Source: Alphaproteobacteria bacterium
GTDB taxonomy: Bacteria; Pseudomonadota; Alphaproteobacteria; Sphingomonadales; Sphingomonadaceae
Reading direction: 5' to 3'
Length of the DNA: 64,000 nt
NCBI GenBank assembly: GCA_018970445.1
Contig: JAGWWF010000012.1
Location: 1-64,000, forward strand
Shown here: positions 1 to 64,000 of the stretch, in pieces
Numbering within the stretch: position 1 is the stretch's first letter
Layout of the letters: each line of letters starts with the position of its first letter
Position numbers and translations under genes: made by a program
The notes under the pieces: generated by a model
The model's database searches: none
What the model saw: the letters and a program-made list of their open reading frames with translations, nothing else
Told to the model about the DNA's origin: nothing

Positions 1-1
1 G

Positions 2-1594
2 CGGCTGTACCGCAGGCTCACCCACCTCGCAGATCTCCGAACGGCACTTGTCGATCAGCGGATTGAACCGCGCCTCGGACGTCAGCTGGAACGGCTGAAC
101 ATGGCCCAACAGGAGGCCAATGTGCGCCGATCGGATATTGGCATCCGTCTTCGCCACCTGTTCGACCGCAGCCAGCAACTGCTTGAACTTGCGGCCCAGG
201 ACCGGCTTGTCAGCACGGCTGGCCGCCACATCGGGGATGGTCGAATCCGGTTTGCCGATGCGCTGTCCAGACGGCGCGCCTTGGAACTGGCTGCTGCCAA
301 AGCGACAATCACGAGAACGGCAAAGACCATCGCGATCGAAGTTCGGCGCGCGCTGGTCAAGTATCGCCGGGCCCAGCGCGCTCTAGTAGATGCCGATGCA
401 AACGGCCTTCGTCTTCGCATGCAACAGACCGCCCTTGTGGAGGCCGAAGCGGCAAAGGCATGGTTGATGGCGGCCCGAAACCACCAGGATGCTCTCGATC
501 GAGCAATGGCCGGCGGCCGGTTTGACCGGGCATTGTGGGATCTGCGGGAAGGCGCACTCCAGCGTCTGGTCCATAGCGACGGCCTTGCTTCTGACCTTAG
601 CCGGCTGGGTGCCGCTGAACGCCTGGCCAAGGCCAACGTTGATTATCATCATCAGCAGGATGCCGCCGGGCGTCAGATGGAGGCTGCTCGTGTCGGCCTC
701 CGGGATGCGAGCGACCGCCTCGCTGCACTGCTCGATCTCCAGACGATGCGGCGCCTCGCGGCGCATGCGGCCCGTCTGCAAACCGCTGGGGAACTGCGGG
801 CCACAGAACTTCGCGACCGTATGGCCGCGGTTCAGATGGCGGAATCGAGGCTTGCTGCCGTTGCCGAGCGACCGATGGACGATGTTCCTGCAGCCACGCC
901 AGCTGATAGACATCAGCCTGCACCGACACCCCGATCACCTTCGATCCTGGCTCGGTTCCGCACCTTCTTCGCTGGCCCGAAGCCCGCGGAGGCACAGGAC
1001 AATGGCAAGACGGATGCTCTGGCTGAGGATGCTGCGGGCGGCGTACGGTCTGAACACGAAGAAAGACAGCGCATTCAAAAGGAAAGGGAGGCCGCCGAGC
1101 AGAGGCTGGCCGAGGCGGAGCGCCGCAAGGCTGAAGAAGCAGCCACCCGAAATGCCTACTGGCGTGAGGAGTTCCTTCGCATCCTGGACCGCAATTACCT
1201 GCTGCACATGCATGAAGCCAGAGACCTCGACAACCGGTTGATCTATGACGATCCGGGCGACCGCAAGTTCATCGAGCAGACGTTATCCAGGGATGATCTC
1301 AGCCGAGAGGACCGGGATGCCTTCCTCCTCGCGTTCACGTTGGCCAAGCAGGACTATTATCGGAGGGCCGCGAAGCCGCAGCGAGACCATGCTGATGCCG
1401 AAAGTGGGGTATCAATCGACCGCCCTCGCACAGAGCTCAGGACGACCTCGGATCACATGACGCCGGATCGGGTGGCCAATGGGCAGGCACCTTCGCCCGC
1501 CCTGCCCACCGAGCCATCGCCGGAGCCGGAGGCGACCAAGGACCTGCCGGCCTCTGTTCAAAAGGTGCGACCCGAAAAGGACCGGGGCCGATAG
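2..1594 (+). CDS. C-terminal part of a large coiled-coil protein, possibly a mobilisation relaxase (5' truncated by window edge)
   Basis: The reading frame is open from base 2, so the real start lies outside the window; an ATG at 101 is internal or an alternative start. The visible 530 residues are Arg/Ala/Glu rich. They contain long amphipathic helices, a charged coiled-coil block (rich in E, R, K and A, roughly 350-390 counted from base 2) and a Pro-rich low-complexity tail. No enzymatic motif is visible in this part. The next genes are a small ribbon-helix-helix protein and a protein with a relaxase-like PHxH motif, so this may be the accessory C-terminal region of a relaxase or another DNA-transfer protein. 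That assignment is inferred from context only. Confidence 0.5.
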   Translation, partial: RLYRRLTHLADLRTALVDQRIEPRLGRQLERLNMAQQEANVRRSDIGIRLRHLFDRSQQLLELAAQDRLVSTAGRHIGDGRIRFADALSRRRALELAAAKATITRTAKTIAIEVRRALVKYRRAQRALVDADANGLRLRMQQTALVEAEAAKAWLMAARNHQDALDRAMAGGRFDRALWDLREGALQRLVHSDGLASDLSRLGAAERLAKANVDYHHQQDAAGRQMEAARVGLRDASDRLAALLDLQTMRRLAAHAARLQTAGELRATELRDRMAAVQMAESRLAAVAERPMDDVPAATPADRHQPAPTPRSPSILARFRTFFAGPKPAEAQDNGKTDALAEDAAGGVRSEHEERQRIQKEREAAEQRLAEAERRKAEEAATRNAYWREEFLRILDRNYLLHMHEARDLDNRLIYDDPGDRKFIEQTLSRDDLSREDRDAFLLAFTLAKQDYYRRAAKPQRDHADAESGVSIDRPRTELRTTSDHMTPDRVANGQAPSPALPTEPSPEPEATKDLPASVQKVRPEKDRGR

Positions 1595-1716
1595 GCCGAA
1601 TGTCCAAGCATGGTCGACAAGCGACGATGCGCACGAAGCCAGGACAGGATCACCCTTGGAGTTCAGGTGTTCAGGGAAAGCAGGAAAGGAGGTCGGTATT
1701 TGAAAGGAGATGAAAA

Positions 1717-1881
1717 ATGCCAACAAAAACAATGTCAAAAAAGATCGAGAAGATTGCGGTGCGCTTGTCGTGGGAAGAAGCCGAACGGCTGCGACGCGAA
1801 GCACATGACAGGCGAACGACCCTTTCCGAACTCGTCCGGCAAACGCTGGCCAAATCCTGTTCACAGGGGGATGTGCAATGA
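1717..1881 (+). CDS. Small ribbon-helix-helix (CopG/MobC-like) DNA-binding protein, 54 aa
   Basis: This short gene has a good ribosome-binding site (AAAGGAGA, about 1703-1710) 6-7 bases before ATG 1717. The product starts with a basic MSKKIEK stretch. It then shows the ribbon-helix-helix pattern: a beta strand (IAVRLS), helix A (WEEAERLRREAHDRR), a turn (TTL) and helix B (SELVRQTLAKS). Such proteins act as MobC-type relaxosome accessory factors, plasmid copy-number repressors or antitoxins. Its stop overlaps the next start as ATGA (1878-1881), so the two are probably translationally coupled. Position after a putative transfer protein favours a relaxosome or autoregulatory role, but an antitoxin is possible. 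Confidence 0.72.
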   Translation: MPTKTMSKKIEKIAVRLSWEEAERLRREAHDRRTTLSELVRQTLAKSCSQGDVQ

Positions 1882-2438
1882 GCACCATTCACGTTCCCAA
1901 TCCCATCACTTGCACTGGCGAAGCCCCAATCCCGGCCCCGTTTGCTGCCTTCAAGCTGGTTGAAGCCCTGGCGCCACAACTGGTGGCCGACCGGTTTGCC
2001 ACCATTCCCGGAGGCTTGCGGCTTCTGGATGCCGGTACCGATATCATCCTGAACGCCGCGGCGGCCGGCTTGGACAATCATGATCGCAATCAGGTGGCCG
2101 ATCATGTGACGCGGCACCAGGTCAGTGCCCTCAGCATTACTGACACCGCGGTTGGCCTGACCGCCACCGCCTGGTTCCTGCGCCGTGGCCAGCCGCATTG
2201 CATGTCCGGGTTGCGTCCCTGGTTCCATGTTGATGCCGAAGGCCTCATCTTTGCTGCCTCGCCGGCAAACGATCTCGGTGACCGGGTTGAAGCCTTTGTC
2301 GTTCCTCCCGACAAGCCGGCTCAGCCGACGACACTTCTGCTGCGAACGGCTGACGACCTGGTCCGCGGGATCGAAAGTGCGCACCTTCTCATCGATATGT
2401 GGCGGGATATCCTGCTGGTCGGGCGGTTCTCGGCATGA
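1878..2438 (+). CDS. Conserved-looking hypothetical protein, 186 aa
   Basis: I do not recognise this protein. It is translationally coupled on both sides: ATG 1878 overlaps the stop of the ribbon-helix-helix gene, and its stop (2436-2438) overlaps ATG 2435 of the next gene. It has no signal peptide, no membrane segment and no obvious catalytic motif. The sequence reads as a mixed alpha/beta soluble protein. Tight coupling to the two flanking genes suggests one functional unit, perhaps part of a mobilisation or plasmid-maintenance module. Confidence 0.6.
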   Translation: MSTIHVPNPITCTGEAPIPAPFAAFKLVEALAPQLVADRFATIPGGLRLLDAGTDIILNAAAAGLDNHDRNQVADHVTRHQVSALSITDTAVGLTATAWFLRRGQPHCMSGLRPWFHVDAEGLIFAASPANDLGDRVEAFVVPPDKPAQPTTLLLRTADDLVRGIESAHLLIDMWRDILLVGRFSA

Positions 2439-2971
2439 CCACCTTGGACCTCAAGCCCCGCTCCACGCTGTCAGTGTCGGTGCGCTACCGATCCGATGGT
2501 GACCTGGACGAGTATGTCTTCGGCAAGCTGCACCTGCATCCGCATGCCATCCAGCCAACCGACCCATGGTCACCCACTGTGAAGCGGCACGACACGCTGC
2601 TACCGCTGCTGTTGCCCGATGAATTGCAGAATCCGCAGGCGCTGATCGGCTCGTTCCTGTCGCGCACCGATCCCCGGCAGACCGCGATGGCCTTGCACAT
2701 GAAGTTCACCCAGGCTGACAGCCTGCCGGCCCACATGCATTGGGAGGTCGTTCGGGAATTCCTCCTGACGCAGGTCGTCGATGCCTACGAGCTCCCGCTC
2801 ATCATGATCCGCCACGATCCGTTCGAGCGCGGTTTCGTCGATGCGGCGCCGCCCCACATCCATGTGGTGGTGCTGGCCCGGCGGCGCTTGCTCGGCGACT
2901 GGGGGCCGACCACGCCGTTGGTGTTCGATCGCCAGTTCGAAGGCCTGATCAAGCTGTGGCAGGAGTGGTAA
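2435..2971 (+). CDS. Small protein with relaxase-like HxD...PHxH motif (MobA/MobL-like fragment or solitary HUH domain), 178 aa
   Basis: Start ATG 2435 overlaps the previous stop (ATGA). Around residues 125-145 the protein has RHDP, about ten residues, then PPHIHVVVLARR. This resembles motif III of MobQ/MobA relaxases, in which an HxD and a PHxH supply metal-binding histidines. A typical N-terminal catalytic Tyr region is not recognisable, and 178 residues is far shorter than a normal relaxase. It may be a truncated relaxase, a minimal HUH nuclease, or an unrelated protein with a chance His motif. The intact coupling to upstream genes argues against simple decay. Confidence 0.5.
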   Translation: MTTLDLKPRSTLSVSVRYRSDGDLDEYVFGKLHLHPHAIQPTDPWSPTVKRHDTLLPLLLPDELQNPQALIGSFLSRTDPRQTAMALHMKFTQADSLPAHMHWEVVREFLLTQVVDAYELPLIMIRHDPFERGFVDAAPPHIHVVVLARRRLLGDWGPTTPLVFDRQFEGLIKLWQEW

Positions 2972-3018
2972 GCATCCGAAGGCGTTGCCGACCAATCTGT
3001 TCACCGCGATGTGAACCG

Positions 3019-3075
3019 CCCCTGCTTTCTGGGAGACTTCTATCTACGTGAGGAGGCCTCCCAGAAGCCGGGGCA
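3019..3075. repeat. Long imperfect inverted repeat (hairpin) between convergent genes
   Basis: Left arm 3019-3036 pairs with right arm 3059-3075, with one mismatch and one bulged base, around a loop of about 22 bases. It lies 48 bases after the stop of the PHxH protein and 49 bases before the stop of the convergent secreted protein gene. No T-tract follows on either strand, so it is not a canonical intrinsic terminator. It could be a bidirectional terminator, an oriT-type hairpin tied to the mobilisation genes, or a recombination/attachment site. Confidence 0.6.
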
Positions 3076-3123
3076 CTTCAGCAAGCTAGGTAGAAAAACC
3101 GTAGGCGGGTTAACTGGCAATGC

Positions 3124-4242
3124 TCAGTTGGATGGAGGTGCTGCGAGGTCGATCGCCTGTACCTCTGTGCCGATGGCGTAAACCCGCACCCCTGCTTGGG
3201 TGGCGACGGTCTGGAACTTGTTCGCCGCCCGCGCGATGGGGGCCCGTTCCCATGTCTTGCCGCCGTCCTTCGTTCCAAAGCCGCCTGCTGCCGTGCCAAC
3301 GAAGCCGACATCCTTGCTGATGAAACCGATGCCGAACTGGCGCGCGGTCTTGTCTTGCGCCATCTCGATCTCGTGCCATGTCTTGCCCTTGTCGTCACTG
3401 CGGATCACCAGCTGGGTGGCGCGCTCCGCGTCATAGCTTTGCACTGTGGCATAGCCGATATCGCCACCGGCGGGGAAACTGGCCTTCCAGATCAGTTCGA
3501 GCTTCCGGCCGGAACGATAGACTTCACGCCATGTCTTGCCGCCGTCCTTGGTGCGCAGCACAAGGCCTTCGGCCTGTTGCGGATCGGCGTTGGTGGCCGC
3601 GAAGACCAGGCCAGTCAGCTCGTCGAAGAACTTCACGTCGAGGATCATGCCGGCCTGTGCTGTCATGTCGATCACGGTCCAGGTCTTGCCTCCATCAGTG
3701 GAGCGCAGAATGCCGGTTGGCCCGCCCACTCGGCCCGCAGCGTGGATGACCGTACGCGGCTTCAGTTCGCCCTGATAGATGCGCTTAACGGTCAGTATGT
3801 CGATCGCGCACACGCCCTTGATCGAGACTGCGCCAGTATCGACCGCCTCCCATGTCCGCCCGCCATCTCGGGTCCGGTAAAGCGGTGTCGTGTCAGTCAC
3901 GCCAGGGTAATAGTCGGTGCCGATGTTTCCGATGAAGCCGTTCAGCCGGTCGATGAAGCCGACCGCACGCACAAAGGTGCCGGGGCGGCTCGCAATCTTC
4001 TGCCACGTCATGCCGCCATCGGTGGTGGCGAACAGGTCGCCCGCCCCCGTGCCATACCAACCGTGGTTCTGGTCGACGAAGCTGATGCTGTCGCGCTTGC
4101 CGCGATATGCCTCGGTCGGCAAGGTGCGCCATTCCCCCAGGCTTGCGGCAGCGACCGTTGTCGCTGGCGGAAGCGCCTGTTGTGCAGCAAGCGGCGCGGC
4201 AATGACCAGCGCGGCGAGCGCAGCAGCAATTCGTCGGTTCAT
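3124..4242 (-). CDS. Secreted Ycf48/BNR-repeat beta-propeller protein
   Basis: The 372-residue product starts with a clear Sec signal peptide (MNRRIAAALAALVIAAPLAAQ). It is built of repeated Asp-box/BNR-type units: TTDGGMTWQ, TRDGGRTWE, STDGGKTWT, TKDGGKTWR, SDDKGKTWH and TKDGGKTWE. This is the Ycf48-like seven-bladed propeller pattern, also seen in sialidases and plant-type photosystem II assembly proteins. No sialidase catalytic set is evident, so a binding or scaffold role in the periplasm is more likely than hydrolysis. It is the distal gene behind the Mpo1-like gene (36-base gap) and is probably driven by the palindrome-bearing promoter at 4657-4671. Confidence 0.8.
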   Translation of the reverse strand: MNRRIAAALAALVIAAPLAAQQALPPATTVAAASLGEWRTLPTEAYRGKRDSISFVDQNHGWYGTGAGDLFATTDGGMTWQKIASRPGTFVRAVGFIDRLNGFIGNIGTDYYPGVTDTTPLYRTRDGGRTWEAVDTGAVSIKGVCAIDILTVKRIYQGELKPRTVIHAAGRVGGPTGILRSTDGGKTWTVIDMTAQAGMILDVKFFDELTGLVFAATNADPQQAEGLVLRTKDGGKTWREVYRSGRKLELIWKASFPAGGDIGYATVQSYDAERATQLVIRSDDKGKTWHEIEMAQDKTARQFGIGFISKDVGFVGTAAGGFGTKDGGKTWERAPIARAANKFQTVATQAGVRVYAIGTEVQAIDLAAPPSN

Positions 4243-4278
4243 ATGATGCGATCCTCTTGGCTGGGTCGTTTCTGCCGG

Positions 4279-4623
4279 TTAGCGGCGCTGGCTGGCAACC
4301 ACTCCGGCACGCAGCAGTTCCGGCCCCAGGCGGCCGGTCAGTGCGCGGGCAAACATGAGATAGTCGGCAGCCAGCGAATAGACTGGACGCGTGAAAGCGA
4401 GCGGCGTGTTGCCCTCAACAAAAAAATGCCCGATCCATGCCAGGCCATAGGCGCCGACAAACCCCGCCAGCAGGGCCAGCGGCTCACGGGTGATCGCCAG
4501 TGCGATGAGGCACGCCAGGGCCCAGCTGGACGCCGCATAATGGAATCCCCGGCAAGCCGGATTGGCGTGGGCCCGCAGATAGCGCAGCCAGAACTGCCCG
4601 AATGTTTCTTCAGTCGCCTTCAT
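4279..4623 (-). CDS. Mpo1-like (DUF962) small membrane protein
   Basis: I chose ATG 4623 (MKATEETFGQFW), giving 114 aa. Longer starts would run through the shared operator. The protein has the DUF962/Mpo1 signature: an N-terminal HxNPxCRxxHY region, two hydrophobic segments, then WIGHFFxEGNxP followed by a PxYSLxxDY stretch. Yeast Mpo1 is an iron-dependent dioxygenase acting in alpha-oxidation of 2-hydroxy fatty acids; bacterial members are mostly uncharacterised. It is divergent from the ribulokinase operon and upstream of the Ycf48-like gene. Why a lipid-oxidation family member sits in this regulon is unclear. Confidence 0.8.
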   Translation of the reverse strand: MKATEETFGQFWLRYLRAHANPACRGFHYAASSWALACLIALAITREPLALLAGFVGAYGLAWIGHFFVEGNTPLAFTRPVYSLAADYLMFARALTGRLGPELLRAGVVASQRR

Positions 4624-4656
4624 TGGCCTCTCCAACTCGTCCTCCCATCTGGCAAA

Positions 4657-4671
4657 TTTCCAATTGGAATT
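4657..4671. promoter_or_regulatory. Operator-like palindrome a (Mpo1-like / araB divergent promoter)
   Basis: ATTTCCAATTGGAAT on either strand; the core TTCCAATTGGAA (4658-4669) is a perfect 12-base palindrome. It sits midway between the divergent starts at 4623 and 4732. It matches the motif found at seven other promoters in the window. Confidence 0.7.
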
Positions 4672-4731
4672 CAACAATTCTGATTCGACTTTTTCGCTTC
4701 GCATTTGCTAGTAAACGGCGAAGGAGGAGTT

Positions 4732-6417
4732 ATGTCGGACAGCAAGGCAATGTCATGCGCGGTTCTGGGGATCGACCTCGGATCCTCAGCAGCGCGTGCG
4801 GTGATCATGACGCCACGCGAAGGCCGCATCCTGGGGGATGGGGAGGCACCTTATCCCTCCGGCGTTGATAGCGTTCTGACTGACCCGGCGGACCCGGATG
4901 TCGCGCGGCAATCCCCGTTCGATTATCTTGCCGCCATCACCCAAGCAGTGCGTGCAGCCATGGCTCAAGCAAGGACGGCCAGGGTGATGGGCATCGGCAT
5001 TTGTGCCACCGGTTCGACGCCAATCCCCGTGACCGCGAACATGCAGCCGATAGCCGGTCAACCCGGCATGCAGGATCGCCCGGCTGCGCAGGCCTGGATG
5101 TGGAAGGACCACAGCGCTGCCGCCGAGGCAGAAGAGTTCGCGGCCAGCATGGCTCGGGACAATCCCGCGCGGCTGGCAGCAACGGGCGGGGCGACCTCGT
5201 CGGAATGGTTCTGGGCCAAGCTGCTGAAACTGCTCCGCGCTGATCCAGAGGTTGGCGCAATGACGGCTGCTTTTGTCGAACTGCAGGACTTTGTTCCGGC
5301 AGCGCTGTGCGGTGTTGACGATGTGGCCGGGCTTGTGCGCGGGGTGTGTGCGGCGGGGCACAAGGGGCATTGGGACCCGACGCGAGGCGGATGGCCTGAT
5401 CTTGCCAGCCTGTCCCGCCTGCATCCGGAGCTCGGCCGTGCTGCCGGCCCCCTTGCCAATCCGCGCAGCCATACACAAGCGGTGGGGAGGCTCTGCAACG
5501 CCTGGGCCGGACGACTTGGGCTGGAGCCGGGCATCCCGGTTGCGGCGGGCTTGCTTGATGCCCATGCTGGCGCGCTTGGCGCCGGGGTGGCGCCAGGCAT
5601 GCTGGTGCGGATCATGGGCACCAGCAGCTGCGACATCGCCTTGGTCGAGGGGCGCGCCCATGCCATTCCCGCACGCGGTCTGGCCGGCGCGATCGATGAC
5701 TCGGTCGTGCCTGGATTCGTGGGTGTGGAAGCCGGGCAGGCTGCGGTTGGCGATTTGTTCGCCTGGGCGGCGCGCCTGCTCAGACCTGGCGAACCGACCG
5801 GGGCAACAATTGCCGAACTCTCCGCGCTGGCCGCCGGCCTGGCGCCCGGAGAAAGCGGCCTGGTCGCATTGGATTGGAACAACGGCAATCGCTCGGTGCT
5901 GATGGACCCTGCACTCTCCGGTTTGCTGCTTGGCCAGACGCTCGCGACACGGCCCGAACATGTGTTTCGCGCCATGCTCGAAGCCAGCGCCTTTGGCGCG
6001 CGGCGCATCCGCGAACAGCTCGAAGCGGCGGGTGTGCCGATCCGGACCGTGATGGTGTCCGGCGGCGTCATCACCCGCAATGCCCTGGCCCGCTCGATAC
6101 TGGCCGATGTGCTGGGCGTGCCAATTGCGGTTTCCGGGGCCAGCCAGGCCAGTGCGCGCGGCGCAGCCATCACCGCCAGCGTCGCGGCCGGGCTGCATCC
6201 CGATTTGGGCGCTGCGCAGGCAACCATGGTCCCGCCGCCCGAAAGCGTTGCCATGCCCGACCCGGGCCGGGCTGCGACCTATTCGCGGCTCTATGGTCAT
6301 TATCTGACCCTCCACGATGCCTTCGGTGCGGCCACAGCGCCGCTGGGCGGCATGATGCGCGATCTGCGCGCCCTGCGGCGGGCAGCCACATCATCTTCAA
6401 ACGGAGCAAACTCATGA
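4732..6417 (+). CDS. araB: Ribulokinase (FGGY family)
   Basis: Start ATG 4732 follows a strong ribosome-binding site (AAGGAGG, 4721-4727). The 561-residue length equals that of enterobacterial AraB. Family landmarks include GIDLGSSAARA at the N terminus, ATGSTPIPV, MWKDHSAA, GGATSSEWFWAKLLKL, CAAGHKGHW, GLLDAHAGALGAGV, IMGTSSCDI and VPGFVGVEAGQ. These are features of ribulokinase rather than glycerol or xylulose kinases. It would phosphorylate L-ribulose (or a related ketose) with ATP. Its stop overlaps the start of the sugar isomerase gene as ATGA, so the two form an isomerase/kinase operon. No araD epimerase is present in the window. Confidence 0.9.
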   Translation: MSDSKAMSCAVLGIDLGSSAARAVIMTPREGRILGDGEAPYPSGVDSVLTDPADPDVARQSPFDYLAAITQAVRAAMAQARTARVMGIGICATGSTPIPVTANMQPIAGQPGMQDRPAAQAWMWKDHSAAAEAEEFAASMARDNPARLAATGGATSSEWFWAKLLKLLRADPEVGAMTAAFVELQDFVPAALCGVDDVAGLVRGVCAAGHKGHWDPTRGGWPDLASLSRLHPELGRAAGPLANPRSHTQAVGRLCNAWAGRLGLEPGIPVAAGLLDAHAGALGAGVAPGMLVRIMGTSSCDIALVEGRAHAIPARGLAGAIDDSVVPGFVGVEAGQAAVGDLFAWAARLLRPGEPTGATIAELSALAAGLAPGESGLVALDWNNGNRSVLMDPALSGLLLGQTLATRPEHVFRAMLEASAFGARRIREQLEAAGVPIRTVMVSGGVITRNALARSILADVLGVPIAVSGASQASARGAAITASVAAGLHPDLGAAQATMVPPPESVAMPDPGRAATYSRLYGHYLTLHDAFGAATAPLGGMMRDLRALRRAATSSSNGANS

Positions 6418-7925
6418 GCGACACCATCCGCATCTTCTGGCCGGGCGATTACCGCGTTCTGCCCAATCAGCTGGCCGTCCCGCTGCTTGAGGCGGCCACT
6501 GCGCAGCTCGAACGCGCGCTTGACCGGCTGGGCCGCAGGCACGCGCGGATCGAGGGCTTTCTCACCCGCCCCCATGAGACGATCGCCGCGCTCGGCCGGA
6601 TCGATGACCCCTTGATCGGGCTCTACACCCATTGGGTCTATGGCCCGCACACGGTCGATGGCGTGGTGGGCAAGTCCAACCCGTTGCTGATGCTGTCCAA
6701 CTTCTCGGGCACCTGGCCTGGCCTTGTCGGTCTGCTCAACACCGGGGCCTGCCTTTCAGCCGAAGGGCGCGCGCACAGCCGACTCTGGACCGCTGAACCC
6801 ATTGATGCCGACGATGCGACCATGGCGCGATTGGAGGCGTGGTGCGATACCGGGGTGGTCACGCATCCCGATGACTGTGTGCGCACACCACCCCCGGTCT
6901 CTGAGGCTGCGGACGCACTGGCTGGCAACGTCCATGCCGAGATGCAGGCCAGGCGGCCGTTGGTGCTGATGCTTGGCGATACCTCCATGGGCATGACCAA
7001 CGGCTATTTTGGCGTGCGCACGCTGCACAGGCTCGGCTTTTCAGAGCACAAGGTGGATCAGGCCTGGATCATCGATTATGGCCGACGCGTCACCGATCAG
7101 CGGATCGATGATGCGCTCGCCTTCGTGAAGGATCGCGGCGTTACCTTCCACCATGGCGGGGCCAATGCCGCCGACTTTACCGAGCAGGCGACGCGCGAAC
7201 AGCTGCGCGATTATCTCGCCGTGCTCGACATGGTCCATGAATTCGGGGCGGATGCGATTGGCTGGCAGTATCAGCTTGGCCTCATCCACCAGCGCCCGCC
7301 GTCAGACTTCGCCGAGGGCCTGTTCAACTCCACCTGCCGACCGGAAGGCAATGGCGACACCATCGTCGATGCGACCGAGGCTGACCAGGGCAATGTGCTG
7401 CCCATGGAGATGATGAAGCGCCTGCTGAATGCCAAGGGCCTGCATCAGAGTGTGGCCTTCCATGACGTGCGCTGGGGGATTGAACAGGATGGCCGCTTCC
7501 TTTGGGTGCTGCTCAATTCCGGGTCCGCCGGCGCTTTTGCCTTCAACCATGATCCCGGCACGCTGCGCGGCGTGCACAGCTTCCGCCAGCCTGCGCAATA
7601 TTTCCCCACGCCGGGCGGCAGCTTTGCCGGCGAAAGCCTGCCCGGCGCCATCACCTGGGCGCGGGCCTGGCTGGATGATGGTGAGCCGGTGATGGATGTT
7701 GGCGCTGGCGAAGTCGTGCGCCTGCCGCGCGAGACGCTGCGCGCAACATGGGATGCCACCACGCCGGAATGGCCGATCATGATGGCCGACCTGGGCATCG
7801 GCCGTGATGGACTGATGGCGCATTACCAGTCGAACCATATCGCCGTCTGCTACGGTGACATTCTGGGCGAGATGATCGCCCTGTCGCGGAGGCTTGGCTT
7901 CCGGGTGCGTTATCTGGCCGACTGA
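6414..7925 (+). CDS. Sugar isomerase of the L-fucose/L-arabinose isomerase superfamily (not classical AraA)
   Basis: Start ATG 6414 overlaps the araB stop. The frame stays open far upstream inside araB, but that region belongs to the kinase. The 503-residue protein looks like a fucose/arabinose-isomerase-family member (COG2407 type): an N-terminal alpha/beta part with GLYTHWVYGPHTVDG, a central GDTSMGMTNGYFGVRTLHRLG, then GWQYQLG and a C-terminal domain with HYQSNHIAVCYGD. Classical AraA motifs are not seen. Coupling to a ribulokinase suggests it makes L-ribulose from L-arabinose, or handles another aldose with similar stereochemistry (D-arabinose, L-fucose). The family assignment is fairly firm; the substrate is inferred. 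Confidence 0.75.
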   Translation: MSDTIRIFWPGDYRVLPNQLAVPLLEAATAQLERALDRLGRRHARIEGFLTRPHETIAALGRIDDPLIGLYTHWVYGPHTVDGVVGKSNPLLMLSNFSGTWPGLVGLLNTGACLSAEGRAHSRLWTAEPIDADDATMARLEAWCDTGVVTHPDDCVRTPPPVSEAADALAGNVHAEMQARRPLVLMLGDTSMGMTNGYFGVRTLHRLGFSEHKVDQAWIIDYGRRVTDQRIDDALAFVKDRGVTFHHGGANAADFTEQATREQLRDYLAVLDMVHEFGADAIGWQYQLGLIHQRPPSDFAEGLFNSTCRPEGNGDTIVDATEADQGNVLPMEMMKRLLNAKGLHQSVAFHDVRWGIEQDGRFLWVLLNSGSAGAFAFNHDPGTLRGVHSFRQPAQYFPTPGGSFAGESLPGAITWARAWLDDGEPVMDVGAGEVVRLPRETLRATWDATTPEWPIMMADLGIGRDGLMAHYQSNHIAVCYGDILGEMIALSRRLGFRVRYLAD

Positions 7926-7938
7926 TGGGGCTGGTCGG

Positions 7939-9915
7939 TCAGCTGATGTTCCACCCGATCAGGCCATAGTTCCAGAAGGCGAACAGCAGGGGCAATGTGC
8001 CCAGCCCCAGCAGTCGCAGATGCCAGCGACCCAGACTCCCGCGCCAGCCGGTGATTGCCGGCTGGCGCCAGCTGAGGCTGGCCAGCAGCAACAGGCCAAG
8101 CAAGCATGTTGCGACCAGATTCATCCAGATCTGGAAAGGCGCCAGCTCCATGCTGGTGGTCAGCACATATTTGAGCGGCTCCACTGGCGCGCCGGCCCAT
8201 GAGCGGAAGAACAGGACCGGCGAGGCGGCCAACCCAAAAGGCATGGCCAGCGCCAGCCAGCGCCCGCGGCTGCCCTTGGCCCAGGCCGGTGCCAACAGCC
8301 CGGTCAGCAGCACCAGCACGCCGATCAGCAGGGCCTGGTTCCATAGCGCGGGGCGCGTCAGGCCTTCGGCCTTGTGATAGACGGCATCGGTGTATTGCAG
8401 GCTGGCGCGGGTGGGCTTGCCCTGTTCGTCAGGCAGGAAGACGATCACATCACTCCAGCCTGAAGGCTTGTCGGGTTGCAGCGCCTCGCTGCGCCAGAAG
8501 ACATTGTCGCCATGCGGCCGGTATCCCCGGCTCGACCCCAGCTGGAGTGCGCCATCGCCCGGCACGCTGACCGGCAACGGGCCACCCAGGAAATTGGCCG
8601 AGAAGATCTCGCTGACTGAACGGATCTGGCGACGCTGGCTGATGTAATCGCCGGCATAGGCCGCCAGATCGGGCGCTGCTTTCCCGACGGCGGCCGGCGC
8701 CTGCCAGCGACCCAGCAGTGCTTCCAGCCCGGCCGCGCGGATGCCGGCAAGCGTGGGCAACGGCCGCCCGGCCTGTACCGCATCCGGCGCCGGCGCCGGC
8801 GGCAGGCCCAGCAGCCCGGCCAGCGGCAGTGTGATGCCGCCTTCACCGGTGACGGCCACGAAGATGCCCGTCTTGCGGTCCGGCAACAACGACAGGTAAC
8901 TGCTGGTGCCGACCGTGCGCCCACCATGTTCAACAAGCCGGTTGCCGTTCCAATCGTTGATCATGAACAACAGGCCATAGCCCTGCACCGCCGGATGCGT
9001 GCCACCTTGCCGTGCAAAGGCGAGCGCACGCCCGCGGTCGCCCAGAATGTCGGCAATGCCGAGGTCGGCGCTCCCGCCCAGCAGTGCGATCATGTAGTGC
9101 GCCGCATCCCGGCCTGACATGGCGAGTGCACCGGCCATCCGGTTGATGGGGTGGTTGGCCCAGCCATCGGGCAGTGGCCGCGCGCCGCCATTGGGGTAGA
9201 TGACCTGAGCCTGCGCGGAATCGGGAAACCTTCCCGGCCCGCGCACGACAATGGCGCCCGCCATCCGCGCCGGGCCGAACACCCGTTCGGCGAGATGGCG
9301 GTCAATCGGCATCTTCACGGCATCTTCGGCCATGAAGCCGAGCAGGCCGGCGCCAAAGTTGGAATAGTTGCTGCCGGTGTTGGCGGCGACGATATAGCCT
9401 GGGAGATTGGCATCAAGATAAGCGCCATCGATGGTCGGGAAGCTGTCGCCGGTCCGCATGAACGGCTGGCGACGTTCGGCAAAGCCGGCTTGGTGCGTTG
9501 CCAGCATGCGGATGGTGATCGGGGTGCCGCGATTGTCGGGCACTTGCCAGCGGGAAAGATAGGCATTGACCGGATCATCGATTGACCGGATGCGGCCATC
9601 CGCCATCGCCTGTGCCACCGCCACCCCCACCAGCGTCTTGGTGATGGAGCCGGTGCGGAATCGGGTGCGCACCGGATCCACAGGCAGCCGGCCAGCGGCA
9701 TCGGCATGGCCATAGCCCTTGAGCAGCGCGATCTTCCCGTCACTTACAATGGCGACCACCGCACCGGTGTGCCTGACCTTGCCGCCAGGGTCGAACAACC
9801 GGTCAAAGGCGGTTTCAGCCTGGGCGATGGGCAGCGGTGCAGGCGCTTGCGCCATGGCCGGCGGTGTCGACACCAACAGCATCACCGCTGCCAACAGCCG
9901 TGCACCCAAGCCCAT
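7939..9915 (-). CDS. Secreted/membrane serine hydrolase, beta-lactamase class C fold with C-terminal membrane segments
   Basis: I chose ATG 9915, which has GGAGGTG just upstream and begins a signal peptide ending near AMAQA; the frame extends further 5' but runs through the shared operator. The 658-residue protein has SITK (Ser90-Lys93), YSN and HGG motifs of the class C beta-lactamase/DD-peptidase fold. The C-terminal 130 residues contain several hydrophobic helices, so the catalytic domain is probably tethered on the periplasmic face. MlrB of microcystin degraders and D-amino acid esterases/amidases share this fold. Nothing marks it as an antibiotic resistance enzyme. It diverges from an MFS gene and nearly abuts the isomerase gene at its 3' end (13 bases). 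Confidence 0.85.
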   Translation of the reverse strand: MGLGARLLAAVMLLVSTPPAMAQAPAPLPIAQAETAFDRLFDPGGKVRHTGAVVAIVSDGKIALLKGYGHADAAGRLPVDPVRTRFRTGSITKTLVGVAVAQAMADGRIRSIDDPVNAYLSRWQVPDNRGTPITIRMLATHQAGFAERRQPFMRTGDSFPTIDGAYLDANLPGYIVAANTGSNYSNFGAGLLGFMAEDAVKMPIDRHLAERVFGPARMAGAIVVRGPGRFPDSAQAQVIYPNGGARPLPDGWANHPINRMAGALAMSGRDAAHYMIALLGGSADLGIADILGDRGRALAFARQGGTHPAVQGYGLLFMINDWNGNRLVEHGGRTVGTSSYLSLLPDRKTGIFVAVTGEGGITLPLAGLLGLPPAPAPDAVQAGRPLPTLAGIRAAGLEALLGRWQAPAAVGKAAPDLAAYAGDYISQRRQIRSVSEIFSANFLGGPLPVSVPGDGALQLGSSRGYRPHGDNVFWRSEALQPDKPSGWSDVIVFLPDEQGKPTRASLQYTDAVYHKAEGLTRPALWNQALLIGVLVLLTGLLAPAWAKGSRGRWLALAMPFGLAASPVLFFRSWAGAPVEPLKYVLTTSMELAPFQIWMNLVATCLLGLLLLASLSWRQPAITGWRGSLGRWHLRLLGLGTLPLLFAFWNYGLIGWNIS

Positions 9916-9971
9916 CTTCACCTCCACTGCTGGACAGGAGCGTAAAGATATGTTCAGCAATCGACAAGATG

Positions 9972-9986
9972 TTTCCAATCGGAAAT
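9972..9986. promoter_or_regulatory. Operator-like palindrome b (serine hydrolase / MFS divergent promoter)
   Basis: TTTCCAATCGGAAAT, one of the best copies of the shared motif, 57 bases upstream of the hydrolase start (9915) and 67 bases upstream of the MFS start (10053). Confidence 0.75.
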
Positions 9987-10052
9987 ACCCTAAGTCGGCG
10001 TCCGCCAAGGTTTGGCAAGGGCTGCACGGGTTGATGATGGGCGGGCGCGGAC

Positions 10053-11351
10053 ATGACACAGGTGCGGGCATGGATCATGGTGGTGGCGTTGCTGCTGGCT
10101 GCCATCATCTCGTTCATCGATCGCCAGCTGCTCAGCCTGATGGTGGATCCGATCCGGCACGACCTGGGCATCAGCGATTTCCAGATCGGTCTGCTGGTGG
10201 GGCCAGCCTTTGCCGTGTTCCATGCCGTGGCCGGCATCCCCTGCGGCTGGCTGGCCGATCGCATGGGGCGTGGCCGGCTGGTGGCCGGGGGCATAGCCCT
10301 ATGGTCGCTGCTGACCATGGCCAGTGGTGTTGCTGCCAGCTACGGCCAGCTTTTGCTGGCCCGCATGGGTGTCGGGGTGGGCGAGGCGACGTTGGGGCCA
10401 AGTGCCCATTCCCTCATAGCTGACAGCTTTGATGCGCGGCGCCTGCCCATGGCCATGGCGGTCTATTCCACCGGCGTGGCCCTGGGCGCCGGCCTGGCCT
10501 TTGCCTTTGGCGGGCAGGCGGTGCTTTGGGCCGGGCAGTTGCCCACCAGCATGCCGGCATTGGCACATCTGCACGACTGGCAACGCGCGTTCCTGCTGGT
10601 CGGTCTGCCCGGCCTGCTGGTATCGGCGTTGGTGCTGCTGGTGGTGCGTGACCGGCGCCAGACATCTGCTCGTCCGGCACCTGCCGCCATGCTGACAGGT
10701 CTAGGCCCACTTTGGCGCGACAACCGGCAACTGGTTTTGCTCTACCTGCCTGCCATCAGCGCATTGACCGGGTCAGGCTATGCCAGCCTGACCTGGTTGC
10801 CGGCGCATTTCATCCGCAATTTCGGCTGGAGCCCGCAGCAGGTGGGCTGGATGCTGGGATTGATGCTGATGCTGGCCGGCGTGGCAGGGGCTATCGCTGC
10901 CGGACTGGCGGCTGGCTGGCTAGCGCGGCGCGGGCGCGTGGATGCGCCGCTGCTGGTCATCACGGTCAGCGCCCTTTTGCATGCCCCGCTGACTGCGGCA
11001 GTTACGCTGGTGGCCACCCCGGTGGTGGCGACCTGGCTGCTGGTGCCGGCCACCTTCCTGTCCAGTGCTTTTGTGGCGCTGGGGCCAGCGGCAGTGCAGG
11101 CCGCGACGCCGGTACCGCTGCGCGGCCGGGTGGCGGCCATCGTGCTGATGGTCACCAGCCTGGTCGGCATGGTCGCCGGACCGGTGGGCGTTGGGGCACT
11201 GACATCATTTCTGTTTGGCGATGACCGTGATGTTGGCCTGGGGCTGGCGCTGGTGGCCGGGCAGTTGTCGCTGCTGGGCGGGCTGTTGCTGCTGGCTGCC
11301 CTGGCGCCTTACCGGACGGTCATGGCGCGGATCAGAAGCGGGCGGGGCTGA
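10053..11351 (+). CDS. MFS transporter (spinster/ACS-like)
   Basis: The 432-residue protein has about twelve hydrophobic segments. It carries the MFS loop 2-3 signature GWLADRMGRGRL and the N-terminal FIDRQLLSLMVDPI pattern common to sphingomonad spinster-like or ACS-family carriers. The central loop is short. Substrate cannot be read from sequence; members often move organic acids, sugars or peptide-derived compounds. It is divergent from the serine hydrolase and shares its operator. Its 3' end overlaps the convergent threonine dehydratase gene by 20 bases. Confidence 0.88.
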   Translation: MTQVRAWIMVVALLLAAIISFIDRQLLSLMVDPIRHDLGISDFQIGLLVGPAFAVFHAVAGIPCGWLADRMGRGRLVAGGIALWSLLTMASGVAASYGQLLLARMGVGVGEATLGPSAHSLIADSFDARRLPMAMAVYSTGVALGAGLAFAFGGQAVLWAGQLPTSMPALAHLHDWQRAFLLVGLPGLLVSALVLLVVRDRRQTSARPAPAAMLTGLGPLWRDNRQLVLLYLPAISALTGSGYASLTWLPAHFIRNFGWSPQQVGWMLGLMLMLAGVAGAIAAGLAAGWLARRGRVDAPLLVITVSALLHAPLTAAVTLVATPVVATWLLVPATFLSSAFVALGPAAVQAATPVPLRGRVAAIVLMVTSLVGMVAGPVGVGALTSFLFGDDRDVGLGLALVAGQLSLLGGLLLLAALAPYRTVMARIRSGRG

Positions 11352-12543
11352 GGCCCAGTTCGGCCAGCCTTGCCAGGATGCGGTTGGCGGCCTCCGGCTC
11401 CGGCACCTCGATTTCAAATTCAACACGTGCACAGCGCGCTGCCGTGTCGCCAAAGGCCCGATCATGGCTCACGCTGTTGATATTGCCCGACAAGGCGCCA
11501 ATTTCGGCACAGACCATGGCCAGTGCCCCGGCTTGGTCCGACAAATCGGTGCGCAGGCGGATCAGCCTGCCTTCGCGCGCCAGCTGGCGCTGCAAAATGG
11601 CCGACAACAGCCGGTTGTCGATGTTGCCGCCACACAGGATCAGGCCCACCCGGCGGCCGCGATACTGTTCCGGGCGTGACAGCACTGCCGCCAGTCCAGC
11701 AGCGCCAGCGCCTTCCGCCAGGGTCTTTTCAATCTGCAGCAGCAGCGCGATGCCGTTTTCGATCGACGCTTCCGTCACCACCTCGATCCGGTCCACCAGC
11801 CTGCCAACATAATCGCGCGTGCGCTGGCCTGGCGCGATGACGGCAATGCCTTCGGCAATTGACACCCCGCGTTGGGCAGGATGCGGCCAATGGCCAAAGT
11901 GATGCGCCATGCCGGGAAACGCCTCCGACTGGACGCCGACAATCTCGACACGGGGTGCCAATGCCCTTGCGGCCACCGCGATGCCGGAAATCAGCCCGCC
12001 GCCGCCAATGGCCACCACCAGTACATCAAGGTCGGGCTGGTCGGCCAGCATTTCGAGGCCCACTGTGCCTTGGCCGGCGATCACGGCATCGTCATCATAA
12101 GGATGGATGAAGGTCAGCCCGCGTTCGGACACCAGCGCCGGAATGGCGGCAGTGGCCTCGGCAAAATCGCTGCCGGCCAGAATCACCTCCGCGCCGAATT
12201 CACGGGTGCGGTTGGCCTTGATCGCAGGGGTTGAGGTGGGCATCACGATGGTGGCCGGAATGCCGAGCTGGCTGGCGTGATAGGCCACGCCCTGTGCATG
12301 ATTGCCCGCCGACACCGCCAGGACCCCGCGTTTGCGCTCGGCTTCAGTCAGGCCCAGCATCCGGTTCAATGCCCCGCGTTGCTTAAACGATGCGGTGAAC
12401 TGCAGATTTTCGAACTTCAGCCAGATTTCCGCACCCGTCAGGTGCGACAGGGTCGCGGAATGCAGGAATGGCGTGCGCGAGACGTGCCCGGCAATGCGCG
12501 CGGCGGCCTGCTCCACATTGGCCAGTGTGATGAGCGGCATCAT
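11332..12543 (-). CDS. ilvA: Threonine ammonia-lyase (threonine dehydratase) with C-terminal ACT domain
   Basis: This PLP fold-type II enzyme converts threonine (or serine) to 2-oxobutyrate (or pyruvate) and ammonia. Residues 1-320 hold the catalytic domain with KFENLQFTASFKQRGA (PLP lysine Lys54), SAGNHAQGVA and the glycine-rich AIGGGGLISG phosphate loop. Residues from about 325 form a single ACT regulatory domain. Length (403 aa) matches the one-ACT-domain form. ATG 12543 overlaps the E2 stop (ATGA); a second ATG at 12540 is equally possible. It is the last gene of the E1-E2-dehydratase operon. That suggests its 2-oxobutyrate product feeds the 2-oxoacid dehydrogenase rather than isoleucine synthesis. 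Confidence 0.9.
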   Translation of the reverse strand: MMPLITLANVEQAAARIAGHVSRTPFLHSATLSHLTGAEIWLKFENLQFTASFKQRGALNRMLGLTEAERKRGVLAVSAGNHAQGVAYHASQLGIPATIVMPTSTPAIKANRTREFGAEVILAGSDFAEATAAIPALVSERGLTFIHPYDDDAVIAGQGTVGLEMLADQPDLDVLVVAIGGGGLISGIAVAARALAPRVEIVGVQSEAFPGMAHHFGHWPHPAQRGVSIAEGIAVIAPGQRTRDYVGRLVDRIEVVTEASIENGIALLLQIEKTLAEGAGAAGLAAVLSRPEQYRGRRVGLILCGGNIDNRLLSAILQRQLAREGRLIRLRTDLSDQAGALAMVCAEIGALSGNINSVSHDRAFGDTAARCARVEFEIEVPEPEAANRILARLAELGLSPARF

Positions 12544-13751
12544 GCCACGATCTGCCATGGATTTTCGACCAGCGCCCTGAATGCGGCCATGAAGCCGGCG
12601 GCCACCGCGCCATCGATGGCGCGGTGATCAAAGCTGCCCGTTGCGGTCAGCATGGTGGCAATGCCGAGGCTGCCATCCGCCACATGGGCACGTGGCTGCG
12701 CTGCACCGACGGCCAGGATCATGGCTTCAGGTGGGTTGATGACCGCGTCGAACTGGGTGATTCCGAACATGCCCAGATTGGTCAGGCTGGCGGTTCCACC
12801 GCTGTATTCTGATGGCTGCAGCCGACCATCGCGCGCCTTGGCGCCCAGCGCCTGCATTTCGGTCGCAATGGCAGAAACCGACTTGCCGGATGCATCTCTG
12901 ATCACGGGCGTGACCAGACCGCCCGGTATTGCCACCGCCACCGAAATGTCAGCCCTCGCAAACCGGCGGATGCCATCATCCGTGAAGCTGACATTGGCCT
13001 CGGGCACCTGTAGCAGGGCACACGCCTGGGCTTTCAACAGCATGTCATTAACGCTGATGCGGATGCCGCGAGCGGCCAGGCTTTCGTTGAGCCGGGCGCG
13101 CAGAGCCAGCAGCGGATCCAGCACGACGTCGACAGTCAAATAGAAATGCGGCACCTGCTGCTTGGACTCGGTCAGGCGGCGCGCAATCGTCCTGCGCATG
13201 CCGCTCAATGCCATAGTCTCAAATGGCGCAGTGGCCAGATTGCCAACGGGTGGCGCCACCACCGCTGGCAAGGTGACTTGTGCCGGCGCAGGTGCCGCGG
13301 CTGCGGGCAACCCCAGGCCGGCCGCTTCCATAACCGCGGCCATGCCAATTCTTTGCGCCGGTGCACGCGCTGCCAGTTGGGAGAGGCTGAGCCCCAGCAA
13401 TTGCCCCAGCTTGCGACCCAATGCTGTGGCTTCGGCCTGATCAGTTTGTGCCGCTGGCGCAGCAGGCGACATTGGTGGCGGAGGTGGCGCTGCCGGCGGC
13501 GCGACATTGGCGCCGAAAGTGCCAAGCTGCAGGATGACGGTGCCGACCGCAATATCGGCCGTACCTTCTGCCACCATTATGCCAGTCACGGTTCCGCTTT
13601 CGGTCGCTTCCAGTTCCATGGTCGCCTTGTCGGTTTCAATGTCGGCGATCACATCGCCGGCCCGCACGGCATCCCCTATTGCGATGTGCCATTTGGCCAA
13701 TGTGCCGGTTTCCATGGTCGGCGATAGCGCCGGCATGATGATGTCTGTCAT
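12540..13751 (-). CDS. 2-oxoacid dehydrogenase E2 component (dihydrolipoamide acyltransferase)
   Basis: The 403-residue protein has an N-terminal lipoyl domain with ETDKA (lipoylated Lys42) and a Pro/Ala-rich linker. A peripheral subunit-binding domain at about 110-150 follows (ALGRKLGQLLGLSLSQL), then a catalytic domain ending in FDHRAIDGAVAAGF (His376, Asp380). It transfers the acyl group from E1 to CoA. Start ATG 13751 overlaps the E1 stop. Together with the AceE-like E1 it forms an acyl-CoA-producing complex. The E3 (lipoamide dehydrogenase) is not encoded in the window and must come from elsewhere. Operon position with threonine dehydratase suggests 2-oxobutyrate as substrate. Confidence 0.9.
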   Translation of the reverse strand: MTDIIMPALSPTMETGTLAKWHIAIGDAVRAGDVIADIETDKATMELEATESGTVTGIMVAEGTADIAVGTVILQLGTFGANVAPPAAPPPPPMSPAAPAAQTDQAEATALGRKLGQLLGLSLSQLAARAPAQRIGMAAVMEAAGLGLPAAAAPAPAQVTLPAVVAPPVGNLATAPFETMALSGMRRTIARRLTESKQQVPHFYLTVDVVLDPLLALRARLNESLAARGIRISVNDMLLKAQACALLQVPEANVSFTDDGIRRFARADISVAVAIPGGLVTPVIRDASGKSVSAIATEMQALGAKARDGRLQPSEYSGGTASLTNLGMFGITQFDAVINPPEAMILAVGAAQPRAHVADGSLGIATMLTATGSFDHRAIDGAVAAGFMAAFRALVENPWQIVA

Positions 13752-16114
13752 CGCGCGCTTCCGATCAGTTCGGCGGCGGCCTCGACAATCGCTTCGGCAT
13801 CCAGCCGATACTCTGCATAGAGTGTGGGCAAGGTCCCCGTCTGGCCAAAGCGGTCAGTGCCCAGTGGGCTGACGCGATGGCCCTGCACCCCACCCAGCCA
13901 AGACAATGTAGCCGGCGCCGCATCGCACAGCGTGACAAGGCCAGCGCTTCGCGGCAGGGCCGACAGGAGCTGTTCAACCGGCGCCAATGCGGCCTTGCCT
14001 TGGCGCCATCTGTCAGCACGGGCCCTGGACCATGCCCGGTGCAGTTGGCCCGGCGAAGTGATTTGCAGCAGCCCAAGACCCGGCATGTCTTCCGACAACA
14101 AGGCATGAGCGGCCAGCGCTTCCGGCATGACCGCGCCCATGGCGACAATGGCGACTGGCTCGTCTGCCGTGGGCGCGATCCGCCAATAGGCACCATCAAT
14201 CACCCCCTGCTTCCAGCCATCATCAGCCCTTGCAGGTTGATCGATGCTGCGCGTCGAGAGGCGAAGATAGATGCTGCCGCCCTCCGGTTCCTGCAAATGC
14301 CGGAAGGCATGTTCCATCAGCAGTGCTAGTTCGTCGGCAGTGGCTGGTTCATAATGGGTTAGCCCCGGTTGGCCCATGGCAATCAACGGTGGGTTGATCG
14401 ACTGGTGGGCGCCGCCTTCCCCGCCCAGCGTGATGCCCGATGGAGTGGCCACCAGCAGGAAGCGAGCATCCTGATAACAGCCATAATTCAGCGCATCGAG
14501 TCCGCGCGCGATGAACGGATCATAGACGGTGCCGATCGGTATCAGCCGTTGGCCAAACAATGGGGCCGAAAGCCCGGCAGCAGCCAGCATGAGGAACAGA
14601 TTATGCTCCGCAATCCCCAATTCGACATGTTGGCCGGCGGCACTGCCTTGCCATTTTTGCGGGCTGGGCACGTTGAGCGACCGGAACACATCGGGCAGTT
14701 CGCGTCGGCGGAACAGGCCGCGGCTGTTCACGAAAGCGCCAAGATTGGTGGAAACCGTGACATCAGGCGATGTGGTGATGATCCGGTCGGCCAGCGGTGT
14801 CTGCCCTTTGGCCAGGTCGAACAATATCTTTCCAAACGCCGCCTGCGTTGATTGCGAGGCGCCCTCCGGTGCCGCAATGGCCGGCACCGGTACCGGCTGC
14901 CAGGGATGGTCGGCCGCCTTGATGGCAATCGGGCTGGCAGCGACAAAGGCTTCCAGGGCCGCCCGTGCATTGTCGCCCAGGCCTGACCAGGTGCCCCATT
15001 CGTCGCCAGGGGCGATGCCCATGCTGTCGCGCAGGCTTTCGATCTGGCCGGGCGTCATCAGGCCGGCGTGATTGTCCTTGTGTCCGGCAAGCGGCAGACC
15101 GTGGCCCTTGATGGTGTAGGCGATGAACAGGGTGTTGCGCTCATCGCGGGCGGCATCAAAAGCAGCCACCAGCGTTTCGATGCAATGGCCGCCCAGTGTC
15201 GTCATCAGCCGTTGCAAAGCGGCATCATCATGCCCGGCGATCAGCGTCAGTGTTTCGGGTTGGTCGGCCAGATCGGCATTCAACCGCGCCCGCCAGGCCG
15301 CGCCGCCCTTGTAGGTCAGGGCGGCATAATCTGCATTCGGACAGGTTTCGATCCAGTCCGCGATCGCCTGGCCACCGGGCCGCGCAAAGGTTTCGCGCTG
15401 CAGCCGGCCATGTTTCAACGTGATGACCCGCCAACCACAGGTCTCGAAGATATCGTCAAAGCGGCGGAACATGCGGTCAGCCGTGGTGGCGTCCAACGAT
15501 TGCCGGTTGTAATCGACAATCCACCAGCAGTTGCGCAAATCGTGTTTGTAGCCCTCGATCAGGCATTCATAGATGTTGCCCTCGTCCAGCTCGGCATCGC
15601 CCATCAGGGCGATCATGCGGCCGGCCTGGCCGGGCGGCAGGGCTGCATGGGCAATCAGCCAATCCTGCACAAGGCTGGCAAAGGCGGTGATGGCGACACC
15701 CAGACCAACCGAGCCAGTGGAAAAGTCCACAGGAATCGCATCCTTGGTGCGGCTGGGATAGGATTGTGCGCCGCCCTTGCCGCGGAAAGCCTGCAAGGCT
15801 GCGAGGCTCTGGTTGCCCAACAGATAATGGATGGCATGCAGCAGCGGGCCGGCATGCGGCTTCACGGCAACTCGGTCATTGGGCCCCAACGCATGGAAAT
15901 AAAGCGCGGCCATGATCGCCGTCATCGAGGCGCAACTGGCCTGGTGGCCGCCCACCTTTATCCCATCCACACTTTCACGGAGGTGGTTGGCGTTGTGGAT
16001 GGTCCAGGCACTGAGCCACAGCAGCCGCTGGTCGATGGCTTCCAGCTGCGCCAGCCGTTCCGGCGACAGGGCGTGCGCAGTCGCAATTGTGCAAGGCTCG
16101 GTGCTTGTGGGCAT
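13748..16114 (-). CDS. Homodimeric AceE/MdeB-like 2-oxoacid dehydrogenase E1 (thiamine diphosphate)
   Basis: I chose ATG 16114 (MPTSTEP), preceded by GGAG nine bases upstream; ATG 16129 is an alternative, and longer frames run through the operator. The 788-residue product has the thiamine-diphosphate motif GDAELDEGN...N (GDAELDEGNIYE, then VDYNRQSLD), the His-rich VKPHAGPLLHAIHYLLGN region, and a transketolase-like pyrimidine domain with VELGIAEHNLFLM. This is the homodimeric E1 architecture of AceE and of Pseudomonas MdeB, the 2-oxobutyrate dehydrogenase next to methionine gamma-lyase. It is somewhat shorter than AceE (about 887 aa). Its E2 and a threonine dehydratase follow in the same operon. 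Confidence 0.85.
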   Translation of the reverse strand: MPTSTEPCTIATAHALSPERLAQLEAIDQRLLWLSAWTIHNANHLRESVDGIKVGGHQASCASMTAIMAALYFHALGPNDRVAVKPHAGPLLHAIHYLLGNQSLAALQAFRGKGGAQSYPSRTKDAIPVDFSTGSVGLGVAITAFASLVQDWLIAHAALPPGQAGRMIALMGDAELDEGNIYECLIEGYKHDLRNCWWIVDYNRQSLDATTADRMFRRFDDIFETCGWRVITLKHGRLQRETFARPGGQAIADWIETCPNADYAALTYKGGAAWRARLNADLADQPETLTLIAGHDDAALQRLMTTLGGHCIETLVAAFDAARDERNTLFIAYTIKGHGLPLAGHKDNHAGLMTPGQIESLRDSMGIAPGDEWGTWSGLGDNARAALEAFVAASPIAIKAADHPWQPVPVPAIAAPEGASQSTQAAFGKILFDLAKGQTPLADRIITTSPDVTVSTNLGAFVNSRGLFRRRELPDVFRSLNVPSPQKWQGSAAGQHVELGIAEHNLFLMLAAAGLSAPLFGQRLIPIGTVYDPFIARGLDALNYGCYQDARFLLVATPSGITLGGEGGAHQSINPPLIAMGQPGLTHYEPATADELALLMEHAFRHLQEPEGGSIYLRLSTRSIDQPARADDGWKQGVIDGAYWRIAPTADEPVAIVAMGAVMPEALAAHALLSEDMPGLGLLQITSPGQLHRAWSRARADRWRQGKAALAPVEQLLSALPRSAGLVTLCDAAPATLSWLGGVQGHRVSPLGTDRFGQTGTLPTLYAEYRLDAEAIVEAAAELIGSAR

Positions 16115-16166
16115 CGGCCCGATCTCCATCCAGCTCTTTCCAGAATTTCCGGAAGCTGCTAACATA

Positions 16167-16181
16167 ATTCCAATCCGAAAC
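16167..16181. promoter_or_regulatory. Operator-like palindrome c (E1 / glycosidase-like divergent promoter)
   Basis: ATTCCAATCCGAAAC (reverse complement GTTTCGGATTGGAAT). It lies 52 bases upstream of the E1 start at 16114 and 47 bases upstream of ATG 16229 on the other strand. Confidence 0.68.
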
Positions 16182-16228
16182 GAAGATATCTTTGCAGAAA
16201 ATTTCGGAGTGTTTTCAGGGAGGGGCCG

Positions 16229-18241
16229 ATGGCGTTTGCGCACAAGGCGATCTTGCCGTGGCGGCAGGTGCATCTGGATTTTCACACGCCGGCGGCTGCC
16301 GGCACCATTGCGGCCGGGTTTGACGCCGATGCATTTGCGCAAACCATAGTCGATGCCGACGTCCAATCCGTGGTGTTGTTCGGCAAATGCCACCACGGCT
16401 GGTCATATTATGACAGCAAGGTCGGCCAGCGGCATCCAGGCCTCGATTTTGATTTGCTGGATGCCCAAGTGGCCGCCCTGAAGCGCCGGAGCGTGGAAAC
16501 CGTTCTTTACCTGTCCGTCGGCTGGGATGAGCGCAATGCGCATGCTCACCTCGATTGGCGTCAGGTGGGGGCTGACGGGCAGTTTTTCTGCCTGTTGGGC
16601 AACCATATCGAGGCATCTTGGAAATACATGTGCCTGGGCACGCCCTACCTCGACCATGTGGTGGCCCAGGTCAGCGAATTGCTGGACCGTTATCCGGATG
16701 CCGACGGTCTGTGGCTGGACATCATCAAGCAGGAGCCATGCGCCTGTGTGCATTGCCAGGAGGCCATGACAGCCGCCGGGCTGGACTGGATGGACCCGGC
16801 GCATCGCCTGCGCCAACGCCAGACGGTGCTGGACCGCTATTTCACCGCCATCGACGCGGCGGTTGGCGACCGGGCCATTTCACTTTTCCACAACACGTCG
16901 ATGGTGCCGCGTGGGGACAGGCGCTTCTTTTCGTACCAGAGCCATGTCGAGATCGAGGCGCTGCCAACCGGGGGCTGGGGTTATGACCATCTGCCCATTT
17001 CGGCCCGCTATGGCGAAACTCTGGGGCTGGACCGGATTGGCGTCACCGCACGCTTCCACCTCATCTGGGGCGAATTGGGATCTTACAAGCACCCGGATGC
17101 CTTGCGCTATGAAACGGGAGCCATGCTGGCCAATGGCACCAAGCTGTGCATTGGCGATCAGCTGGATGCCAATGGCGTTCTGGATGCGTCGGCCTGGAAG
17201 CTGATGGGCACCATCTTTGCCGAAGCCAAAGCCAAGCAGCCATGGTGCGAAGGTTCCATCGGCATGGCCGACATCGGCATTCTGTCCAGCGTAGGTGTCC
17301 GCCAGCCGGGTGCGATCAGCCGCGAGGCACGGCATTGCCCGGAAGATGAAGGCGCCGCGCGCATCCTGGCGGAGGGCCATTTCCTGTTTGACGTTATCGA
17401 CACCGAGGCTGACTTCGGCCGCTATCGCTTGCTGGTCCTGCCCGACAAGGTTCGGCTTGGCCCCGAGCTTGCCGCAAGGCTGCAAGCCTATGCTGATCGC
17501 GGCGGCTGCATCCTGCTGACGGGCGAAAGCGGCCTGGCACCCTCCGGCGTCCAGCCCATGCTCGACACAGGTGCGGACTGCCTTGGGCCCGCCGTGTCGG
17601 ACCCGCGCTATGTGTTGCTGCGAGAGGACTTGCGCCCGGACTGGGCAACGGACCGGCCATTCGTGATCATGGCGCCCTCACTGGCCATCACTGCGCGGGC
17701 TGACGGCCAGTCGCTGGGCGACAGCTTTGATGCCCTGTTCAACCGCCGGCCACAGCATTTTTATGGCCATGTGCATGCGCCGCCTCAGGCAGCGCCATCG
17801 GGTCTGGCAGCCGGCGTGCGCAAGGGCGGAATCTGCTGGCTGCCGTTTCCGCTGTTCACCCTTTATCGTGCCATGGGCCACGCCACGATCCGGCATTTCG
17901 TGACCGCCACGATCAGGGACATGCTGGGCCAACCGCTGATTGCCGCCAGCGGCCTGCCGCCGACCGCCACACTGAACCTGCGGGCACAGCCAGCCGAAGG
18001 CCGCCATGTGCTGCATCTTCTGCATGGCGAACGCCGGCTGAAAGGCAGCTATGTGTTGGGGCAGATCGAGGTGGTTGACGCCTTGCCGAGCATCGGGCCG
18101 GTTGACCTGGCGGTTGCCATGCCAGTTGCACGTGCGCGGCTGGTGCCACAGGGCGACGAGCTGGCGGTCAGTCAGGCGGACGGGATAGCGCACGTGCATG
18201 TGCCCCGCTTCGCCGGGCACCAGATGATCGAGATCAGCTAG
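16229..18241 (+). CDS. Putative alpha-L-fucosidase/beta-galactosidase-type hydrolase (GH151-like) with trimerisation-type domain
   Basis: ATG 16229 follows AGGGAGG. The 670-residue protein has no signal peptide, so it is cytoplasmic. Its N terminus (HLDFHTP, then VVLFGKCHHGWSYYDSKVG) resembles the TIM-barrel start of GH151/GH29-related fucosidases. Further landmarks are DGLWLDIIKQEPCACVHC and SYQSHVEIEALPTGGWGYDH. From about residue 390 there is a class I glutamine-amidotransferase-like, beta-galactosidase-trimerisation-type domain (LLVLPDKVRLGPELAARLQAYADRGG...). Function as a glycosidase on an imported glycan fragment is likely; fucosidase specificity is only suggested. It shares the operator with the 2-oxoacid dehydrogenase operon and overlaps the convergent NTF2-like gene by 8 bases. 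Confidence 0.7.
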   Translation: MAFAHKAILPWRQVHLDFHTPAAAGTIAAGFDADAFAQTIVDADVQSVVLFGKCHHGWSYYDSKVGQRHPGLDFDLLDAQVAALKRRSVETVLYLSVGWDERNAHAHLDWRQVGADGQFFCLLGNHIEASWKYMCLGTPYLDHVVAQVSELLDRYPDADGLWLDIIKQEPCACVHCQEAMTAAGLDWMDPAHRLRQRQTVLDRYFTAIDAAVGDRAISLFHNTSMVPRGDRRFFSYQSHVEIEALPTGGWGYDHLPISARYGETLGLDRIGVTARFHLIWGELGSYKHPDALRYETGAMLANGTKLCIGDQLDANGVLDASAWKLMGTIFAEAKAKQPWCEGSIGMADIGILSSVGVRQPGAISREARHCPEDEGAARILAEGHFLFDVIDTEADFGRYRLLVLPDKVRLGPELAARLQAYADRGGCILLTGESGLAPSGVQPMLDTGADCLGPAVSDPRYVLLREDLRPDWATDRPFVIMAPSLAITARADGQSLGDSFDALFNRRPQHFYGHVHAPPQAAPSGLAAGVRKGGICWLPFPLFTLYRAMGHATIRHFVTATIRDMLGQPLIAASGLPPTATLNLRAQPAEGRHVLHLLHGERRLKGSYVLGQIEVVDALPSIGPVDLAVAMPVARARLVPQGDELAVSQADGIAHVHVPRFAGHQMIEIS

Positions 18242-18614
18242 CGCGCAGGATTTCGGCCAGATTCTCATCTTCCAGCCGGATGCACCACCCGCCGTCCACC
18301 AGCAGCAGCAGGCCGGTGTACGAGATCAGCTCCTGCTGGCCGCAGGGCCGATCCCACTGGAATTGCCCCACGGCCAGTACCGCGCCCGGCCCGGCGGCCT
18401 CAAGCTGCAGCCCTTGCCAGGCAAAATGCACCGGCGGCTGCCAGGCGCCGCCCAGATAGCGGTCAGCGAGCTGGGCATGGGTCAGCAGCACCGGTTGGCC
18501 CCTGCGCACCAGCCAGGCGCCCTGCGGGTGATAACGGGCCAGAATGGCCTGCCTGTCGCCGGCATTGAGCTCGTTGGCATAGGCATCGAACCAGGCCTGA
18601 ATGTCGCTTGTCAT
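18234..18614 (-). CDS. SnoaL/NTF2-like small protein
   Basis: ATG 18614 overlaps the stop of the M81 peptidase gene (ATGA), giving 126 residues. The sequence (DIQAWFDAYANELNAGDRQAILARYHPQGAWLV..., ending in a beta-rich WCIRLEDENLAEIL) fits the cone-shaped NTF2-like fold of SnoaL/ketosteroid-isomerase relatives. Such proteins are small isomerases, hydrolases or ligand binders. It is the last gene of the DppA-hydrolase-M81 operon. No catalytic residue can be assigned with confidence. Confidence 0.7.
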   Translation of the reverse strand: MTSDIQAWFDAYANELNAGDRQAILARYHPQGAWLVRRGQPVLLTHAQLADRYLGGAWQPPVHFAWQGLQLEAAGPGAVLAVGQFQWDRPCGQQELISYTGLLLLVDGGWCIRLEDENLAEILRAS

Positions 18615-20068
18615 GGGTCCAGGGGCCATATCGGGCGGGTGATGTGGCGGTAGGGCAGCCGGCCGGGATCATGGTCCAGCACGCCGGGGGCATCCACGAT
18701 CAGGATGTCGGCCGCAATGGCGCGGAAGGCAGCATAGAAATGCTGCGAGGATTTGACCAGCAACACCCGCCGTGCCGCCGGGTCGATGCCCAATCGCGAA
18801 AAGGCTTCCGGCGCAAAGCATTGCGTGCGCAGCGTGCTTACCACCAGATACCAGTCCAGTGCCGGCACATGCAGCCCGGCCGCCTTGCCCATTGGCCATT
18901 CGCGGCCTGAGAATGGAACGCTGGCCTGGTCTGATGTGGCCAGCACATCCACTTCCAGATCAAGTGGCCGGCCCGACAGGCTGCAGGCCTTGCCGCCCAC
19001 GCGCAGCGCAAGCCGCGCCCTGGGGCCAGCGGCCAGCGCCAGTTCGGTCGCCACCGGATCCCATATGATTCCGGCGGCAAGGTTGCCAACCCCGGCATCT
19101 GCCAGGGCTTCCAGCAGCCAGGTCGCATCAGATGGCGCGCCGCCGCCCGGATTGTCGGCGGTGTCGGCCAGCAGCAATGGCGGCGTGGAAACGGCGGCGG
19201 CGCGCGCCACCGCCGCCTGCATTGGCACCAGCGGCGCATGGGTGGTGCCGGCCAGCGCCCGCAGTTGCGCACCGATCTCGCGCGCGATGCGCCTTGCGCT
19301 GGCGGCATCGCCGTTGGTGGTGACCAGGATGCGGGCGCTGGTATCCGGCGTGTCAGCCCAGACAAAGCCGTGGACGATGGAAATGTCGAGCGCCTCGCCA
19401 GCCGTTTCCCGCGCCCTGAGATCGGCCACCAACGCCTGCATCGGGCCATGCATGGTGTGATAGACCGAGATCATCCGGCAATCATGCACGGCCTTTGCGG
19501 GCGTGATCTCCCCCCGCAGTATCGCCATCGCCAGATCGATCAGCCGCTCCGCGCAATCGGCAATGTCAGTGTGCGGATATTCCTTGTAACAGATGAGTAA
19601 GTCGGCTGCTTCCACCATGGCGGCCGACAGGGTGCCATGGCTGTCGAACAGCACAGCAATGCGCGCCCGCGGGCCGATCAGCTGGCGCACACGCATGATG
19701 AGGTCGCCATCGCAATCCGGCAGGCCATGGGCGCTCATTGCGCCATGCAGGCCCAGCACGACCAGATCGACATTGCCAGCGCTGGCCAGATCGGCCAGCA
19801 ATTCGCCAGCCAGCGCTTCATAGGTCGCGCGGGTCAGCAGGCCACCAGGCTGGGCGGCCGCCACCATGCCTTCAGACAGGCTGATCTGGCCGGCGGCTTG
19901 CAACCGGCGCAACGGCACCAGCGGGGCGGCGATCAACGGCACGTCATCGCCCAACGCGCCGGCTTGATGGTGGCAGAGCGCGGCAAAATCGTGCCGCCCA
20001 GTGGCCAATGGCGAAAAGGCGTTCACTTCGACACCAAAGGCCGCAGCAAAGACGTGAGGGACGCCCAT
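18611..20068 (-). CDS. MlrC-like M81 family metallopeptidase (first copy)
   Basis: The 485-residue protein belongs to the M81 (microcystinase C) family. Zinc-ligand residues are conserved: Asp142-x-His144 in FDSHGT and His166 in KEYPHTD. The 22-residue spacing between the two histidines equals that of characterised MlrC (His169 to His191). Other family blocks are VVLGLHGAM, DCDGDL, HDCRMISVYHT, LLLADTADNPGGGAPSD and KSSQHFYAAFR. MlrC cleaves small linear peptides that contain D-amino acids and Adda; most M81 relatives have unknown substrates. No signal peptide is present, so it acts in the cytoplasm. It sits between a beta-lactamase-fold hydrolase and an NTF2-like gene, behind a peptide-binding protein gene. 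Confidence 0.9.
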   Translation of the reverse strand: MGVPHVFAAAFGVEVNAFSPLATGRHDFAALCHHQAGALGDDVPLIAAPLVPLRRLQAAGQISLSEGMVAAAQPGGLLTRATYEALAGELLADLASAGNVDLVVLGLHGAMSAHGLPDCDGDLIMRVRQLIGPRARIAVLFDSHGTLSAAMVEAADLLICYKEYPHTDIADCAERLIDLAMAILRGEITPAKAVHDCRMISVYHTMHGPMQALVADLRARETAGEALDISIVHGFVWADTPDTSARILVTTNGDAASARRIAREIGAQLRALAGTTHAPLVPMQAAVARAAAVSTPPLLLADTADNPGGGAPSDATWLLEALADAGVGNLAAGIIWDPVATELALAAGPRARLALRVGGKACSLSGRPLDLEVDVLATSDQASVPFSGREWPMGKAAGLHVPALDWYLVVSTLRTQCFAPEAFSRLGIDPAARRVLLVKSSQHFYAAFRAIAADILIVDAPGVLDHDPGRLPYRHITRPIWPLDP

Positions 20069-21369
20069 TAGCCCGCCCGCCGGAACAGCCGGCCACGAAA
20101 CGCCAGGAATTCCGCTCCCTCAGCATCGGTGTGCAGCTGCTGGATGGTGGGAATGGCCGAACCGGGGAGTAGCGTTGCAAACGCGCCCTGGCCAAGCGGA
20201 TGCAGGATCACCTCATAACTTTCGGTCTGGTCGCCTGCATCAGCTGCAGGCCTGAAACAAAGGCACGCGCCGCCATCCATGGGCGACACCTGGATGTGAT
20301 ATCGCGGTGCCTGCCAATCGCCTGAAATGCGCGCGATTTCAGCCCGACGTTCCGGTCCGGCAAGGCCTGGCCCGGCAGGATCGGGAGGCGCGGGCACGGT
20401 GCAATCGGCCAGGGCCAGCAGCAGTGGCGACAGCACGCTGTGGGCGATCAGCCGGGCATCACCACCGGCAAGCATCAGCGCCACGCCCACCTTTCGGCCA
20501 GGGGCCATCCGCAGGAAACTGGCTTGCCCCGGCACCGCGCCATCATGGCCCCAAAGCGCCGCATCCGCACTGAAACGCATCAGCCCCGGTCCGAAGCCAA
20601 GCGCGAAGCTGGGGGATGGTGACGGCACTTCCGGGGCGCTCATCACCTGGAACAGGCCAAGCCCTGCCGGCGGCGGCTCCCATAGCGCCTCTGCCCAGGC
20701 CACCAGATCAGCGGCACTGGCATAGGGCGTTGCCCCTGCCGGTCCGAGCGCCCGCAAGGCCGGGCTGCCAGCCGGAATCTTGTCACCTGCCGTGATCATC
20801 ACCTCTGGCCCGGTTGCCTCGCGCCGCGCCATTGTGCTTTGCAGCCCCAGGGGGCCTGCCAGCACCTCGCGAAACAATGTCTCCCAGTCATGGCCGAAGG
20901 CCACTTCCGCCAGCCGCGCCGCCAGCACGATGCCGGCATTGCAATAAGAGGTCAGCGTGCCCGGCGGCACCGTCTGCTCGGCCATGGCGAGCCGCGCCAC
21001 ATGACGGGCCACGGCATCCGGCGCGCAACCCTCGTCATCGAAGATATCGCCAAAAAAGCCGCCCTGATGGGTCAGCAGATGCCGGGCGGTGAGGCGTGCC
21101 GCAGCCGTCTGATCGGCCAGCCTGAGATCTGGCAGCCAATGGGCAACCGGCCTGTCAAGATCAAGCCTGCCCGCCCTCACGGCCAGATGCACCAGCGCTG
21201 CCGTGAAGCTCTTGGCGATCGAGCCCATGCGAAACGGCAGTGCCTGCGTGGCGGCGCCAAAGGCAACCGTGACGGTTTCGCCACCGGCCCGCACCGCCAG
21301 GCTGGCCGCATCGGCACCGCCGGCCCGGCAGGCAGCAGTCAGCAGGGATTGCAGGGCGGCTGGGGTCAT
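20068..21369 (-). CDS. Serine hydrolase, beta-lactamase class C fold (no signal peptide)
   Basis: The 433-residue protein has SIAK (Ser50-Lys53), YCN (Tyr142-Asn144) and a GHDGAVPG motif, the three active-site elements of the class C beta-lactamase/DD-peptidase/esterase fold. Unlike the two other copies in the window, it lacks a recognisable signal peptide and C-terminal membrane helices, so it probably works in the cytoplasm. Its start overlaps the DppA-like stop (ATGA), and its TAA overlaps the M81 start. That context suggests a peptidase or amidase step on imported peptides, comparable to MlrB in microcystin degraders. Confidence 0.85.
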   Translation of the reverse strand: MTPAALQSLLTAACRAGGADAASLAVRAGGETVTVAFGAATQALPFRMGSIAKSFTAALVHLAVRAGRLDLDRPVAHWLPDLRLADQTAAARLTARHLLTHQGGFFGDIFDDEGCAPDAVARHVARLAMAEQTVPPGTLTSYCNAGIVLAARLAEVAFGHDWETLFREVLAGPLGLQSTMARREATGPEVMITAGDKIPAGSPALRALGPAGATPYASAADLVAWAEALWEPPPAGLGLFQVMSAPEVPSPSPSFALGFGPGLMRFSADAALWGHDGAVPGQASFLRMAPGRKVGVALMLAGGDARLIAHSVLSPLLLALADCTVPAPPDPAGPGLAGPERRAEIARISGDWQAPRYHIQVSPMDGGACLCFRPAADAGDQTESYEVILHPLGQGAFATLLPGSAIPTIQQLHTDAEGAEFLAFRGRLFRRAG

Positions 21370-22910
21370 CGGGTGCGCCGCATCTGATTGACCGGCAGGT
21401 TGAGCGCATCCAGTGGATCGATGCGGATACCGGCAATGTCGCTGCGGGCGGCGATCGTCATCATCGTTTGCGACAGATAGACATAGGGCAGATCGGCATG
21501 CGTCAGCCGGGCGGCCTGTTCCAGCATGGCCTGGCGGCGTGCCGGCTGCATCTCGCGCTCCGCCAGGCGGATCAGTGCGGCAACCTTCAGGTTCCGGTAT
21601 CGCGCCGGGTTGGACACGCCGGCCCGGGCCGGCTCAAACCAGGCGTTCATGATGGCCGAAGGATCGTTGAAATCGATGACAGCACCTTGCAGCACAATAT
21701 CGTAACCGCCCCGCGCCATGCGATCGAGATAGGCTGGCACTGACAGCCGCTCGATCTTCAGGTCAACCCCGAGTGGCTTCACGGCAGCCTGCACATACTG
21801 CGCGATGGTATCGGTTTCTGGCGACACCCCCGGATAGATGAAGCGCAACGGCCTTGTCGGCCGCCGTGCCAGTGCGGCCAGGCGGCGGGCCAGCACCGGA
21901 TCATGCGCAACGCGCTGGCTGGCGGCATGGCCGGGCATGGATGGCGGCAGCGGCCCGGCAAAGGCCAGCGACGTGCCGCCTCGGATGTAACGGATGATGC
22001 CATCGGCATCGACGGCATGGGCAATCGCCTGGCGCAGGCGCAGGTCTGACAGGGCCGGGCTGGCCATGTTGAAGGCCAGATTGTTGAATGCCAGGATCGG
22101 CGCGCGGTGCAGCCTGACCGCACCCTGGCCGATCAGCCGCTTCTGTTCCTGGCTGGGCAACAGAAACGCTACATCGATCTCCCCCTTTTCCAATGCCAGC
22201 CGGCGGACTGTGGGGTCAGGCATTTCGCGATAGACGAGCCGGTCGAAGCCGTCGGCAGGCGGCGCCGGGTCTCCCGGCAAGGGCGTCCAGAAAGGTTGCG
22301 GCAGCAACACATGCACGCCGCGCTGGCTGCTGCCCTGCAGCTGGAACCGGCCCGATCCCGCCGTGTGGGTGGCCAGCCATTGGCTGCCCCAAGGGTCCGC
22401 CGGCAGCCGGTTGGCCACGGACGGATCGATGATGGACGTCATCCGGTCGCTCAGCAGGGCCAGCAGGGCCGGTGAAGGGTGACGCAGTCGCAAACGCACG
22501 GTGTCGGGGGCAACGGCCTCAACTTCGGCCAGCATGTCGCCCAACAGGCTGGCATTGCCGCGACCGATCGCCTGTAAGCGCCGCAGAGTGAAGGCGACGG
22601 CTGCAGCATCCACCGGACGGCCACTGGCAAACCGGCGCCCCGGCTGCAGGCGAAACGTCCACGCAAGGCCATCAACAGAGGTTGTCCAGCTGGTGGCCAG
22701 CATGCCCCTGTAGCCGCCATTCGTCGAGCATCGGGTGAGCGTTTCATAGGCGGCGCGCACGGCAAGCGTCTGGTCGACGGCAGGGGCGATGGCAAAGTCG
22801 AATGGGCCTGCACGCGTGCTGAGCCCGATGTGCAAGGGGCCAGCGCTTGCCGGGGCATGCAGCAGTGGCAACGCCAGGATCAGGGTGGCAAGAATGCCGG
22901 TGCGAACCAT
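21366..22910 (-). CDS. Peptide ABC transporter substrate-binding protein (SBP family 5, DppA/OppA-like)
   Basis: The 514-residue protein has a signal peptide (TLILALPLLHAPASAG). It shows the SBP_bac_5 layout: YETLTRC near the start, LATSWTTSVDGLAWTFRLQPGRRFASGRPVDAAAV as the lobe-I landmark (shown in parts: ATSW, DGLAWTFRLQPG, FASGRPV), and LRQAIAHAVDADGI in the second lobe. It would capture oligopeptides in the periplasm. It is transcribed divergently from the operon encoding the matching permeases and ATPases (25676-29053) and shares their operator. It is followed by a serine hydrolase and an MlrC-like peptidase in the same operon, tying peptide uptake to hydrolysis. Confidence 0.88.
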   Translation of the reverse strand: MVRTGILATLILALPLLHAPASAGPLHIGLSTRAGPFDFAIAPAVDQTLAVRAAYETLTRCSTNGGYRGMLATSWTTSVDGLAWTFRLQPGRRFASGRPVDAAAVAFTLRRLQAIGRGNASLLGDMLAEVEAVAPDTVRLRLRHPSPALLALLSDRMTSIIDPSVANRLPADPWGSQWLATHTAGSGRFQLQGSSQRGVHVLLPQPFWTPLPGDPAPPADGFDRLVYREMPDPTVRRLALEKGEIDVAFLLPSQEQKRLIGQGAVRLHRAPILAFNNLAFNMASPALSDLRLRQAIAHAVDADGIIRYIRGGTSLAFAGPLPPSMPGHAASQRVAHDPVLARRLAALARRPTRPLRFIYPGVSPETDTIAQYVQAAVKPLGVDLKIERLSVPAYLDRMARGGYDIVLQGAVIDFNDPSAIMNAWFEPARAGVSNPARYRNLKVAALIRLAEREMQPARRQAMLEQAARLTHADLPYVYLSQTMMTIAARSDIAGIRIDPLDALNLPVNQMRRTR

Positions 22911-22950
22911 TGGCCTTGCGTAGCGAAGGACAATCGTTATGGAAATAGTG

Positions 22951-22971
22951 TTTCGTATCGGAACCGATACG
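22951..22971. promoter_or_regulatory. Operator-like palindrome d (DppA / D-aminoacylase divergent promoter)
   Basis: TTTCGTATCGGAACC (22951-22965) matches the shared motif. It overlaps a second, perfect inverted repeat with arms CGTATCGG and CCGATACG (22954-22971). The site is 41 bases from the DppA start and 23 bases before the TTG start at 22988. Confidence 0.68.
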
Positions 22972-22987
22972 CTCCAGGGAGGTCGCT

Positions 22988-24424
22988 TTGCACGTCGACC
23001 AGATCATTGCCAATGCCTTGCTGGTTGATGGCACCGGCACGCCGCCCGCCACAGGTGCGGTGGCGCTGACCGGCGACCGGATCATGGGGGTTGGTGCGCT
23101 ACCGGGGTGGACGGCAGACGAGGTCATCGATGCCGCCGGGCTGGCACTGGCGCCGGGTTTCATCGACGCCCACACCCATGACGATGCTGCCTTGCTTGGC
23201 GGCGATCTGGCACCAAAGATCAGCCAGGGCGTCACCACGGTCGTGACCGGCAATTGCGGGGTCAGCCTGGCGCCCCTGCGACTGGCCCCAGGGGCCAGCC
23301 TGCCCGGGCCGCTGGACTGTATCGCTGATCCGGCCTGGTTCCGTTTTGACAGTTTTGCCGCCTGGACAGCAGCGTTGGCAGATGCCGGCACCACCACCAA
23401 TGTGGTGCCGCTGGTGGGCCATGGCACGTTGCGGGTGAAGGTGATGGACCGGATTGACCGGCCGGCCAGCGAGGGTGAGATCGTTCAGATGGAGGCGCTG
23501 GTGGACGAAGCCATGGCGGCCGGTGCCTTTGGCCTGTCCAGCGGTCTGTTCTATCCCCTCGCCGCCGCCGCCCCGGCCAGTGAAGTCACCCGGCTGGCAG
23601 TGCGCGCGGCGGCGCATGGCGGTGTTTACACCGCCCATATCCGTGATGAAGGCGACCATGTGATCGCAGCATTGGAAGAGGCCATAGGCATCGCCGCCGA
23701 TGCCGGCCTGCCGCTGATCCTGTCGCACCACAAGGTGTCTGGCCGCGCCAATCACGGCCGCAGCCGGGAAACCCTGGCCCTGATCGCAAGGGCTGCCACC
23801 CGCCAGCCGGTCTGGCTGGATGCCTATCCCTATGCGGCAGGCTCCACCATGCTGAATGAACGGTCATGTGCTGCATCAAGCCGGACTTTGGTGACCTGGT
23901 GTGCCAGCCGCCCCGAATTTGCCGGGCAGGACCTGGCCGATGTGGCCCGGACATTGGGCCTGAGCGAAGCGGAGGCCATTGCCGCTCTGCAGCCGGCCGG
24001 CGCCATCTATTTCATGATGGATGAAGCCGATGTGGAGCGCATCCTGTGTTGTCCTGAAACCATGATCGGCTCCGACGGCATTCCGGCCGATGCCCATCCG
24101 CATCCGCGCCTTTGGGGCAGCTTTGCGCGGGTGCTGGGCCATTATTCCCGGCAGCGCGGCCTGTTCTCACTGGAGGAGGCGGTTCGCCGCATGACGGCAT
24201 TGCCCGCCGCCCGCTTCCGCTTGGCCGACCGGGGCGTGCTGGCGGCGGGCGCCCATGCCGATCTGGTGCTGTTCGATCCCGATGCGGTGGCTGACAAGGC
24301 CACCTTCGCGGATCCATGCCAGCCCAGTGCCGGGATCCATTGGGTGATGGTCAATGGCGTCAGGGTCTGGGATCAGGGCAGCGCGACCGGGGCGCGTCCG
24401 GGCCGGATTGTGGTGCGGGCATGA
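22988..24424 (+). CDS. N-acyl-D-amino-acid deacylase (D-aminoacylase family amidohydrolase)
   Basis: The start is TTG 22988, with AGGGAGG five bases upstream. The 478-residue protein shows the D-aminoacylase pattern: beta-sandwich N-terminal strand, PGFIDAHTHDD (metal-site His62 and His64), the family hallmark GNCGVS, LVGHGTLR, and later YTAHIRDEGDH and LSHHKVSG. It hydrolyses N-acyl-D-amino acids to free D-amino acids. It heads the operon with the D-serine-dehydratase-like enzyme, the peptide transporter and the second MlrC-like peptidase. Its stop overlaps the next start as ATGA. Confidence 0.9.
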   Translation: MHVDQIIANALLVDGTGTPPATGAVALTGDRIMGVGALPGWTADEVIDAAGLALAPGFIDAHTHDDAALLGGDLAPKISQGVTTVVTGNCGVSLAPLRLAPGASLPGPLDCIADPAWFRFDSFAAWTAALADAGTTTNVVPLVGHGTLRVKVMDRIDRPASEGEIVQMEALVDEAMAAGAFGLSSGLFYPLAAAAPASEVTRLAVRAAAHGGVYTAHIRDEGDHVIAALEEAIGIAADAGLPLILSHHKVSGRANHGRSRETLALIARAATRQPVWLDAYPYAAGSTMLNERSCAASSRTLVTWCASRPEFAGQDLADVARTLGLSEAEAIAALQPAGAIYFMMDEADVERILCCPETMIGSDGIPADAHPHPRLWGSFARVLGHYSRQRGLFSLEEAVRRMTALPAARFRLADRGVLAAGAHADLVLFDPDAVADKATFADPCQPSAGIHWVMVNGVRVWDQGSATGARPGRIVVRA

Positions 24425-25665
24425 CGGTCGATCGCCTCCACAAGTCATTGCCGCCCTGGTTGGCACCGGGCAGCCCCCTTGGTGCCAGCGTTATCGATGG
24501 CGATCTGTTGTTTCCGGTAGCGGTGCTGCGCGAAACGGCGGTGGCACACAACCGCGCCTGGATGCGGGCCTTTCTGTCGGCAACCGGCACGGCCATTGCG
24601 CCGCATGGCAAGACGAGCATGAGCCCGGAACTGTTCGCCATGCAGATGGCCGACGGCGCCTGGGGCCTGACAGCGGCAACCGCCCATCATGTGCGGCTTT
24701 ATCACGACCTCGGCATCCGCCGCGTTATCCATGCCAACCAGCTGATTGGCCCGGCCGATATCCGGCTGGTGCTGGATCTGCTGGGCGCTGACCCGGATTT
24801 CAGCCTGTTCAGCCTGGTTGACAGCTTGGCCGCAGTGGCGCGGCTGGCGGCGGCGCACGCTGAGGCCGGCATTGCCCGGCCGCTATGCCTGTTGCTGGAA
24901 GTGGGTGCCCGTGGCGGCCGCACCGGCGTGCGGAGCCAGGCGGAAGGCTTGGCCGTGGCGCGGGCCGTGGCGGCCGCACCGGGGCTGGCCCTGTGTGGGG
25001 TCGAGCTTTTTGAAGGCGTGTTCCAGGGGCAGGCCGGCGCCGCCGAACGGATCGAGGCGATGCTGGACGATGTGGTGGCGCTGGCAGGCAGCGCGGATGC
25101 CGAAGGGCTGTTCACCGGCAACGAGATACTGCTCACCGGCGGCGGCTCGGCCTTTTTCGATCGTTGCGCTGCGCGGCTGGGCCCCACCGGCCTGTCACGC
25201 CCGGTGCGCACTGTCATCCGTTCCGGCTGTTACATCACGCATGATGACGGACTGTACCGTGGGCTGTTTGCCGATCTGGCCATCCGTGATCCTGCTGCTG
25301 CTGCGCTTGGGGCCGGCTTGCAGCCCGCACTGGAAATCTGGGCGCCCGTGCAGTCCGTGCCTGAGCCCGGTCGCGTGATCGCCGCCTTTGGCAAGCGCGA
25401 TGCTGGCCATGATGCCGGCCTGCCGTGCCCGCGTTTTCACTATCGGCCCGGTTTGCACTCAGCGCCGGTACCGATTGACGGGCAGCTCGCGACGGTGGGC
25501 CTGTTTGACCAGCATGCCATTCTGGAAGGGCCGCTCGACGTGTCGGTGGGGGATGTGCTGGGTTTTGGCATCTCGCATCCCTGCACCACGTTCGACCGCT
25601 GGCGTGCGCTGTTCCTGGTGGATGAGGCGCGACGGGTCACCGGCCATGTCAGCACGCTTTTCTAG
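24421..25665 (+). CDS. D-serine dehydratase-like (DSD1 family) PLP/zinc amino acid deaminase
   Basis: ATG 24421 overlaps the deacylase stop. The 414-residue protein has an alanine-racemase-type N-terminal barrel with the PLP lysine in APHGKTSMSP (Lys64). A DSD1 C-terminal domain contains the HPC zinc-ligand pair (His386, Cys388) before TTFDRW. Eukaryotic-type D-serine dehydratase and D-threo-3-hydroxyaspartate dehydratase share this zinc site; D-threonine aldolase is related. It would deaminate a D-hydroxy amino acid (D-serine, D-threonine or similar) released by the deacylase and peptidases. Exact substrate is uncertain. Confidence 0.87.
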   Translation: MTVDRLHKSLPPWLAPGSPLGASVIDGDLLFPVAVLRETAVAHNRAWMRAFLSATGTAIAPHGKTSMSPELFAMQMADGAWGLTAATAHHVRLYHDLGIRRVIHANQLIGPADIRLVLDLLGADPDFSLFSLVDSLAAVARLAAAHAEAGIARPLCLLLEVGARGGRTGVRSQAEGLAVARAVAAAPGLALCGVELFEGVFQGQAGAAERIEAMLDDVVALAGSADAEGLFTGNEILLTGGGSAFFDRCAARLGPTGLSRPVRTVIRSGCYITHDDGLYRGLFADLAIRDPAAAALGAGLQPALEIWAPVQSVPEPGRVIAAFGKRDAGHDAGLPCPRFHYRPGLHSAPVPIDGQLATVGLFDQHAILEGPLDVSVGDVLGFGISHPCTTFDRWRALFLVDEARRVTGHVSTLF

Positions 25666-25675
25666 GCCGATCCGA

Positions 25676-26671
25676 ATGCTGCGCCGCCTGGCTGCAACGC
25701 TGGTCGTGCTGCTGGGCGTGTCCGTGGTGACATTCGTCATCACCCAGCTGGTACCCAGCGATACTGCCAGGTTGGTGGCCGGCGACCTCGCGTCGGAGGC
25801 GCGGGTGGCCGAAATCAGGCAGGAACTGGGGCTCGACCGCCCGCTGCCGGTGCAATATGCCACCTATATGCAGCGGCTGGCCAGGGGCGATCTGGGCGTG
25901 TCGATCCGGTCCGGCCGCCCTGTGGCCGAAGAGCTTGCGGAAGCGCTGCCGGCCACTGTCGAGCTGGCGCTGCTGGCCTTTGTCATCATCCTGATCAACG
26001 GGCTGCTGCTGGGATCGCTGGCGGCGCTGGCTGCCGGGCGCTGGCCGGATCATCTGATCAGGCTGCTTTCGACAATGATGATTTCGGCGCCAACATTCTG
26101 GATCGGGCTGGTGCTGATTGCGCTGTGCTTCGGCCAGCTTGATCTGTTGCCTGCCGGCGGCCGCCTTTCGCCGGAACTGGTGCCGCCGGTTGCCATCACC
26201 GGGCTTTACGGCCTTGACGCCATGTTGGCCGGGCAATGGCGGCTGGCCGGCGATGTCGTCACCCATCTGCTGATGCCGGCCCTGACCTTGGCGCTGGCGG
26301 CCAGCGGATCGGCAGCGCGGCTGGTGCGCGCATCGCTGCTGGAGGTGCTGCAGGAAGATCATGTGCGCCGCGCCCGCGTTGCCGGGCTTTCGGAATGGGT
26401 GGTTCTCACCCGATATGCCCTGCCCAATGCGCTGGTGCCGTTCATCACCACTGCGGCGATCCTGCTGGCCGACTTGCTGGGCGGCGCGGTGGTGACCGAG
26501 GCCATCTTCAGCTGGCCGGGCCTGGGCAGCTACACCCTTGAGGCGGTGGCCGGGCTGGATTTTCCGGCCATCATGGGCTTCACCCTACTGGCCGCGCTGT
26601 TCTATGCCGCCGCCAACCTGGTGGTGGACGTGCTCTACGGTGTGGTTGACCCCAGGTTGGGCCCAGCATGA
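25676..26671 (+). CDS. Peptide ABC transporter permease (DppB-like)
   Basis: ATG 25676 (MLRRLAATLVVLLG) follows the deaminase stop by 10 bases; 331 residues. It has the N-terminal membrane anchor with SVVTFVITQLVPSD, the DppB-type linker ELGLDRPLPVQYATYM and LGVSIRSGRPV. The cytoplasmic EAA-type loop is VRRARVAGLSEWVVLTRYALPNAL. Together with DppC it forms the membrane channel for peptides captured by the divergent DppA-like protein. Confidence 0.92.
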   Translation: MLRRLAATLVVLLGVSVVTFVITQLVPSDTARLVAGDLASEARVAEIRQELGLDRPLPVQYATYMQRLARGDLGVSIRSGRPVAEELAEALPATVELALLAFVIILINGLLLGSLAALAAGRWPDHLIRLLSTMMISAPTFWIGLVLIALCFGQLDLLPAGGRLSPELVPPVAITGLYGLDAMLAGQWRLAGDVVTHLLMPALTLALAASGSAARLVRASLLEVLQEDHVRRARVAGLSEWVVLTRYALPNALVPFITTAAILLADLLGGAVVTEAIFSWPGLGSYTLEAVAGLDFPAIMGFTLLAALFYAAANLVVDVLYGVVDPRLGPA

Positions 26672-27504
26672 GCGCGTTGCGGCTGGCGATGCGACGTGAC
26701 CCGGCTGGCAGCCTGGGGGCACTGCTGGTGCTGCTGCTGCTGGGCTTTGCCATGCTGGGGCCGCTGGTCGCCCAGCACCCGCCCGATGCCATTGCGCTGG
26801 CCCGCCGTTTGCAGCCGCCCTCGGCCCTGAACTGGCTGGGCACCGATGAACTGGGACGTGATGTTTTTGCCCGGCTGGCGCATGGGGCATGGCCATCACT
26901 GATGGCGGCGCTGCTGGTGGTGGGCACCACCGTCACGTTGGGCACCTTGTTGGGTGCGTTTTCGGCCCTGCTGGGCGGACTGGCCGATGCGGTGGCCATG
27001 CGCATAATCGATGTGTTGCTGGCGGTGCCGGCCCTGGTGCTGGCCATGGCGCTGGCGGCGGCGCTGGGGCCCAGCCTGGTCAATGCCCTGATCGCATTGG
27101 TGGTCGTGCGTTTGCCGGTATTTGTGCGGCTGGCGCGCGCGCAGGCGCTGGTGTTGCGATCACGGCCCTTTGCAGAATTCGCGCGGCTGGCCGGTGCCGG
27201 TCGCTGGCATGTGCTGCGCCATCATTTGCTGCCCAATCTGGCAGGCATCATGGTGGTGCAGGGCCTGATGGATGTGGCAGCCGTCATCCTTGGGGCTGCT
27301 GCCCTGGGCTTCATTGGCCTGGGTGCGCAGCCGCCCAGTCCGGAATGGGGCGGGCTGGTCGCGTCCGGCCGGCATTTCATGGCCGATGCCTGGTGGCTGT
27401 CGCTGTTTCCCGGCCTTGCGCTGATGCTGGCGGCGCTGGGCTTCAACCTGCTGGGCGATCTGGTCCGCGACGTGCTCGACCCGCGGCAGGAACCGGCGCC
27501 ATGA
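26668..27504 (+). CDS. Peptide ABC transporter permease (DppC-like)
   Basis: The start overlaps the DppB stop (ATGA); 278 residues. It carries the DppC hallmark NWLGTDELGRDVFARL, the EAA loop FAEFARLAGAGRWHVLRHHLLPNL, and LGFIGLGAQPPSPEWG near the C terminus. It is the partner of DppB in the inner-membrane channel. Its stop overlaps the start of the first ATPase gene. Confidence 0.93.
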   Translation: MSALRLAMRRDPAGSLGALLVLLLLGFAMLGPLVAQHPPDAIALARRLQPPSALNWLGTDELGRDVFARLAHGAWPSLMAALLVVGTTVTLGTLLGAFSALLGGLADAVAMRIIDVLLAVPALVLAMALAAALGPSLVNALIALVVVRLPVFVRLARAQALVLRSRPFAEFARLAGAGRWHVLRHHLLPNLAGIMVVQGLMDVAAVILGAAALGFIGLGAQPPSPEWGGLVASGRHFMADAWWLSLFPGLALMLAALGFNLLGDLVRDVLDPRQEPAP

Positions 27505-28316
27505 CGCCGCTGGTCATCAGCAATCTAACGGTGTGCCGGCGGGCGGATGGACGGGTGCTGATCGATGGGCTGTCGCTGTCGGTCGCAGCCGGTGAAGTGG
27601 TTGGGCTTGTTGGTGAATCTGGCAGCGGCAAATCACTGACCGCCATGGCAGCGATCGGCATGCTGCCCGCCGGGCTGCAGCAGGAGGCTGGCAGCATCAT
27701 GGTCGCCGGCGTCCCGCTGGGCGGGCTTGCCACCGCCGCCCTGCGCCAGCTGCGCCAGCGCACGGTGTCGCTGATTTTTCAGGACCCGATGACAGCGCTT
27801 TGCCCAACAAGGCGCATCGGCGCCCAGCTTGCCGATGTGCTGGCGGTGGCCGGCTGCCCCAGGACAGACCGGGTGGCGCGGGCCATGGCCCTGCTGGCAG
27901 ACATGCACTTGCCTGACCCGGCCATGCTGCTGCGGCGTTATCCGCATCAATTGTCGGGCGGGCAACGCCAGCGCGTGCTGATCGCTATGGCCTTTTCAGC
28001 ATCGCCGGCGCTGGTGCTGGCCGATGAGGTCACCACCGCGCTCGACGTGTCGGCGCGGGCGCAGGTGCTGCGGCTCCTGGTGGAGCGGGCACGGCAGATG
28101 GGATCCGGCCTGTTGTTCATCACCCATGATCTGGGGGCCGCCCGCCATTGCTGCGACCGGATCCTGGTCATGGCCGGCGGGCGCCTGGTCGAGAACGGGC
28201 CGGCGGCACAGGTGTTCGGGCAGCCCGCCTCGCCCGAAGCCCGCCAACTGCTGGCGGCGTTGCCGGAACGTGCCGTCCCGCGCCAGCCCTTGCCGGTTGG
28301 GGGCGGGCTGCAATGA
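27501..28316 (+). CDS. Peptide ABC transporter ATPase (DppD-like)
   Basis: ATG 27501 overlaps the DppC stop; the frame is open further upstream only as an overlap inside dppC. The 271-residue protein has Walker A GESGSGKS, Q-loop FQDPMTALCP, signature LSGGQRQR, Walker B LVLADEVTTALD and the switch His in FITHDLG. It energises peptide import. The usual C-terminal oligopeptide-transporter extension is short. Its stop overlaps the next ATPase start (ATGA). Confidence 0.92.
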   Translation: MTPLVISNLTVCRRADGRVLIDGLSLSVAAGEVVGLVGESGSGKSLTAMAAIGMLPAGLQQEAGSIMVAGVPLGGLATAALRQLRQRTVSLIFQDPMTALCPTRRIGAQLADVLAVAGCPRTDRVARAMALLADMHLPDPAMLLRRYPHQLSGGQRQRVLIAMAFSASPALVLADEVTTALDVSARAQVLRLLVERARQMGSGLLFITHDLGAARHCCDRILVMAGGRLVENGPAAQVFGQPASPEARQLLAALPERAVPRQPLPVGGGLQ

Positions 28317-29053
28317 CGGCGTTGCTGGCTGCCCGGGACCTGCGCTGGCAACCGGCTGGGGCCAAGGCGCCCATTGTGGATGGTGTTTCCCTTGCCATCT
28401 CTCCGGGCGAGTTTGTGGGCATCCTTGGTGGCTCGGGCTGCGGGAAGACGTCATTGTCCCGCATGCTGGCCGGGCTGCGGCGGCCAGATGCCGGGACGCT
28501 GGCCTGGAAAGGCGCTGCGGGCAGCCCGCCACGCGGCGCCGTCTCATTCGTCTTCCAGGACCCGTTCACCTCGCTGAACCCGCGCAAGCCCCTTTGGTGG
28601 AGCCTGACGGAGGCCGCCGCCCTTGCCGCCCCATTGACAGCCGCGGCACGGCGGTCGCTTGCCGACGAACTGCTGGTGCAGGTGGGCTTGCCGCCGGATC
28701 ATGCGACTCGGTTCCCGCACCAGTTGTCGGGCGGACAGCGTCAACGCATCGCGATTGGCCGTGCACTGGCCACCCAACCGGAACTGCTGATCCTTGATGA
28801 GCCAACGTCAGCGCTCGATCTCAGTGTGCAGGCGCGCATCCTGAACCTGTTGCTGTCGCTGCAGGCCAGCCGGAACATTGCCATGGTGATGGTGTCCCAT
28901 GACATCGCCGTGATCCGCCACATGGCGCATCGCGTGCTGGTAATGGACGCCGGCCGTATTGTGGAATCCGGTGAGCCGACCGCACTGCTGGCTGCTCCCC
29001 GCTCTACCGCCGGTGCCCGGCTGGTGGCCAATTTTCTCTCCGCCGACATCTAA
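28313..29053 (+). CDS. Peptide ABC transporter ATPase (DppF-like)
   Basis: ATG 28313 overlaps the previous stop. The 246-residue protein has Walker A GGSGCGKTS, Q-loop VFQDPFTSLNPRK, signature LSGGQRQR, Walker B LLILDEPTSALD and switch motif VSHDIAVI. It lacks the long C-terminal OppF extension and is shorter than typical DppF (about 330 aa). It completes the DppBCDF set whose binding protein is encoded divergently at 21366-22910. Confidence 0.91.
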   Translation: MTALLAARDLRWQPAGAKAPIVDGVSLAISPGEFVGILGGSGCGKTSLSRMLAGLRRPDAGTLAWKGAAGSPPRGAVSFVFQDPFTSLNPRKPLWWSLTEAAALAAPLTAAARRSLADELLVQVGLPPDHATRFPHQLSGGQRQRIAIGRALATQPELLILDEPTSALDLSVQARILNLLLSLQASRNIAMVMVSHDIAVIRHMAHRVLVMDAGRIVESGEPTALLAAPRSTAGARLVANFLSADI

Positions 29054-29062
29054 AGGCACGCC

Positions 29063-30544
29063 ATGCACATCTTCACGGCCGCGATCGCGACTGAAACCAA
29101 CAGCTTTTCGCCCATCCCCACCAACGAGGCCAATTTCGCCGATGATTTCCATCCGGCTGGCAGCCTGCCGGACACGCCGGTGATGTTTGCAGCCCCAATG
29201 CAGGTGGCGCGGCGGCGGGCTGCGGAGCAGGGCTGGCGCGTGACCGAAGGGCTGGCCGCCAGCGCCCAGCCATCTGGCTTGATTCGCAAATCGACCTGGG
29301 AGGCCTACCGCGACCGGCTCCTGGCCGATCTGCAGGCCGCCGGGCCGGTTGATGTGGTGCTGCTGGGCTTGCACGGCGCCATGATGGCCGATGGATATCC
29401 TGATTGCGAAGGTGATCTTCTGGGCCGGGTGCGCGCCATTGCAGGCGCTGGCGTGGTGATTGGCGGCCTGCTTGACCCGCACTGCCATCTGACCCCGGCG
29501 ATGCTTGCAGCGGCTGATGTGCTGATCGCCTACAAGCATTATCCGCATCTGGATGCGTTCGACCGGGCCGAGGAGCTGTGGCAACTGTGCACCCGCGCCG
29601 CCCAGGGGCTGTGCCGGCCGGTGATGGCCAGCAGCGATTGCCGCATGATCAGCCTTTTCTACACCCCTGTCGAGCCGATGCGCGGGTTCGTTGCTGCCAT
29701 GACCAGGGCCGAGCAGGAACCGGGCATCCTGTCCGTGTCGTTGATCCATGGCTTCCCCTGGGGGGATGTGGCTGAAATGGGAACGCGCATGCTGGTGATC
29801 AGCGATGGCGATGCGGCCAAGGCACAATCGGCCGCGGATGGATTTGCGCAGTTGCTGCAGTCCTTCCGGGGCTCGACCATGACCCCGCTTGTGCCAGTGG
29901 TCGAAGCGGTGAAAACGGCTGCGGGCCACAACGGTGAAGCACCTCTGGTACTGGCTGATTTTGCCGACAATTGCGGCGCCGGTGCGCCCAGCGACGCCAC
30001 CTTCCTGCTGGATGCACTCATCCGCGCCGATGTGCCAGATGTCGCCATCGCCTTTCTGCATGATCCCCAGGCGATCGACCTGTGCAAGGCCGGTGGCGTG
30101 GGTGCGCGCATGCCGTTGCGGGTGGGTGGCAAAACCAGCCGTTTTTCCGGTCCGCCGCTGGATCTGGATGTGGAGGTGATGCACATCGCCGAAAATGCCC
30201 GGCATGACTTCGGCATCGGCCATTTTGAAGCCGGCACCGTTGTCGTGGTGCGCACCGGGCGCAATGTCGACATCGTGATGTCGTCCAACCGCATCCAGTG
30301 CATCACCCCGGCAGCATTTTCCGACTTCGGGATCGACCCTGCCAGCAAGCGGGTGCTGGTGCCAAAATCGATGCAGCATTTCTACATCATGTTCTCCCGG
30401 CTGGGCGGGCCCGTGCTGTATGTGGAATCGCCCGGCGTCGCGAGCATGGACCTGCCGAACCTGCCCTATGCCCGCATCAACCGTGACATCTGGCCGTTCA
30501 ACGCTGCGGCCAGCCTTTGCGATAGGCATCACGCAGTACCTTGA
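29063..30544 (+). CDS. MlrC-like M81 family metallopeptidase (second copy)
   Basis: The 493-residue protein starts 9 bases after the ABC ATPase stop. Its N terminus (MHIFTAAIATETNSFSP) is the typical M81 start. Zinc ligands are conserved as Asp138-x-His140 (LLDPHCHLT) and His162 (KHYPHLD), with the same 22-residue His-His spacing as in MlrC. Other shared blocks are LLGLHGAMMADG, DCRMISLF, HGFPWGD, LADFADNCGAGAPSDA and PKSMQHFYIMF. It is clearly diverged from the copy at 18611-20068, suggesting a different peptide specificity. Its 3' end overlaps the convergent GH2 gene by 47 bases. Confidence 0.9.
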   Translation: MHIFTAAIATETNSFSPIPTNEANFADDFHPAGSLPDTPVMFAAPMQVARRRAAEQGWRVTEGLAASAQPSGLIRKSTWEAYRDRLLADLQAAGPVDVVLLGLHGAMMADGYPDCEGDLLGRVRAIAGAGVVIGGLLDPHCHLTPAMLAAADVLIAYKHYPHLDAFDRAEELWQLCTRAAQGLCRPVMASSDCRMISLFYTPVEPMRGFVAAMTRAEQEPGILSVSLIHGFPWGDVAEMGTRMLVISDGDAAKAQSAADGFAQLLQSFRGSTMTPLVPVVEAVKTAAGHNGEAPLVLADFADNCGAGAPSDATFLLDALIRADVPDVAIAFLHDPQAIDLCKAGGVGARMPLRVGGKTSRFSGPPLDLDVEVMHIAENARHDFGIGHFEAGTVVVVRTGRNVDIVMSSNRIQCITPAAFSDFGIDPASKRVLVPKSMQHFYIMFSRLGGPVLYVESPGVASMDLPNLPYARINRDIWPFNAAASLCDRHHAVP

Positions 30545-32552
30545 AGGCCTGTTTGCGCCGCCCCGTCTCGTCAATCAGGCCCTTGCGGTTGTAACCATCC
30601 TGCACGCCTGGATAGGGCCGCAGGGGCGAGCGGAAATCCTGCAGCACCCAGGGCGACACGCCATCGATGCCGGGGTGCGCCGCCAGCATGGCCAACTGCC
30701 GGCGATAGACTTCGGCCTGATAGGCTTCGGTAAACATGCGTCCGGCGCCGCCTGCAAGCCCGGCCCGGGCATCAGCGCCAAATTCGCTGACAACAAAAGG
30801 CTTGCCTGCTGGTGGCACGAAGCGCACGTCCGGCATCAGCGCCAGTATGGCAGCCGCCAGCCGGCCTTCATCAGCTGGCACCATGCGCGCCAGGAAGCTG
30901 GCATAATACCAACCGAAATATTCATTCAGGGCGGCCACATCCAGCACGTCGGCCAGCGGGTCCTCAATCCGGAACACTGGCGGCGCGGCGGCGGCGTTGA
31001 TGCGGTCCGGCGTGGCTGGCGCGCCGGTCGCCTTTTCGAACCAGGCAGCCAGTCGCGACCGCTCACCCTCCGGCAAAGCCCGGTCCTGCAGCAGCCGGCC
31101 CGCCAGCGTGCGCGCCAGCAGCGGCGCGGACTTGGCGGTATCGACAAGCAGTGCCGCCGTCAGCAAGCGGGATTGATCAAGTCCCCGCACGTCAGCTGCG
31201 ACCTCTTTCAAAAACGCGAGCCGGGCTGGCGTGTTGGGGGTTTCGTTGGCGACTGACCACAGGATGATCGACGCGCGGTTGCGATCCCGCTCTACCATCG
31301 CCCGGGCCTGCCGGCGCACGTTGGTCAGCGCATCCGGAGATTCGAACGCCACCGCCCAGTAAACCGGCAGCTCGCTCCAGACGAGCACACCCATGCGATC
31401 GGCTTCTCGCACCACGGCTTCATCATGCGGATAATGGGCCAGTCGCACGAAATTGCCGCCCAGCGCCTTCACCTCACCCAGCAGCTGTCGGGCATCCGCC
31501 GTGCCGACAGCGCGGCCGGCATGGCGGGTTGACACGGCATGGCTGCTGATCCCGCGCAATATAAGCCGCTCGCCATTCAGGAACAGGTCACCATTGCGCG
31601 CTGTGATGGTGCGCAGGCCGATCGTGTCGGTGACGTTTTCGCCACCGGCGATGGAAAGCTGCAAGCGGTGCAGCGCTGGCGATGCGGGGGACCATAGCGC
31701 GGCGCGGGTGCGCCACACCAGCCTGGCGCGGCCGTCCGGCCCAATCCGCGCCTGGGCCTGTTCACCAACATCGGCAAGGCTGACGGTCACCAGCTGGCCC
31801 GCCGCCTGCGATGTGGCCTCCACGTCGAGCACTATCTCGCGCGTGGCCAGATCGGCCAGCCTGATCGCCCAGCTGACAAGGCGCCGTTCCGGCAGTTCCA
31901 GCAGCCTGACCGGCCCGGTGATGCCGCCATGATTGTGCCAATCGGAGAACCGGGTCGGCACGGTCAACGCATCAAGCCGGTTATCCACCTTGAGCACCAG
32001 CGCATTGGTGCCGGCTTTCAGATATCTGGTCAGGTCGACAGAAAAGGGCGTGAAGCCGCCTTCATGCCGGGCAACGGCAATGCCGTTGACATAGACATCG
32101 GTGCGGTAATTGGCGGCGCCGACATGCAGGATGCGGGCAAGGCCATCATCAGGCTGGAGATCGAGGCGCTTCAGATACCAGACCGGCCCTTCATAAAGGT
32201 CAAGCCGTGGGTCCTGCCGGCCCCAGTCCGCCGGCACCTGCAGTGTCTTGCCTGCGTTGAAGACAAATTCCGCAAAGGCGAGGCCCGTTGGTGCGGGCTG
32301 GGCCTTGTAAACCTCCACACCGCCAAGCCCGGTGAATGACGGCCGGTCGCCCGCCGAGAGCGGGTCGACCAGCACCTGCCATGGGCCAGACAGGTCAAGG
32401 TGCCGCCGCCCTTCCGGATGCTGGTAAAGCCGTTCAGGCTCGGTGGCCTGCCATGGCACTGTGCTCACTTGGCCGGGGGACTGCGCCTGGGCGGCAACGG
32501 CCTGGCAGGCAAGGGCGATTGCGATGAAACAGCGAAGCAGCATAGTGGTCAC
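30498..32552 (-). CDS. Secreted GH2 family beta-glycosidase (beta-galactosidase/glucuronidase-like)
   Basis: The start is GTG 32552, overlapping the previous stop as GTGA; ATG 32543 is an alternative. The 684-residue protein has a signal peptide (CFIAIALACQAVAAQA) and a sugar-binding jelly roll (WQVLVDPLSAGD..., PADWGRQDPRLDLYEGPVWYLKR region). An immunoglobulin-like domain follows, then a GH2 TIM barrel with acid/base Glu437 in VANETP and nucleophile Glu590 in VVSEFGAD. It would release terminal beta-linked sugar in the periplasm. It is the last gene of the DUF1080-GMC operon. Confidence 0.9.
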   Translation of the reverse strand: MTTMLLRCFIAIALACQAVAAQAQSPGQVSTVPWQATEPERLYQHPEGRRHLDLSGPWQVLVDPLSAGDRPSFTGLGGVEVYKAQPAPTGLAFAEFVFNAGKTLQVPADWGRQDPRLDLYEGPVWYLKRLDLQPDDGLARILHVGAANYRTDVYVNGIAVARHEGGFTPFSVDLTRYLKAGTNALVLKVDNRLDALTVPTRFSDWHNHGGITGPVRLLELPERRLVSWAIRLADLATREIVLDVEATSQAAGQLVTVSLADVGEQAQARIGPDGRARLVWRTRAALWSPASPALHRLQLSIAGGENVTDTIGLRTITARNGDLFLNGERLILRGISSHAVSTRHAGRAVGTADARQLLGEVKALGGNFVRLAHYPHDEAVVREADRMGVLVWSELPVYWAVAFESPDALTNVRRQARAMVERDRNRASIILWSVANETPNTPARLAFLKEVAADVRGLDQSRLLTAALLVDTAKSAPLLARTLAGRLLQDRALPEGERSRLAAWFEKATGAPATPDRINAAAAPPVFRIEDPLADVLDVAALNEYFGWYYASFLARMVPADEGRLAAAILALMPDVRFVPPAGKPFVVSEFGADARAGLAGGAGRMFTEAYQAEVYRRQLAMLAAHPGIDGVSPWVLQDFRSPLRPYPGVQDGYNRKGLIDETGRRKQAFKVLRDAYRKGWPQR

Positions 32553-34348
32553 CCGTGCAGCGGAAATGGCAGGCGCCAGAAGGTGAGCATGGTGGCCAGC
32601 AGCAGGGCGCCCACGCCTGCCAGCGCAAGGTGGAGCCGGGCCGGCAGCCGCCCCGCCCGGCTTCGCCCGGTCAGTGCCAACAGGGCCAGCCCTTGTCCGG
32701 CCAGCAGCACTGTCAGGCCGCCGCCGATGGAAAAAGCCAGCGTCTGCCCGTTCTGCATGGCATCCGCGATCGCCTCCGGTCCGCCCAGGACAAGGACTGT
32801 GGCCGGCACCGCCGCCGCGACAAGTGCCCCCGCCGGGGCCATCCAGCGGGCCGGGCCGCGTGCCCAGATGGCGGCGAACAATCCGCTGAACGCCAGGCCG
32901 GCACCCGTCAGCGCCAGAATCAGCTGCAAATGCGGGTCGGCCAGGCCCGTCACCTTGCGCGCCACCCCCACCCGCTCGCGCAATTCGCCGGCGCGGAACA
33001 GCCAGCGGGCCGGGGCCCGGCCAGGGCTAGGCTGGCGTTCATAAAGGCCAGGCCCGATCCGGGTAACCGGCTGGCCATTGATGAGGATGCCGGCATCGGT
33101 GCGGACGACATCGGTGGTGGCCCCAAGGAAGAACAGCATTTCGGCTGTGCTGTGGGGGCGCCGCTCCGCCCAATATCGACCTTCGATGCCCCGGTCCGCG
33201 CCCGCCATGGCCGGGGCCAGCGCGACCGGCCCCACAAATCGCTGCAGAAAGCTGTCGCGTATGTCGCCATAGCCAAGGGGTGGTGCCGGCGCCGCCCATG
33301 CCACGAACAGGCCCAGCTTTTGATCAGGCACCAGCACCAGCGTTGCCGCCACACCCGCCAGGCCGCCAGCATGTTCCCAGGTGCGCGATTTGCCCCAATG
33401 GCCCAGCATCCAGAAGGCACCAATGCCATCAAGGCCTGGGCCGTTGCCGGCCAAGGGCCGTGTCGCCAGCGCCGGCACCCCTTGGCGCAGCCCCCCGCTG
33501 CCATCACCCAGCATGGCGAGCATGTAGCGGGCCATATCAGGCGCCGTGGTTTCGATTGAGCCGGTGGGGGCAAAGAAAGGCGCATTGAACTGGCGCGGGA
33601 TCAAGCTGCCACCTGGCCGGAACGGGCGCACCAGTGCGGCATCGGCTACCCCCGACAGGTTGAAACGGGTCGCCGCCATGCCGATCGGGCGCAGCAGGCG
33701 TTCCGCTACCAGATCGCCGTAACGCCTTCCCGTCGCATCTTCGATGGCGAGGGCCACCAGGGGCGCGCTGATGTTGGCATAGACGATGGCAGCGCCGGCA
33801 GGCCGCACCTGCGCTGGCATAATGGCGCGGATGTCATCGCCCGTCGGGATGGCGGCCATGCGCCCGGAATCGAAATAGCCAAAGCCGCGCTCCTCGAAAC
33901 CGGCGGCGTGCGATACCAGATGGCGCAGCCGGATCGGGCGCCCGCCCAGTGTGGGCACCGTCACCCGCTTCAGCACGGCATTGGCCGGCGTGTCGAGCGG
34001 CGGCATCTGCCCGGACAGCACCAGATCGGCCAACAGCAGCCCGGCGAAGGTTTTGGAGACCGAGGCGATCTGGAACCGGTCGCGTGCCGGATCGACCGGT
34101 CGGCTAGCGTCAGGGCCCGGCCTGCCATAGCCACGCACCGCCACGATCTTGCCGTCTTTCACGATGGCCACCGTGGCGGCGGAAGCGCCACCAGCCGCCA
34201 CCCCCTTGCCGATCACGCTGTCAGCCCAGGCCTGATAGGGGTCAGCGCTGGGCGAGGCGGCTGCCGGCGCCAGCGCATGGGCCGTCGGGGCCAGCAGCAA
34301 CGCCCCAAGCACCGGAAGCCACCTAACCACGGGCCGGCACCGGCACAT
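32549..34348 (-). CDS. Secreted/membrane serine hydrolase, beta-lactamase class C fold with C-terminal membrane segments
   Basis: I chose ATG 34348 (weak GGAAA upstream); GTG 34330 is also plausible and leaves a cleaner signal peptide. Both overlap the end of the Gfo/Idh/MocA gene (26 or 8 bases). The 599-residue protein has a signal peptide ending near TAHALA, SVSK (Ser96-Lys99 counted from 34348), a YAN motif and an HAGG motif. About four hydrophobic helices follow in the last 150 residues. This is the same architecture as the protein at 7939-9915, so the two are probably paralogues. A periplasmic peptidase, amidase or esterase role is likely. Confidence 0.84.
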   Translation of the reverse strand: MCRCRPVVRWLPVLGALLLAPTAHALAPAAASPSADPYQAWADSVIGKGVAAGGASAATVAIVKDGKIVAVRGYGRPGPDASRPVDPARDRFQIASVSKTFAGLLLADLVLSGQMPPLDTPANAVLKRVTVPTLGGRPIRLRHLVSHAAGFEERGFGYFDSGRMAAIPTGDDIRAIMPAQVRPAGAAIVYANISAPLVALAIEDATGRRYGDLVAERLLRPIGMAATRFNLSGVADAALVRPFRPGGSLIPRQFNAPFFAPTGSIETTAPDMARYMLAMLGDGSGGLRQGVPALATRPLAGNGPGLDGIGAFWMLGHWGKSRTWEHAGGLAGVAATLVLVPDQKLGLFVAWAAPAPPLGYGDIRDSFLQRFVGPVALAPAMAGADRGIEGRYWAERRPHSTAEMLFFLGATTDVVRTDAGILINGQPVTRIGPGLYERQPSPGRAPARWLFRAGELRERVGVARKVTGLADPHLQLILALTGAGLAFSGLFAAIWARGPARWMAPAGALVAAAVPATVLVLGGPEAIADAMQNGQTLAFSIGGGLTVLLAGQGLALLALTGRSRAGRLPARLHLALAGVGALLLATMLTFWRLPFPLHG

Positions 34349-35561
34349 AGGTTTCCAGCAATGGGTCGCCGGGGTCGATCGTGGTGCCGGTTTCGGCCGA
34401 GCGGTACAGCGCCATGACCAGCCGCACCACATCCAGTCCATCATGGAATGTCTCCATCGGCATGATCCCATGCCGGAAGGTCTCGACCATGTGGCGGTTC
34501 TCCAGCGTATAGCCATAGATGCCCGCTTCATCCGGCACGATGGGCATCTCGCCCTGCTCGGCATTCTGCTTTTCCACCAGATCTTCGCCCTGTGCGCCGG
34601 TGACATTGCGCGACAGGAACAGCTTCAGCCCGGTTTCCAGCGAGGACCAGCGCATGGCATATTCAGGGCCCATCAATTCGATGTCGAGCCGCAGACCGGC
34701 GCCGACATAAGCCCAACTGGTGGTGGCCTCGACAACCAGTTCATGGCCAGCCTCATCCTCCAGCCGCAGCAGGCCACGGGCAAAATCCTCGGCCATGGGG
34801 CGGCTGGCGTCCAGGCCAGCCATCTGGCGCTCCAGCGCCCGGGCCGCGCCCGGCCGTCGCCATTTCAAATGACCGATATTGCCGCTGACCGAGATGACCC
34901 GCAGACTGTCACGCGGCGCGCCCGGCGCCGTCAGCAAGAAGCGGCCGACCTCCACGGAATGGCACATCATGTCTGACATCACGCCACCGCCCTGGCGCCG
35001 GCCATCCCAGAACCATGGCTCATGCGGGCCGGAATGCTCCTCGGCAGCGCGAGCGAGATAGGGGCGGCCGGCGGCCGGCACGGCGCGGCCCCAGATGATC
35101 GCCTTGCCGCGGGTGACAGCCGTGGAAAACAGCTGATTTTCCAGATAGCCATGCAGCAGGCCCGCCGTCTCGGTCAGGGCCAGCGCCTCACGTGCTTCCG
35201 CCAGCGTGCGAGCCAGCGGCTTTTCGCAGGCCACTGCCCGCAGGCGGCTGCCAGGGTGCCGGGCGGCGCGGGCGATGGCCGCGAAAGTCGCAAGCCGCGT
35301 GTCATTGGGGTTCAGCACCCACAGCGCATCGACCTGACCATCGACCACCAGGCTTTCAATATCAGGATAAGCACGGCAGTTGCCCAGCCCGAGCGCATTG
35401 GCGCGCGCGGCAAAGGCATCGCGTCGTGCCGGTGTGGGGCTGGTCACCCCCACGATTTCGGCGTTGCGCACCCCTTCGAACGACGCCAGATGAAAATGCG
35501 CTATGAAGCCGGACCCCACAAACCCGATGCGCAAAGGGCGATCAAGGCCGACAAGGCTCAT
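34323..35561 (-). CDS. Gfo/Idh/MocA family NAD(P)-dependent oxidoreductase
   Basis: Start ATG 35561 overlaps the stop of the upstream gene (ATGA); 412 residues. An N-terminal Rossmann fold (RIGFVGSGFIAHFHLASF) is followed by the CEKPLA motif containing the conserved lysine. A C-terminal alpha/beta domain follows, with GGGVMSDMMCHSVEVGRFLL. Such enzymes oxidise or reduce sugars and 3-keto sugars. Lying behind a GMC dehydrogenase and a DUF1080 3-keto-glycoside hydrolase, it probably reduces a 3-keto sugar after import, or oxidises the free sugar. Confidence 0.88.
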   Translation of the reverse strand: MSLVGLDRPLRIGFVGSGFIAHFHLASFEGVRNAEIVGVTSPTPARRDAFAARANALGLGNCRAYPDIESLVVDGQVDALWVLNPNDTRLATFAAIARAARHPGSRLRAVACEKPLARTLAEAREALALTETAGLLHGYLENQLFSTAVTRGKAIIWGRAVPAAGRPYLARAAEEHSGPHEPWFWDGRRQGGGVMSDMMCHSVEVGRFLLTAPGAPRDSLRVISVSGNIGHLKWRRPGAARALERQMAGLDASRPMAEDFARGLLRLEDEAGHELVVEATTSWAYVGAGLRLDIELMGPEYAMRWSSLETGLKLFLSRNVTGAQGEDLVEKQNAEQGEMPIVPDEAGIYGYTLENRHMVETFRHGIMPMETFHDGLDVVRLVMALYRSAETGTTIDPGDPLLETYVPVPARG

Positions 35562-36100
35562 GGCTGTTTCTCCGGGAGCAGGGCAAAGGCCCGTTCAAGA
35601 TGGTCAAGCACCGCAATGGGCAGTGGCGCAAAGTCAGGTTGGGCTTCGTTGCCCACAAAGCCGATGGCGGTGATGCCGGCGGGCGTGGTGTACCAGGCAG
35701 CAAGGGCCAGTGTCCGCAGCCGGTTTTCGGCCACCGGGTCTGCGTGGCCATCCAGGAACGGCAGGATCAGGGCGCGGTCAGCAAGCTGGTCAGGATAGGG
35801 TGCGGAAAGCCATTCATCAAAAAAGGCAACCAACCCTGCTTCACTGGCTGATGGTAGCGTCCCGCTGCGCGGCAGCAGTGAGTCCAGCAGACTTGTCAGC
35901 CAGTCGCGCTGTCGATCATTCAATATTCTGGGCCAGCTGCTAGGCTGAGGTTCGACCAGTGCCGGGTCCTTTCCATAGCCGGCGTTGCCGGTGCCGGGCC
36001 CAGTTGCACCAGTCCCCAAATAGGCGCGCAGCCCTGACCCGACGCCCAGCATGCCAGCCACGGCAGCCGTCCAGCCCAGCAAAGTGCGGCGGTCGGGCAT
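35558..36100 (-). CDS. Gluconate 2-dehydrogenase subunit 3 family protein (small subunit of GMC dehydrogenase)
   Basis: The 180-residue product begins with a twin-arginine-type leader (PDRRTLLGWTAAVAGMLGVG). It has the subunit-3 pattern LNDRQRDWLTSLLDSLLPRSGTLPSASEAG and an FLDGHADPVAENRLR stretch. In bacterial glucoside 3-dehydrogenases and gluconate dehydrogenases, this small Tat-exported subunit carries the flavin subunit to the periplasm. Its start overlaps the stop of the GMC gene. No cytochrome c subunit gene is present in the operon. Confidence 0.85.
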   Translation of the reverse strand: MPDRRTLLGWTAAVAGMLGVGSGLRAYLGTGATGPGTGNAGYGKDPALVEPQPSSWPRILNDRQRDWLTSLLDSLLPRSGTLPSASEAGLVAFFDEWLSAPYPDQLADRALILPFLDGHADPVAENRLRTLALAAWYTTPAGITAIGFVGNEAQPDFAPLPIAVLDHLERAFALLPEKQP

Positions 36101-37809
36101 CAGGCATCACCCCGCTTCAGGCTTTCCGCCAGATGATGGGCACCGCGCCAGGCCAGCGCCATGATTGTCAGAGTCGGGTTCTTGCACGGCATGGATGGGA
36201 ACAGGCCGGCATCAGCGACGTAGACATTGGCACTGGCATGCAGCCGGCCCCAGCGATCGACTGGTCCGTCGTTCGGCCTCGCCGCCATGCGCACTGTGCC
36301 AGCTTCGTGAATCACATGACCGCCGGGCCGCATGACCTGTGCGATCGGCTGTGAAAGGTCGGTCAATATGGTGGCGCCCATATCGCGGAACACATCGGCG
36401 AGGGTGCGGCGCATGAAGTCCATCTGCGCCAGCTCTTCCGCGCCCCATGCCCAATGGAAGCGCAACACCGGCAAGCCGAAGCGATCCTTGACGTCTGGAT
36501 CCAGCTCGCAGCGGCTGCCGGCATTGGGGATCATCTCGCCCCTGCCCGAAAGATAGACGAGGGACCCATAGAGCCGCTGCATCTCGGCATGCAGCGCATC
36601 GCCACGGCCGGGCCGGGCCAGCTGCGCGATGGCGACCATGTCATCAAATTCCGGCAAGCGCCGCCCGCCCCAGAATTCGATGTGACAGCCCCTGGCAAAG
36701 CCCAGCTTGCCGGCCCGCTGCTCATCGGTCAGCCACCACGGCGCATAAACATGGAACAGGGTGACGCCTTCATCGGCAAAGGGCGGGAGATTCTCCAACT
36801 GGGGCACCTGCGCCGCCACCGACACGCTTGGCGTGTCCATCAGGTTGTGACCGACCTGGCCCTGATCATTGCCCAAGCCGGCGGGAAAGGCCGTGGAGCG
36901 GGACTGCAGCAGGATTCGCGCGGTTTCGCAGCTGCTGGCGGCCAGCACCACCGCGCGCGCCTTGAATTCGTGCACGGCCCCGTTGGCACGGTCGATGCAG
37001 CGCACGCCGGTTGCACGTCCGCTGCCATCAACAGGCACCGCATAGACGTGCATGCCGGTCCTGATCGAAAGCCTGCCGGTCGTCAGCGCCGGCGGAATCA
37101 GCACGGTGGTTGACTGGAAATTCGCGCCAATGGCGCACCCGCGCATGCAGTCTGTGGCGAACAGACACTGAGGCCGGTCGCCATGCGGCCTGGTCAGGAT
37201 CGCCATGTGCGCGGGCACCACGGGAATGCCATGGCGCCGGCCCATCACCATGCCCATCCAGTGCTCAAAGGCCCGCGGCCGCGGCGGTGGCAGCAATATG
37301 CCATCCGGACTGTCCGGCGAATTGGCGATGCCTTCAGCAGCACCGAACACGCCAATCAGCCGCTCAACGCGATCATACCAGGGCGCAAGCTCCGCATAAT
37401 CCAGCGGCCAATCGGCCCCAAGCCCGTCCAGACTGCGGCCCCGGAAATCGTCAGGGCCAAACCGCAAGGTCATCCGCCCCCAATGGTTGGTGCGCCCCCC
37501 CAGCATGCGCGCCCGCCACCAACGGAACTGGCTGCCTTCCGCCACGGTATAGGGTTCGCCGGGCACATCCCAGCCGCCACCGGCCGTCGCGTCATAAAAG
37601 CCGAATTCCTTGTCCGGGGTGGCCGCGCCACGCAGCGGCGCATCTGCCGGCAACTGGAACATCGGGGTTTCAGTCGCCGGATCATAATCGCGGCCGGTTT
37701 CCAGCATCAGCACACGCAGGCCGGCGCTGGTCAGCGCGTGGGCGGCCATGCCACCACCAGCGCCCGAACCGACGACAATCACATCAGCGGCATCGCCCGG
37801 CTGGCTCAT
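36100..37809 (-). CDS. GMC-type FAD oxidoreductase, probable glucoside 3-dehydrogenase large subunit
   Basis: The 569-residue protein starts with the FAD-binding motif VIVVGSGAGGGMAAHALTSAG. It has GGRTNHWGRMTLR, HEAGTVRM and a C-terminal ADAGLFPSMPCKNPTLTIMALAWR, all typical of the GMC branch that includes glucoside/sorbitol dehydrogenases with a subunit-3 partner. It has no signal peptide of its own, as expected for co-export with the Tat-bearing small subunit. With the upstream DUF1080 protein this suggests oxidation of a glycoside to its 3-keto form, followed by cleavage. The start overlaps the DUF1080 stop (ATGA). Confidence 0.87.
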   Translation of the reverse strand: MSQPGDAADVIVVGSGAGGGMAAHALTSAGLRVLMLETGRDYDPATETPMFQLPADAPLRGAATPDKEFGFYDATAGGGWDVPGEPYTVAEGSQFRWWRARMLGGRTNHWGRMTLRFGPDDFRGRSLDGLGADWPLDYAELAPWYDRVERLIGVFGAAEGIANSPDSPDGILLPPPRPRAFEHWMGMVMGRRHGIPVVPAHMAILTRPHGDRPQCLFATDCMRGCAIGANFQSTTVLIPPALTTGRLSIRTGMHVYAVPVDGSGRATGVRCIDRANGAVHEFKARAVVLAASSCETARILLQSRSTAFPAGLGNDQGQVGHNLMDTPSVSVAAQVPQLENLPPFADEGVTLFHVYAPWWLTDEQRAGKLGFARGCHIEFWGGRRLPEFDDMVAIAQLARPGRGDALHAEMQRLYGSLVYLSGRGEMIPNAGSRCELDPDVKDRFGLPVLRFHWAWGAEELAQMDFMRRTLADVFRDMGATILTDLSQPIAQVMRPGGHVIHEAGTVRMAARPNDGPVDRWGRLHASANVYVADAGLFPSMPCKNPTLTIMALAWRGAHHLAESLKRGDA

Positions 37810-38672
37810 CGCTCACCCAGCTGGCGCACGCGGATATTGCGGAAGCGGATCCGCCCCCCGGCATCGCCATGATCCTGCAGCACCAGCGGCAGCCGCGTCG
37901 CATGCGGTTCCCAGGCGCCGATGCGGGCAAAGGCCGTCGGTCCCAGAAATGCCTGCTGCCGCTGCAGCACCACACCATTCAGGGTGACCGTGGCACGCGG
38001 CGGGCTGCGCAGTCCGCCATCCTTGCGGAACCGCGCCGCCCGGAACCGCACGCGCAGGCACTGCCATTGCCCCGGCGGGCGGGACGCATTGGCCAGTGGC
38101 GGCGCCTGCCCGTACAGCGCGCCCATCTGCCCATCCGGATATGTGGGGTTGTCGTGGCTGTCGAGGATCTGCACCTCATATCGCTGCTGAAAGAACAGAC
38201 CACTGTTGCCGCGCTGCTGGAACACTCCCGCCGGCGGCGCCGGCATCATGAACTCCAGCGACACCTCGACATCAGCAACGCTGGCCTTCGTCTCGATCCG
38301 GTTGGCACTCTGGCCGGAAGGGATCATTTCCCCATTGGCAAAGGTCCACAGTGGCAGCTGTGCGCCCTGCCAGTCCTGCGGCCCAAGCCGGCGGCCGGAT
38401 GACGGCTGGCAGGCCCGTGGCGCCACCACCGGTGGTTGCGGGCGCGCCAGATCATGCACCCGCCACCGTGTGCCTGGAATCAGCGGCGCGTCCAGCAAGG
38501 CGTCGCGCCAGAAAGGCTCCTGCCAGCCGGCGGCCATGCCGGGGTTCGCATCAATCAGCCCCGCAATCGCCGGGTCCCGCTGGCGCAGCGCATCGGTCAG
38601 CGCGGTGCCGTCGGCAACAGCCGTCGCCGCGACAGACAGCAGAAGGGCGGGAAGCGCGCTTGCCAAGAGCAT
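37806..38672 (-). CDS. Secreted DUF1080 protein (3-keto-disaccharide hydrolase family)
   Basis: I favour ATG 38672 (MLLASALPALLLSV, signal peptide ending at AVADG; 288 aa); ATG 38687 would add five residues. Either start overlaps or abuts the shared operator at 38671-38685, and neither has a clear ribosome-binding site. The protein shows the concanavalin-like DUF1080 landmarks: VEVSLEFMMPAPPAGVFQQRGNSG (in parts EFMMPAPP, RGNSGLF), YEVQILDS, WQCLRVRFRAARF and a final IRFRNIRVRQL. Family members hydrolyse 3-keto-glycosides made by GMC/subunit-3 dehydrogenases, which are encoded directly downstream. Confidence 0.86.
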   Translation of the reverse strand: MLLASALPALLLSVAATAVADGTALTDALRQRDPAIAGLIDANPGMAAGWQEPFWRDALLDAPLIPGTRWRVHDLARPQPPVVAPRACQPSSGRRLGPQDWQGAQLPLWTFANGEMIPSGQSANRIETKASVADVEVSLEFMMPAPPAGVFQQRGNSGLFFQQRYEVQILDSHDNPTYPDGQMGALYGQAPPLANASRPPGQWQCLRVRFRAARFRKDGGLRSPPRATVTLNGVVLQRQQAFLGPTAFARIGAWEPHATRLPLVLQDHGDAGGRIRFRNIRVRQLGER

Positions 38673-38685
38673 TCCAATCTGAAAC
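38671..38685. promoter_or_regulatory. Operator-like palindrome e (DUF1080 / dgcN divergent promoter)
   Basis: ATTCCAATCTGAAAC (reverse complement GTTTCAGATTGGAAT) overlaps the start codon region of the DUF1080 gene. A further half-site GATTGGAAA lies at 38695-38703. The divergent dgcN-like gene starts at GTG 38745. Confidence 0.68.
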
Positions 38686-38744
38686 ATTGATGCTGATTGG
38701 AAATATCTTTGGCCTTTTGGGTCGAGTCAAGCAAGGGTTGAAAA

Positions 38745-39767
38745 GTGCACCAGATCCGCAAGCCCTATCTGCTGTTCCTGGGTGACGTCACTTCGGACAT
38801 CTTCGCCAAGACGGCGCACGGACTGAAGGACTGGTGCCCGGAAGATTGCGTGGCGCAATGGCGGTTGCCAGATGCCACAGTCGATCTGGGGCTGCCTGAT
38901 CTGGCACCGGGCGACGCCGCTGCTGCCGGTGCGCGCTCGCTGGTGGTGGCCGTTGCCCCCATTGGCGGGGCGCTGCCAGCGCATTGGGTGCCGGCCATCA
39001 CCATGGCCGTGGCGGCCGGGCTGGACATCGTGTCAGGCATGCACGGTGCCCTGGCCGATGTGCCGGCCATTGCGGCGGCCGCCCGGCAGCATGGCGTTGC
39101 GCTGCACGATGTGCGCCAGCCACCAGCGGCGATCCCGATTGCCACCGGGCGTCGACGTTCCGGCCGGCGTTTGTTGACCGTCGGCACCGATTGCGCGCTG
39201 GGCAAGAAGTACACCGCGCTGGCCATTGCGCGCGAAATGCAACGGCAGGGGTTTGACGCCACGTTCCGGGCCACCGGCCAGACCGGCATACTGATCGCCG
39301 GGTCCGGGCTGCCGATGGACGCTGTGGTGTCGGATTTTGTTGCCGGCGCTGCGGAAATGCTGAGCCCGGATGCTCCGGCCGATCACTGGGACATCATCGA
39401 AGGGCAAGGCTCCCTGTTCCACCCTGCCTATGCCGGCGTCACGCTGGGCCTGATCCATGGCAGCCAGCCTGATGCCATGGTCCTTTGCCATGAACCCGGG
39501 CGCACCCGTATCAATGGCTATCCGGATTATCCGGTTCCCAGCCTTGCGGAGGCCATCCAGGGCTTTGAGGCGGCCGCCCGGTTGACCAACAAGGCCGCAC
39601 GGGTGGTGGCCATCAGTCTGAACACTGCCCGGCTGACCGATACGCAGCGGGAACAGGCCATTGCCGCCGCAACGGCGGAAACCGGCCTGCCTGCCTTTGA
39701 CCCGGTGGCCAGCGGGATCGCCGCAGTGGTTGGTGGTTTTGCCGGCGCGCTCGACCATGCGGCTTGA
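38745..39767 (+). CDS. dgcN: DUF1611 family protein, DgcN-like D-glutamate N-acetyltransferase
   Basis: The start is GTG 38745, with AAGGG eight bases upstream; 340 residues. It has the DUF1611 layout: an N-terminal Rossmann-like domain (FLGDVTSDIFAKTAHGL), then a P-loop-type domain with LLTVGTDCALGKKYTAL. FRATGQTGILIAG, IIEGQGSLFHPAYAGVTLGLIHGSQP and CHEPGRTRINGYPDYPVP follow. DgcN proteins of this family acetylate D-glutamate, and DgcA then racemises N-acetyl-D-glutamate. The next gene is a matching dipeptide-epimerase-family enzyme that overlaps by 11 bases, so the DgcN/DgcA reading is well supported by context. Confidence 0.83.
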   Translation: MHQIRKPYLLFLGDVTSDIFAKTAHGLKDWCPEDCVAQWRLPDATVDLGLPDLAPGDAAAAGARSLVVAVAPIGGALPAHWVPAITMAVAAGLDIVSGMHGALADVPAIAAAARQHGVALHDVRQPPAAIPIATGRRRSGRRLLTVGTDCALGKKYTALAIAREMQRQGFDATFRATGQTGILIAGSGLPMDAVVSDFVAGAAEMLSPDAPADHWDIIEGQGSLFHPAYAGVTLGLIHGSQPDAMVLCHEPGRTRINGYPDYPVPSLAEAIQGFEAAARLTNKAARVVAISLNTARLTDTQREQAIAAATAETGLPAFDPVASGIAAVVGGFAGALDHAA

Positions 39768-40734
39768 GGTTGAGATTCGCCATTGGCGACTGCGGGAGCC
39801 CTTCACCATCGCGCGCGGCACGATGACGACTGCCGATGCCGTCATCGTCTGCCTGACCGATGGACGGGTCACCGGGCGCGGAGAAGCCTATGGCATCATC
39901 TATGAGGGGGAGAGTCCGGAGACGCTCGTGGCGCAGATTGAGAGCCTGCGCTCCGTGATTGAAGCGGGAATTGATCGCGCAGCCCTGGCCCGCTTGCTGC
40001 CCCGAGGCGGCGCTCGTTGTGCACTTGATTGCGCACTGTGGGATCTTGAAGCCAAGCGCAGCGGCCGCCCGGCCTGGCAGGCCGCCGGGCTGCCGGCGCC
40101 TTGGCCAGTCGAAACCGCCTTCACCATCGGCATGCGCAGCCTGGATGCGGTGCGCGAGACAGCGGCCCGGCATGCCGATTTCCCGCTGCTCAAGCTCAAG
40201 GTGGGGGGTGATGATCCCCTGGCGATCATCCGGGCGGCGCGCGCCGGCGCGCCAGACAGCCGCTTCATCGTGGACCCGAACCAGAGCTGGCGCGTGGCCG
40301 ATGTTTTTGCATTGGCCGATCAGCTTCACCAGCTGGGCGTGGTGCTGCTGGAACAGCCAGTGCCGGTTTCTGATGATGATGGGCTGCAGGATTATCGCGG
40401 GCCGGTGGCGATCTGCGCCGACGAACTGGTGCATGACCGCAGCGATCTTGGGCTTGCCAAGGGCAAGTACAGCCATGTCAATATCAAGCTCGACAAGGCC
40501 GGCGGACTGACAGAGGCGCTTGCCCTGGCGGACGCAGCGCTGGCGGCGGGCCACCGGCTGATGGTGGGCTGCATGGCCGGTTCGTCACTGGCAATGGCGC
40601 CTGCGCATCTGGTTGCGCAGCTGTGTGATTATGTCGATCTTGATGGGCCGCTGCTGCAATTGGATGATTGGGCGCCAGCCCTGACCTATGCTGCTGGCCG
40701 GCTTGCGCCGCCGGAGCCGGCGCTGTGGGGATGA
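39757..40734 (+). CDS. dgcA: Enolase-superfamily dipeptide epimerase / DgcA-like N-acetyl-D-glutamate racemase
   Basis: ATG 39757 overlaps the end of dgcN by 11 bases; 325 residues. Catalytic elements of L-Ala-D/L-Glu epimerases are all present: the KxK motif (Lys146, Lys148), Asp173 in VDPNQSW, Glu199 in LEQP, Asp222 in CADE, NIKLDKAGG with the opposing lysine (Lys244/Lys247), and the terminal YVDLDGPLL motif. It would epimerise either L-Ala-D-Glu type dipeptides or N-acetyl-D-glutamate; pairing with DgcN favours the latter. Its stop overlaps the S9 peptidase start (ATGA). Confidence 0.87.
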   Translation: MRLEVEIRHWRLREPFTIARGTMTTADAVIVCLTDGRVTGRGEAYGIIYEGESPETLVAQIESLRSVIEAGIDRAALARLLPRGGARCALDCALWDLEAKRSGRPAWQAAGLPAPWPVETAFTIGMRSLDAVRETAARHADFPLLKLKVGGDDPLAIIRAARAGAPDSRFIVDPNQSWRVADVFALADQLHQLGVVLLEQPVPVSDDDGLQDYRGPVAICADELVHDRSDLGLAKGKYSHVNIKLDKAGGLTEALALADAALAAGHRLMVGCMAGSSLAMAPAHLVAQLCDYVDLDGPLLQLDDWAPALTYAAGRLAPPEPALWG

Positions 40735-42962
40735 TGCGCCGCTGTGGTGCCTTGGTTCTGGCTGCTGCCCTGCTGCACGGCGGCGCTGCTGCTGCACCCG
40801 AGCCGATGGGCAGCCTGTTGGGCTGGATTGACACACGTATCGCCACGGAAGACCGCATCCTGGCGCCGGCCCGCATCGAGCCGGTCTGGGTTGATGCTGG
40901 CCATGTGCTGGTGCCCGCTGCGGCTGGCAGCCTGGCCGTTGACCTACTGGATACCCGCACCGGCCGAAGGCATGCCGTGTCCGATCCTGATGCCATGGCC
41001 ACGGCATTGGCGGCACAAGGCCTGACACCGGCACGGTTCAAACCGCGCGGCCTTGATGGAGGAGGCCTGCAGATCAGCGATGGCACAAACTGGTTCCGTT
41101 ACCAGGGCGGACAGCTGCTTGCCGCGCCTGACCTGGCGGTCCGTGCCCGGCTTGCCGTGCCGCAACTGATTGGATCGCAATTCCCCACCACTTTCGATGA
41201 CCTGGTCGAACGGCCGTCGCCCGATGGCGAGCAGTTTCTGACCCTTGCCGGCCATGATCTGGCTTTGCGCGGGCTGGATGGCCGGCTGCGGCAGCTGACC
41301 CAAGGCGGCGGACCGCTGCAAACATGGCGTGCGAGTGAGGAATCGCGTCAGGATTTCCCGGCCACCTGGTCCCCGGATGGTCGCTGGATTGCCGCCGTCC
41401 GGCTTGATCTTGCCGGTGTCCCGCACGAACCCCTCATGCGCTGGCTGGAAACCCCGCCGCGGGTGGACCGCATCCCCTATCCTCGGGCAGGCGAAGTCAT
41501 GCCGCGGTTCGAGGTCGCTCTGATCGACCCGAAGCTGGGCAATCCGCGCTTCGTCGATCTGGGGGATACCCGCGATCATTATGTGAACCTCATAGGGTTC
41601 AGCGCTGACAGCCGCACCCTGCTGGTGCAGGTGATTGACCGTGCCCATCACCATTGGCGGCTGTTCGGCGTGGATGTCACCAGCCTGGCGGTATCGGCCT
41701 TGCTGGATGAACGGACTGCCACATATTTCGACACGCCGATGACACTTGGACCGGAGCAGGTGCGGATTGTCTCTAGCGGCTTTCTGCGCCTGTCCGAAAC
41801 CACTGGGTATCGCCATATCGATCTTCATGCGCCGGATGGCCGCAAACTGCGGGCGCTGACCAGCGGCACCTTCGTGGTGGAGGCAATAATTGCGGTCGAT
41901 GCGGCGCGCGGCCATGTGTATTTCCTGGCCGACATGACGCCAGGCACGGTGTTGGCCCCGCGCCTGCATCGTGTGCCCCTGGCTGGCGGGCCCATCGAGA
42001 CCATCGGCGGCCCCGGCGTTGAAGCCCTCTGGTTTGCGCCGGATTACCGCCATGTTGCCATCCGCCGCTCGACCACCATGGCCCCACCGGTGACGGAAGT
42101 GTTGGCCACCGATGGCGGGCGGGCCATTACTCTGTCAGCACCTGTTCTCGATGAACTGGCGGGTCTGCCTGCCGGCATTCCCGTCACCGTGCCCGGCGCT
42201 GATGGCGGTCTGGCCGTGCATGGCGTCCTCTATCTGCCGCCCGGTGCCAGGGGCAAAGTGCCGGTGGTGGAGATCATCTATGGCGGGATGCAGCTTGATT
42301 TCATGCCCCGCCACTGGTTCGGTTTCGGCCGGCTGGAAGGCGGCTACAATGGCATGATTGCCCGGCTGCTGCTCGCGCGCGGGTATGCCGTGGGTTATAT
42401 AAATGCGCCGGGCACACCAAACCGCGGCCGCGCCTATCAGGATGCAACCCATGGTCGCTGGCCGCAGTCAGTGATCCCCAATCATGTCGCTTGGTGGCGT
42501 GCAGTGGCCAGGCAGTTCCCCAGCCTTGATCTTTCGCGGCTGGGCGTTTTCGGCAACAGTTGGGGTGGCTATCTGGCCCAACGGGCCATGATCGAGGCGC
42601 CGGAAACATATCGGGCCGCCGTAGCCATGGCGCCGCCGTCCGACCTTGTTGACCACCCCAATTACATAGAGCCGTTCATGGGCCGCCCGGATGAGAACCC
42701 GGCCGGCTATGCCGCCGCGTCCAATCTTGCCCATGTCGGTGCTATCAGGGGGCCAGTGCTGGTCATGCCCATGCCGCTGGATGTGAATGCGGGGTTTTCG
42801 CCGGGGATGAAATTCGTGGACGCCATGGTGCGAGCCGGCAAAGACGTCGAGATTTTCACGATTCCCGATGTAAATCACAGGGTTAACTGCTGCGGCCCGG
42901 CTGTTGAGCGCTATGCCTATGCAACGGTGTTGCGCTTCCTTGATCGAAATCTGCACGATTGA
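40731..42962 (+). CDS. Secreted S9 (prolyl oligopeptidase) family peptidase
   Basis: ATG 40731 overlaps the epimerase stop; ATG 40734 is equivalent. The 743-residue protein has a signal peptide (CGALVLAAALLHGGAAAA), an N-terminal beta-propeller region, and a C-terminal alpha/beta hydrolase domain. The nucleophile is Ser610 in GVFGNSWGGYLA, with probable Asp684 (PLDVN) and His716 (NHRVN). Family members cut short peptides as dipeptidyl or acylaminoacyl peptidases. Being in an operon with the D-glutamate pair and directly before the TonB receptor gene suggests that it trims imported peptides in the periplasm. Confidence 0.88.
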   Translation: MMRRCGALVLAAALLHGGAAAAPEPMGSLLGWIDTRIATEDRILAPARIEPVWVDAGHVLVPAAAGSLAVDLLDTRTGRRHAVSDPDAMATALAAQGLTPARFKPRGLDGGGLQISDGTNWFRYQGGQLLAAPDLAVRARLAVPQLIGSQFPTTFDDLVERPSPDGEQFLTLAGHDLALRGLDGRLRQLTQGGGPLQTWRASEESRQDFPATWSPDGRWIAAVRLDLAGVPHEPLMRWLETPPRVDRIPYPRAGEVMPRFEVALIDPKLGNPRFVDLGDTRDHYVNLIGFSADSRTLLVQVIDRAHHHWRLFGVDVTSLAVSALLDERTATYFDTPMTLGPEQVRIVSSGFLRLSETTGYRHIDLHAPDGRKLRALTSGTFVVEAIIAVDAARGHVYFLADMTPGTVLAPRLHRVPLAGGPIETIGGPGVEALWFAPDYRHVAIRRSTTMAPPVTEVLATDGGRAITLSAPVLDELAGLPAGIPVTVPGADGGLAVHGVLYLPPGARGKVPVVEIIYGGMQLDFMPRHWFGFGRLEGGYNGMIARLLLARGYAVGYINAPGTPNRGRAYQDATHGRWPQSVIPNHVAWWRAVARQFPSLDLSRLGVFGNSWGGYLAQRAMIEAPETYRAAVAMAPPSDLVDHPNYIEPFMGRPDENPAGYAAASNLAHVGAIRGPVLVMPMPLDVNAGFSPGMKFVDAMVRAGKDVEIFTIPDVNHRVNCCGPAVERYAYATVLRFLDRNLHD

Positions 42963-42975
42963 TTTGACACAAGTA

Positions 42976-42990
42976 TGTCATATCGGAAAT
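42976..42990. promoter_or_regulatory. Operator-like palindrome f (TonB receptor promoter)
   Basis: TGTCATATCGGAAAT, 53 bases before the receptor start at 43044. It also forms a local inverted repeat with arms TCATAT and ATATGA (42978-42994). Confidence 0.6.
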
Positions 42991-43043
42991 ATGAATTTCA
43001 GATGCTGACGAATCTGTCGGTTACGTTTGGGGAGGTTGAAAAA

Positions 43044-45401
43044 ATGGCGGGGCTTGCGAAGGGTGTTTCAGTTTTGGCGTTGGCGGCAGCCTGGGCTGCG
43101 GCGCCGGCACATGCGCAAAGCGGCGATGCTTCTGCCGGAGCGAATGACGCCACCGCCGAAATCGTGGTCACAGCCCTGCGACGGGAGACGTCGCTGAAGG
43201 ATGCGCCGCTGTCGATTGCAGTGGTCAACGCCGAAACCTTGCAGCAGCAGGCGGTGGACGATTTCTTCGACCTGGCCCTGCGCGTGCCGAACGTGGCGAT
43301 TTTCGAAAACAACAACCTTTCGGGCCGCACGGCGGTGACGATCCGCGGCATTCCGGGCCGTGCTGGCATTTTCGTTGACGACGTGTTCGTGGGCGACAGT
43401 TCCGCCATCAATACGCTACTGGTGGATGTTGATCGGGTTGAGGTGCTGCGCGGCCCGCAGGCCACGCTTTTTGGCCGCAACGCCATTTCCGGTGCGATCA
43501 ACACCATCACCCGCAAGCCGGGCAATGAACTCTTTGCCCAAGGCCGTGTCCGCTATGGCAGTTACAACGAAACCTATGTGGCCGGGGCCTTCGGCACGCC
43601 GATCGTCAAGGATCTGCTGGCTGCCAAGATCTCGGGCGCCTATCGCAAGAATGATGGCTTCGATCGGGAGCGGAATGGCGGCCGGGTCAACGGCGACGAT
43701 GGCTGGGCATTGCAGGGCCAACTCCGTTTCACGCCGTCATCCAGCGTCGATATCCTGATTTCCGGTGATTATTCGAAGGACAATAACCACACCGGCTATA
43801 CGGATGCCGTTGCCGATTACTCGCTCAACAACGCGCCGGGGCAGACTTTCCTCAATGCAGGGAGGGATGGCAAGGGCTTTGATCGCATGGTGCCGGATCG
43901 CGATGGCATCAACACGCAGAACCGCAAGATCTGGGGCCTGTCAGGCACCATTGACTTCGACATCGGCTTTGCAAACCTGAAATCCATCACCGCGTATCGC
44001 GAGGTTTCCTTCCTCTACAAGCGGGACGGCGACGGCACTTCCTTTGACATCATCAGTGGCACCCAGCCGGTGGATTATCACCAGTTCAGCCAAGAATTCC
44101 GGCTGGTGTCCAAGCCTTCCGACCATTTTGAATGGCTGGTCGGGGGCTATTACTTCAGGGACAAGCGCACCTCGCGTGACAGCAACCTCCTGGGCTCGGA
44201 CTGGATCATCGCCACGGTGCCGCCGCTGGCGGCACTGGCGCCCCCGCTGGTGCCAGGCGGCACGGCCGGGGTGGTCACCGTGGGCCGACTGTTCGCCAGC
44301 ACCACCCTGCAGAACATCATCGGCGTGCGCCCGCCATCCAATGTCCTTGGCACCCAGGAAACCTTTGACCAGAACGAGATCGAGAGCTTTGCCGGCTTCG
44401 GCTCCGCCACCTGGAAGATCTCGCCGCAACTCGAGCTCACCGGCGGTCTGCGCTACACCCGGGAAAAGGTGGACGGCGCCTATGGCCGCAACGTGTCGGG
44501 GTTCCTGGTGAATTTCGTGCCGCCGATTGCCCGCCAGCAACTGAGCAGCGGCTGGGATGGCGAATGGTCACCAATGGCCAGCCTGTCTTATCGGCCGTCC
44601 AGGGAAGTGACGCTGTATGCCACCTTCAGCACCGGCTTCCGCAGTGGCGGGTTCAACCTGGCGCCGGCCGCCGTCAATCCGCCGGCAAATGATGCCGCCC
44701 AGCGCCGGTTCCGCCCGGAAACGGTGACCAACTATGAAGCGGGCGTGAAATCCGTGCTGCTGGACGGCAAGCTCTATGCCAATGCCGCCGTGTTCTACAT
44801 GAAGTATCAGGATTTCCAGCGCAGCTTCTACCGGATTGATCCGGTGACGGGCGCACAGGTCAACACCTTCAACGCCGAGGCCAGCATGCGCGGCCTTGAA
44901 CTCGAATTGACCGCAACGCCCACTAAATGGCTGACGCTCTCGGCCGGATATGGTTATCAGGACAGCAAATACGGCAGCTATGCCAACGCGCCGGTGCAGT
45001 CCTATCTTGTGCCCAACCCGGCAGGTGCATTGCTGACCACGGATCTGACCGGCGCCCAGCTGCCCTTCGCGCCAAAACACAGCCTCACGCTGTCCGGCGT
45101 GGCCCGCATCCCGGTGAATGATCGCCTGCAGATCACCACCGGTTCCGACATGCAATTGCGTTCATCTTATCCGGTGTCGGACGGGATCGATGCCATCCGC
45201 ATTGTTGGGGACACGTTCCAGCTGAACGGCTTCATCTCGCTGGGCCCGGCGAACGGCCGGTGGCAAGTGACCGGCCGCGTGCGCAATCTGACCAACCAAG
45301 TTTACCGCACCGGGCTCGATTACAACAATTTCGTTGGCACGGTCTATCAGAGCCTGTCCGCACCGAGAACTTTCGCCATCGAGGCCTCATTCCGTTTCTG
45401 A
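43044..45401 (+). CDS. TonB-dependent outer-membrane receptor
   Basis: I chose ATG 43044, with GGGGAGG seven to eight bases upstream; an in-frame ATG at 42975 would place the operator inside the gene. The 785-residue protein has a signal peptide (ending APAHAQ), a TonB box (EIVVTA) and a plug domain with DDVFVGD, VEVLRGPQATLFGRNAISGAINTITRKP (in parts VLRGPQATLFGRN and GAINTITRKP). A beta barrel ends in the aromatic FAIEASFRF. It would import a substrate too large for porins. It has its own copy of the shared operator and is followed by the XRE-cupin regulator gene after 67 bases. Confidence 0.93.
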   Translation: MAGLAKGVSVLALAAAWAAAPAHAQSGDASAGANDATAEIVVTALRRETSLKDAPLSIAVVNAETLQQQAVDDFFDLALRVPNVAIFENNNLSGRTAVTIRGIPGRAGIFVDDVFVGDSSAINTLLVDVDRVEVLRGPQATLFGRNAISGAINTITRKPGNELFAQGRVRYGSYNETYVAGAFGTPIVKDLLAAKISGAYRKNDGFDRERNGGRVNGDDGWALQGQLRFTPSSSVDILISGDYSKDNNHTGYTDAVADYSLNNAPGQTFLNAGRDGKGFDRMVPDRDGINTQNRKIWGLSGTIDFDIGFANLKSITAYREVSFLYKRDGDGTSFDIISGTQPVDYHQFSQEFRLVSKPSDHFEWLVGGYYFRDKRTSRDSNLLGSDWIIATVPPLAALAPPLVPGGTAGVVTVGRLFASTTLQNIIGVRPPSNVLGTQETFDQNEIESFAGFGSATWKISPQLELTGGLRYTREKVDGAYGRNVSGFLVNFVPPIARQQLSSGWDGEWSPMASLSYRPSREVTLYATFSTGFRSGGFNLAPAAVNPPANDAAQRRFRPETVTNYEAGVKSVLLDGKLYANAAVFYMKYQDFQRSFYRIDPVTGAQVNTFNAEASMRGLELELTATPTKWLTLSAGYGYQDSKYGSYANAPVQSYLVPNPAGALLTTDLTGAQLPFAPKHSLTLSGVARIPVNDRLQITTGSDMQLRSSYPVSDGIDAIRIVGDTFQLNGFISLGPANGRWQVTGRVRNLTNQVYRTGLDYNNFVGTVYQSLSAPRTFAIEASFRF

Positions 45402-45468
45402 CCAGAAACGAGGCTTGACCTTCCTTGTCGCCACGCCAATGATTCTCGGGAGAAGGATCATCCGAGAC

Positions 45469-46116
45469 ATGGCGACAAGAAAGCGTACTGCCCCGATCAA
45501 TTCCCCCCGGGTGGAGGAGCGCGCGCCGGAGAATCTGGGCGCGCACATCCGGGAATTGCGGTCGGAGCGGCGGTGGTCGTTGAGTGAGTTGTCTTCGCGT
45601 TCGGGAATCGCCGCCTCAACCCTGTCGAAGGTGGAGAATGACACACTGTCATTGACTTATGACCGGCTGATGATGGTGGCGCGCGGCTTCGGGCTGTCCC
45701 TGTCAGAGTTTCTCGCCCCGCGCAGCGAAGCGGTGACGGCGAACCAGGGCGTTGCGCGCATCAGCTGGGCCCGCCGCGGCTCTGGCGAGCGGGTGGTGAC
45801 TGGCGCATACAAATCCGATTACCTTTGTGGCAATCTGCGGCAGAAACGCATGATCCCTTTGCTCACCGAGGTGCGGGCCCGCACGCTGGAAGAATTCGGC
45901 CCCCTGCTGCGGCACGAGGGTGAGGAATTCGTGTTCGTGCTTACCGGCCGGGTGGAAGTGAACACCGAATTCTACGAACCGGAAATCCTGGAGCAGGGTG
46001 AAGGCGTATACATCGACAGCCGCCAAGGGCATGCATATTTGAATGCCTCTGACGAGGTGTCCATCATCCTGTCAGTCAACTCCGAAACGCCCAAGGACAA
46101 TCTGATCACCGATTGA
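45469..46116 (+). CDS. XRE-family regulator with C-terminal cupin domain
   Basis: ATG 45469 gives 215 residues; AGAAGG lies about 12 bases upstream, and ATG 45439 is an alternative start. Residues 22-82 form an HTH_3 domain (LGAHIRELRSERRWSLSELSSRSGIAASTLSKVEND..., here cited in parts), with the recognition helix near residues 48-58. Residues about 130-205 form a double-psi beta-helix cupin with HEGEEFVFVLTGRVEV and YIDSRQGHAYLN, a small-ligand sensor. Regulators of this kind control amino acid, polyamine and peptide catabolism. It is the only transcription factor gene in the 3-56 kb island and the best local candidate for the shared palindrome. It overlaps the convergent hydrolase gene by 11 bases. 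Confidence 0.9.
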   Translation: MATRKRTAPINSPRVEERAPENLGAHIRELRSERRWSLSELSSRSGIAASTLSKVENDTLSLTYDRLMMVARGFGLSLSEFLAPRSEAVTANQGVARISWARRGSGERVVTGAYKSDYLCGNLRQKRMIPLLTEVRARTLEEFGPLLRHEGEEFVFVLTGRVEVNTEFYEPEILEQGEGVYIDSRQGHAYLNASDEVSIILSVNSETPKDNLITD

Positions 46117-47266
46117 CCGTTGCCGGCAGCTGCCCTCGCTGGGCTGCCAGGAAGCCGCGAATGGCTGCAAGGGTGAAGGCCGGCTCGGTCAGCACGAAGT
46201 AATGCCCGGCACCTGGTCGCGCCTTCATGAGGATGCCGCGGCTGGTGAAACCTACATAATCCCGGGTCCATTGCGCGCGCAGCAACTGCCAGTTCTGCAA
46301 TTCGCGCGGCGTCAGCCCCTTCGGCGCCTGCTTGCCGATTTCCGCTGCGGATTGGTCCTGAACGATCATCAGGACCGGCAAGTCTCCCAACGCGCCCGGC
46401 GCGCGCGCGAGCGCCAGGCCGTTCTGGCAGATCAGGGACAGCGCCTCACGCTGGGCGGCCAGCGAACGCGGGCGCGATTCCAAGTTCACCAATGTGGGAT
46501 AAAGCGCACCCAGCGCCCGGTTCGGGCTGCCTGGCGTGTCAGCGTTCATCGGGTTGAGCGACGGAACCAACCCAAGGCCGAACATGGAGGCCCAGAAGGC
46601 AAGGCCACCGGGCGCTGTCGGCCCGCATCCATAAAGGCTCTGCTGTTCGACAAACCAGCTTGGCGGGGTTGGATCGAGCAGGATCGCCGCTGGCACCCGA
46701 TCGGGATAGGCTTGGGCCAGGTTGGCAGCGACCAGCCCGCCTACCGAATGGCCCACTGGCACGATTCGGCTCGTCTCGCCCGCCGAAGTCACCGCCTGCA
46801 TCAATTCGCTGATGATGGTTTCCAGCTTGCGCGGCGTGTGCGCGGCATCGGCCCAACCGGTGCCGGGCCTGTCAACCAGACAACTGCGGTGAGTTTCCCG
46901 CAGGGCCTTGTGCAGGGGTGCCAGGAACCAGCCCGATGAATAGGCGCCGGATACCAACAAAAGCGTGGGGCCACCCCTGGGGCCTTCGCACAGCACGAAC
47001 AATCGCTCCGAACCCACGTTGATCAACCGCCCGCCTGCCGGGCGGGCCGCTTCCAGATCGCTGGCAGCATTGGCCATGGCGAGTGCGCCGGCGGCCAGCG
47101 CGAGGCCTGCAAGCGTCAGCACCGCCCCCAACCCGCCAAGCCCAGCCCGGCGCCAGCCCATGCCGCGCCAGCTGCGGTGCAGGGTTAGCCCGCCCATCAG
47201 CAACACCGTTGCGGCGGCCAGCCAGGGAAACAACGGACCGACGAGAAATGAGGTCATGGCTGGCAT
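46106..47266 (-). CDS. Membrane-anchored alpha/beta hydrolase
   Basis: I chose ATG 47266, with GGAG five bases upstream; the frame extends 5' but crosses the operator. The 386-residue protein has two or three N-terminal hydrophobic helices (residues 8-70). An alpha/beta hydrolase fold follows, with LLLVSGAYSSGW, VDRPGTGWAD and nucleophile elbow VGHSVGG (Ser174); the catalytic His is probably in AGHYFVL near the C terminus. It is likely an esterase, lipase or amidase held at the inner membrane. It diverges from the DUF819 gene and shares operator g. Confidence 0.85.
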   Translation of the reverse strand: MPAMTSFLVGPLFPWLAAATVLLMGGLTLHRSWRGMGWRRAGLGGLGAVLTLAGLALAAGALAMANAASDLEAARPAGGRLINVGSERLFVLCEGPRGGPTLLLVSGAYSSGWFLAPLHKALRETHRSCLVDRPGTGWADAAHTPRKLETIISELMQAVTSAGETSRIVPVGHSVGGLVAANLAQAYPDRVPAAILLDPTPPSWFVEQQSLYGCGPTAPGGLAFWASMFGLGLVPSLNPMNADTPGSPNRALGALYPTLVNLESRPRSLAAQREALSLICQNGLALARAPGALGDLPVLMIVQDQSAAEIGKQAPKGLTPRELQNWQLLRAQWTRDYVGFTSRGILMKARPGAGHYFVLTEPAFTLAAIRGFLAAQRGQLPATVNR

Positions 47267-47310
47267 GCTCCATCGATGGGCCAGTGAACAAAATCGGTAT
47301 AGACACAATG

Positions 47311-47325
47311 TTTCTAAAATGAAAC
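47311..47325. promoter_or_regulatory. Operator-like palindrome g (alpha/beta hydrolase / DUF819 divergent promoter)
   Basis: GTTTCTAAAATGAAA/C region, a weaker copy of the motif. It lies 45 bases upstream of ATG 47266 and 11 bases before a short upstream frame that leads into the DUF819 gene. Confidence 0.5.
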
Positions 47326-47335
47326 GATACTTTCC

Positions 47336-47395
47336 ATGTTGCTTCCCCGATCTGATGGGCCTGCCACATTGGCCGGCCGGCCTTGCTCGCCATGA
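47336..47395 (+). CDS. Possible 19-residue leader peptide coupled to the DUF819 gene
   Basis: ATG 47336 opens a 19-codon frame whose TGA (47393-47395) overlaps ATG 47392 of the DUF819 gene as ATGA. It starts only 10 bases after operator g and has no clear ribosome-binding site. The DUF819 gene also lacks its own ribosome-binding site, so coupling through this frame is plausible. It may be chance. Confidence 0.3.
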   Translation: MLLPRSDGPATLAGRPCSP

Positions 47396-48522
47396 CGCTT
47401 GCTGCTGGCACCGACCTGCTGGCGCTGGCGCTGATGGCCGGCTGCGTGCTCGCTGGCCTGTGGGTGGCCCGGCAGCCGCGCCTGGCCTGGTTCAGTCCGC
47501 CGATGACGGCATTGGCGCTGGTTGTGGCATTGGCCAATTCCGGGATCATGCCACCCAGCGGCGGGCTTGCGGTGCCCGGCCTGTTGTCCGGCCCGCTGCT
47601 GGCGGCGGCGATCTTCCTGCTGTTGCTGCAGGCTGATCTGCGCGGGATCATGGCGGTGGGGCCGGGCCTGTTGCTGGCCTTTTTGGTTGGTTGTGTTGCG
47701 GTGGCAGTGGCTGCATTAGCGGCGGCCAGAATGCCGGCGATCGTGCAGGTCATCGGCCCACAGGCCGCGGAAGTGGCCGGCATGTTTGCCGGCACTTACA
47801 CGGGCGGCGCCGTCAACTTCAATACACTGGCCGCTAGCTTTGGCATGGATCGCCAGGGGCTGGTGTTTCTGGGCGCCACCGCGGTCGACAATGTCTGGAC
47901 GGCGCTGTGGATCATGGCCTGCGGGCTGGCGGCCAGCCGTATTCGGGCAAAGTCACCCACTCCCGCGACGCTGGCAGCGCCAGAAGGCAGACCGGGCAAT
48001 GATCTGTCGGTCGAGGCTTTGGCGCTGGGCACCATTGCCAGCATCGCGGCGGTCTGGGCGGGCGCATGGGCGGGCCAACAACTGCCGCTGGTCCATCCAT
48101 TGCTGTGGACCACGGTCATTGCCCTGGTCGCGGCGCAGACCCCGCTTTCGCGGTTGGGCCGGGTGCTGGAACCCGTGGCCATCTTGCTGCTTTACCTCTT
48201 TATCGCCTCGCTCGGCATCGATGTCAGGGTGGCGGACTTTGGCGACGCGATGGGCCTCCTGGCGGGCCTTGCTGCCATGGTGGGGGTAATTCTGGCGGTG
48301 CATGCGGCCGTGATGCTGGCGATTGCCCGCTGGACGCATATCGACCGCGGCGCGCTGATCGTCGCCTCCCAAGCAGCCATTGGCGGCCCGCCGACAGCCA
48401 TTGCGGTTGCACAAGCGCTTGATCGCCATGACTTGCGGCTGCCCGCCGTGCTGATGGGCTTGCTGGGCTACGCCATTGGTACGTGGCTGGGCCTTGCTGT
48501 CACGTTGCTGGCCAGTCGCTAG
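47392..48522 (+). CDS. DUF819 family membrane protein (putative transporter)
   Basis: I chose ATG 47392 (376 aa); TTG 47383 is an alternative, and neither has a clear ribosome-binding site. The protein has about ten hydrophobic helices and the DUF819 signature FAGTYTGGAVNFNTLAASFG. A second-half repeat with VASQAAIGGPPTAIAVAQA follows. Family members are uncharacterised carriers of the keto acid / inverted-repeat transporter type. It is divergent from the membrane hydrolase and overlaps the convergent dipeptidase gene by 4 bases, so it may move a product of the pathway. Confidence 0.83.
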   Translation: MTLAAGTDLLALALMAGCVLAGLWVARQPRLAWFSPPMTALALVVALANSGIMPPSGGLAVPGLLSGPLLAAAIFLLLLQADLRGIMAVGPGLLLAFLVGCVAVAVAALAAARMPAIVQVIGPQAAEVAGMFAGTYTGGAVNFNTLAASFGMDRQGLVFLGATAVDNVWTALWIMACGLAASRIRAKSPTPATLAAPEGRPGNDLSVEALALGTIASIAAVWAGAWAGQQLPLVHPLLWTTVIALVAAQTPLSRLGRVLEPVAILLLYLFIASLGIDVRVADFGDAMGLLAGLAAMVGVILAVHAAVMLAIARWTHIDRGALIVASQAAIGGPPTAIAVAQALDRHDLRLPAVLMGLLGYAIGTWLGLAVTLLASR

Positions 48523-49496
48523 GCATCAACCCAGCAACGCTGGGCAATGCGATGCCAGTTGCCACCCATGATGGCCGCAACCTCGCCAGGCGCAAGACCC
48601 GCCGACAGCAACCCGGCCCGTATGGCCGGCACTGCTTCCGGCGGGGTACATTCCGTGGGCGCCTCATAACCTGAACCTGGCGGAAAACTGCCTTTCATGG
48701 CGGATTTTTCACTTTCGAGCCCGGCCAGATCAAAGACGAAATCCAGCCCGAGCCCAACGTGCAATGGCCCCACCAGGGCCACCAGCTGCAGCAGATGTTG
48801 CACAACCAGCGTCTCCAGCGCCGCGCCCTGGCCCAGGAAGAGGCGCAAGCCATTGACCCCAATCACACCACCGCTGGCAGCGCAGGCCAGCGCCAGTTCG
48901 TTTGAGATGTTGCGCGGATGGTCACAAGCCGTCCGCAGGTTGGAATGCGACAGGATCATCGGCTTGCGGGCGACCGCCAATGCTGCCATTGCCGCTTCAG
49001 GCGCGGTGTGGCTGAGGCATACCACGATGCCGGCGTCTTCCATCGCGCTGATCAGGTCCCTGCCAGCCGGGGTCAACCCGGCTTCATCATGCACCCCGCC
49101 GGCAGCCCAGTTGCGCCGGTTGTAAGCCAGCAGCATCCACCGCACGCCCAGGTCGTGCAGGATGCCGACACGCGACAGATCGCCCTCCAGAGGGGCGGCA
49201 CCTTCGACATCAAAAACCACAGCCAAGCGACCGGCGCGACGCGCTGCTTCGATCTGCTTTACCGAGCGCGCCAGGCAGAAGCGGTCCGGCCGCGCCGATA
49301 ACCAGGCCGTGATGGCCTGCGCCATGGCCAGATGTTCGTCCCAGGCCATTTCCCCATAGCCAATGTTGAGGCTGACCACATCGACGCCTGCGTGGGCATA
49401 CCGGTCAAGCACGCCCAGATGGGCAGGCAGATCGGCTAGCGCCATGGGCGGACAGGCGTGATTGTCCCAAACAGGTGGCGGCAATTGAGCGGTCAT
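48519..49496 (-). CDS. Membrane dipeptidase family (M19) enzyme with altered first metal motif
   Basis: ATG 49496 overlaps the MFS stop (ATGA); 325 residues. Metal-site elements of M19 renal-dipeptidase enzymes are visible: His13 in DNHACP, Glu98 in FDVEGA, His163 in LSHTAPEA, His184 in LSHSNLR and Asp252 in GLDFVFD. The usual HxD of the first motif reads His13-x-Cys15, so the normal aspartate ligand is missing. M19 enzymes cut dipeptides, including those with a C-terminal D-residue or dehydro residue. The enzyme lacks a signal peptide, so it is probably cytoplasmic. It is paired with an NupG-like MFS carrier. Confidence 0.85.
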   Translation of the reverse strand: MTAQLPPPVWDNHACPPMALADLPAHLGVLDRYAHAGVDVVSLNIGYGEMAWDEHLAMAQAITAWLSARPDRFCLARSVKQIEAARRAGRLAVVFDVEGAAPLEGDLSRVGILHDLGVRWMLLAYNRRNWAAGGVHDEAGLTPAGRDLISAMEDAGIVVCLSHTAPEAAMAALAVARKPMILSHSNLRTACDHPRNISNELALACAASGGVIGVNGLRLFLGQGAALETLVVQHLLQLVALVGPLHVGLGLDFVFDLAGLESEKSAMKGSFPPGSGYEAPTECTPPEAVPAIRAGLLSAGLAPGEVAAIMGGNWHRIAQRCWVDA

Positions 49497-50737
49497 GGAA
49501 CCTCCGCGGTTGTGGTCGGGGCCTGCCGGGTCATGATGACATGGGCCAGCGCCACGCCGGCCGCCAGCAGCGCCGGCACCAGCCACAATACTGGCCAATC
49601 GGGCATGCCATCAGGCTGTCGGGTGGCCGTGGCCACCAGATTAGCAAGGTTGGCGCCAATCACGGTGCCAATGCCCAGCGTCATGAAGGTCAGGAACGCC
49701 TGGGCTCGGGCCCGGGCGGCAGGTGGGAAGAGCCTGTCCACATGCACCTGCCCTGCAACAAAGAAGAAATCATAGCAGACACCGTGCAGCAATATGCCTG
49801 CCAGCAGCATCCAGGTCGTCGCGCCATCAGCCGAATGGCCAAACGCAAACAGCAGATACCGCGCCACCCAGGCCAGCATGCCGATCAGCAGCACCCAGCG
49901 GATCCCCAGCCGCGCCAGCGCGAGCGGCAACAACAGCATGAACAGGATTTCCGAAACCTGGCCCAGCGATTGGACGGCGGCGGCACGCGGCATGCCGGCC
50001 GCGATCAGGAAGGCATTGGCATAGGCATAGTAGAAGCTGAGCGGCACGACGATCAGGGTGGAGCAGGCAATGAACACCCAGAAACCACGCTCACGCACAG
50101 ACAAAGCGAAATCAAAACCCAGCAGCGTTGACCAGCCTTGCCTCGCGTTGGCCGGGGGCGGGGGCGGCTTCGGCAGTGTGAAGCAGTAAAGACCCAGAAC
50201 TGCAGCACCCATTGCTGCCAGGAAAATGGGTGCGCGGGTGGGCTCCAGCGGGCCTGTAGGCAGCAGGCCAACTGCCAGTGCCAAATCAGGCCCGAAGCCA
50301 ATCAGCAGTCCGGCCACAATCCAGCCAATGGTGCCCAATGCCCGGATCGGCGGGAATTGCCGCGTGCTGTCCTCCAGCAGGGCCATAACGACCGCGTTCG
50401 ACAGCGGAATGGTCGGCATGTAGAGCAGCATGACCAGCAGCACGGCACCAATCATGCGGCCATTGCCACTTTCAACATATGCCAAATGGAGCAGCGCTGC
50501 CGCGCCCAGCACATGCAATATGCCCAGCAGGCGCCCAGCCTGGACATGGCGGTCGGCCAGCGCGCCGAACAGCATAGGGCTGACAATCGCGGCATAACCC
50601 TGCGTGGCATAGGTGGTGCCGATGATATCGTCGAACGGGCCCGCCGCGAGCCAGGCGCCCAGTGTGACCCACCATGCGCCCCACACGAAATATTGGGCGA
50701 ACATCAGCAGCCCCAGGCGCGCCGCTAGCACTGACAT
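49493..50737 (-). CDS. MFS transporter (nucleoside:H+ symporter-like family)
   Basis: I chose ATG 50737, with GGAG six bases upstream; ATG 50746 is an alternative. The 414-residue protein has twelve hydrophobic segments. The N terminus (RLGLLMFAQYFVWGAWWVTLGAWL) is typical of the NupG/XapB-like branch. It also has YMPTIPLSNAVVMALLED and RALGTIGWIVAGLLIG. Members of this branch in Bacteroidetes and alphaproteobacteria often accompany sugar or peptide catabolic genes rather than nucleoside genes. It is translationally coupled to the dipeptidase gene, suggesting uptake of its substrate. Confidence 0.85.
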   Translation of the reverse strand: MSVLAARLGLLMFAQYFVWGAWWVTLGAWLAAGPFDDIIGTTYATQGYAAIVSPMLFGALADRHVQAGRLLGILHVLGAAALLHLAYVESGNGRMIGAVLLVMLLYMPTIPLSNAVVMALLEDSTRQFPPIRALGTIGWIVAGLLIGFGPDLALAVGLLPTGPLEPTRAPIFLAAMGAAVLGLYCFTLPKPPPPPANARQGWSTLLGFDFALSVRERGFWVFIACSTLIVVPLSFYYAYANAFLIAAGMPRAAAVQSLGQVSEILFMLLLPLALARLGIRWVLLIGMLAWVARYLLFAFGHSADGATTWMLLAGILLHGVCYDFFFVAGQVHVDRLFPPAARARAQAFLTFMTLGIGTVIGANLANLVATATRQPDGMPDWPVLWLVPALLAAGVALAHVIMTRQAPTTTAEVP

Positions 50738-50778
50738 CGTCTCCAATTAGATGACTTGATGCATATACGATATTTGAG

Positions 50779-50793
50779 TATCGAAATGGAAAC
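50779..50793. promoter_or_regulatory. Operator-like palindrome h (MFS / sox divergent promoter)
   Basis: TATCGAAATGGAAAC (reverse complement GTTTCCATTTCGATA), a weaker copy of the motif between the divergent starts at 50737 and 50807/50890. Confidence 0.5.
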
Positions 50794-50806
50794 AAGGAGC
50801 ATCTGC

Positions 50807-50893
50807 GTGGCGGTTCCAGGAATGCGCTGGCCTGGCCTTTCGGGCCGTTCGCCGCTCGACGGGCATCCCGAACCTGTTGCATGTTCGGCATGA
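50807..50893 (+). CDS. Possible 28-residue leader peptide coupled to soxB
   Basis: GTG 50807 follows a strong ribosome-binding site (AAGGAG, 50794-50799) by seven bases. It opens a 28-codon frame whose TGA (50891-50893) overlaps ATG 50890 of soxB as ATGA. Neither candidate soxB start has a ribosome-binding site of its own, so the short frame may deliver ribosomes to soxB. The peptide is Pro/Gly/Arg rich and resembles nothing I know. Confidence 0.45.
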   Translation: MAVPGMRWPGLSGRSPLDGHPEPVACSA

Positions 50894-52158
50894 ATCGCAG
50901 CCGCTCCAAGCCGGCGCGCTATGGCCTGTTGTCGCTGCTGCGCGGCGGCTTCAACGGCCAACGACACTGGACGCCCATCCTCAATGAACCGGAGACACCG
51001 GATCGCCATTATGATGTCGTCATCATCGGCGGCGGTGGCCATGGCCTGGCAACGGCGCATTATCTGGCGGCCAACCACGGGATCACCCGGGTCTGCGTGA
51101 TCGAGCGGGGCTGGATTGGCGGCGGTAACACCGGGCGGAACACCACCGTGATACGTTCGAACTATTTCTTCCCGGAATCCGCAGCACTGTATGACCTGTC
51201 GCTCAGGCTTTATGAAGGGCTGTCCCGCGCCCTGGAATACAACATCATGTTTTCACAGCGCGGCATGTGGATGTTGGCGCACGACCGGCACGGCATGGAA
51301 ATGCTGCACCGGTCCGCCAGCGCCATGCTGCTGAACGGTGTGGATGCCGAACTGCATGATGGCGCCGGGGTTCGCGGCCGGATCCCCGGTCTAAACCCGG
51401 CCCCGCGCTTTCCCATCGTTGGCGGCCTGCTGCAGCCGCGCGGTGGCACCGCACGTCATGATGCGGTTGCCTGGGCCTATGCCCGTGCCGCCTCAAGGGC
51501 CGGGGTCCATGTCCTCCAGAACACCGAAGTCACCGGCCTTGCACAGGCGGGCGGGCGGGTCGTTGGCGTCAAGACCTCACGCGGCGACCTCAGCTGTGAT
51601 CGCGTGGTTGCCGCCGTTGCCGGGCATAGCAGCGTCTTGGCCAACATGGCCGGTTTGCGGCTGCCCATCCAATCCTTCGCATTGCAGGCCTTTGTCTCGG
51701 AGCCGGTGAAGCCGTGCCTCGACACGGTACTGCTTTCGCCGGCGACCGGCATCTATCTTTCGCAATCCGACAAAGGCGAGATCGTGCTGGGGGCCGGGCT
51801 CGACCTCTTCATTTCCTATGCCCAGCGCGGCAGCCTGCCAATGATGGAGCAGGCCGCCGCCGGGGCGATCGAGCTGTTCCCCCAGTTTTCCCGGCTGCGG
51901 TTCCTCCGGCAATGGGCGGGCATCTGCGATGTGGTGCATGACAGCTCGCCCATCCTCGATGAAAGCGAGCTGGCCGGGCTGCATTTCAACTGCGGCTGGG
52001 GCACCGGCGGCTTCAAGGCCATCCCGGCCGGTGGCTGGCTTACGGCGCACCATGTGGCCACGGGCGAAGCGCATGCCATTGCTAGGCCGTTCGGATTCTC
52101 GCGCTTCCCCACTGGCGCCATGATCGACGAAGCCGCAGCCTCGGGGATCGCGCACTGA
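50890..52158 (+). CDS. soxB: Sarcosine oxidase beta subunit
   Basis: I chose ATG 50890 because of its ATGA overlap with the upstream short frame; ATG 50881 is an alternative. The 422-residue protein has the SoxB start SKPARYGLLSLLRGGFNG, the FAD-binding motif DVVIIGGGGHGLATAHYLA, and WIGGGNTGRNTTVIRSNY. It also has WAGICDVVHDSSPIL and the C-terminal NCGWGTGGFKAIPAGG. It forms the catalytic, flavin-carrying subunit of heterotetrameric sarcosine oxidase, which demethylates N-methylglycine. The gene is the first of soxBDAG, each member overlapping the next. Confidence 0.95.
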   Translation: MNRSRSKPARYGLLSLLRGGFNGQRHWTPILNEPETPDRHYDVVIIGGGGHGLATAHYLAANHGITRVCVIERGWIGGGNTGRNTTVIRSNYFFPESAALYDLSLRLYEGLSRALEYNIMFSQRGMWMLAHDRHGMEMLHRSASAMLLNGVDAELHDGAGVRGRIPGLNPAPRFPIVGGLLQPRGGTARHDAVAWAYARAASRAGVHVLQNTEVTGLAQAGGRVVGVKTSRGDLSCDRVVAAVAGHSSVLANMAGLRLPIQSFALQAFVSEPVKPCLDTVLLSPATGIYLSQSDKGEIVLGAGLDLFISYAQRGSLPMMEQAAAGAIELFPQFSRLRFLRQWAGICDVVHDSSPILDESELAGLHFNCGWGTGGFKAIPAGGWLTAHHVATGEAHAIARPFGFSRFPTGAMIDEAAASGIAH

Positions 52159-52433
52159 TGCTGGAGATCAACTGCCCCTGGTGCGGGCCGCGACCTGAAG
52201 CCGAGTTTCGTTGCGGCGGGGAAATCCCCATCATCCGCCCGACACCCGATTGCACGGATCGGGAGTGGGCAGCCTATCTGCACGAAAGGACCAATCCCAA
52301 GGGCATGCACCGGGAACGCTGGCTGCATGTTTTGGGTTGCGGCATGTGGATTGCAGCGATCCGGTCGACCATCAACCATCATATCACTCGCACCGGTCCG
52401 CTGGCGGCGCCCCACGATGAGGCATCGTCATGA
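52158..52433 (+). CDS. soxD: Sarcosine oxidase delta subunit
   Basis: The start overlaps the soxB stop by one base (TGATG); 91 residues. It has the zinc-site start INCPWCGPRPEAEFRCGGE, RTNPKGMHRERWLHVLGCGMW and a final helix. Conserved cysteines match the structural zinc site of the delta subunit of the heterotetramer. Confidence 0.95.
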   Translation: MLEINCPWCGPRPEAEFRCGGEIPIIRPTPDCTDREWAAYLHERTNPKGMHRERWLHVLGCGMWIAAIRSTINHHITRTGPLAAPHDEASS

Positions 52434-55291
52434 CCAGCCTGCGGCTTGATGCCGGTGGCAGCATGATTGACCGCGCCCGGCCGCTACAGTTCCGGTGGGG
52501 CAGGACAAGGTTGGCAGGCCTGGCCGGCGACACACTGGCTTCGGCGCTCATGGCCAATGGCGAGTCCGTCTTTGCACGAAGCTTCAAATATCATCGGCCC
52601 AGAGGCCTGCTCGCCGCCGGCCTGGAAGAGCCCAACGCGATCGTGCAATGGCAGGAAGGCCGGCTCACAAGCCCCAATCTGAAGGCAACCACGCTGGAGC
52701 TGCACGACGGCCTGATAGCAGCGCCCGTCAACGCGTGGCCATCGCCGCAGTTCGATCTGCTGGCGGCAAATGGCTGGATCAAACGCTTCATCCCAGCTGC
52801 CTTTTACTACAAGACCTTCATTTGGCCGCATTGGCACTTGTTCGAACCGGCGATCCGCCGAGCTGCGGGCCTTGGGCTGGCTCCGGTCCACCCTGACCCT
52901 GACAGCTATGCTCAGCATGTCGACCAGGTGGATTGCCTGGTGGTCGGCGCCGGCCTTGCGGGTCTGCAGGAAGCCGCCAGCCTTGCCCGCCAGGGCAAGA
53001 AGGTGATCCTGGCTGAGAGCGACCCCTGGCCCGGTGGCGCGATATTCGGACCGGCACACGACACGGAGCGGGCTCAGGCCAACCGCCTTGCCGCGGAACT
53101 GTCCGCCTGCCCCAATGTGCGCGTGCTGCTGCGCACGACCGTGCTCGCACTGCAGGATGATGGCTTGGTAACCATGCTGGAGCGACTGACCGACCACTTG
53201 CCAGTGGCCCAGCGCCAAGGGCCGCGCCATCGGTTATGGAAGCTCAGGGCACGTGATCTGGTTCTCGCCACCGGTGCCCATGAACGCCCGTTGGTGTTTG
53301 ACGGCAATGATCGGCCCGGTGTCATGCTCGCCAGCGCCGCAGGGCAGTTGCTGGAGCGACAGGCGGTATCCCCTGGCCGCAGGCTGGTGCTGGCGGCCAA
53401 CAATGACCGCGCCTGGGATGCCGCGCTTGCCCTTGCAATGGCGGGGTTGGGCGTGGCCGGCATCATGGACGCTCGGACGGCTGCTGATCCGGCGCGGGTT
53501 GCGGTCGCGACCGTGCTGGGCATCAGAATGGAGTTTGAAACGGTGCCATGGCGGGCCCGCGGCTCCCGGCATATCACTGCAGTCGAAACAGCGCGGATCA
53601 TTGCAGGAGGGGCGGCACGACCCACCGGCACAGCAATTGCCTGCGACACGCTGCTGATGTCGGGTGGCTACAGCCCGGTCGTACATCTCCATGGCCAGGC
53701 TGGCGGGCAGTTGGTCTGGCATGACGGCGTGCAAGCGTTCCTGCCGGTGCCAGGCGCGCTCCCATGTCGGATGGTCGGCGCGGCTGCTGGCGATGGCCTG
53801 GGCCATGTCCGCCCTGTCTGGCACATTTCGGCAGATCCCCGCCGGCCCAGTGCTAAGGCTTTTGTCGATTTCCAGAATGACGTGACCGCCGCTGATGTGG
53901 CGCTGGCGCGATCGGAATCGTTCCGTGCCGTGGAACATCTGAAGCGTTACACGACGTTGGGGATGGCCACAGATCAGGGCAAGACATCCAACATCAACGG
54001 CCTTGCCATTATGGGCGGCCTTGCCGGCCTGTCTCCGGATACCGTTGGGACCACGCGGTTTCGCCCACCCTATGAACCGGCGCCGATCGGCGCCTTTGCC
54101 GGGCACCGGGTGGGCCAACTGCTGCGGCCGGTACGCCGCCTGCCAGCGCATGCTGCGCACGCGTCACTGGGGGCGCGGTTCGAGGAATATGGCCTTTGGG
54201 AGCGTCCAAGCTGTTACCCAAAGGCTGGCGAAACGGAAGCCGACGCGGTGTTTCGCGAAGCTGCAGCCGTGCGCGCCGGCGTCGGCCTGTTCGATGCGTC
54301 ACCCCTGGGCAAGATCGAGGTGAAAGGGCCCGACGCCGCCAACTTTCTCGATCGAATTTATGTCGGGCGGGTTTCCACCTTGCGGCCGGGTGGTTGCCGC
54401 TATGGTCTGATACTGAATGAACATGGCATTATCCTGGATGATGGCATTGTAGCGCGAATTGCGGACGATCATTTCCTGGTGGGCACGACCAGTTCTAATG
54501 CCCGCATCGTTCACCAGCATCTGGAAGAATGGTTGCAATGCGAATGGCCCCAATTGCTGGTGGCCATCGCCGATGTCACCCAGCAATGGGCGGTGATGAA
54601 CGTGGCAGGCCCAAATGCCCGTCGACTGTTGGAAGGTTTGGCGTGCGATATTGACCTTGATGGCGCGGCTTTTGCGCATCTGGGTCACCGCGAGGGCCAT
54701 GTCGAGGGTGTGCCCTGCCGCATGCAGCGCGTCAGCTACACTGGTGAGTTGAGCTTTGAGCTGGCCGTACCATCCCGATTTGCCTTGGCGCTGCACGCCC
54801 GGCTCCTCGCCTGCGGCGCGGATCTGGGCATTGTTCCCTTCGGGATAGAGGCAATGATGGTGTTGCGAACTGAGAAGGGTTTCCTGCATCTGGGCTCCGA
54901 CACCGATGGCACAACCTTTCCAGACGATGTGGGCTTTGGTGCGCCTGTCCGGTTGCGAAAGGACGATTTCATCGGGCGCAGATCATGTCTGATGCCCGAA
55001 GCCATGCGACCTGACCGGCGCCAACTTGTTGGTTTGCAAAGTGTCGACGGCACGTTGTTGCCCATCGGCGGTCACGTGCTTGGCAAAGGCCAAGACAGGC
55101 AAAGCCAAGGATGGGTGACCAGTTCGGTGAATTCGCCCGCTCTTGGTCGCGCAGTCGCGCTTGCGATGGTGTGTGCCGGGCGCAGCCGTCATGGCGAAGA
55201 GGTTGTTGTCTGGAACCGTGGCGGCACGCAGCGGGCGCGCATTGTTTCGCCAGTCGCGTTCGATCCCAAGGGAGAGCGCATGCATGGCTGA
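52430..55291 (+). CDS. soxA: Sarcosine oxidase alpha subunit
   Basis: The start overlaps the soxD stop; 953 residues, close to the usual 960-1000. Order of domains: an N-terminal ferredoxin-like region (GDTLASALMANG, RSFKYHRPRGLL), an NAD-binding Rossmann domain (CLVVGAGLAGLQEAASLARQGKK, cited in parts: VVGAGLAGLQEAA), a pyridine nucleotide-disulphide oxidoreductase core, and a C-terminal aminomethyltransferase (GcvT-like) domain from about residue 590 with NVAGPNARRLLEG. This last domain transfers the one-carbon unit to tetrahydrofolate. No glyA, purU or folD genes are linked here, unlike many sox operons. Confidence 0.95.
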   Translation: MTSLRLDAGGSMIDRARPLQFRWGRTRLAGLAGDTLASALMANGESVFARSFKYHRPRGLLAAGLEEPNAIVQWQEGRLTSPNLKATTLELHDGLIAAPVNAWPSPQFDLLAANGWIKRFIPAAFYYKTFIWPHWHLFEPAIRRAAGLGLAPVHPDPDSYAQHVDQVDCLVVGAGLAGLQEAASLARQGKKVILAESDPWPGGAIFGPAHDTERAQANRLAAELSACPNVRVLLRTTVLALQDDGLVTMLERLTDHLPVAQRQGPRHRLWKLRARDLVLATGAHERPLVFDGNDRPGVMLASAAGQLLERQAVSPGRRLVLAANNDRAWDAALALAMAGLGVAGIMDARTAADPARVAVATVLGIRMEFETVPWRARGSRHITAVETARIIAGGAARPTGTAIACDTLLMSGGYSPVVHLHGQAGGQLVWHDGVQAFLPVPGALPCRMVGAAAGDGLGHVRPVWHISADPRRPSAKAFVDFQNDVTAADVALARSESFRAVEHLKRYTTLGMATDQGKTSNINGLAIMGGLAGLSPDTVGTTRFRPPYEPAPIGAFAGHRVGQLLRPVRRLPAHAAHASLGARFEEYGLWERPSCYPKAGETEADAVFREAAAVRAGVGLFDASPLGKIEVKGPDAANFLDRIYVGRVSTLRPGGCRYGLILNEHGIILDDGIVARIADDHFLVGTTSSNARIVHQHLEEWLQCEWPQLLVAIADVTQQWAVMNVAGPNARRLLEGLACDIDLDGAAFAHLGHREGHVEGVPCRMQRVSYTGELSFELAVPSRFALALHARLLACGADLGIVPFGIEAMMVLRTEKGFLHLGSDTDGTTFPDDVGFGAPVRLRKDDFIGRRSCLMPEAMRPDRRQLVGLQSVDGTLLPIGGHVLGKGQDRQSQGWVTSSVNSPALGRAVALAMVCAGRSRHGEEVVVWNRGGTQRARIVSPVAFDPKGERMHG

Positions 55292-55802
55292 CTTTGCCGC
55301 CATGCCGTTGACAGCCATGACTGGCCAGGGCCCGATTGTCGTGCGTCCCCGGCTGTTCTGCGTGTCTTGGCCTGACCGGCTCGCCCGACCTGCAAGGGCC
55401 CCCGTGCCCGGACAAGCACCCGTTCCGGTCGGAGAAGCCCGTGCAACGAATTCTGGCGCATTGTTTTCGGTTGCGCCGGGGGCGTGCCATGTTTGCCTTG
55501 ACGACGCGACAACGGTGTTTGGCTCGGTCACAGATGCTTTGACGACCAACTGCTCCGATGCCCTGCTGCAGTGGGTCATGCAACCAAATCACCTCGATGC
55601 GCTGGTGGCAGCCTATGCCGCTTTCGCGCTTCCGCAATTGCTGCCAGGCAGCGCCACCGCCCTGTCCATTGCCGGTGAGCGCATGATGCTTGCCCGTCCT
55701 TCCAATGGGCCCATCTGGCTCTTTCACGAATTGGCCCTGTTCGATTGGTTCAGTTCATTGATGATCAGAATCGGAATTCATGATAATTCTCAAAATAAAT
55801 GA
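55284..55802 (+). CDS. soxG: Sarcosine oxidase gamma subunit
   Basis: ATG 55284 overlaps the soxA end by 8 bases; 172 residues. It is the least conserved subunit, recognised by position and by the pattern GACHVCLDDATTVFGSVTDALT and a C-terminal helix-rich GERMMLARPSNGPIWLFHE. The last 40 bases are unusually AT-rich, and the gene ends at the AT-rich gap, so its extreme 3' end may have been altered by an insertion or rearrangement. Confidence 0.82.
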   Translation: MADFAAMPLTAMTGQGPIVVRPRLFCVSWPDRLARPARAPVPGQAPVPVGEARATNSGALFSVAPGACHVCLDDATTVFGSVTDALTTNCSDALLQWVMQPNHLDALVAAYAAFALPQLLPGSATALSIAGERMMLARPSNGPIWLFHELALFDWFSSLMIRIGIHDNSQNK

Positions 55803-56136
55803 GGAAAACAAGCTGAATATGCTTACTCACTAAGACAGGTATTGATAGTGTACTGGCAATTGAAACTGATCATTATTTTAAAGTTAAACCACGTGGAATT
55901 TGCTCATTTGGTTCGATATGTTTTTGAATCCACTATTCGAAAGATAGATGATTCTTTAATTAGCAGGGCTCGTGTTGATCATATGGTCGTCGACATCCAT
56001 CGTGGGCCCGCTTCCGCCCCAGCACTAGCAACTGCAAAAATCTGATAATTTATCACCGAGTTGCTCGCATTCTGTCTCCGCGCCGCATTCGGGATCTGGC
56101 TGTACTCTGGGCAAAATTGGAAAACGGGTGGGGGAA
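55803..56136. other. AT-rich gap between the island and the GH92 locus
   Basis: This 334-base stretch, especially 55803-55970, has much lower G+C content than its surroundings. A 67-codon frame (TTG 55842 or GTG, to 56045) exists, but it has no ribosome-binding site, no recognised motif and odd composition, so I do not call it a gene. A half-site similar to the shared operator (AATTGGAAAA, 56115-56124) lies just before the MFS start. The stretch may be a foreign remnant, a recombination scar or a promoter region. Confidence 0.6.
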
Positions 56137-57552
56137 ATGGGTAAAGCGGCAATTCCCGCAAGGCATGAAGCCCGATTGAGTTTCCTGCTGGCAATTCCCT
56201 CAGGCGGGCTGGCGGTGGCACTTACCACGCAGATCACCGCACTCTCCTGGCTGCTGCAAAGCCGTTACCATCTGGCCATCGATGATATTGCGCTGGTGTG
56301 GGCGGCGGGCCCGCTGGCCGGCATAGTGGGCCAATTGGCCGTGGGCCATGCCAGCGACCGCAGCTGGGCATTGGGCGGGCGGCGCCGGCCCTGGCTGCTG
56401 CTCAGCGGCGTCCTGACGGCGCTGGCCCTGGTGGCGCTGCTGCATCTGGCCGATGTGGCGGCGTGGCTGGGCGGCGTGCCGCTGGTGCTGCTGGCTGGCC
56501 TGGTGGCCTTGCTGCTGGATGTGGCGATCAACATGGGGCTCAACCCGGCGCGGGCGCTGATTGCCGATCTGGTGCCGGCCGGGCCCGCCCGTTCGCTGGC
56601 TTTTGCCCATATGCAAACCGTGTCAGGGGTGTTGGGCGTGGCGATCACGCTGGTAGGTGCGTTGTTGGGCAATGTGGCGATGATCGTGGCGGCGGCCGTG
56701 CTGACCCTGCCCCTGACGGCGCTGCCGGCGCTGCTGGTGGCGGAACCGCGCGTGCTGGCCGAAACCGTGGCACCGCCACCGCCGCTGACGCTGCCGACAT
56801 CGCTGTCCATGCTGCTGCCGATTGCGCCAGCAGCGGCGCTGGCAGTGCTGGCCTGGTTGCAGCGGCTAGGCGGTGGCAGCATGGGCATGGCGCTGCCGCT
56901 GATGGCCACGGCGGGGCTGACCGGGATCATCGCCCTGTCCATCCTGCGCGGCGGCCGGCGCGACCAGACCGGTCTCGCCCGCCATATCTTCCTGGCGCAG
57001 GGGCTCAGCTGGATCGGCATCTTCTGCATGTTCGTGTTTCTGGCCCCGGTGGCGGCGGAACGGCTGCCGGCGATGCCGGCCGAGCAACTGGGGCGGGACA
57101 TCGCGGTGGCGCTGGGGCTGTTCAATCTGGTGGCGGCGCTGGCACCGCTGCTGCTGCTGATGCCGCTGTGCCGGCACTGGCGGCGGGCGCATGTGCACGC
57201 TGCGGCCATGGCCCTGATGGGGCTGTGCCTGGCGGCGATTGGCGGCTTGGTCAGCAGCGTGATCGGCCTGTGGGCCTGCATGGCGGTGGCCGGCATCGGC
57301 TGGGGGGCGCTGGTCAGCCTGCCCTATGTGATGTTCTGCGATCGCGTGTCGGCCGGCCAGCTGGGCCTGCTGCTTGGCCTGTTCAACCTGTCGGTCGTCA
57401 TTCCGCAGCTGGTGGTCAGCCTGGGGCTGGGGGCGCTGGCGCCGGCGCTCTCGGCAAGCGGCGATCTGTTCCTGATTGCCGGGGTGGCGCTGGCGGCTTC
57501 GGCCGGTGTGTGGGCGCTGCTGCCGCCGCTTCCGGCCGGGGTGGCGCCGTGA
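56137..57552 (+). CDS. MFS sugar transporter (SLC45/SUT-like)
   Basis: I chose ATG 56137; GTG 56128 is a possible in-frame alternative. The 471-residue protein has twelve hydrophobic segments. The motif RSWALGGRRRPWLL after helix 2, preceded by GHASD, matches the SLC45/plant SUT family of glycoside:H+ symporters, and a second loop has DRVSAGQLG. It would import a disaccharide or oligosaccharide. Its stop overlaps the GTG start of the GH92 gene (GTGA), so uptake and hydrolysis of the same glycan are coupled. Confidence 0.87.
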   Translation: MGKAAIPARHEARLSFLLAIPSGGLAVALTTQITALSWLLQSRYHLAIDDIALVWAAGPLAGIVGQLAVGHASDRSWALGGRRRPWLLLSGVLTALALVALLHLADVAAWLGGVPLVLLAGLVALLLDVAINMGLNPARALIADLVPAGPARSLAFAHMQTVSGVLGVAITLVGALLGNVAMIVAAAVLTLPLTALPALLVAEPRVLAETVAPPPPLTLPTSLSMLLPIAPAAALAVLAWLQRLGGGSMGMALPLMATAGLTGIIALSILRGGRRDQTGLARHIFLAQGLSWIGIFCMFVFLAPVAAERLPAMPAEQLGRDIAVALGLFNLVAALAPLLLLMPLCRHWRRAHVHAAAMALMGLCLAAIGGLVSSVIGLWACMAVAGIGWGALVSLPYVMFCDRVSAGQLGLLLGLFNLSVVIPQLVVSLGLGALAPALSASGDLFLIAGVALAASAGVWALLPPLPAGVAP

Positions 57553-59771
57553 TCGGCCGGCTGATCATGCTGGTGCTGGTGCTGATGCTGCTGACCGCGC
57601 CGGTGCGGGCGGCGCCGCCGCCGGCGGTTGACCCGTTCATCGGCACCGATGGCACCGGCCACACCTTTCCCGGGCCCAGCCGGCCGTTTGGCATGGTGCA
57701 GCCCGGCCCCGACAATGCCGCCAGCGGTTGGGCCTTCACCTCGGGCTATCAATATCGGGCGCCGCAGATCATCGGCTTTTCGCAGAATCGCGCCAGCGGC
57801 ACCGGCATCCCGGAACTGGGCGATGTGCTGTTGCAGCCCAGCCAGACCCGCAGGCCCGATCTGGCCAGCCGCTATGACAAGGCCAGCGAGACGGCACGGC
57901 CCGGCCATTACGCCGTCACCCTGAGCGACAATGCGGTGCGGGTGGAGCTGACCGCCACACTCCGCAGCGCCTTTCACCGCTATCGCTTTGCCAGCGGCGG
58001 GCGGGTGTGGCTGCTGGTCGATCTGCAGCACGGCCTTGCCTTCCGCACCGATGTGCAGCCGGTGCAGGCGGTGGCCAACCAGTTTGGCCGTGCTGGCTTT
58101 GAAGGCGAAGCGGTGCGCCGCAACTGGACGACGCGGCACATTGCCTGGTCAGTGGCGTTCAGCCAGCCGATCGCCGCGGTGGAAACCCTGCCACCGCAGC
58201 CGGGGCAGGTGGCGCCGCGTTATCTGCTGGCCTTTGATCTGGGCACCGGGCGGGAACTGCTGGTGCGCATCGGCCTGTCCTCCACGGATCGCGCCGGCGC
58301 CCGCCGCAACCGGGACGAGCGTGGCGGCTGGCAATTCGATGCCGTGGCGCGGGACAGCCTGGCCGAATGGCAGGCGCTGTTGAACCGGGTGCAGATCAGC
58401 GCGCCCGCACAGCAGCAGCGCATTTTCCAGACGGCGCTGTATCATGCCCTGCTGCACCCTTCGGTGATCAGCGACGTGGATGGCCGCTGGCGCGGGCCGG
58501 ATGGCCGTGTGCGCCGCGCGGCAGGCGGCCTGCGCTATTCCACCATGTCCTTGTGGGACAGTTTTCGCGCCGCCCACCCGCTCTATACGCTGCTGGTGCC
58601 GGAACGGGTGCCGGATTTCGTCAACAGCCTGCTGGATCATCATGATGCGGTGGGGCGGCTGCCGAAATGGCCGATCTGGGGCGGCGAAACCGGCACCATG
58701 ATCGGTGAGCCGGCGCTGCCGGTGATTGCCGATGCCTGGGCCAAGGGCTTCCGCGGCTTTGATGGCCGCCGCGCGCTTGCCGCCATGGTGGCCACCGCCA
58801 CGCGCGATGCCACCCCGGTGCAACCGGGCGACACGGCGCTGTCGCTGTGGTCGGTGCTGGACCGCTTTGGCTATTATCCGTTCGATCTGGTGCCCGGCGA
58901 AGCGGTGTCGCGCACGCTGGAGGCCGGGATTGGCGATGCCGCCACCAGCCGCATGGCGCAGATGCTGGGCCAGCCGGCGCTGGCGGCGCGCCTGGCCGCG
59001 CGCGCCGGCGGCTGGCGGCACCTGCTTGATCCTGAAACCGGGCTGGCGCGCGGCCGCGACAGCCAGGGCCGCTGGCGCACGCCCTTTGATCCGCTCACCC
59101 CCACTTCGCCGCTGAACAACCCCGGCGACTATACCGAGGCCAACGCCTGGCAATATAGCTGGACACCGGCCCTGCACGATGTGGCCGGGCTGATGGCGGC
59201 CTGGGGCGGCAAGGCCGGGTTGCAGGCGCGGCTTGACCGGTTTTTCTTTGGCCTGCCCGTCACGGCGGGTGCCGCCTATCTGGGCCAGGAGGCGATGATC
59301 GGGCAATATGCCCATGGCAACGAGCCCAGCCACCATATCGCCTGGCTCTATGCCTTCACCGATGCGCCGGCGACCGGCCATCGCCTCGTCGCGCGCATCG
59401 CCCGGGATTTCTATGCCGACCGGCCCGATGGCATCATCGGCAACGAGGATGCCGGGCAGATGAGCGCCTGGTATGTGTTTGCAACGCTGGGCCTTTATCC
59501 GGTTGATCCGGCCAGCGGTGGTTATGTGGCCGGCATCCCGCTGGTGCCGGCGGCCCGGATCAATGTGCCCGGCCGCCGGCCCTTGCGCATCCTGCGCCGG
59601 GGGCAGGGGGAGCAGTTGCTGAGCCTGCGCCTGGCCGGCCAGCCGCTGCCGGCCACGGCAGTGCCGCATGCCCGGCTGGTGCGGGGCGGCACGCTGGAAT
59701 TTGCCGTGCAACAGGCCAGGTGCTCAGGGCAGACGCGGCAGGGCGGCGCAGCGCGCCTCTGCCAGCCCTGA
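57549..59771 (+). CDS. Secreted GH92 family alpha-mannosidase
   Basis: The start is GTG 57549, overlapping the MFS stop; the frame is open far upstream, but only as an overlap. The 740-residue protein has a signal peptide (LVLVLMLLTAPVRAAP). GH92 landmarks are VDPFIGTDGTGHTFPGPSRPFGMVQPGPD (in parts DPFIGTDGTGHTFPG and PFGMVQPGPD), GFSQNRASGTG, EANAWQYSWTPALHDVAGL, GNEPSHHIAWLY and IIGNEDAGQMSAWYVF. GH92 enzymes are calcium-dependent exo-alpha-mannosidases, acting on alpha-1,2/1,3 or other linkages. Its 3' end overlaps the convergent TIM-barrel gene by 48 bases. Confidence 0.93.
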   Translation: MIGRLIMLVLVLMLLTAPVRAAPPPAVDPFIGTDGTGHTFPGPSRPFGMVQPGPDNAASGWAFTSGYQYRAPQIIGFSQNRASGTGIPELGDVLLQPSQTRRPDLASRYDKASETARPGHYAVTLSDNAVRVELTATLRSAFHRYRFASGGRVWLLVDLQHGLAFRTDVQPVQAVANQFGRAGFEGEAVRRNWTTRHIAWSVAFSQPIAAVETLPPQPGQVAPRYLLAFDLGTGRELLVRIGLSSTDRAGARRNRDERGGWQFDAVARDSLAEWQALLNRVQISAPAQQQRIFQTALYHALLHPSVISDVDGRWRGPDGRVRRAAGGLRYSTMSLWDSFRAAHPLYTLLVPERVPDFVNSLLDHHDAVGRLPKWPIWGGETGTMIGEPALPVIADAWAKGFRGFDGRRALAAMVATATRDATPVQPGDTALSLWSVLDRFGYYPFDLVPGEAVSRTLEAGIGDAATSRMAQMLGQPALAARLAARAGGWRHLLDPETGLARGRDSQGRWRTPFDPLTPTSPLNNPGDYTEANAWQYSWTPALHDVAGLMAAWGGKAGLQARLDRFFFGLPVTAGAAYLGQEAMIGQYAHGNEPSHHIAWLYAFTDAPATGHRLVARIARDFYADRPDGIIGNEDAGQMSAWYVFATLGLYPVDPASGGYVAGIPLVPAARINVPGRRPLRILRRGQGEQLLSLRLAGQPLPATAVPHARLVRGGTLEFAVQQARCSGQTRQGGAARLCQP

Positions 59772-60542
59772 CAGCGCCAGCGCATCGGCAAAGCGGTCGG
59801 AGGTTTCCACCGCATCGGCATAGGCGATCGAGCGCCCGTCGGGCAGGCAGGCCGGCAGAAGCTCGGGCGCACACGACAGGGTGATGTCGCGCGCCGCCAG
59901 CGCCGCCAGGCAGGCATCCAGCGCGGCGACATGATCGGCATGCCAGGGCGCGCCGGCATCAAATGGCGCCTGGATCCGCCCGGTGGAGCCGAACCGCAAC
60001 TGGAGGCTGCGCACCTGGCCGAACATGCTGGCACAGGCGGCCAGCCGCACGGCGAATTCGCCGCCATAGGTCAGCTCATGGCCGCTGTACCAATGCGAGA
60101 AATCGAGCGTGAGCGCCAGATCGGGAAAGCGCGCCAGCAGGGCGCGGGTGAGCGCAATGTCCTGGGTCATGGTGGCACGATGGGTTTCCACGTGCAGGGC
60201 ATGGCCGGTGCGGCTGGCGGCGGCCAGAATCGCATCGGCCAGCCGGTCCATTTCGGCGTCGGTTTCCAGCCCGGTGCCGGCGTGCAGCGTGGTGAAATCA
60301 AGGCCCTGATCCTGATGGGCCTGCGCCACCGCCAGCGCCTCAGCCGGCCGTGTCACCCGGGCCATGCCGCAGGGCAACAGCCCGGCGGCGCGGATGGCAT
60401 CCCATTCGCCCCAGGCCACGACGCCATGATAGCCATGCTGCTTGAGCAGATCGAGCTGGGCGCTCAGGCTCGCCCGCCAGCCGCTGCTGTGGCGCGGCAG
60501 GCCGGCCAGGCTGCCCAGGCAGATATCTCGCCGCAGCCGCAT
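59724..60542 (-). CDS. Xylose isomerase-like TIM-barrel protein
   Basis: The 272-residue protein has an AP-endonuclease-2/sugar-phosphate-isomerase pattern: DFTTLHAGTGLET, then HVETHRATMTQD and LTLDFSHWYSG. These carry Glu, His and Asp residues where metal ligands of the family lie. Members are isomerases, epimerases or dehydratases of sugars. ATG 60542 overlaps the stop of the dioxygenase gene (TGATG). Substrate is unknown. Confidence 0.8.
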   Translation of the reverse strand: MRLRRDICLGSLAGLPRHSSGWRASLSAQLDLLKQHGYHGVVAWGEWDAIRAAGLLPCGMARVTRPAEALAVAQAHQDQGLDFTTLHAGTGLETDAEMDRLADAILAAASRTGHALHVETHRATMTQDIALTRALLARFPDLALTLDFSHWYSGHELTYGGEFAVRLAACASMFGQVRSLQLRFGSTGRIQAPFDAGAPWHADHVAALDACLAALAARDITLSCAPELLPACLPDGRSIAYADAVETSDRFADALALSGLAEARCAALPRLP

Positions 60543-61357
60543 CAGGCCTCGGCAAACAGCACCGGGTTGATGGCAGAGGCGGCGACATCATGCGGCCGTA
60601 GGCCGGGCAGCCATTGCGCCAGATCGGCGCGCTGCATGTCGTTCACCGGCTCCGCCACCCGCATGTCGGCATCCATGTAGATCATGGTCATCACCGATCG
60701 CGGCTGGCTGGTGTGGTTGGGGCCGGCGCGGTGGAAGGTCCAGCCGGCGTGGAAACTCACGTCACCCAGCGCATAGGCTGCCCTGTCGACCGGGAAGCCA
60801 TGGGCCGCCATCGCCGCGCTGATCTGCGCCTCGCTCTCGTCGGAGATCGCCAGGTCGCGGCCGATCGCCAGCCGGTGGCTGCCGCGGTAAAATTCCAGCG
60901 GCCCCATTTCCAGCGGCGTCGATTGCAGCGGAATCCACACGGTGATGGTGCGGTCGGACGCCAGCGGCCAATAATATTGATCGGCGTGGGCCGGCGTGAT
61001 CCCGCCCGAAGGCTCCTTGTAGAGTGACTGGTCGTGATAGAGCCTCACGCGCTTCACCCCCAGCAGCCGGGCCGCCATGCCGGCCAGCCGCTGCCCGAAC
61101 ACGAATTGCTGCACCTGGGCCGATTGCCGCCACAGGTTCATCACCTGCAGGAAGGCGCGGTCATAGGTGCTGCGCTCGGCCAGCGGCTTGTCCTGCCGGT
61201 TCAGAGCGAGGGTGAGCCGGGTGATCTCGGCACCATGGTGCCGCAACGTGGCCGGCGCCAGCGCGCCGGGCACCCGCACAAAGCCCTCTTCCCGATAGCG
61301 GGCGAAGACATCGTCCGACAGCGGCATCGGCGTGTCGAGATCGGGCAGCAGGGTCAT
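60542..61357 (-). CDS. Phytanoyl-CoA dioxygenase (PhyH) family protein
   Basis: The 271-residue protein has the iron facial triad of PhyH-type 2-oxoglutarate oxygenases: His124-x-Asp126 in TPAHADQYYW, His209 in WTFHRAGPNHT, and an Arg220 that would bind 2-oxoglutarate. Cytoplasmic; bacterial relatives hydroxylate diverse small molecules. Its start overlaps the stop of the GH13 gene, and it is followed by the TIM-barrel gene, so the two may act in one modification pathway for a sugar derivative. Confidence 0.85.
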   Translation of the reverse strand: MTLLPDLDTPMPLSDDVFARYREEGFVRVPGALAPATLRHHGAEITRLTLALNRQDKPLAERSTYDRAFLQVMNLWRQSAQVQQFVFGQRLAGMAARLLGVKRVRLYHDQSLYKEPSGGITPAHADQYYWPLASDRTITVWIPLQSTPLEMGPLEFYRGSHRLAIGRDLAISDESEAQISAAMAAHGFPVDRAAYALGDVSFHAGWTFHRAGPNHTSQPRSVMTMIYMDADMRVAEPVNDMQRADLAQWLPGLRPHDVAASAINPVLFAEA

Positions 61358-62958
61358 GGCATAGTCTCCCGGTGCGGAAGGGATGATGGTGGCAGCTTGA
61401 ACAGCGCGGTTTGCCAGGGGCGCAACCGGGGCCCGCCGCCGCCCAGCAGATCGGGCGTGTCGGCCCCCGGCCCGTCATAGCGCGCCGGCACGGCCGACAG
61501 ATTGGCCACCAGCACCAGGCGCTCGCTGCCCAGCGCCCGCTCGATGATCAGCAGCGATGGGCCTTGGGCGGTCACGCTCTGGGTGCCGCGGCGCAGGGCG
61601 GGATGGGCCCGGCGCAGTTGCGCCAGCAGGCGATAATGGTTGAGCAGCGATCCTGGCGCGCCGGTCTGTTCGGCCACCGAAATCCCGTCGTGGTCACGCG
61701 CCTGGCGCCGATCCCAATAGGCGGCGCCGGACCGGCGGTACCAGAGCGCCTGGGTGGGGGCGGCATCGGTGGCGGTCCATTTGAACGCCTCGCGCAGCGG
61801 GATGGCATCCTGATCATCGGCAAAGCCGGGCAGGGTGGCGCCGCGCATGCCCAGTTCCTGGCCATAATAGATGGACGGCGTGCCCTTCAGGCCGAAGATT
61901 AGCGCGGCCGCCGTGCGCAATTGTTCCGGCGTGATGCCCGGATCAGACGCGATGCGGTTGACATCATGGTTCTCGGCAAACAGCAATTGATGCTTGCCGG
62001 CCGGGGTGGCCGCCGTCGTGCGGGCAATCGCCGCCATGATCGCGTCCCGGTCAAAGCGGCGCAGCGCCGTGTGCAGCGGGAAGGCGAAGACGGCGCTGGT
62101 GTCGGCTCGGGTCAGATAATCGGCGCCGATGTCGGTCCAGTCCGCCTGTTCGGCCACGAACATCAGCCGCGGGTTGGCGGCACGCAGGCGGGTGAACAGC
62201 GGTTTCCAGAAATCGGCAAACAAATTGGTCTGCAATCCGCGTGAATCCAGATCGTCCATCATGTGATCAAGGCGGAAGCCATCGACGCCGTCGTCAAAAC
62301 GGCCATCATGGTCAGGGTCCACCCAATCCAGCATGTATCGGGTGAAATAGGCCTGGCTGCGCGGGTGGGTGAGGGCGACCGTGGTGACGCCATGGGTATC
62401 CCCGCCGAAATGGCGGATTTCGCGCAGGCCGAAGGGGCCATCCTCCATCACGCCGGCGGCCCGGTCTCGCCACAGCAGATGATCGGCCAGCGGCGCATTG
62501 CGGTCAGCCCGCGCCGCCGTCCACCACGGATGGCCTTCGGCGACATATTGGAACTCCATGTCGAGATAGATCTTCATCCCGTTGCGGTGGAGTTCGCGCA
62601 CCATGCGCTGATAATCGGCCATGGTGCCGAATTCGGGATCGATGCCGGCAAAATCGGTGGCGAAATAATTGTGATAGACCCTGCTGGTATAGAGCGGGGT
62701 CAGCAGCACCGCCGTCACGCCAAGTGATTTCAAATAGGGGATGCTGGCGGTGATGCCATTGAGATCACCCTGCCGGTCGCCATTGCTGTCCCGGTAGCTG
62801 CGGGTGAAGATGTGATAGACAACCTCGTCCTGAAGGGCCGCCGTGTCAGGCCTGGGGGTGGCAAGTGCCGCCCCGCCAATGGCCAGCAATGCAGCCATGG
62901 CTGCGATGGCCGCAACTGCCAGCCACGCCGACCTTCTCGCCAGGTCCGCCATATCCAT
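61354..62958 (-). CDS. GH13 family alpha-amylase/alpha-glucosidase with N-terminal membrane or signal segment
   Basis: I chose ATG 62958, with GGAGG five bases upstream; the frame extends 5' into non-coding sequence. The 534-residue protein has a hydrophobic N-terminal segment (WLAVAAIAAMAALLAIGGAALA), a GH13 barrel with DGFRLD (nucleophile Asp231), VAEQADW (acid/base Glu270) and ENHDVNR (Asp332), and a C-terminal beta domain. It probably cleaves alpha-glucosidic bonds in the periplasm. It starts the operon with the PhyH and TIM-barrel genes and diverges from the AraC-type regulator gene. Confidence 0.9.
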   Translation of the reverse strand: MDMADLARRSAWLAVAAIAAMAALLAIGGAALATPRPDTAALQDEVVYHIFTRSYRDSNGDRQGDLNGITASIPYLKSLGVTAVLLTPLYTSRVYHNYFATDFAGIDPEFGTMADYQRMVRELHRNGMKIYLDMEFQYVAEGHPWWTAARADRNAPLADHLLWRDRAAGVMEDGPFGLREIRHFGGDTHGVTTVALTHPRSQAYFTRYMLDWVDPDHDGRFDDGVDGFRLDHMMDDLDSRGLQTNLFADFWKPLFTRLRAANPRLMFVAEQADWTDIGADYLTRADTSAVFAFPLHTALRRFDRDAIMAAIARTTAATPAGKHQLLFAENHDVNRIASDPGITPEQLRTAAALIFGLKGTPSIYYGQELGMRGATLPGFADDQDAIPLREAFKWTATDAAPTQALWYRRSGAAYWDRRQARDHDGISVAEQTGAPGSLLNHYRLLAQLRRAHPALRRGTQSVTAQGPSLLIIERALGSERLVLVANLSAVPARYDGPGADTPDLLGGGGPRLRPWQTALFKLPPSSLPHRETMP

Positions 62959-63135
62959 CAATCCTCCGCTGGGCTGGCCTGGTCCGATCGCGGTAGCGCC
63001 ATCCATCTGGTCCGTCACAAGGCGGTCCGGCGGGGACAGCATCGCGTTCCGGATCAAGTTTATAACCTTGCGCTTTCTGTATGAGAATGGCGCCTGGTTG
63101 CTTGCATATTGGCAATACACTATCAGTTTTTTGTC

Positions 63136-63966
63136 ATGCTCCCCGCCCTTTCAGAAGCCATCGCCCTGCCGCCGGGCACGGCTGCGCGCGTGGTGCATGT
63201 CACCCAGCCGGCGGACAGTCCGGTCCCTGACCGCTTTGCCCATTTCCATGGCGTGGCCGAACTGGTGCTGATCCACCAGGGGTCTGGCACCTTTATCACC
63301 GAGACGGGCGAACATCGGTTCGGGCCGCGGATGCTGCTGTTTGCGCCAATCATGGCCATCCATGATTTCGCCTTCGATCCGGGCGCACGAAACTGGACGC
63401 TTGTGCAATTTGACGCCTTGGCTGCCGATCCAGATCAACGGCTGCTACCCCGGCAGGCGGTTTCAGCCGCCCTGAACTCGGAAAGCCTGTGCCGTGCCCG
63501 CACAATGGTCGACTGGTTGTCGGACGGAATCGGTAGCACGCTGGCACCGGCCGAGGTTGAAATCCTGCTCAAGGCCCTGCTGCTGGCGATCAAGCCTGCG
63601 ATGGCAAGTGGCACGGCTGGCACGGAGAAACCCGACTATCCTCTCTCGCGCTTCCGGCCGGTGTTGCAACAGTTGATGGAACATCCCGGCCAACACATCG
63701 GCCTTGCCGATGCGGCAACCATGTGCGCGGTTTCGGCACCCTATTTCTCCAGGCTGTTCAAGCAAAGCTTTGGCATCGGCTTTTCGGCCTATCAAAACCA
63801 ATTCCGGTTGCAGCAGGCCGCAAGATTGCTGGCGACCAGTGACGCACCGACCTCGCAGATTGCCTATCGTCTGGGCTTTCAGTCACATGCCTATTTTTCG
63901 CAGCGTTTCCGCGAAATGTTTGGTGCCAGCCCGTCCCAGTTCCTCAAGACCATGCGGCACCGCTAA
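63136..63966 (+). CDS. AraC family transcriptional regulator
   Basis: I chose ATG 63136 (276 aa); TTG 63109 would add nine residues. An N-terminal cupin-like sugar-sensing domain (FHGVAELVLIHQGSGTFITETGEHRFGPRMLLFAP, cited as HGVAELVLIHQGSGTF) precedes two AraC helix-turn-helix motifs from about residue 175: LADAATMCAVSAPYFSRLFKQ and TSQIAYRLGFQSHAYFSQRF. It probably activates the divergent GH13 operon and perhaps the convergent-facing MFS-GH92 operon in response to a sugar. Confidence 0.9.
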   Translation: MLPALSEAIALPPGTAARVVHVTQPADSPVPDRFAHFHGVAELVLIHQGSGTFITETGEHRFGPRMLLFAPIMAIHDFAFDPGARNWTLVQFDALAADPDQRLLPRQAVSAALNSESLCRARTMVDWLSDGIGSTLAPAEVEILLKALLLAIKPAMASGTAGTEKPDYPLSRFRPVLQQLMEHPGQHIGLADAATMCAVSAPYFSRLFKQSFGIGFSAYQNQFRLQQAARLLATSDAPTSQIAYRLGFQSHAYFSQRFREMFGASPSQFLKTMRHR

Positions 63967-64000
63967 TGTTGGGGACCGGCGCATCTGTTTATCACTCTCC

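What the first reader, a model, noticed from the sequence alone, without database searches (positions are those of the whole stretch)
4657..50793. One imperfect palindrome at eight promoters defines a 46-kb regulon
Intergenic sites at 4657, 9972, 16167, 22951, 38671, 42976, 47311 and 50779 share a 15-base motif. Aligned as GTTTC-N3-ATTGGAAT or its complement, the consensus is about GTTTCCRATTGGAAT. Seven lie between divergent genes and one is before the TonB receptor. Every divergent promoter of the 3-56 kb island has one, and I saw no full copy in the neighbouring GH92 locus. The last two copies are weaker. The motif looks like a dimer-binding operator; IclR-family sites are similar in style, so a regulator outside the window is possible.
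Basis: seen in the sequence. Interest (0 to 1): 0.87.

Follow-up and report, generated by a model that had tools for sequence, protein, structure and literature searches.

The report
Shared repressor switch across 46-kb island
A short mirror-image DNA site recurs at the promoters of a 46-kb block of peptide- and sugar-digesting genes, and comparison with related bacteria points to a regulator encoded inside the block as the protein that binds it, so a clear, testable new regulatory circuit of a familiar type has been found.

Summary
All eight sites exist and share the dyad GTTTC-N6-GAAAC (core TTTCCNATNGGAAA); spacing N2, not N3, fits. In the 3.03-Mb genome TTTCNNATYGGAAW has five exact places, four in this window; 12 congeners have none or one each. 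Left out in turn, each site ranks 2-10 of 63,985 positions.

The regulator is most likely the in-window XRE-cupin protein (45469-46116). A matrix made only from promoters of its homologues in related genomes, without window sequence, ranks the sites 1, 2, 3, 5, 7, 13, 14 and 26 and adds 4677, 38690 and 45394, the last just before the XRE-cupin gene. In relatives, 41 sites can be oriented by a TTGACA -35 box just upstream, often with a second copy 19-20 bp downstream: a repressor-like layout. In the window, -35-like boxes lie at a different distance.

So this looks like a local XRE-cupin regulon, a kind known from Pseudomonas (PsdR, PauR), with a different operator and a large contiguous target set, probably for D-amino-acid peptide scavenging. 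Binding, repression and effector are inferred. A perfect dyad at 64472, beyond the window, is probably a centromere site.

The parts
4656..4671 (.). operator 1 (Mpo1-like / FGGY kinase divergent promoter)
   Evidence: relatives-only matrix rank 1; leave-one-out rank 2
4677..4690 (.). second operator of a doublet, +20 from 4657 (missed by reader)
   Evidence: relatives-only palindromic matrix, score 12.9, eighth listed peak; offset 20
9971..9986 (.). operator 2 (serine hydrolase / MFS divergent promoter)
   Evidence: rank 2; TCGACA -35-like at 9961
16166..16181 (.). operator 3 (dehydrogenase E1-E2-threonine ammonia-lyase genes / GHL6 hydrolase)
   Evidence: rank 5; leave-one-out rank 3
22950..22965 (.). 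operator 4 (SBP5-serine hydrolase-M81 / D-aminoacylase-like, D-Ser dehydratase-like, Dpp-like genes)
   Evidence: rank 14; leave-one-out rank 10
38670..38685 (.). operator 5 (3-keto-disaccharide hydrolase-GMC-GFO genes / DgcN-DgcA)
   Evidence: rank 3; overlaps the longest possible start (38687) of the leftward gene; a later in-frame ATG at 38672 gives a signal-peptide-like start (sequence, my reading)
38690..38703 (.). second operator of a doublet, +19 from 38671 (missed by reader)
   Evidence: sixth peak with the palindromic matrix, first with both non-palindromic ones
42975..42990 (.). operator 6, TonB receptor promoter; lies between TTGACA (42964) and -10-like AAATAT (42987)
   Evidence: rank 13; promoter elements from my scan, not reported by the stricter tool
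45394..45409 (.). candidate operator before the XRE-cupin gene (missed by reader), GTTTCTGACCAGAAAC; its left half overlaps the end of the TonB receptor gene
   Evidence: fourth peak; one of only four GTTTCN6GAAAC places in the genome
47310..47325 (.). operator 7 (alpha/beta hydrolase / DUF819 divergent promoter)
   Evidence: rank 7; perfect GTTTC/GAAAC arms; leave-one-out rank 8
50778..50793 (.). operator 8, weakest (nucleoside-type symporter-M19 dipeptidase / sarcosine oxidase-like genes)
   Evidence: rank 26; leave-one-out rank 10
63073..63088 (.). weak candidate in the amylase / AraC divergent promoter of the GH92 side
   Evidence: relatives-only matrix score 11.1; doubtful
45469..46116 (+). 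XRE-cupin regulator gene (HTH_3 + Cupin_2), proposed repressor
   Evidence: Pfam; start ATG 45469 read and checked; homologues and linkage
4732..7925 (+). FGGY kinase (ribulokinase-like) and fucose-isomerase-C-like gene
7939..9927 (-). serine hydrolase (Pfam Beta-lactamase family)
10077..11351 (+). MFS transporter
11332..16129 (-). threonine ammonia-lyase, 2-oxoacid dehydrogenase E2, E1 (aceE-like, below its cut-off)
16229..18241 (+). GHL6 glycoside-hydrolase-like protein
18234..22910 (-). small SnoaL/DUF4440-like ORF (below cut-off), M81 metallopeptidase (MlrC-like), serine hydrolase, SBP_bac_5 peptide-binding protein
22988..30544 (+). amidohydrolase (D-aminoacylase-like), D-Ser dehydratase-like, Dpp-like ABC transporter genes, second M81 peptidase
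30498..38687 (-). GH2, serine hydrolase, GFO/IDH/MocA, gluconate-2-DH-3-like, GMC oxidoreductase, 3-keto-disaccharide hydrolase
38745..42962 (+). DgcN-like, DgcA-like racemase, S9 peptidase
43044..45401 (+). TonB-dependent receptor (the ATG at 42975 lies inside the operator; 43044 is the likelier start)
   Evidence: sequence
46106..55291 (.). alpha/beta hydrolase (-), DUF819 (+), M19 dipeptidase (-), nucleoside-type symporter (-), sarcosine oxidase beta- and alpha-like genes (+)

Best explanation
The palindromes are operators of the XRE-cupin protein encoded at 45469-46116. As a dimer it binds TTTCCNATNGGAAA-type sites in the core promoters, in the best cases between the -35 and -10 boxes, and blocks RNA polymerase. 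It thereby keeps off up to about fifteen transcription units (seven divergent pairs plus the TonB unit) for peptide and sugar uptake and breakdown. A small molecule derived from the substrate, probably a D-amino-acid-containing peptide or its product, binds the cupin domain, releases the protein and switches on the 46-kb island. The XRE-cupin gene is itself autoregulated through 45394 and/or the TonB promoter. Shown by computation: the sites, their excess, a matching site at the homologues' promoters, and the promoter geometry in relatives. Inferred: binding, the direction of control (repression), and the effector.
For: A palindromic motif search on 37 upstream regions of XRE-cupin homologues from other genera gave tTcCtaATtaGgAa (log-likelihood gain 130.7, against 17.7 for the best of 60 starts on base-shuffled regions). 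Its half GATTGGAAA and its spacing equal the window motif. That matrix, ignorant of the window, ranks the eight reader sites 1, 2, 3, 5, 7, 13, 14 and 26 of about 64,000 positions, with permuted-matrix and background controls. Conversely, a matrix of six window sites finds 55 hits at score >=12 in the relatives' stretches, against 9 in the reversed stretches (top six per stretch counted). In relatives, sites also lie in other intergenic regions of the same loci, including before TonB, M19-like, DgcN and DAA genes: 42 in tandem and 14 in divergent regions, against 2.5 and 1.6 on average for 60 permuted matrices. A TTGACA-like box begins 8 bp before the site in 29 of 94 intergenic sites and 1 of 28 coding ones. 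A second copy at +20 or +19 is seen in 16 and 5 of 41 oriented sites. Three named Sphingomonadales plasmids repeat the pattern. The XRE-cupin is the only regulator found by Pfam among the gene products of 3-56 kb, and the own genome has one homologue at E <= 1e-15. Twelve congeners have 0 (10) or 1 (2) exact TTTCNNATYGGAAW.
Against: The window protein is only 34-48% identical to the 20 aligned homologues, so specificity may have shifted; window sites favour TTTC arms, relatives' sites often TCC arms. The 37 training regions are partly orthologous, so shared descent inflates the motif score. Two non-palindromic matrices rank several sites lower (16167 at 12 and 17, 42976 at 20 and 27, 22951 at 32 and 63, 50779 at 27 and 58). 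No window site has a TTGACA-like box at the relatives' distance of 7-9 bp (0 of 9); 4 of 9 have one at 11-12 bp, against 22 of 832 intergenic positions, but that distance was chosen after seeing the data, only one box is a perfect TTGACA, and the strict promoter tool finds none at the TonB promoter. XRE-cupin loci of Azospirillum, Roseomonas, Ensifer, Pandoraea and L004 show no such site at the regulator's promoter. No expression or binding data exist.
Confidence: 0.83

Rival explanations
1. The operators belong to a regulator encoded outside the window (for example IclR-, LacI- or GntR-type) that shares a similar palindrome.
For: Several regulator families bind palindromes of similar style (recalled). 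The genome has five further Cupin_2 matches besides this gene, four of them over the cut-off; whether any carries an HTH was not examined. I did not survey other regulators of the genome.
Against: A dyad of the same form lies upstream of XRE-cupin homologues in many genera and before genes linked to them; no other regulator was found among the gene products of 3-56 kb; only one homologue at E <= 1e-15 in the genome.
Confidence: 0.1
2. Only the best sites (4657, 9972, 16167, 38671/38690, 45394, 47311) are operators; 22951, 42976 and 50779 are chance or belong to another factor, so the regulon is smaller.
For: Their relatives-only scores (10.6, 10.9, 8.7) are reached elsewhere: 34 peaks >=10.5 in 353 kb of background, 4 of them intergenic; 22951 also lies in a different inverted repeat CGTATCGG-AA-CCGATACG.
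Against: Leave-one-out ranks 10, 8 and 10 with 2, 0 and 3 background positions; each lies in a promoter region, and 42976 sits between -35- and -10-like boxes.
Confidence: 0.3
3. The palindromes are centromere-like sites of a ParB/SopB-type protein on a former plasmid, not operators.
For: A SopB-HTH gene lies at C15:64511-65593 (minus strand) with a perfect GTTTCCTATAGGAAAC at 64472 just after it; the region is absent next to the same chromosomal genes in the four congeners examined.
Against: The island sites are in seven of seven divergent promoters, not in an array; related sites in other genera go with XRE-cupin loci and TTGACA boxes.
Confidence: 0.04
4. The excess is an artefact of AT-rich intergenic DNA and choice of sites by eye.
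For: A loose 3-mismatch search is not above chance.
Against: Column-permuted matrices, congeners, background stretches and an outside-trained matrix speak against it.
Confidence: 0.01

Closest known systems
PsdR of Pseudomonas aeruginosa (XRE-cupin, dipeptide regulator)
   Same: XRE-cupin architecture; palindromic site; controls a metallo-dipeptidase and a Dpp peptide-binding protein next to its own gene (PMC10965056 passages; PMC7901475 passages).
   Different: Operator TTAAG-N5-CTTAA against TTTCC-N4-GGAAA here; two adjacent targets (plus lasR as reported in PMC10965056) against about eight promoters over 46 kb.
PauR of P. aeruginosa (XRE-cupin, polyamine regulator)
   Same: XRE-cupin repressor with many operators, including one before its own gene (PMC7901475 passages).
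   Different: 29 genes at 12 locations scattered over the genome; here the sites are packed in one island, and the pathway differs.
DbuR of Pseudomonas putida (XRE-cupin repressor of D-branched-chain amino acid catabolism)
   Same: D-amino-acid related; divergent gene; 20-bp palindrome in a footprint that includes the -10 (PMC12724383 passages).
   Different: Single operon; operator sequence differs.
PuuR (NCBIfam NF007408)
   Same: Best-scoring NCBIfam model for this protein.
   Different: 43.8 bits against a cut-off of 211: not filed as a PuuR.

Membership tests
XRE-cupin local transcription regulators | XRE/Cro helix-turn-helix followed by a cupin domain | tested here: met
   HTH_3 and Cupin_2 over their Pfam cut-offs
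XRE-cupin local transcription regulators | palindromic operator, at least one in an intergenic region next to its own gene | tested here: met
   in sequence only: 45394 beside the gene, 47310 beside the next gene; in relatives 27 XRE-upstream regions hold 33 sites at score >=12, though these regions trained the matrix
XRE-cupin local transcription regulators | targets are small-molecule uptake or processing genes | tested here: met
   Pfam/NCBIfam names of the genes beside the sites
XRE-cupin local transcription regulators | inhibits transcription (operator over the promoter) | tested here: inconclusive
   geometry clear in relatives, different and weaker in the window; no expression data
XRE-cupin local transcription regulators | binding in vitro and release by an effector | not testable with these tools
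   needs EMSA and ligands
PsdR orthologue | operator TTAAG-N5-CTTAA | tested here: not met
   motif found is TTTCC-N4-GGAAA; PsdR's own sequence was not compared
IclR-type operator | IclR-family gene linked to the sites | tested here: not met
   no IclR domain among the gene products of 3-56 kb; the rest of the genome was not surveyed
PuuR (NF007408) | score over the curated cut-off | tested here: not met
   43.8 of 211 bits
DgcN / DgcA D-glutamate pathway (target genes) | score over the NCBIfam cut-offs | tested here: inconclusive
   DgcA 403.3 of 400 (met), DgcN 458.3 of 480 (just missed)

The most novel reading that the evidence does not exclude
One XRE-cupin signal protein, elsewhere in the family the keeper of a compact D-peptide locus, has captured every divergent promoter of a 46-kb accessory island that joins peptide, D-amino-acid and glycoside catabolism. 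The whole island would then be a single inducible machine for one glycosylated, D-amino-acid-containing molecule, switched in part by doublet operators set about two helical turns apart.
Probability: 0.25. Interest if true: 0.65.

Novelty: new member of a known kind. Interest (0 to 1): 0.47.

Why it matters
It gives an operator sequence, promoter geometry and probable regulator for a group of XRE-cupin loci found in 37 of 199 sampled genomes of this family, own genome included; 30 of the 35 XRE-cupin stretches that I read also hold a DgcN homologue. It turns a list of hydrolases into one testable regulon, and co-regulation would suggest that the peptide and sugar genes of the island serve one substrate.

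Tried and rejected
Loose consensus search in the window: not above chance; replaced by matrices. Simple scan of 29 short loci of relatives for the window dyad: weak (8 against a mean of 1.8, max 4), because relatives often use TCC rather than TTTC arms. Exact-arm dyads in XRE-upstream regions: no common one; the probabilistic search succeeded. Same motif at the regulator's promoter in Azospirillum, Roseomonas, Ensifer, Pandoraea and an alphaproteobacterial MAG: not found at score >=12. Strict promoter tool at the TonB promoter: none; my own laxer scan lists several, so single-promoter calls are weak. Relatives' -35 distance in the window: 0 of 9 sites. Island-border search: the four congeners' matches to contig C15 stop at the SDR gene at 65.7 kb, no tRNA found. 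Solved structures with the single protein: nothing; with the profile: nine sequences, among them the HTH protein 1y9q and HPP epoxidase. Literature: searches listed no paper that by title or abstract start describes this regulon (22, 38 and 53 listed papers on D-amino acids, other XRE proteins or other regulons; others listed none). Only open-licence PMC papers are held, so this is no proof of absence from print.

Rows dropped: the 353-kb background left out L183 because it is on contig C15. The stretch 38651-38687 was counted as intergenic because the gene start is uncertain. XRE-upstream regions of 900 bp or more were not used. Of 29 places outside the window (up to 1 mismatch) I opened 15. 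Gene labels in relatives are best blastp hits to window proteins, some as low as 22% identity.
Full report
WHAT WAS CHECKED. The window is contig C15, bases 1-64000, of a 3.03-Mb, 45-contig genome. The family is unnamed by the tools. Named homologues of the regulator on Novosphingobium, Sphingobium and Croceicoccus plasmids suggest a sphingomonad, which is inference. Gene calls come from a codon-usage caller that I trained on window genes, with Pfam and NCBIfam names.

THE SITES. All eight sites are present. They align on an even dyad whose ideal form is GTTTCCNATNGGAAAC. Two points needed correction. The spacing is N2, not N3. And a loose mismatch search does not exceed chance (11 found, 7.9 expected). 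Sharper tests do. The pattern TTTCNNATYGGAAW has five exact places in the genome, four of them here. With one mismatch there are 35 distinct places, six in the window; I opened 15 of the 29 outside, of which 11 lie in coding DNA and 4 are intergenic, the latter including 64473. Twelve congeneric genomes have 0 (10 genomes) or 1 (2 genomes) exact match (one of them is only 75% complete). In leave-one-out tests the omitted site ranks 2 to 10 among 63,985 positions, with 0 to 3 equal or better positions in 353 kb of other own-genome DNA.

THE REGULATOR. The only regulator among the Pfam hits of 3-56 kb is an XRE-cupin protein; its likely start is 45469. Of 199 family genomes, own included, 37 have a match at E <= 1e-15. 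I took 40 stretches around homologues and DgcN hits. By my annotation 35 of the 40 carry an XRE-cupin gene, and of these 35, 30 also carry a DgcN homologue, 30 the first serine hydrolase type, 25 a TonB receptor, 21 an M19-type hit and 17 DgcA. In 22 of 37 XRE-upstream regions the divergent neighbour is that serine hydrolase type. The selection was centred on these genes, so the linkage counts are descriptive.

INDEPENDENT MOTIF. Expectation maximisation on the 37 XRE-upstream regions of relatives, with no window sequence, gave the palindrome tTcCtaATtaGgAa (gain 130.7, best shuffle 17.7). The regions are partly orthologous, so shared descent contributes. Typical sites are ATCCTGATTGGAAA: same centre, same spacing and same GATTGGAA half as the window. 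The gaps at 4, 6 and 8 are new sites: 45394 just before the XRE-cupin gene, 38690 (19 bp from 38671) and 4677 (20 bp from 4657). Two non-palindromic versions rank 16167, 42976, 22951 and 50779 lower, down to 63. Ten intergenic peaks reach 10.5, against a mean of 0.71 (max 8) for 300 column-permuted matrices. In the background, 27 kb of intergenic DNA holds four. In the opposite direction, the six-site window matrix gives 55 hits at score >=12 in relatives against 9 in reversed sequence.

THE PROMOTER LAYOUT. In relatives, sites lie in other intergenic regions of the same loci as well: 42 in tandem and 14 in divergent regions at score >=12, against 2.5 and 1.6 on average for 60 permuted matrices, and only 3 in convergent regions (0.55 permuted). 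A TTGACA-like box begins 8 bp before the 14-mer in 29 of 94 intergenic sites and in 1 of 28 coding ones. The 41 sites that can be oriented by a box at 7-9 bp give the consensus GtTTGACAATTTTCcAATcAGGAcaATtat.tCC..AT.gGga. The operator is thus in the spacer, with a -10-like stretch after it and a second operator at +20 (16 of 41) or +19 (5 of 41); 8 of 41 have one at -20; the mean over offsets is about 1%. The window differs: no site has the box at 7-9 bp (0 of 9), but 4 of 9 (9972, 38671, 42976, 47311) have one at 11-12 bp, against 22 of 832 intergenic positions, a distance picked after seeing the data. TTGACA at 42964 with AAATAT at 42987 brackets the TonB operator. The 3-4 bp difference is unexplained. 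Blocking RNA polymerase is the natural reading and matches what is reported for Pseudomonas XRE-cupin proteins (PMC7901475 and PMC12724383, passages seen).

HOLD-OUTS. Plasmid loci of Novosphingobium sp. EMRT-2, Sphingobium yanoikuyae and Croceicoccus marinus have XRE-cupin, serine hydrolase, dipeptide epimerase, TonB receptor and DUF1611 genes. All three carry sites at score >=12 between the regulator and the serine hydrolase and before the TonB gene. They could be related to genomes already in the training set, so they are not perfectly independent. Azospirillum and Roseomonas loci and a MAG show no hit at score >=12; two of three Pandoraea loci show one hit, inside a gene; an Ensifer locus has two intergenic sites away from the XRE-cupin promoter. 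The specificity is therefore clade-limited. In Roseomonas the homologue is divergent from M81 - SBP - amidohydrolase genes, the same kind of module that lies at 18.6-30.5 kb here.

EFFECTOR. The 21 aligned proteins (20 homologues and this one) all keep H149, E153 and H188, aligned to the HxGNEF...H stretch of hydroxypropylphosphonate epoxidase. From recall, that stretch binds iron. A metal-assisted ligand pocket is possible but untested. The targets (DgcA- and DgcN-like, D-aminoacylase-like, M19, M81, S9 and serine-hydrolase families, Dpp-like transporter, TonB receptor) point to D-amino-acid-containing peptides; the sugar genes suggest that the molecule may be glycosylated. This is inference.

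THE 64-kb COPY. GTTTCCTATAGGAAAC at C15:64472 is one of only four GTTTCN6GAAAC places in the genome, three of which are on C15. It follows a gene with a SopB centromere-binding HTH domain; I saw no TTGACA box at the expected distance in the sequence. I take it for a partition site. The part of C15 left of 65.6 kb is not found next to the syntenic SDR-MarC-FolD genes in the four congeners examined, so the island is probably accessory DNA.

VERDICT. Confirmed and extended: a new regulon of a known kind, with the regulator assigned by comparative evidence, about eleven operators in the window (three weak), and binding, repression and effector still inferred.

Noticed in passing
contig C15:64472-64487 and 64511-65593 (L080:4472-5593), just outside the window: Perfect palindrome GTTTCCTATAGGAAAC directly after a gene with a SopB-type centromere-binding HTH; likely a partition site, hinting at a former plasmid or mobile element.
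   Followed up: partly
window 1-64000 and on to C15:65.6 kb: Not found beside the syntenic SDR/MarC/FolD genes in four congeners; the congeners listed also lack the XRE-cupin (3 listed), the D-Ser dehydratase-like gene (6 listed) and the BNR protein (12 of 12). Probably an accessory island; no tRNA found in the window or L080.
   Followed up: partly
22954-22971: Inverted repeat CGTATCGG-AA-CCGATACG overlaps operator 4; may be a different factor's site.
   Followed up: no
11332-16129: Threonine ammonia-lyase beside AceE-like E1 and E2 genes on one strand: a possible 2-oxobutyrate/pyruvate dehydrogenase dedicated to the island.
   Followed up: no
18611-20068 and 29063-30544: Two M81 (MlrC-like) metallopeptidases, far below the microcystinase cut-off (309 and 322 of 999 bits).
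   Followed up: no
L200 (Roseomonas marmotae plasmid p1318-3): XRE-cupin homologue divergent from M81-SBP-amidohydrolase genes, without this operator: perhaps a different specificity in the same family.
   Followed up: partly
relatives' loci L136, L141, L143, L144, L145, L150: Doublet operators 19-20 bp apart, as at 4657/4677 and 38671/38690.
   Followed up: yes
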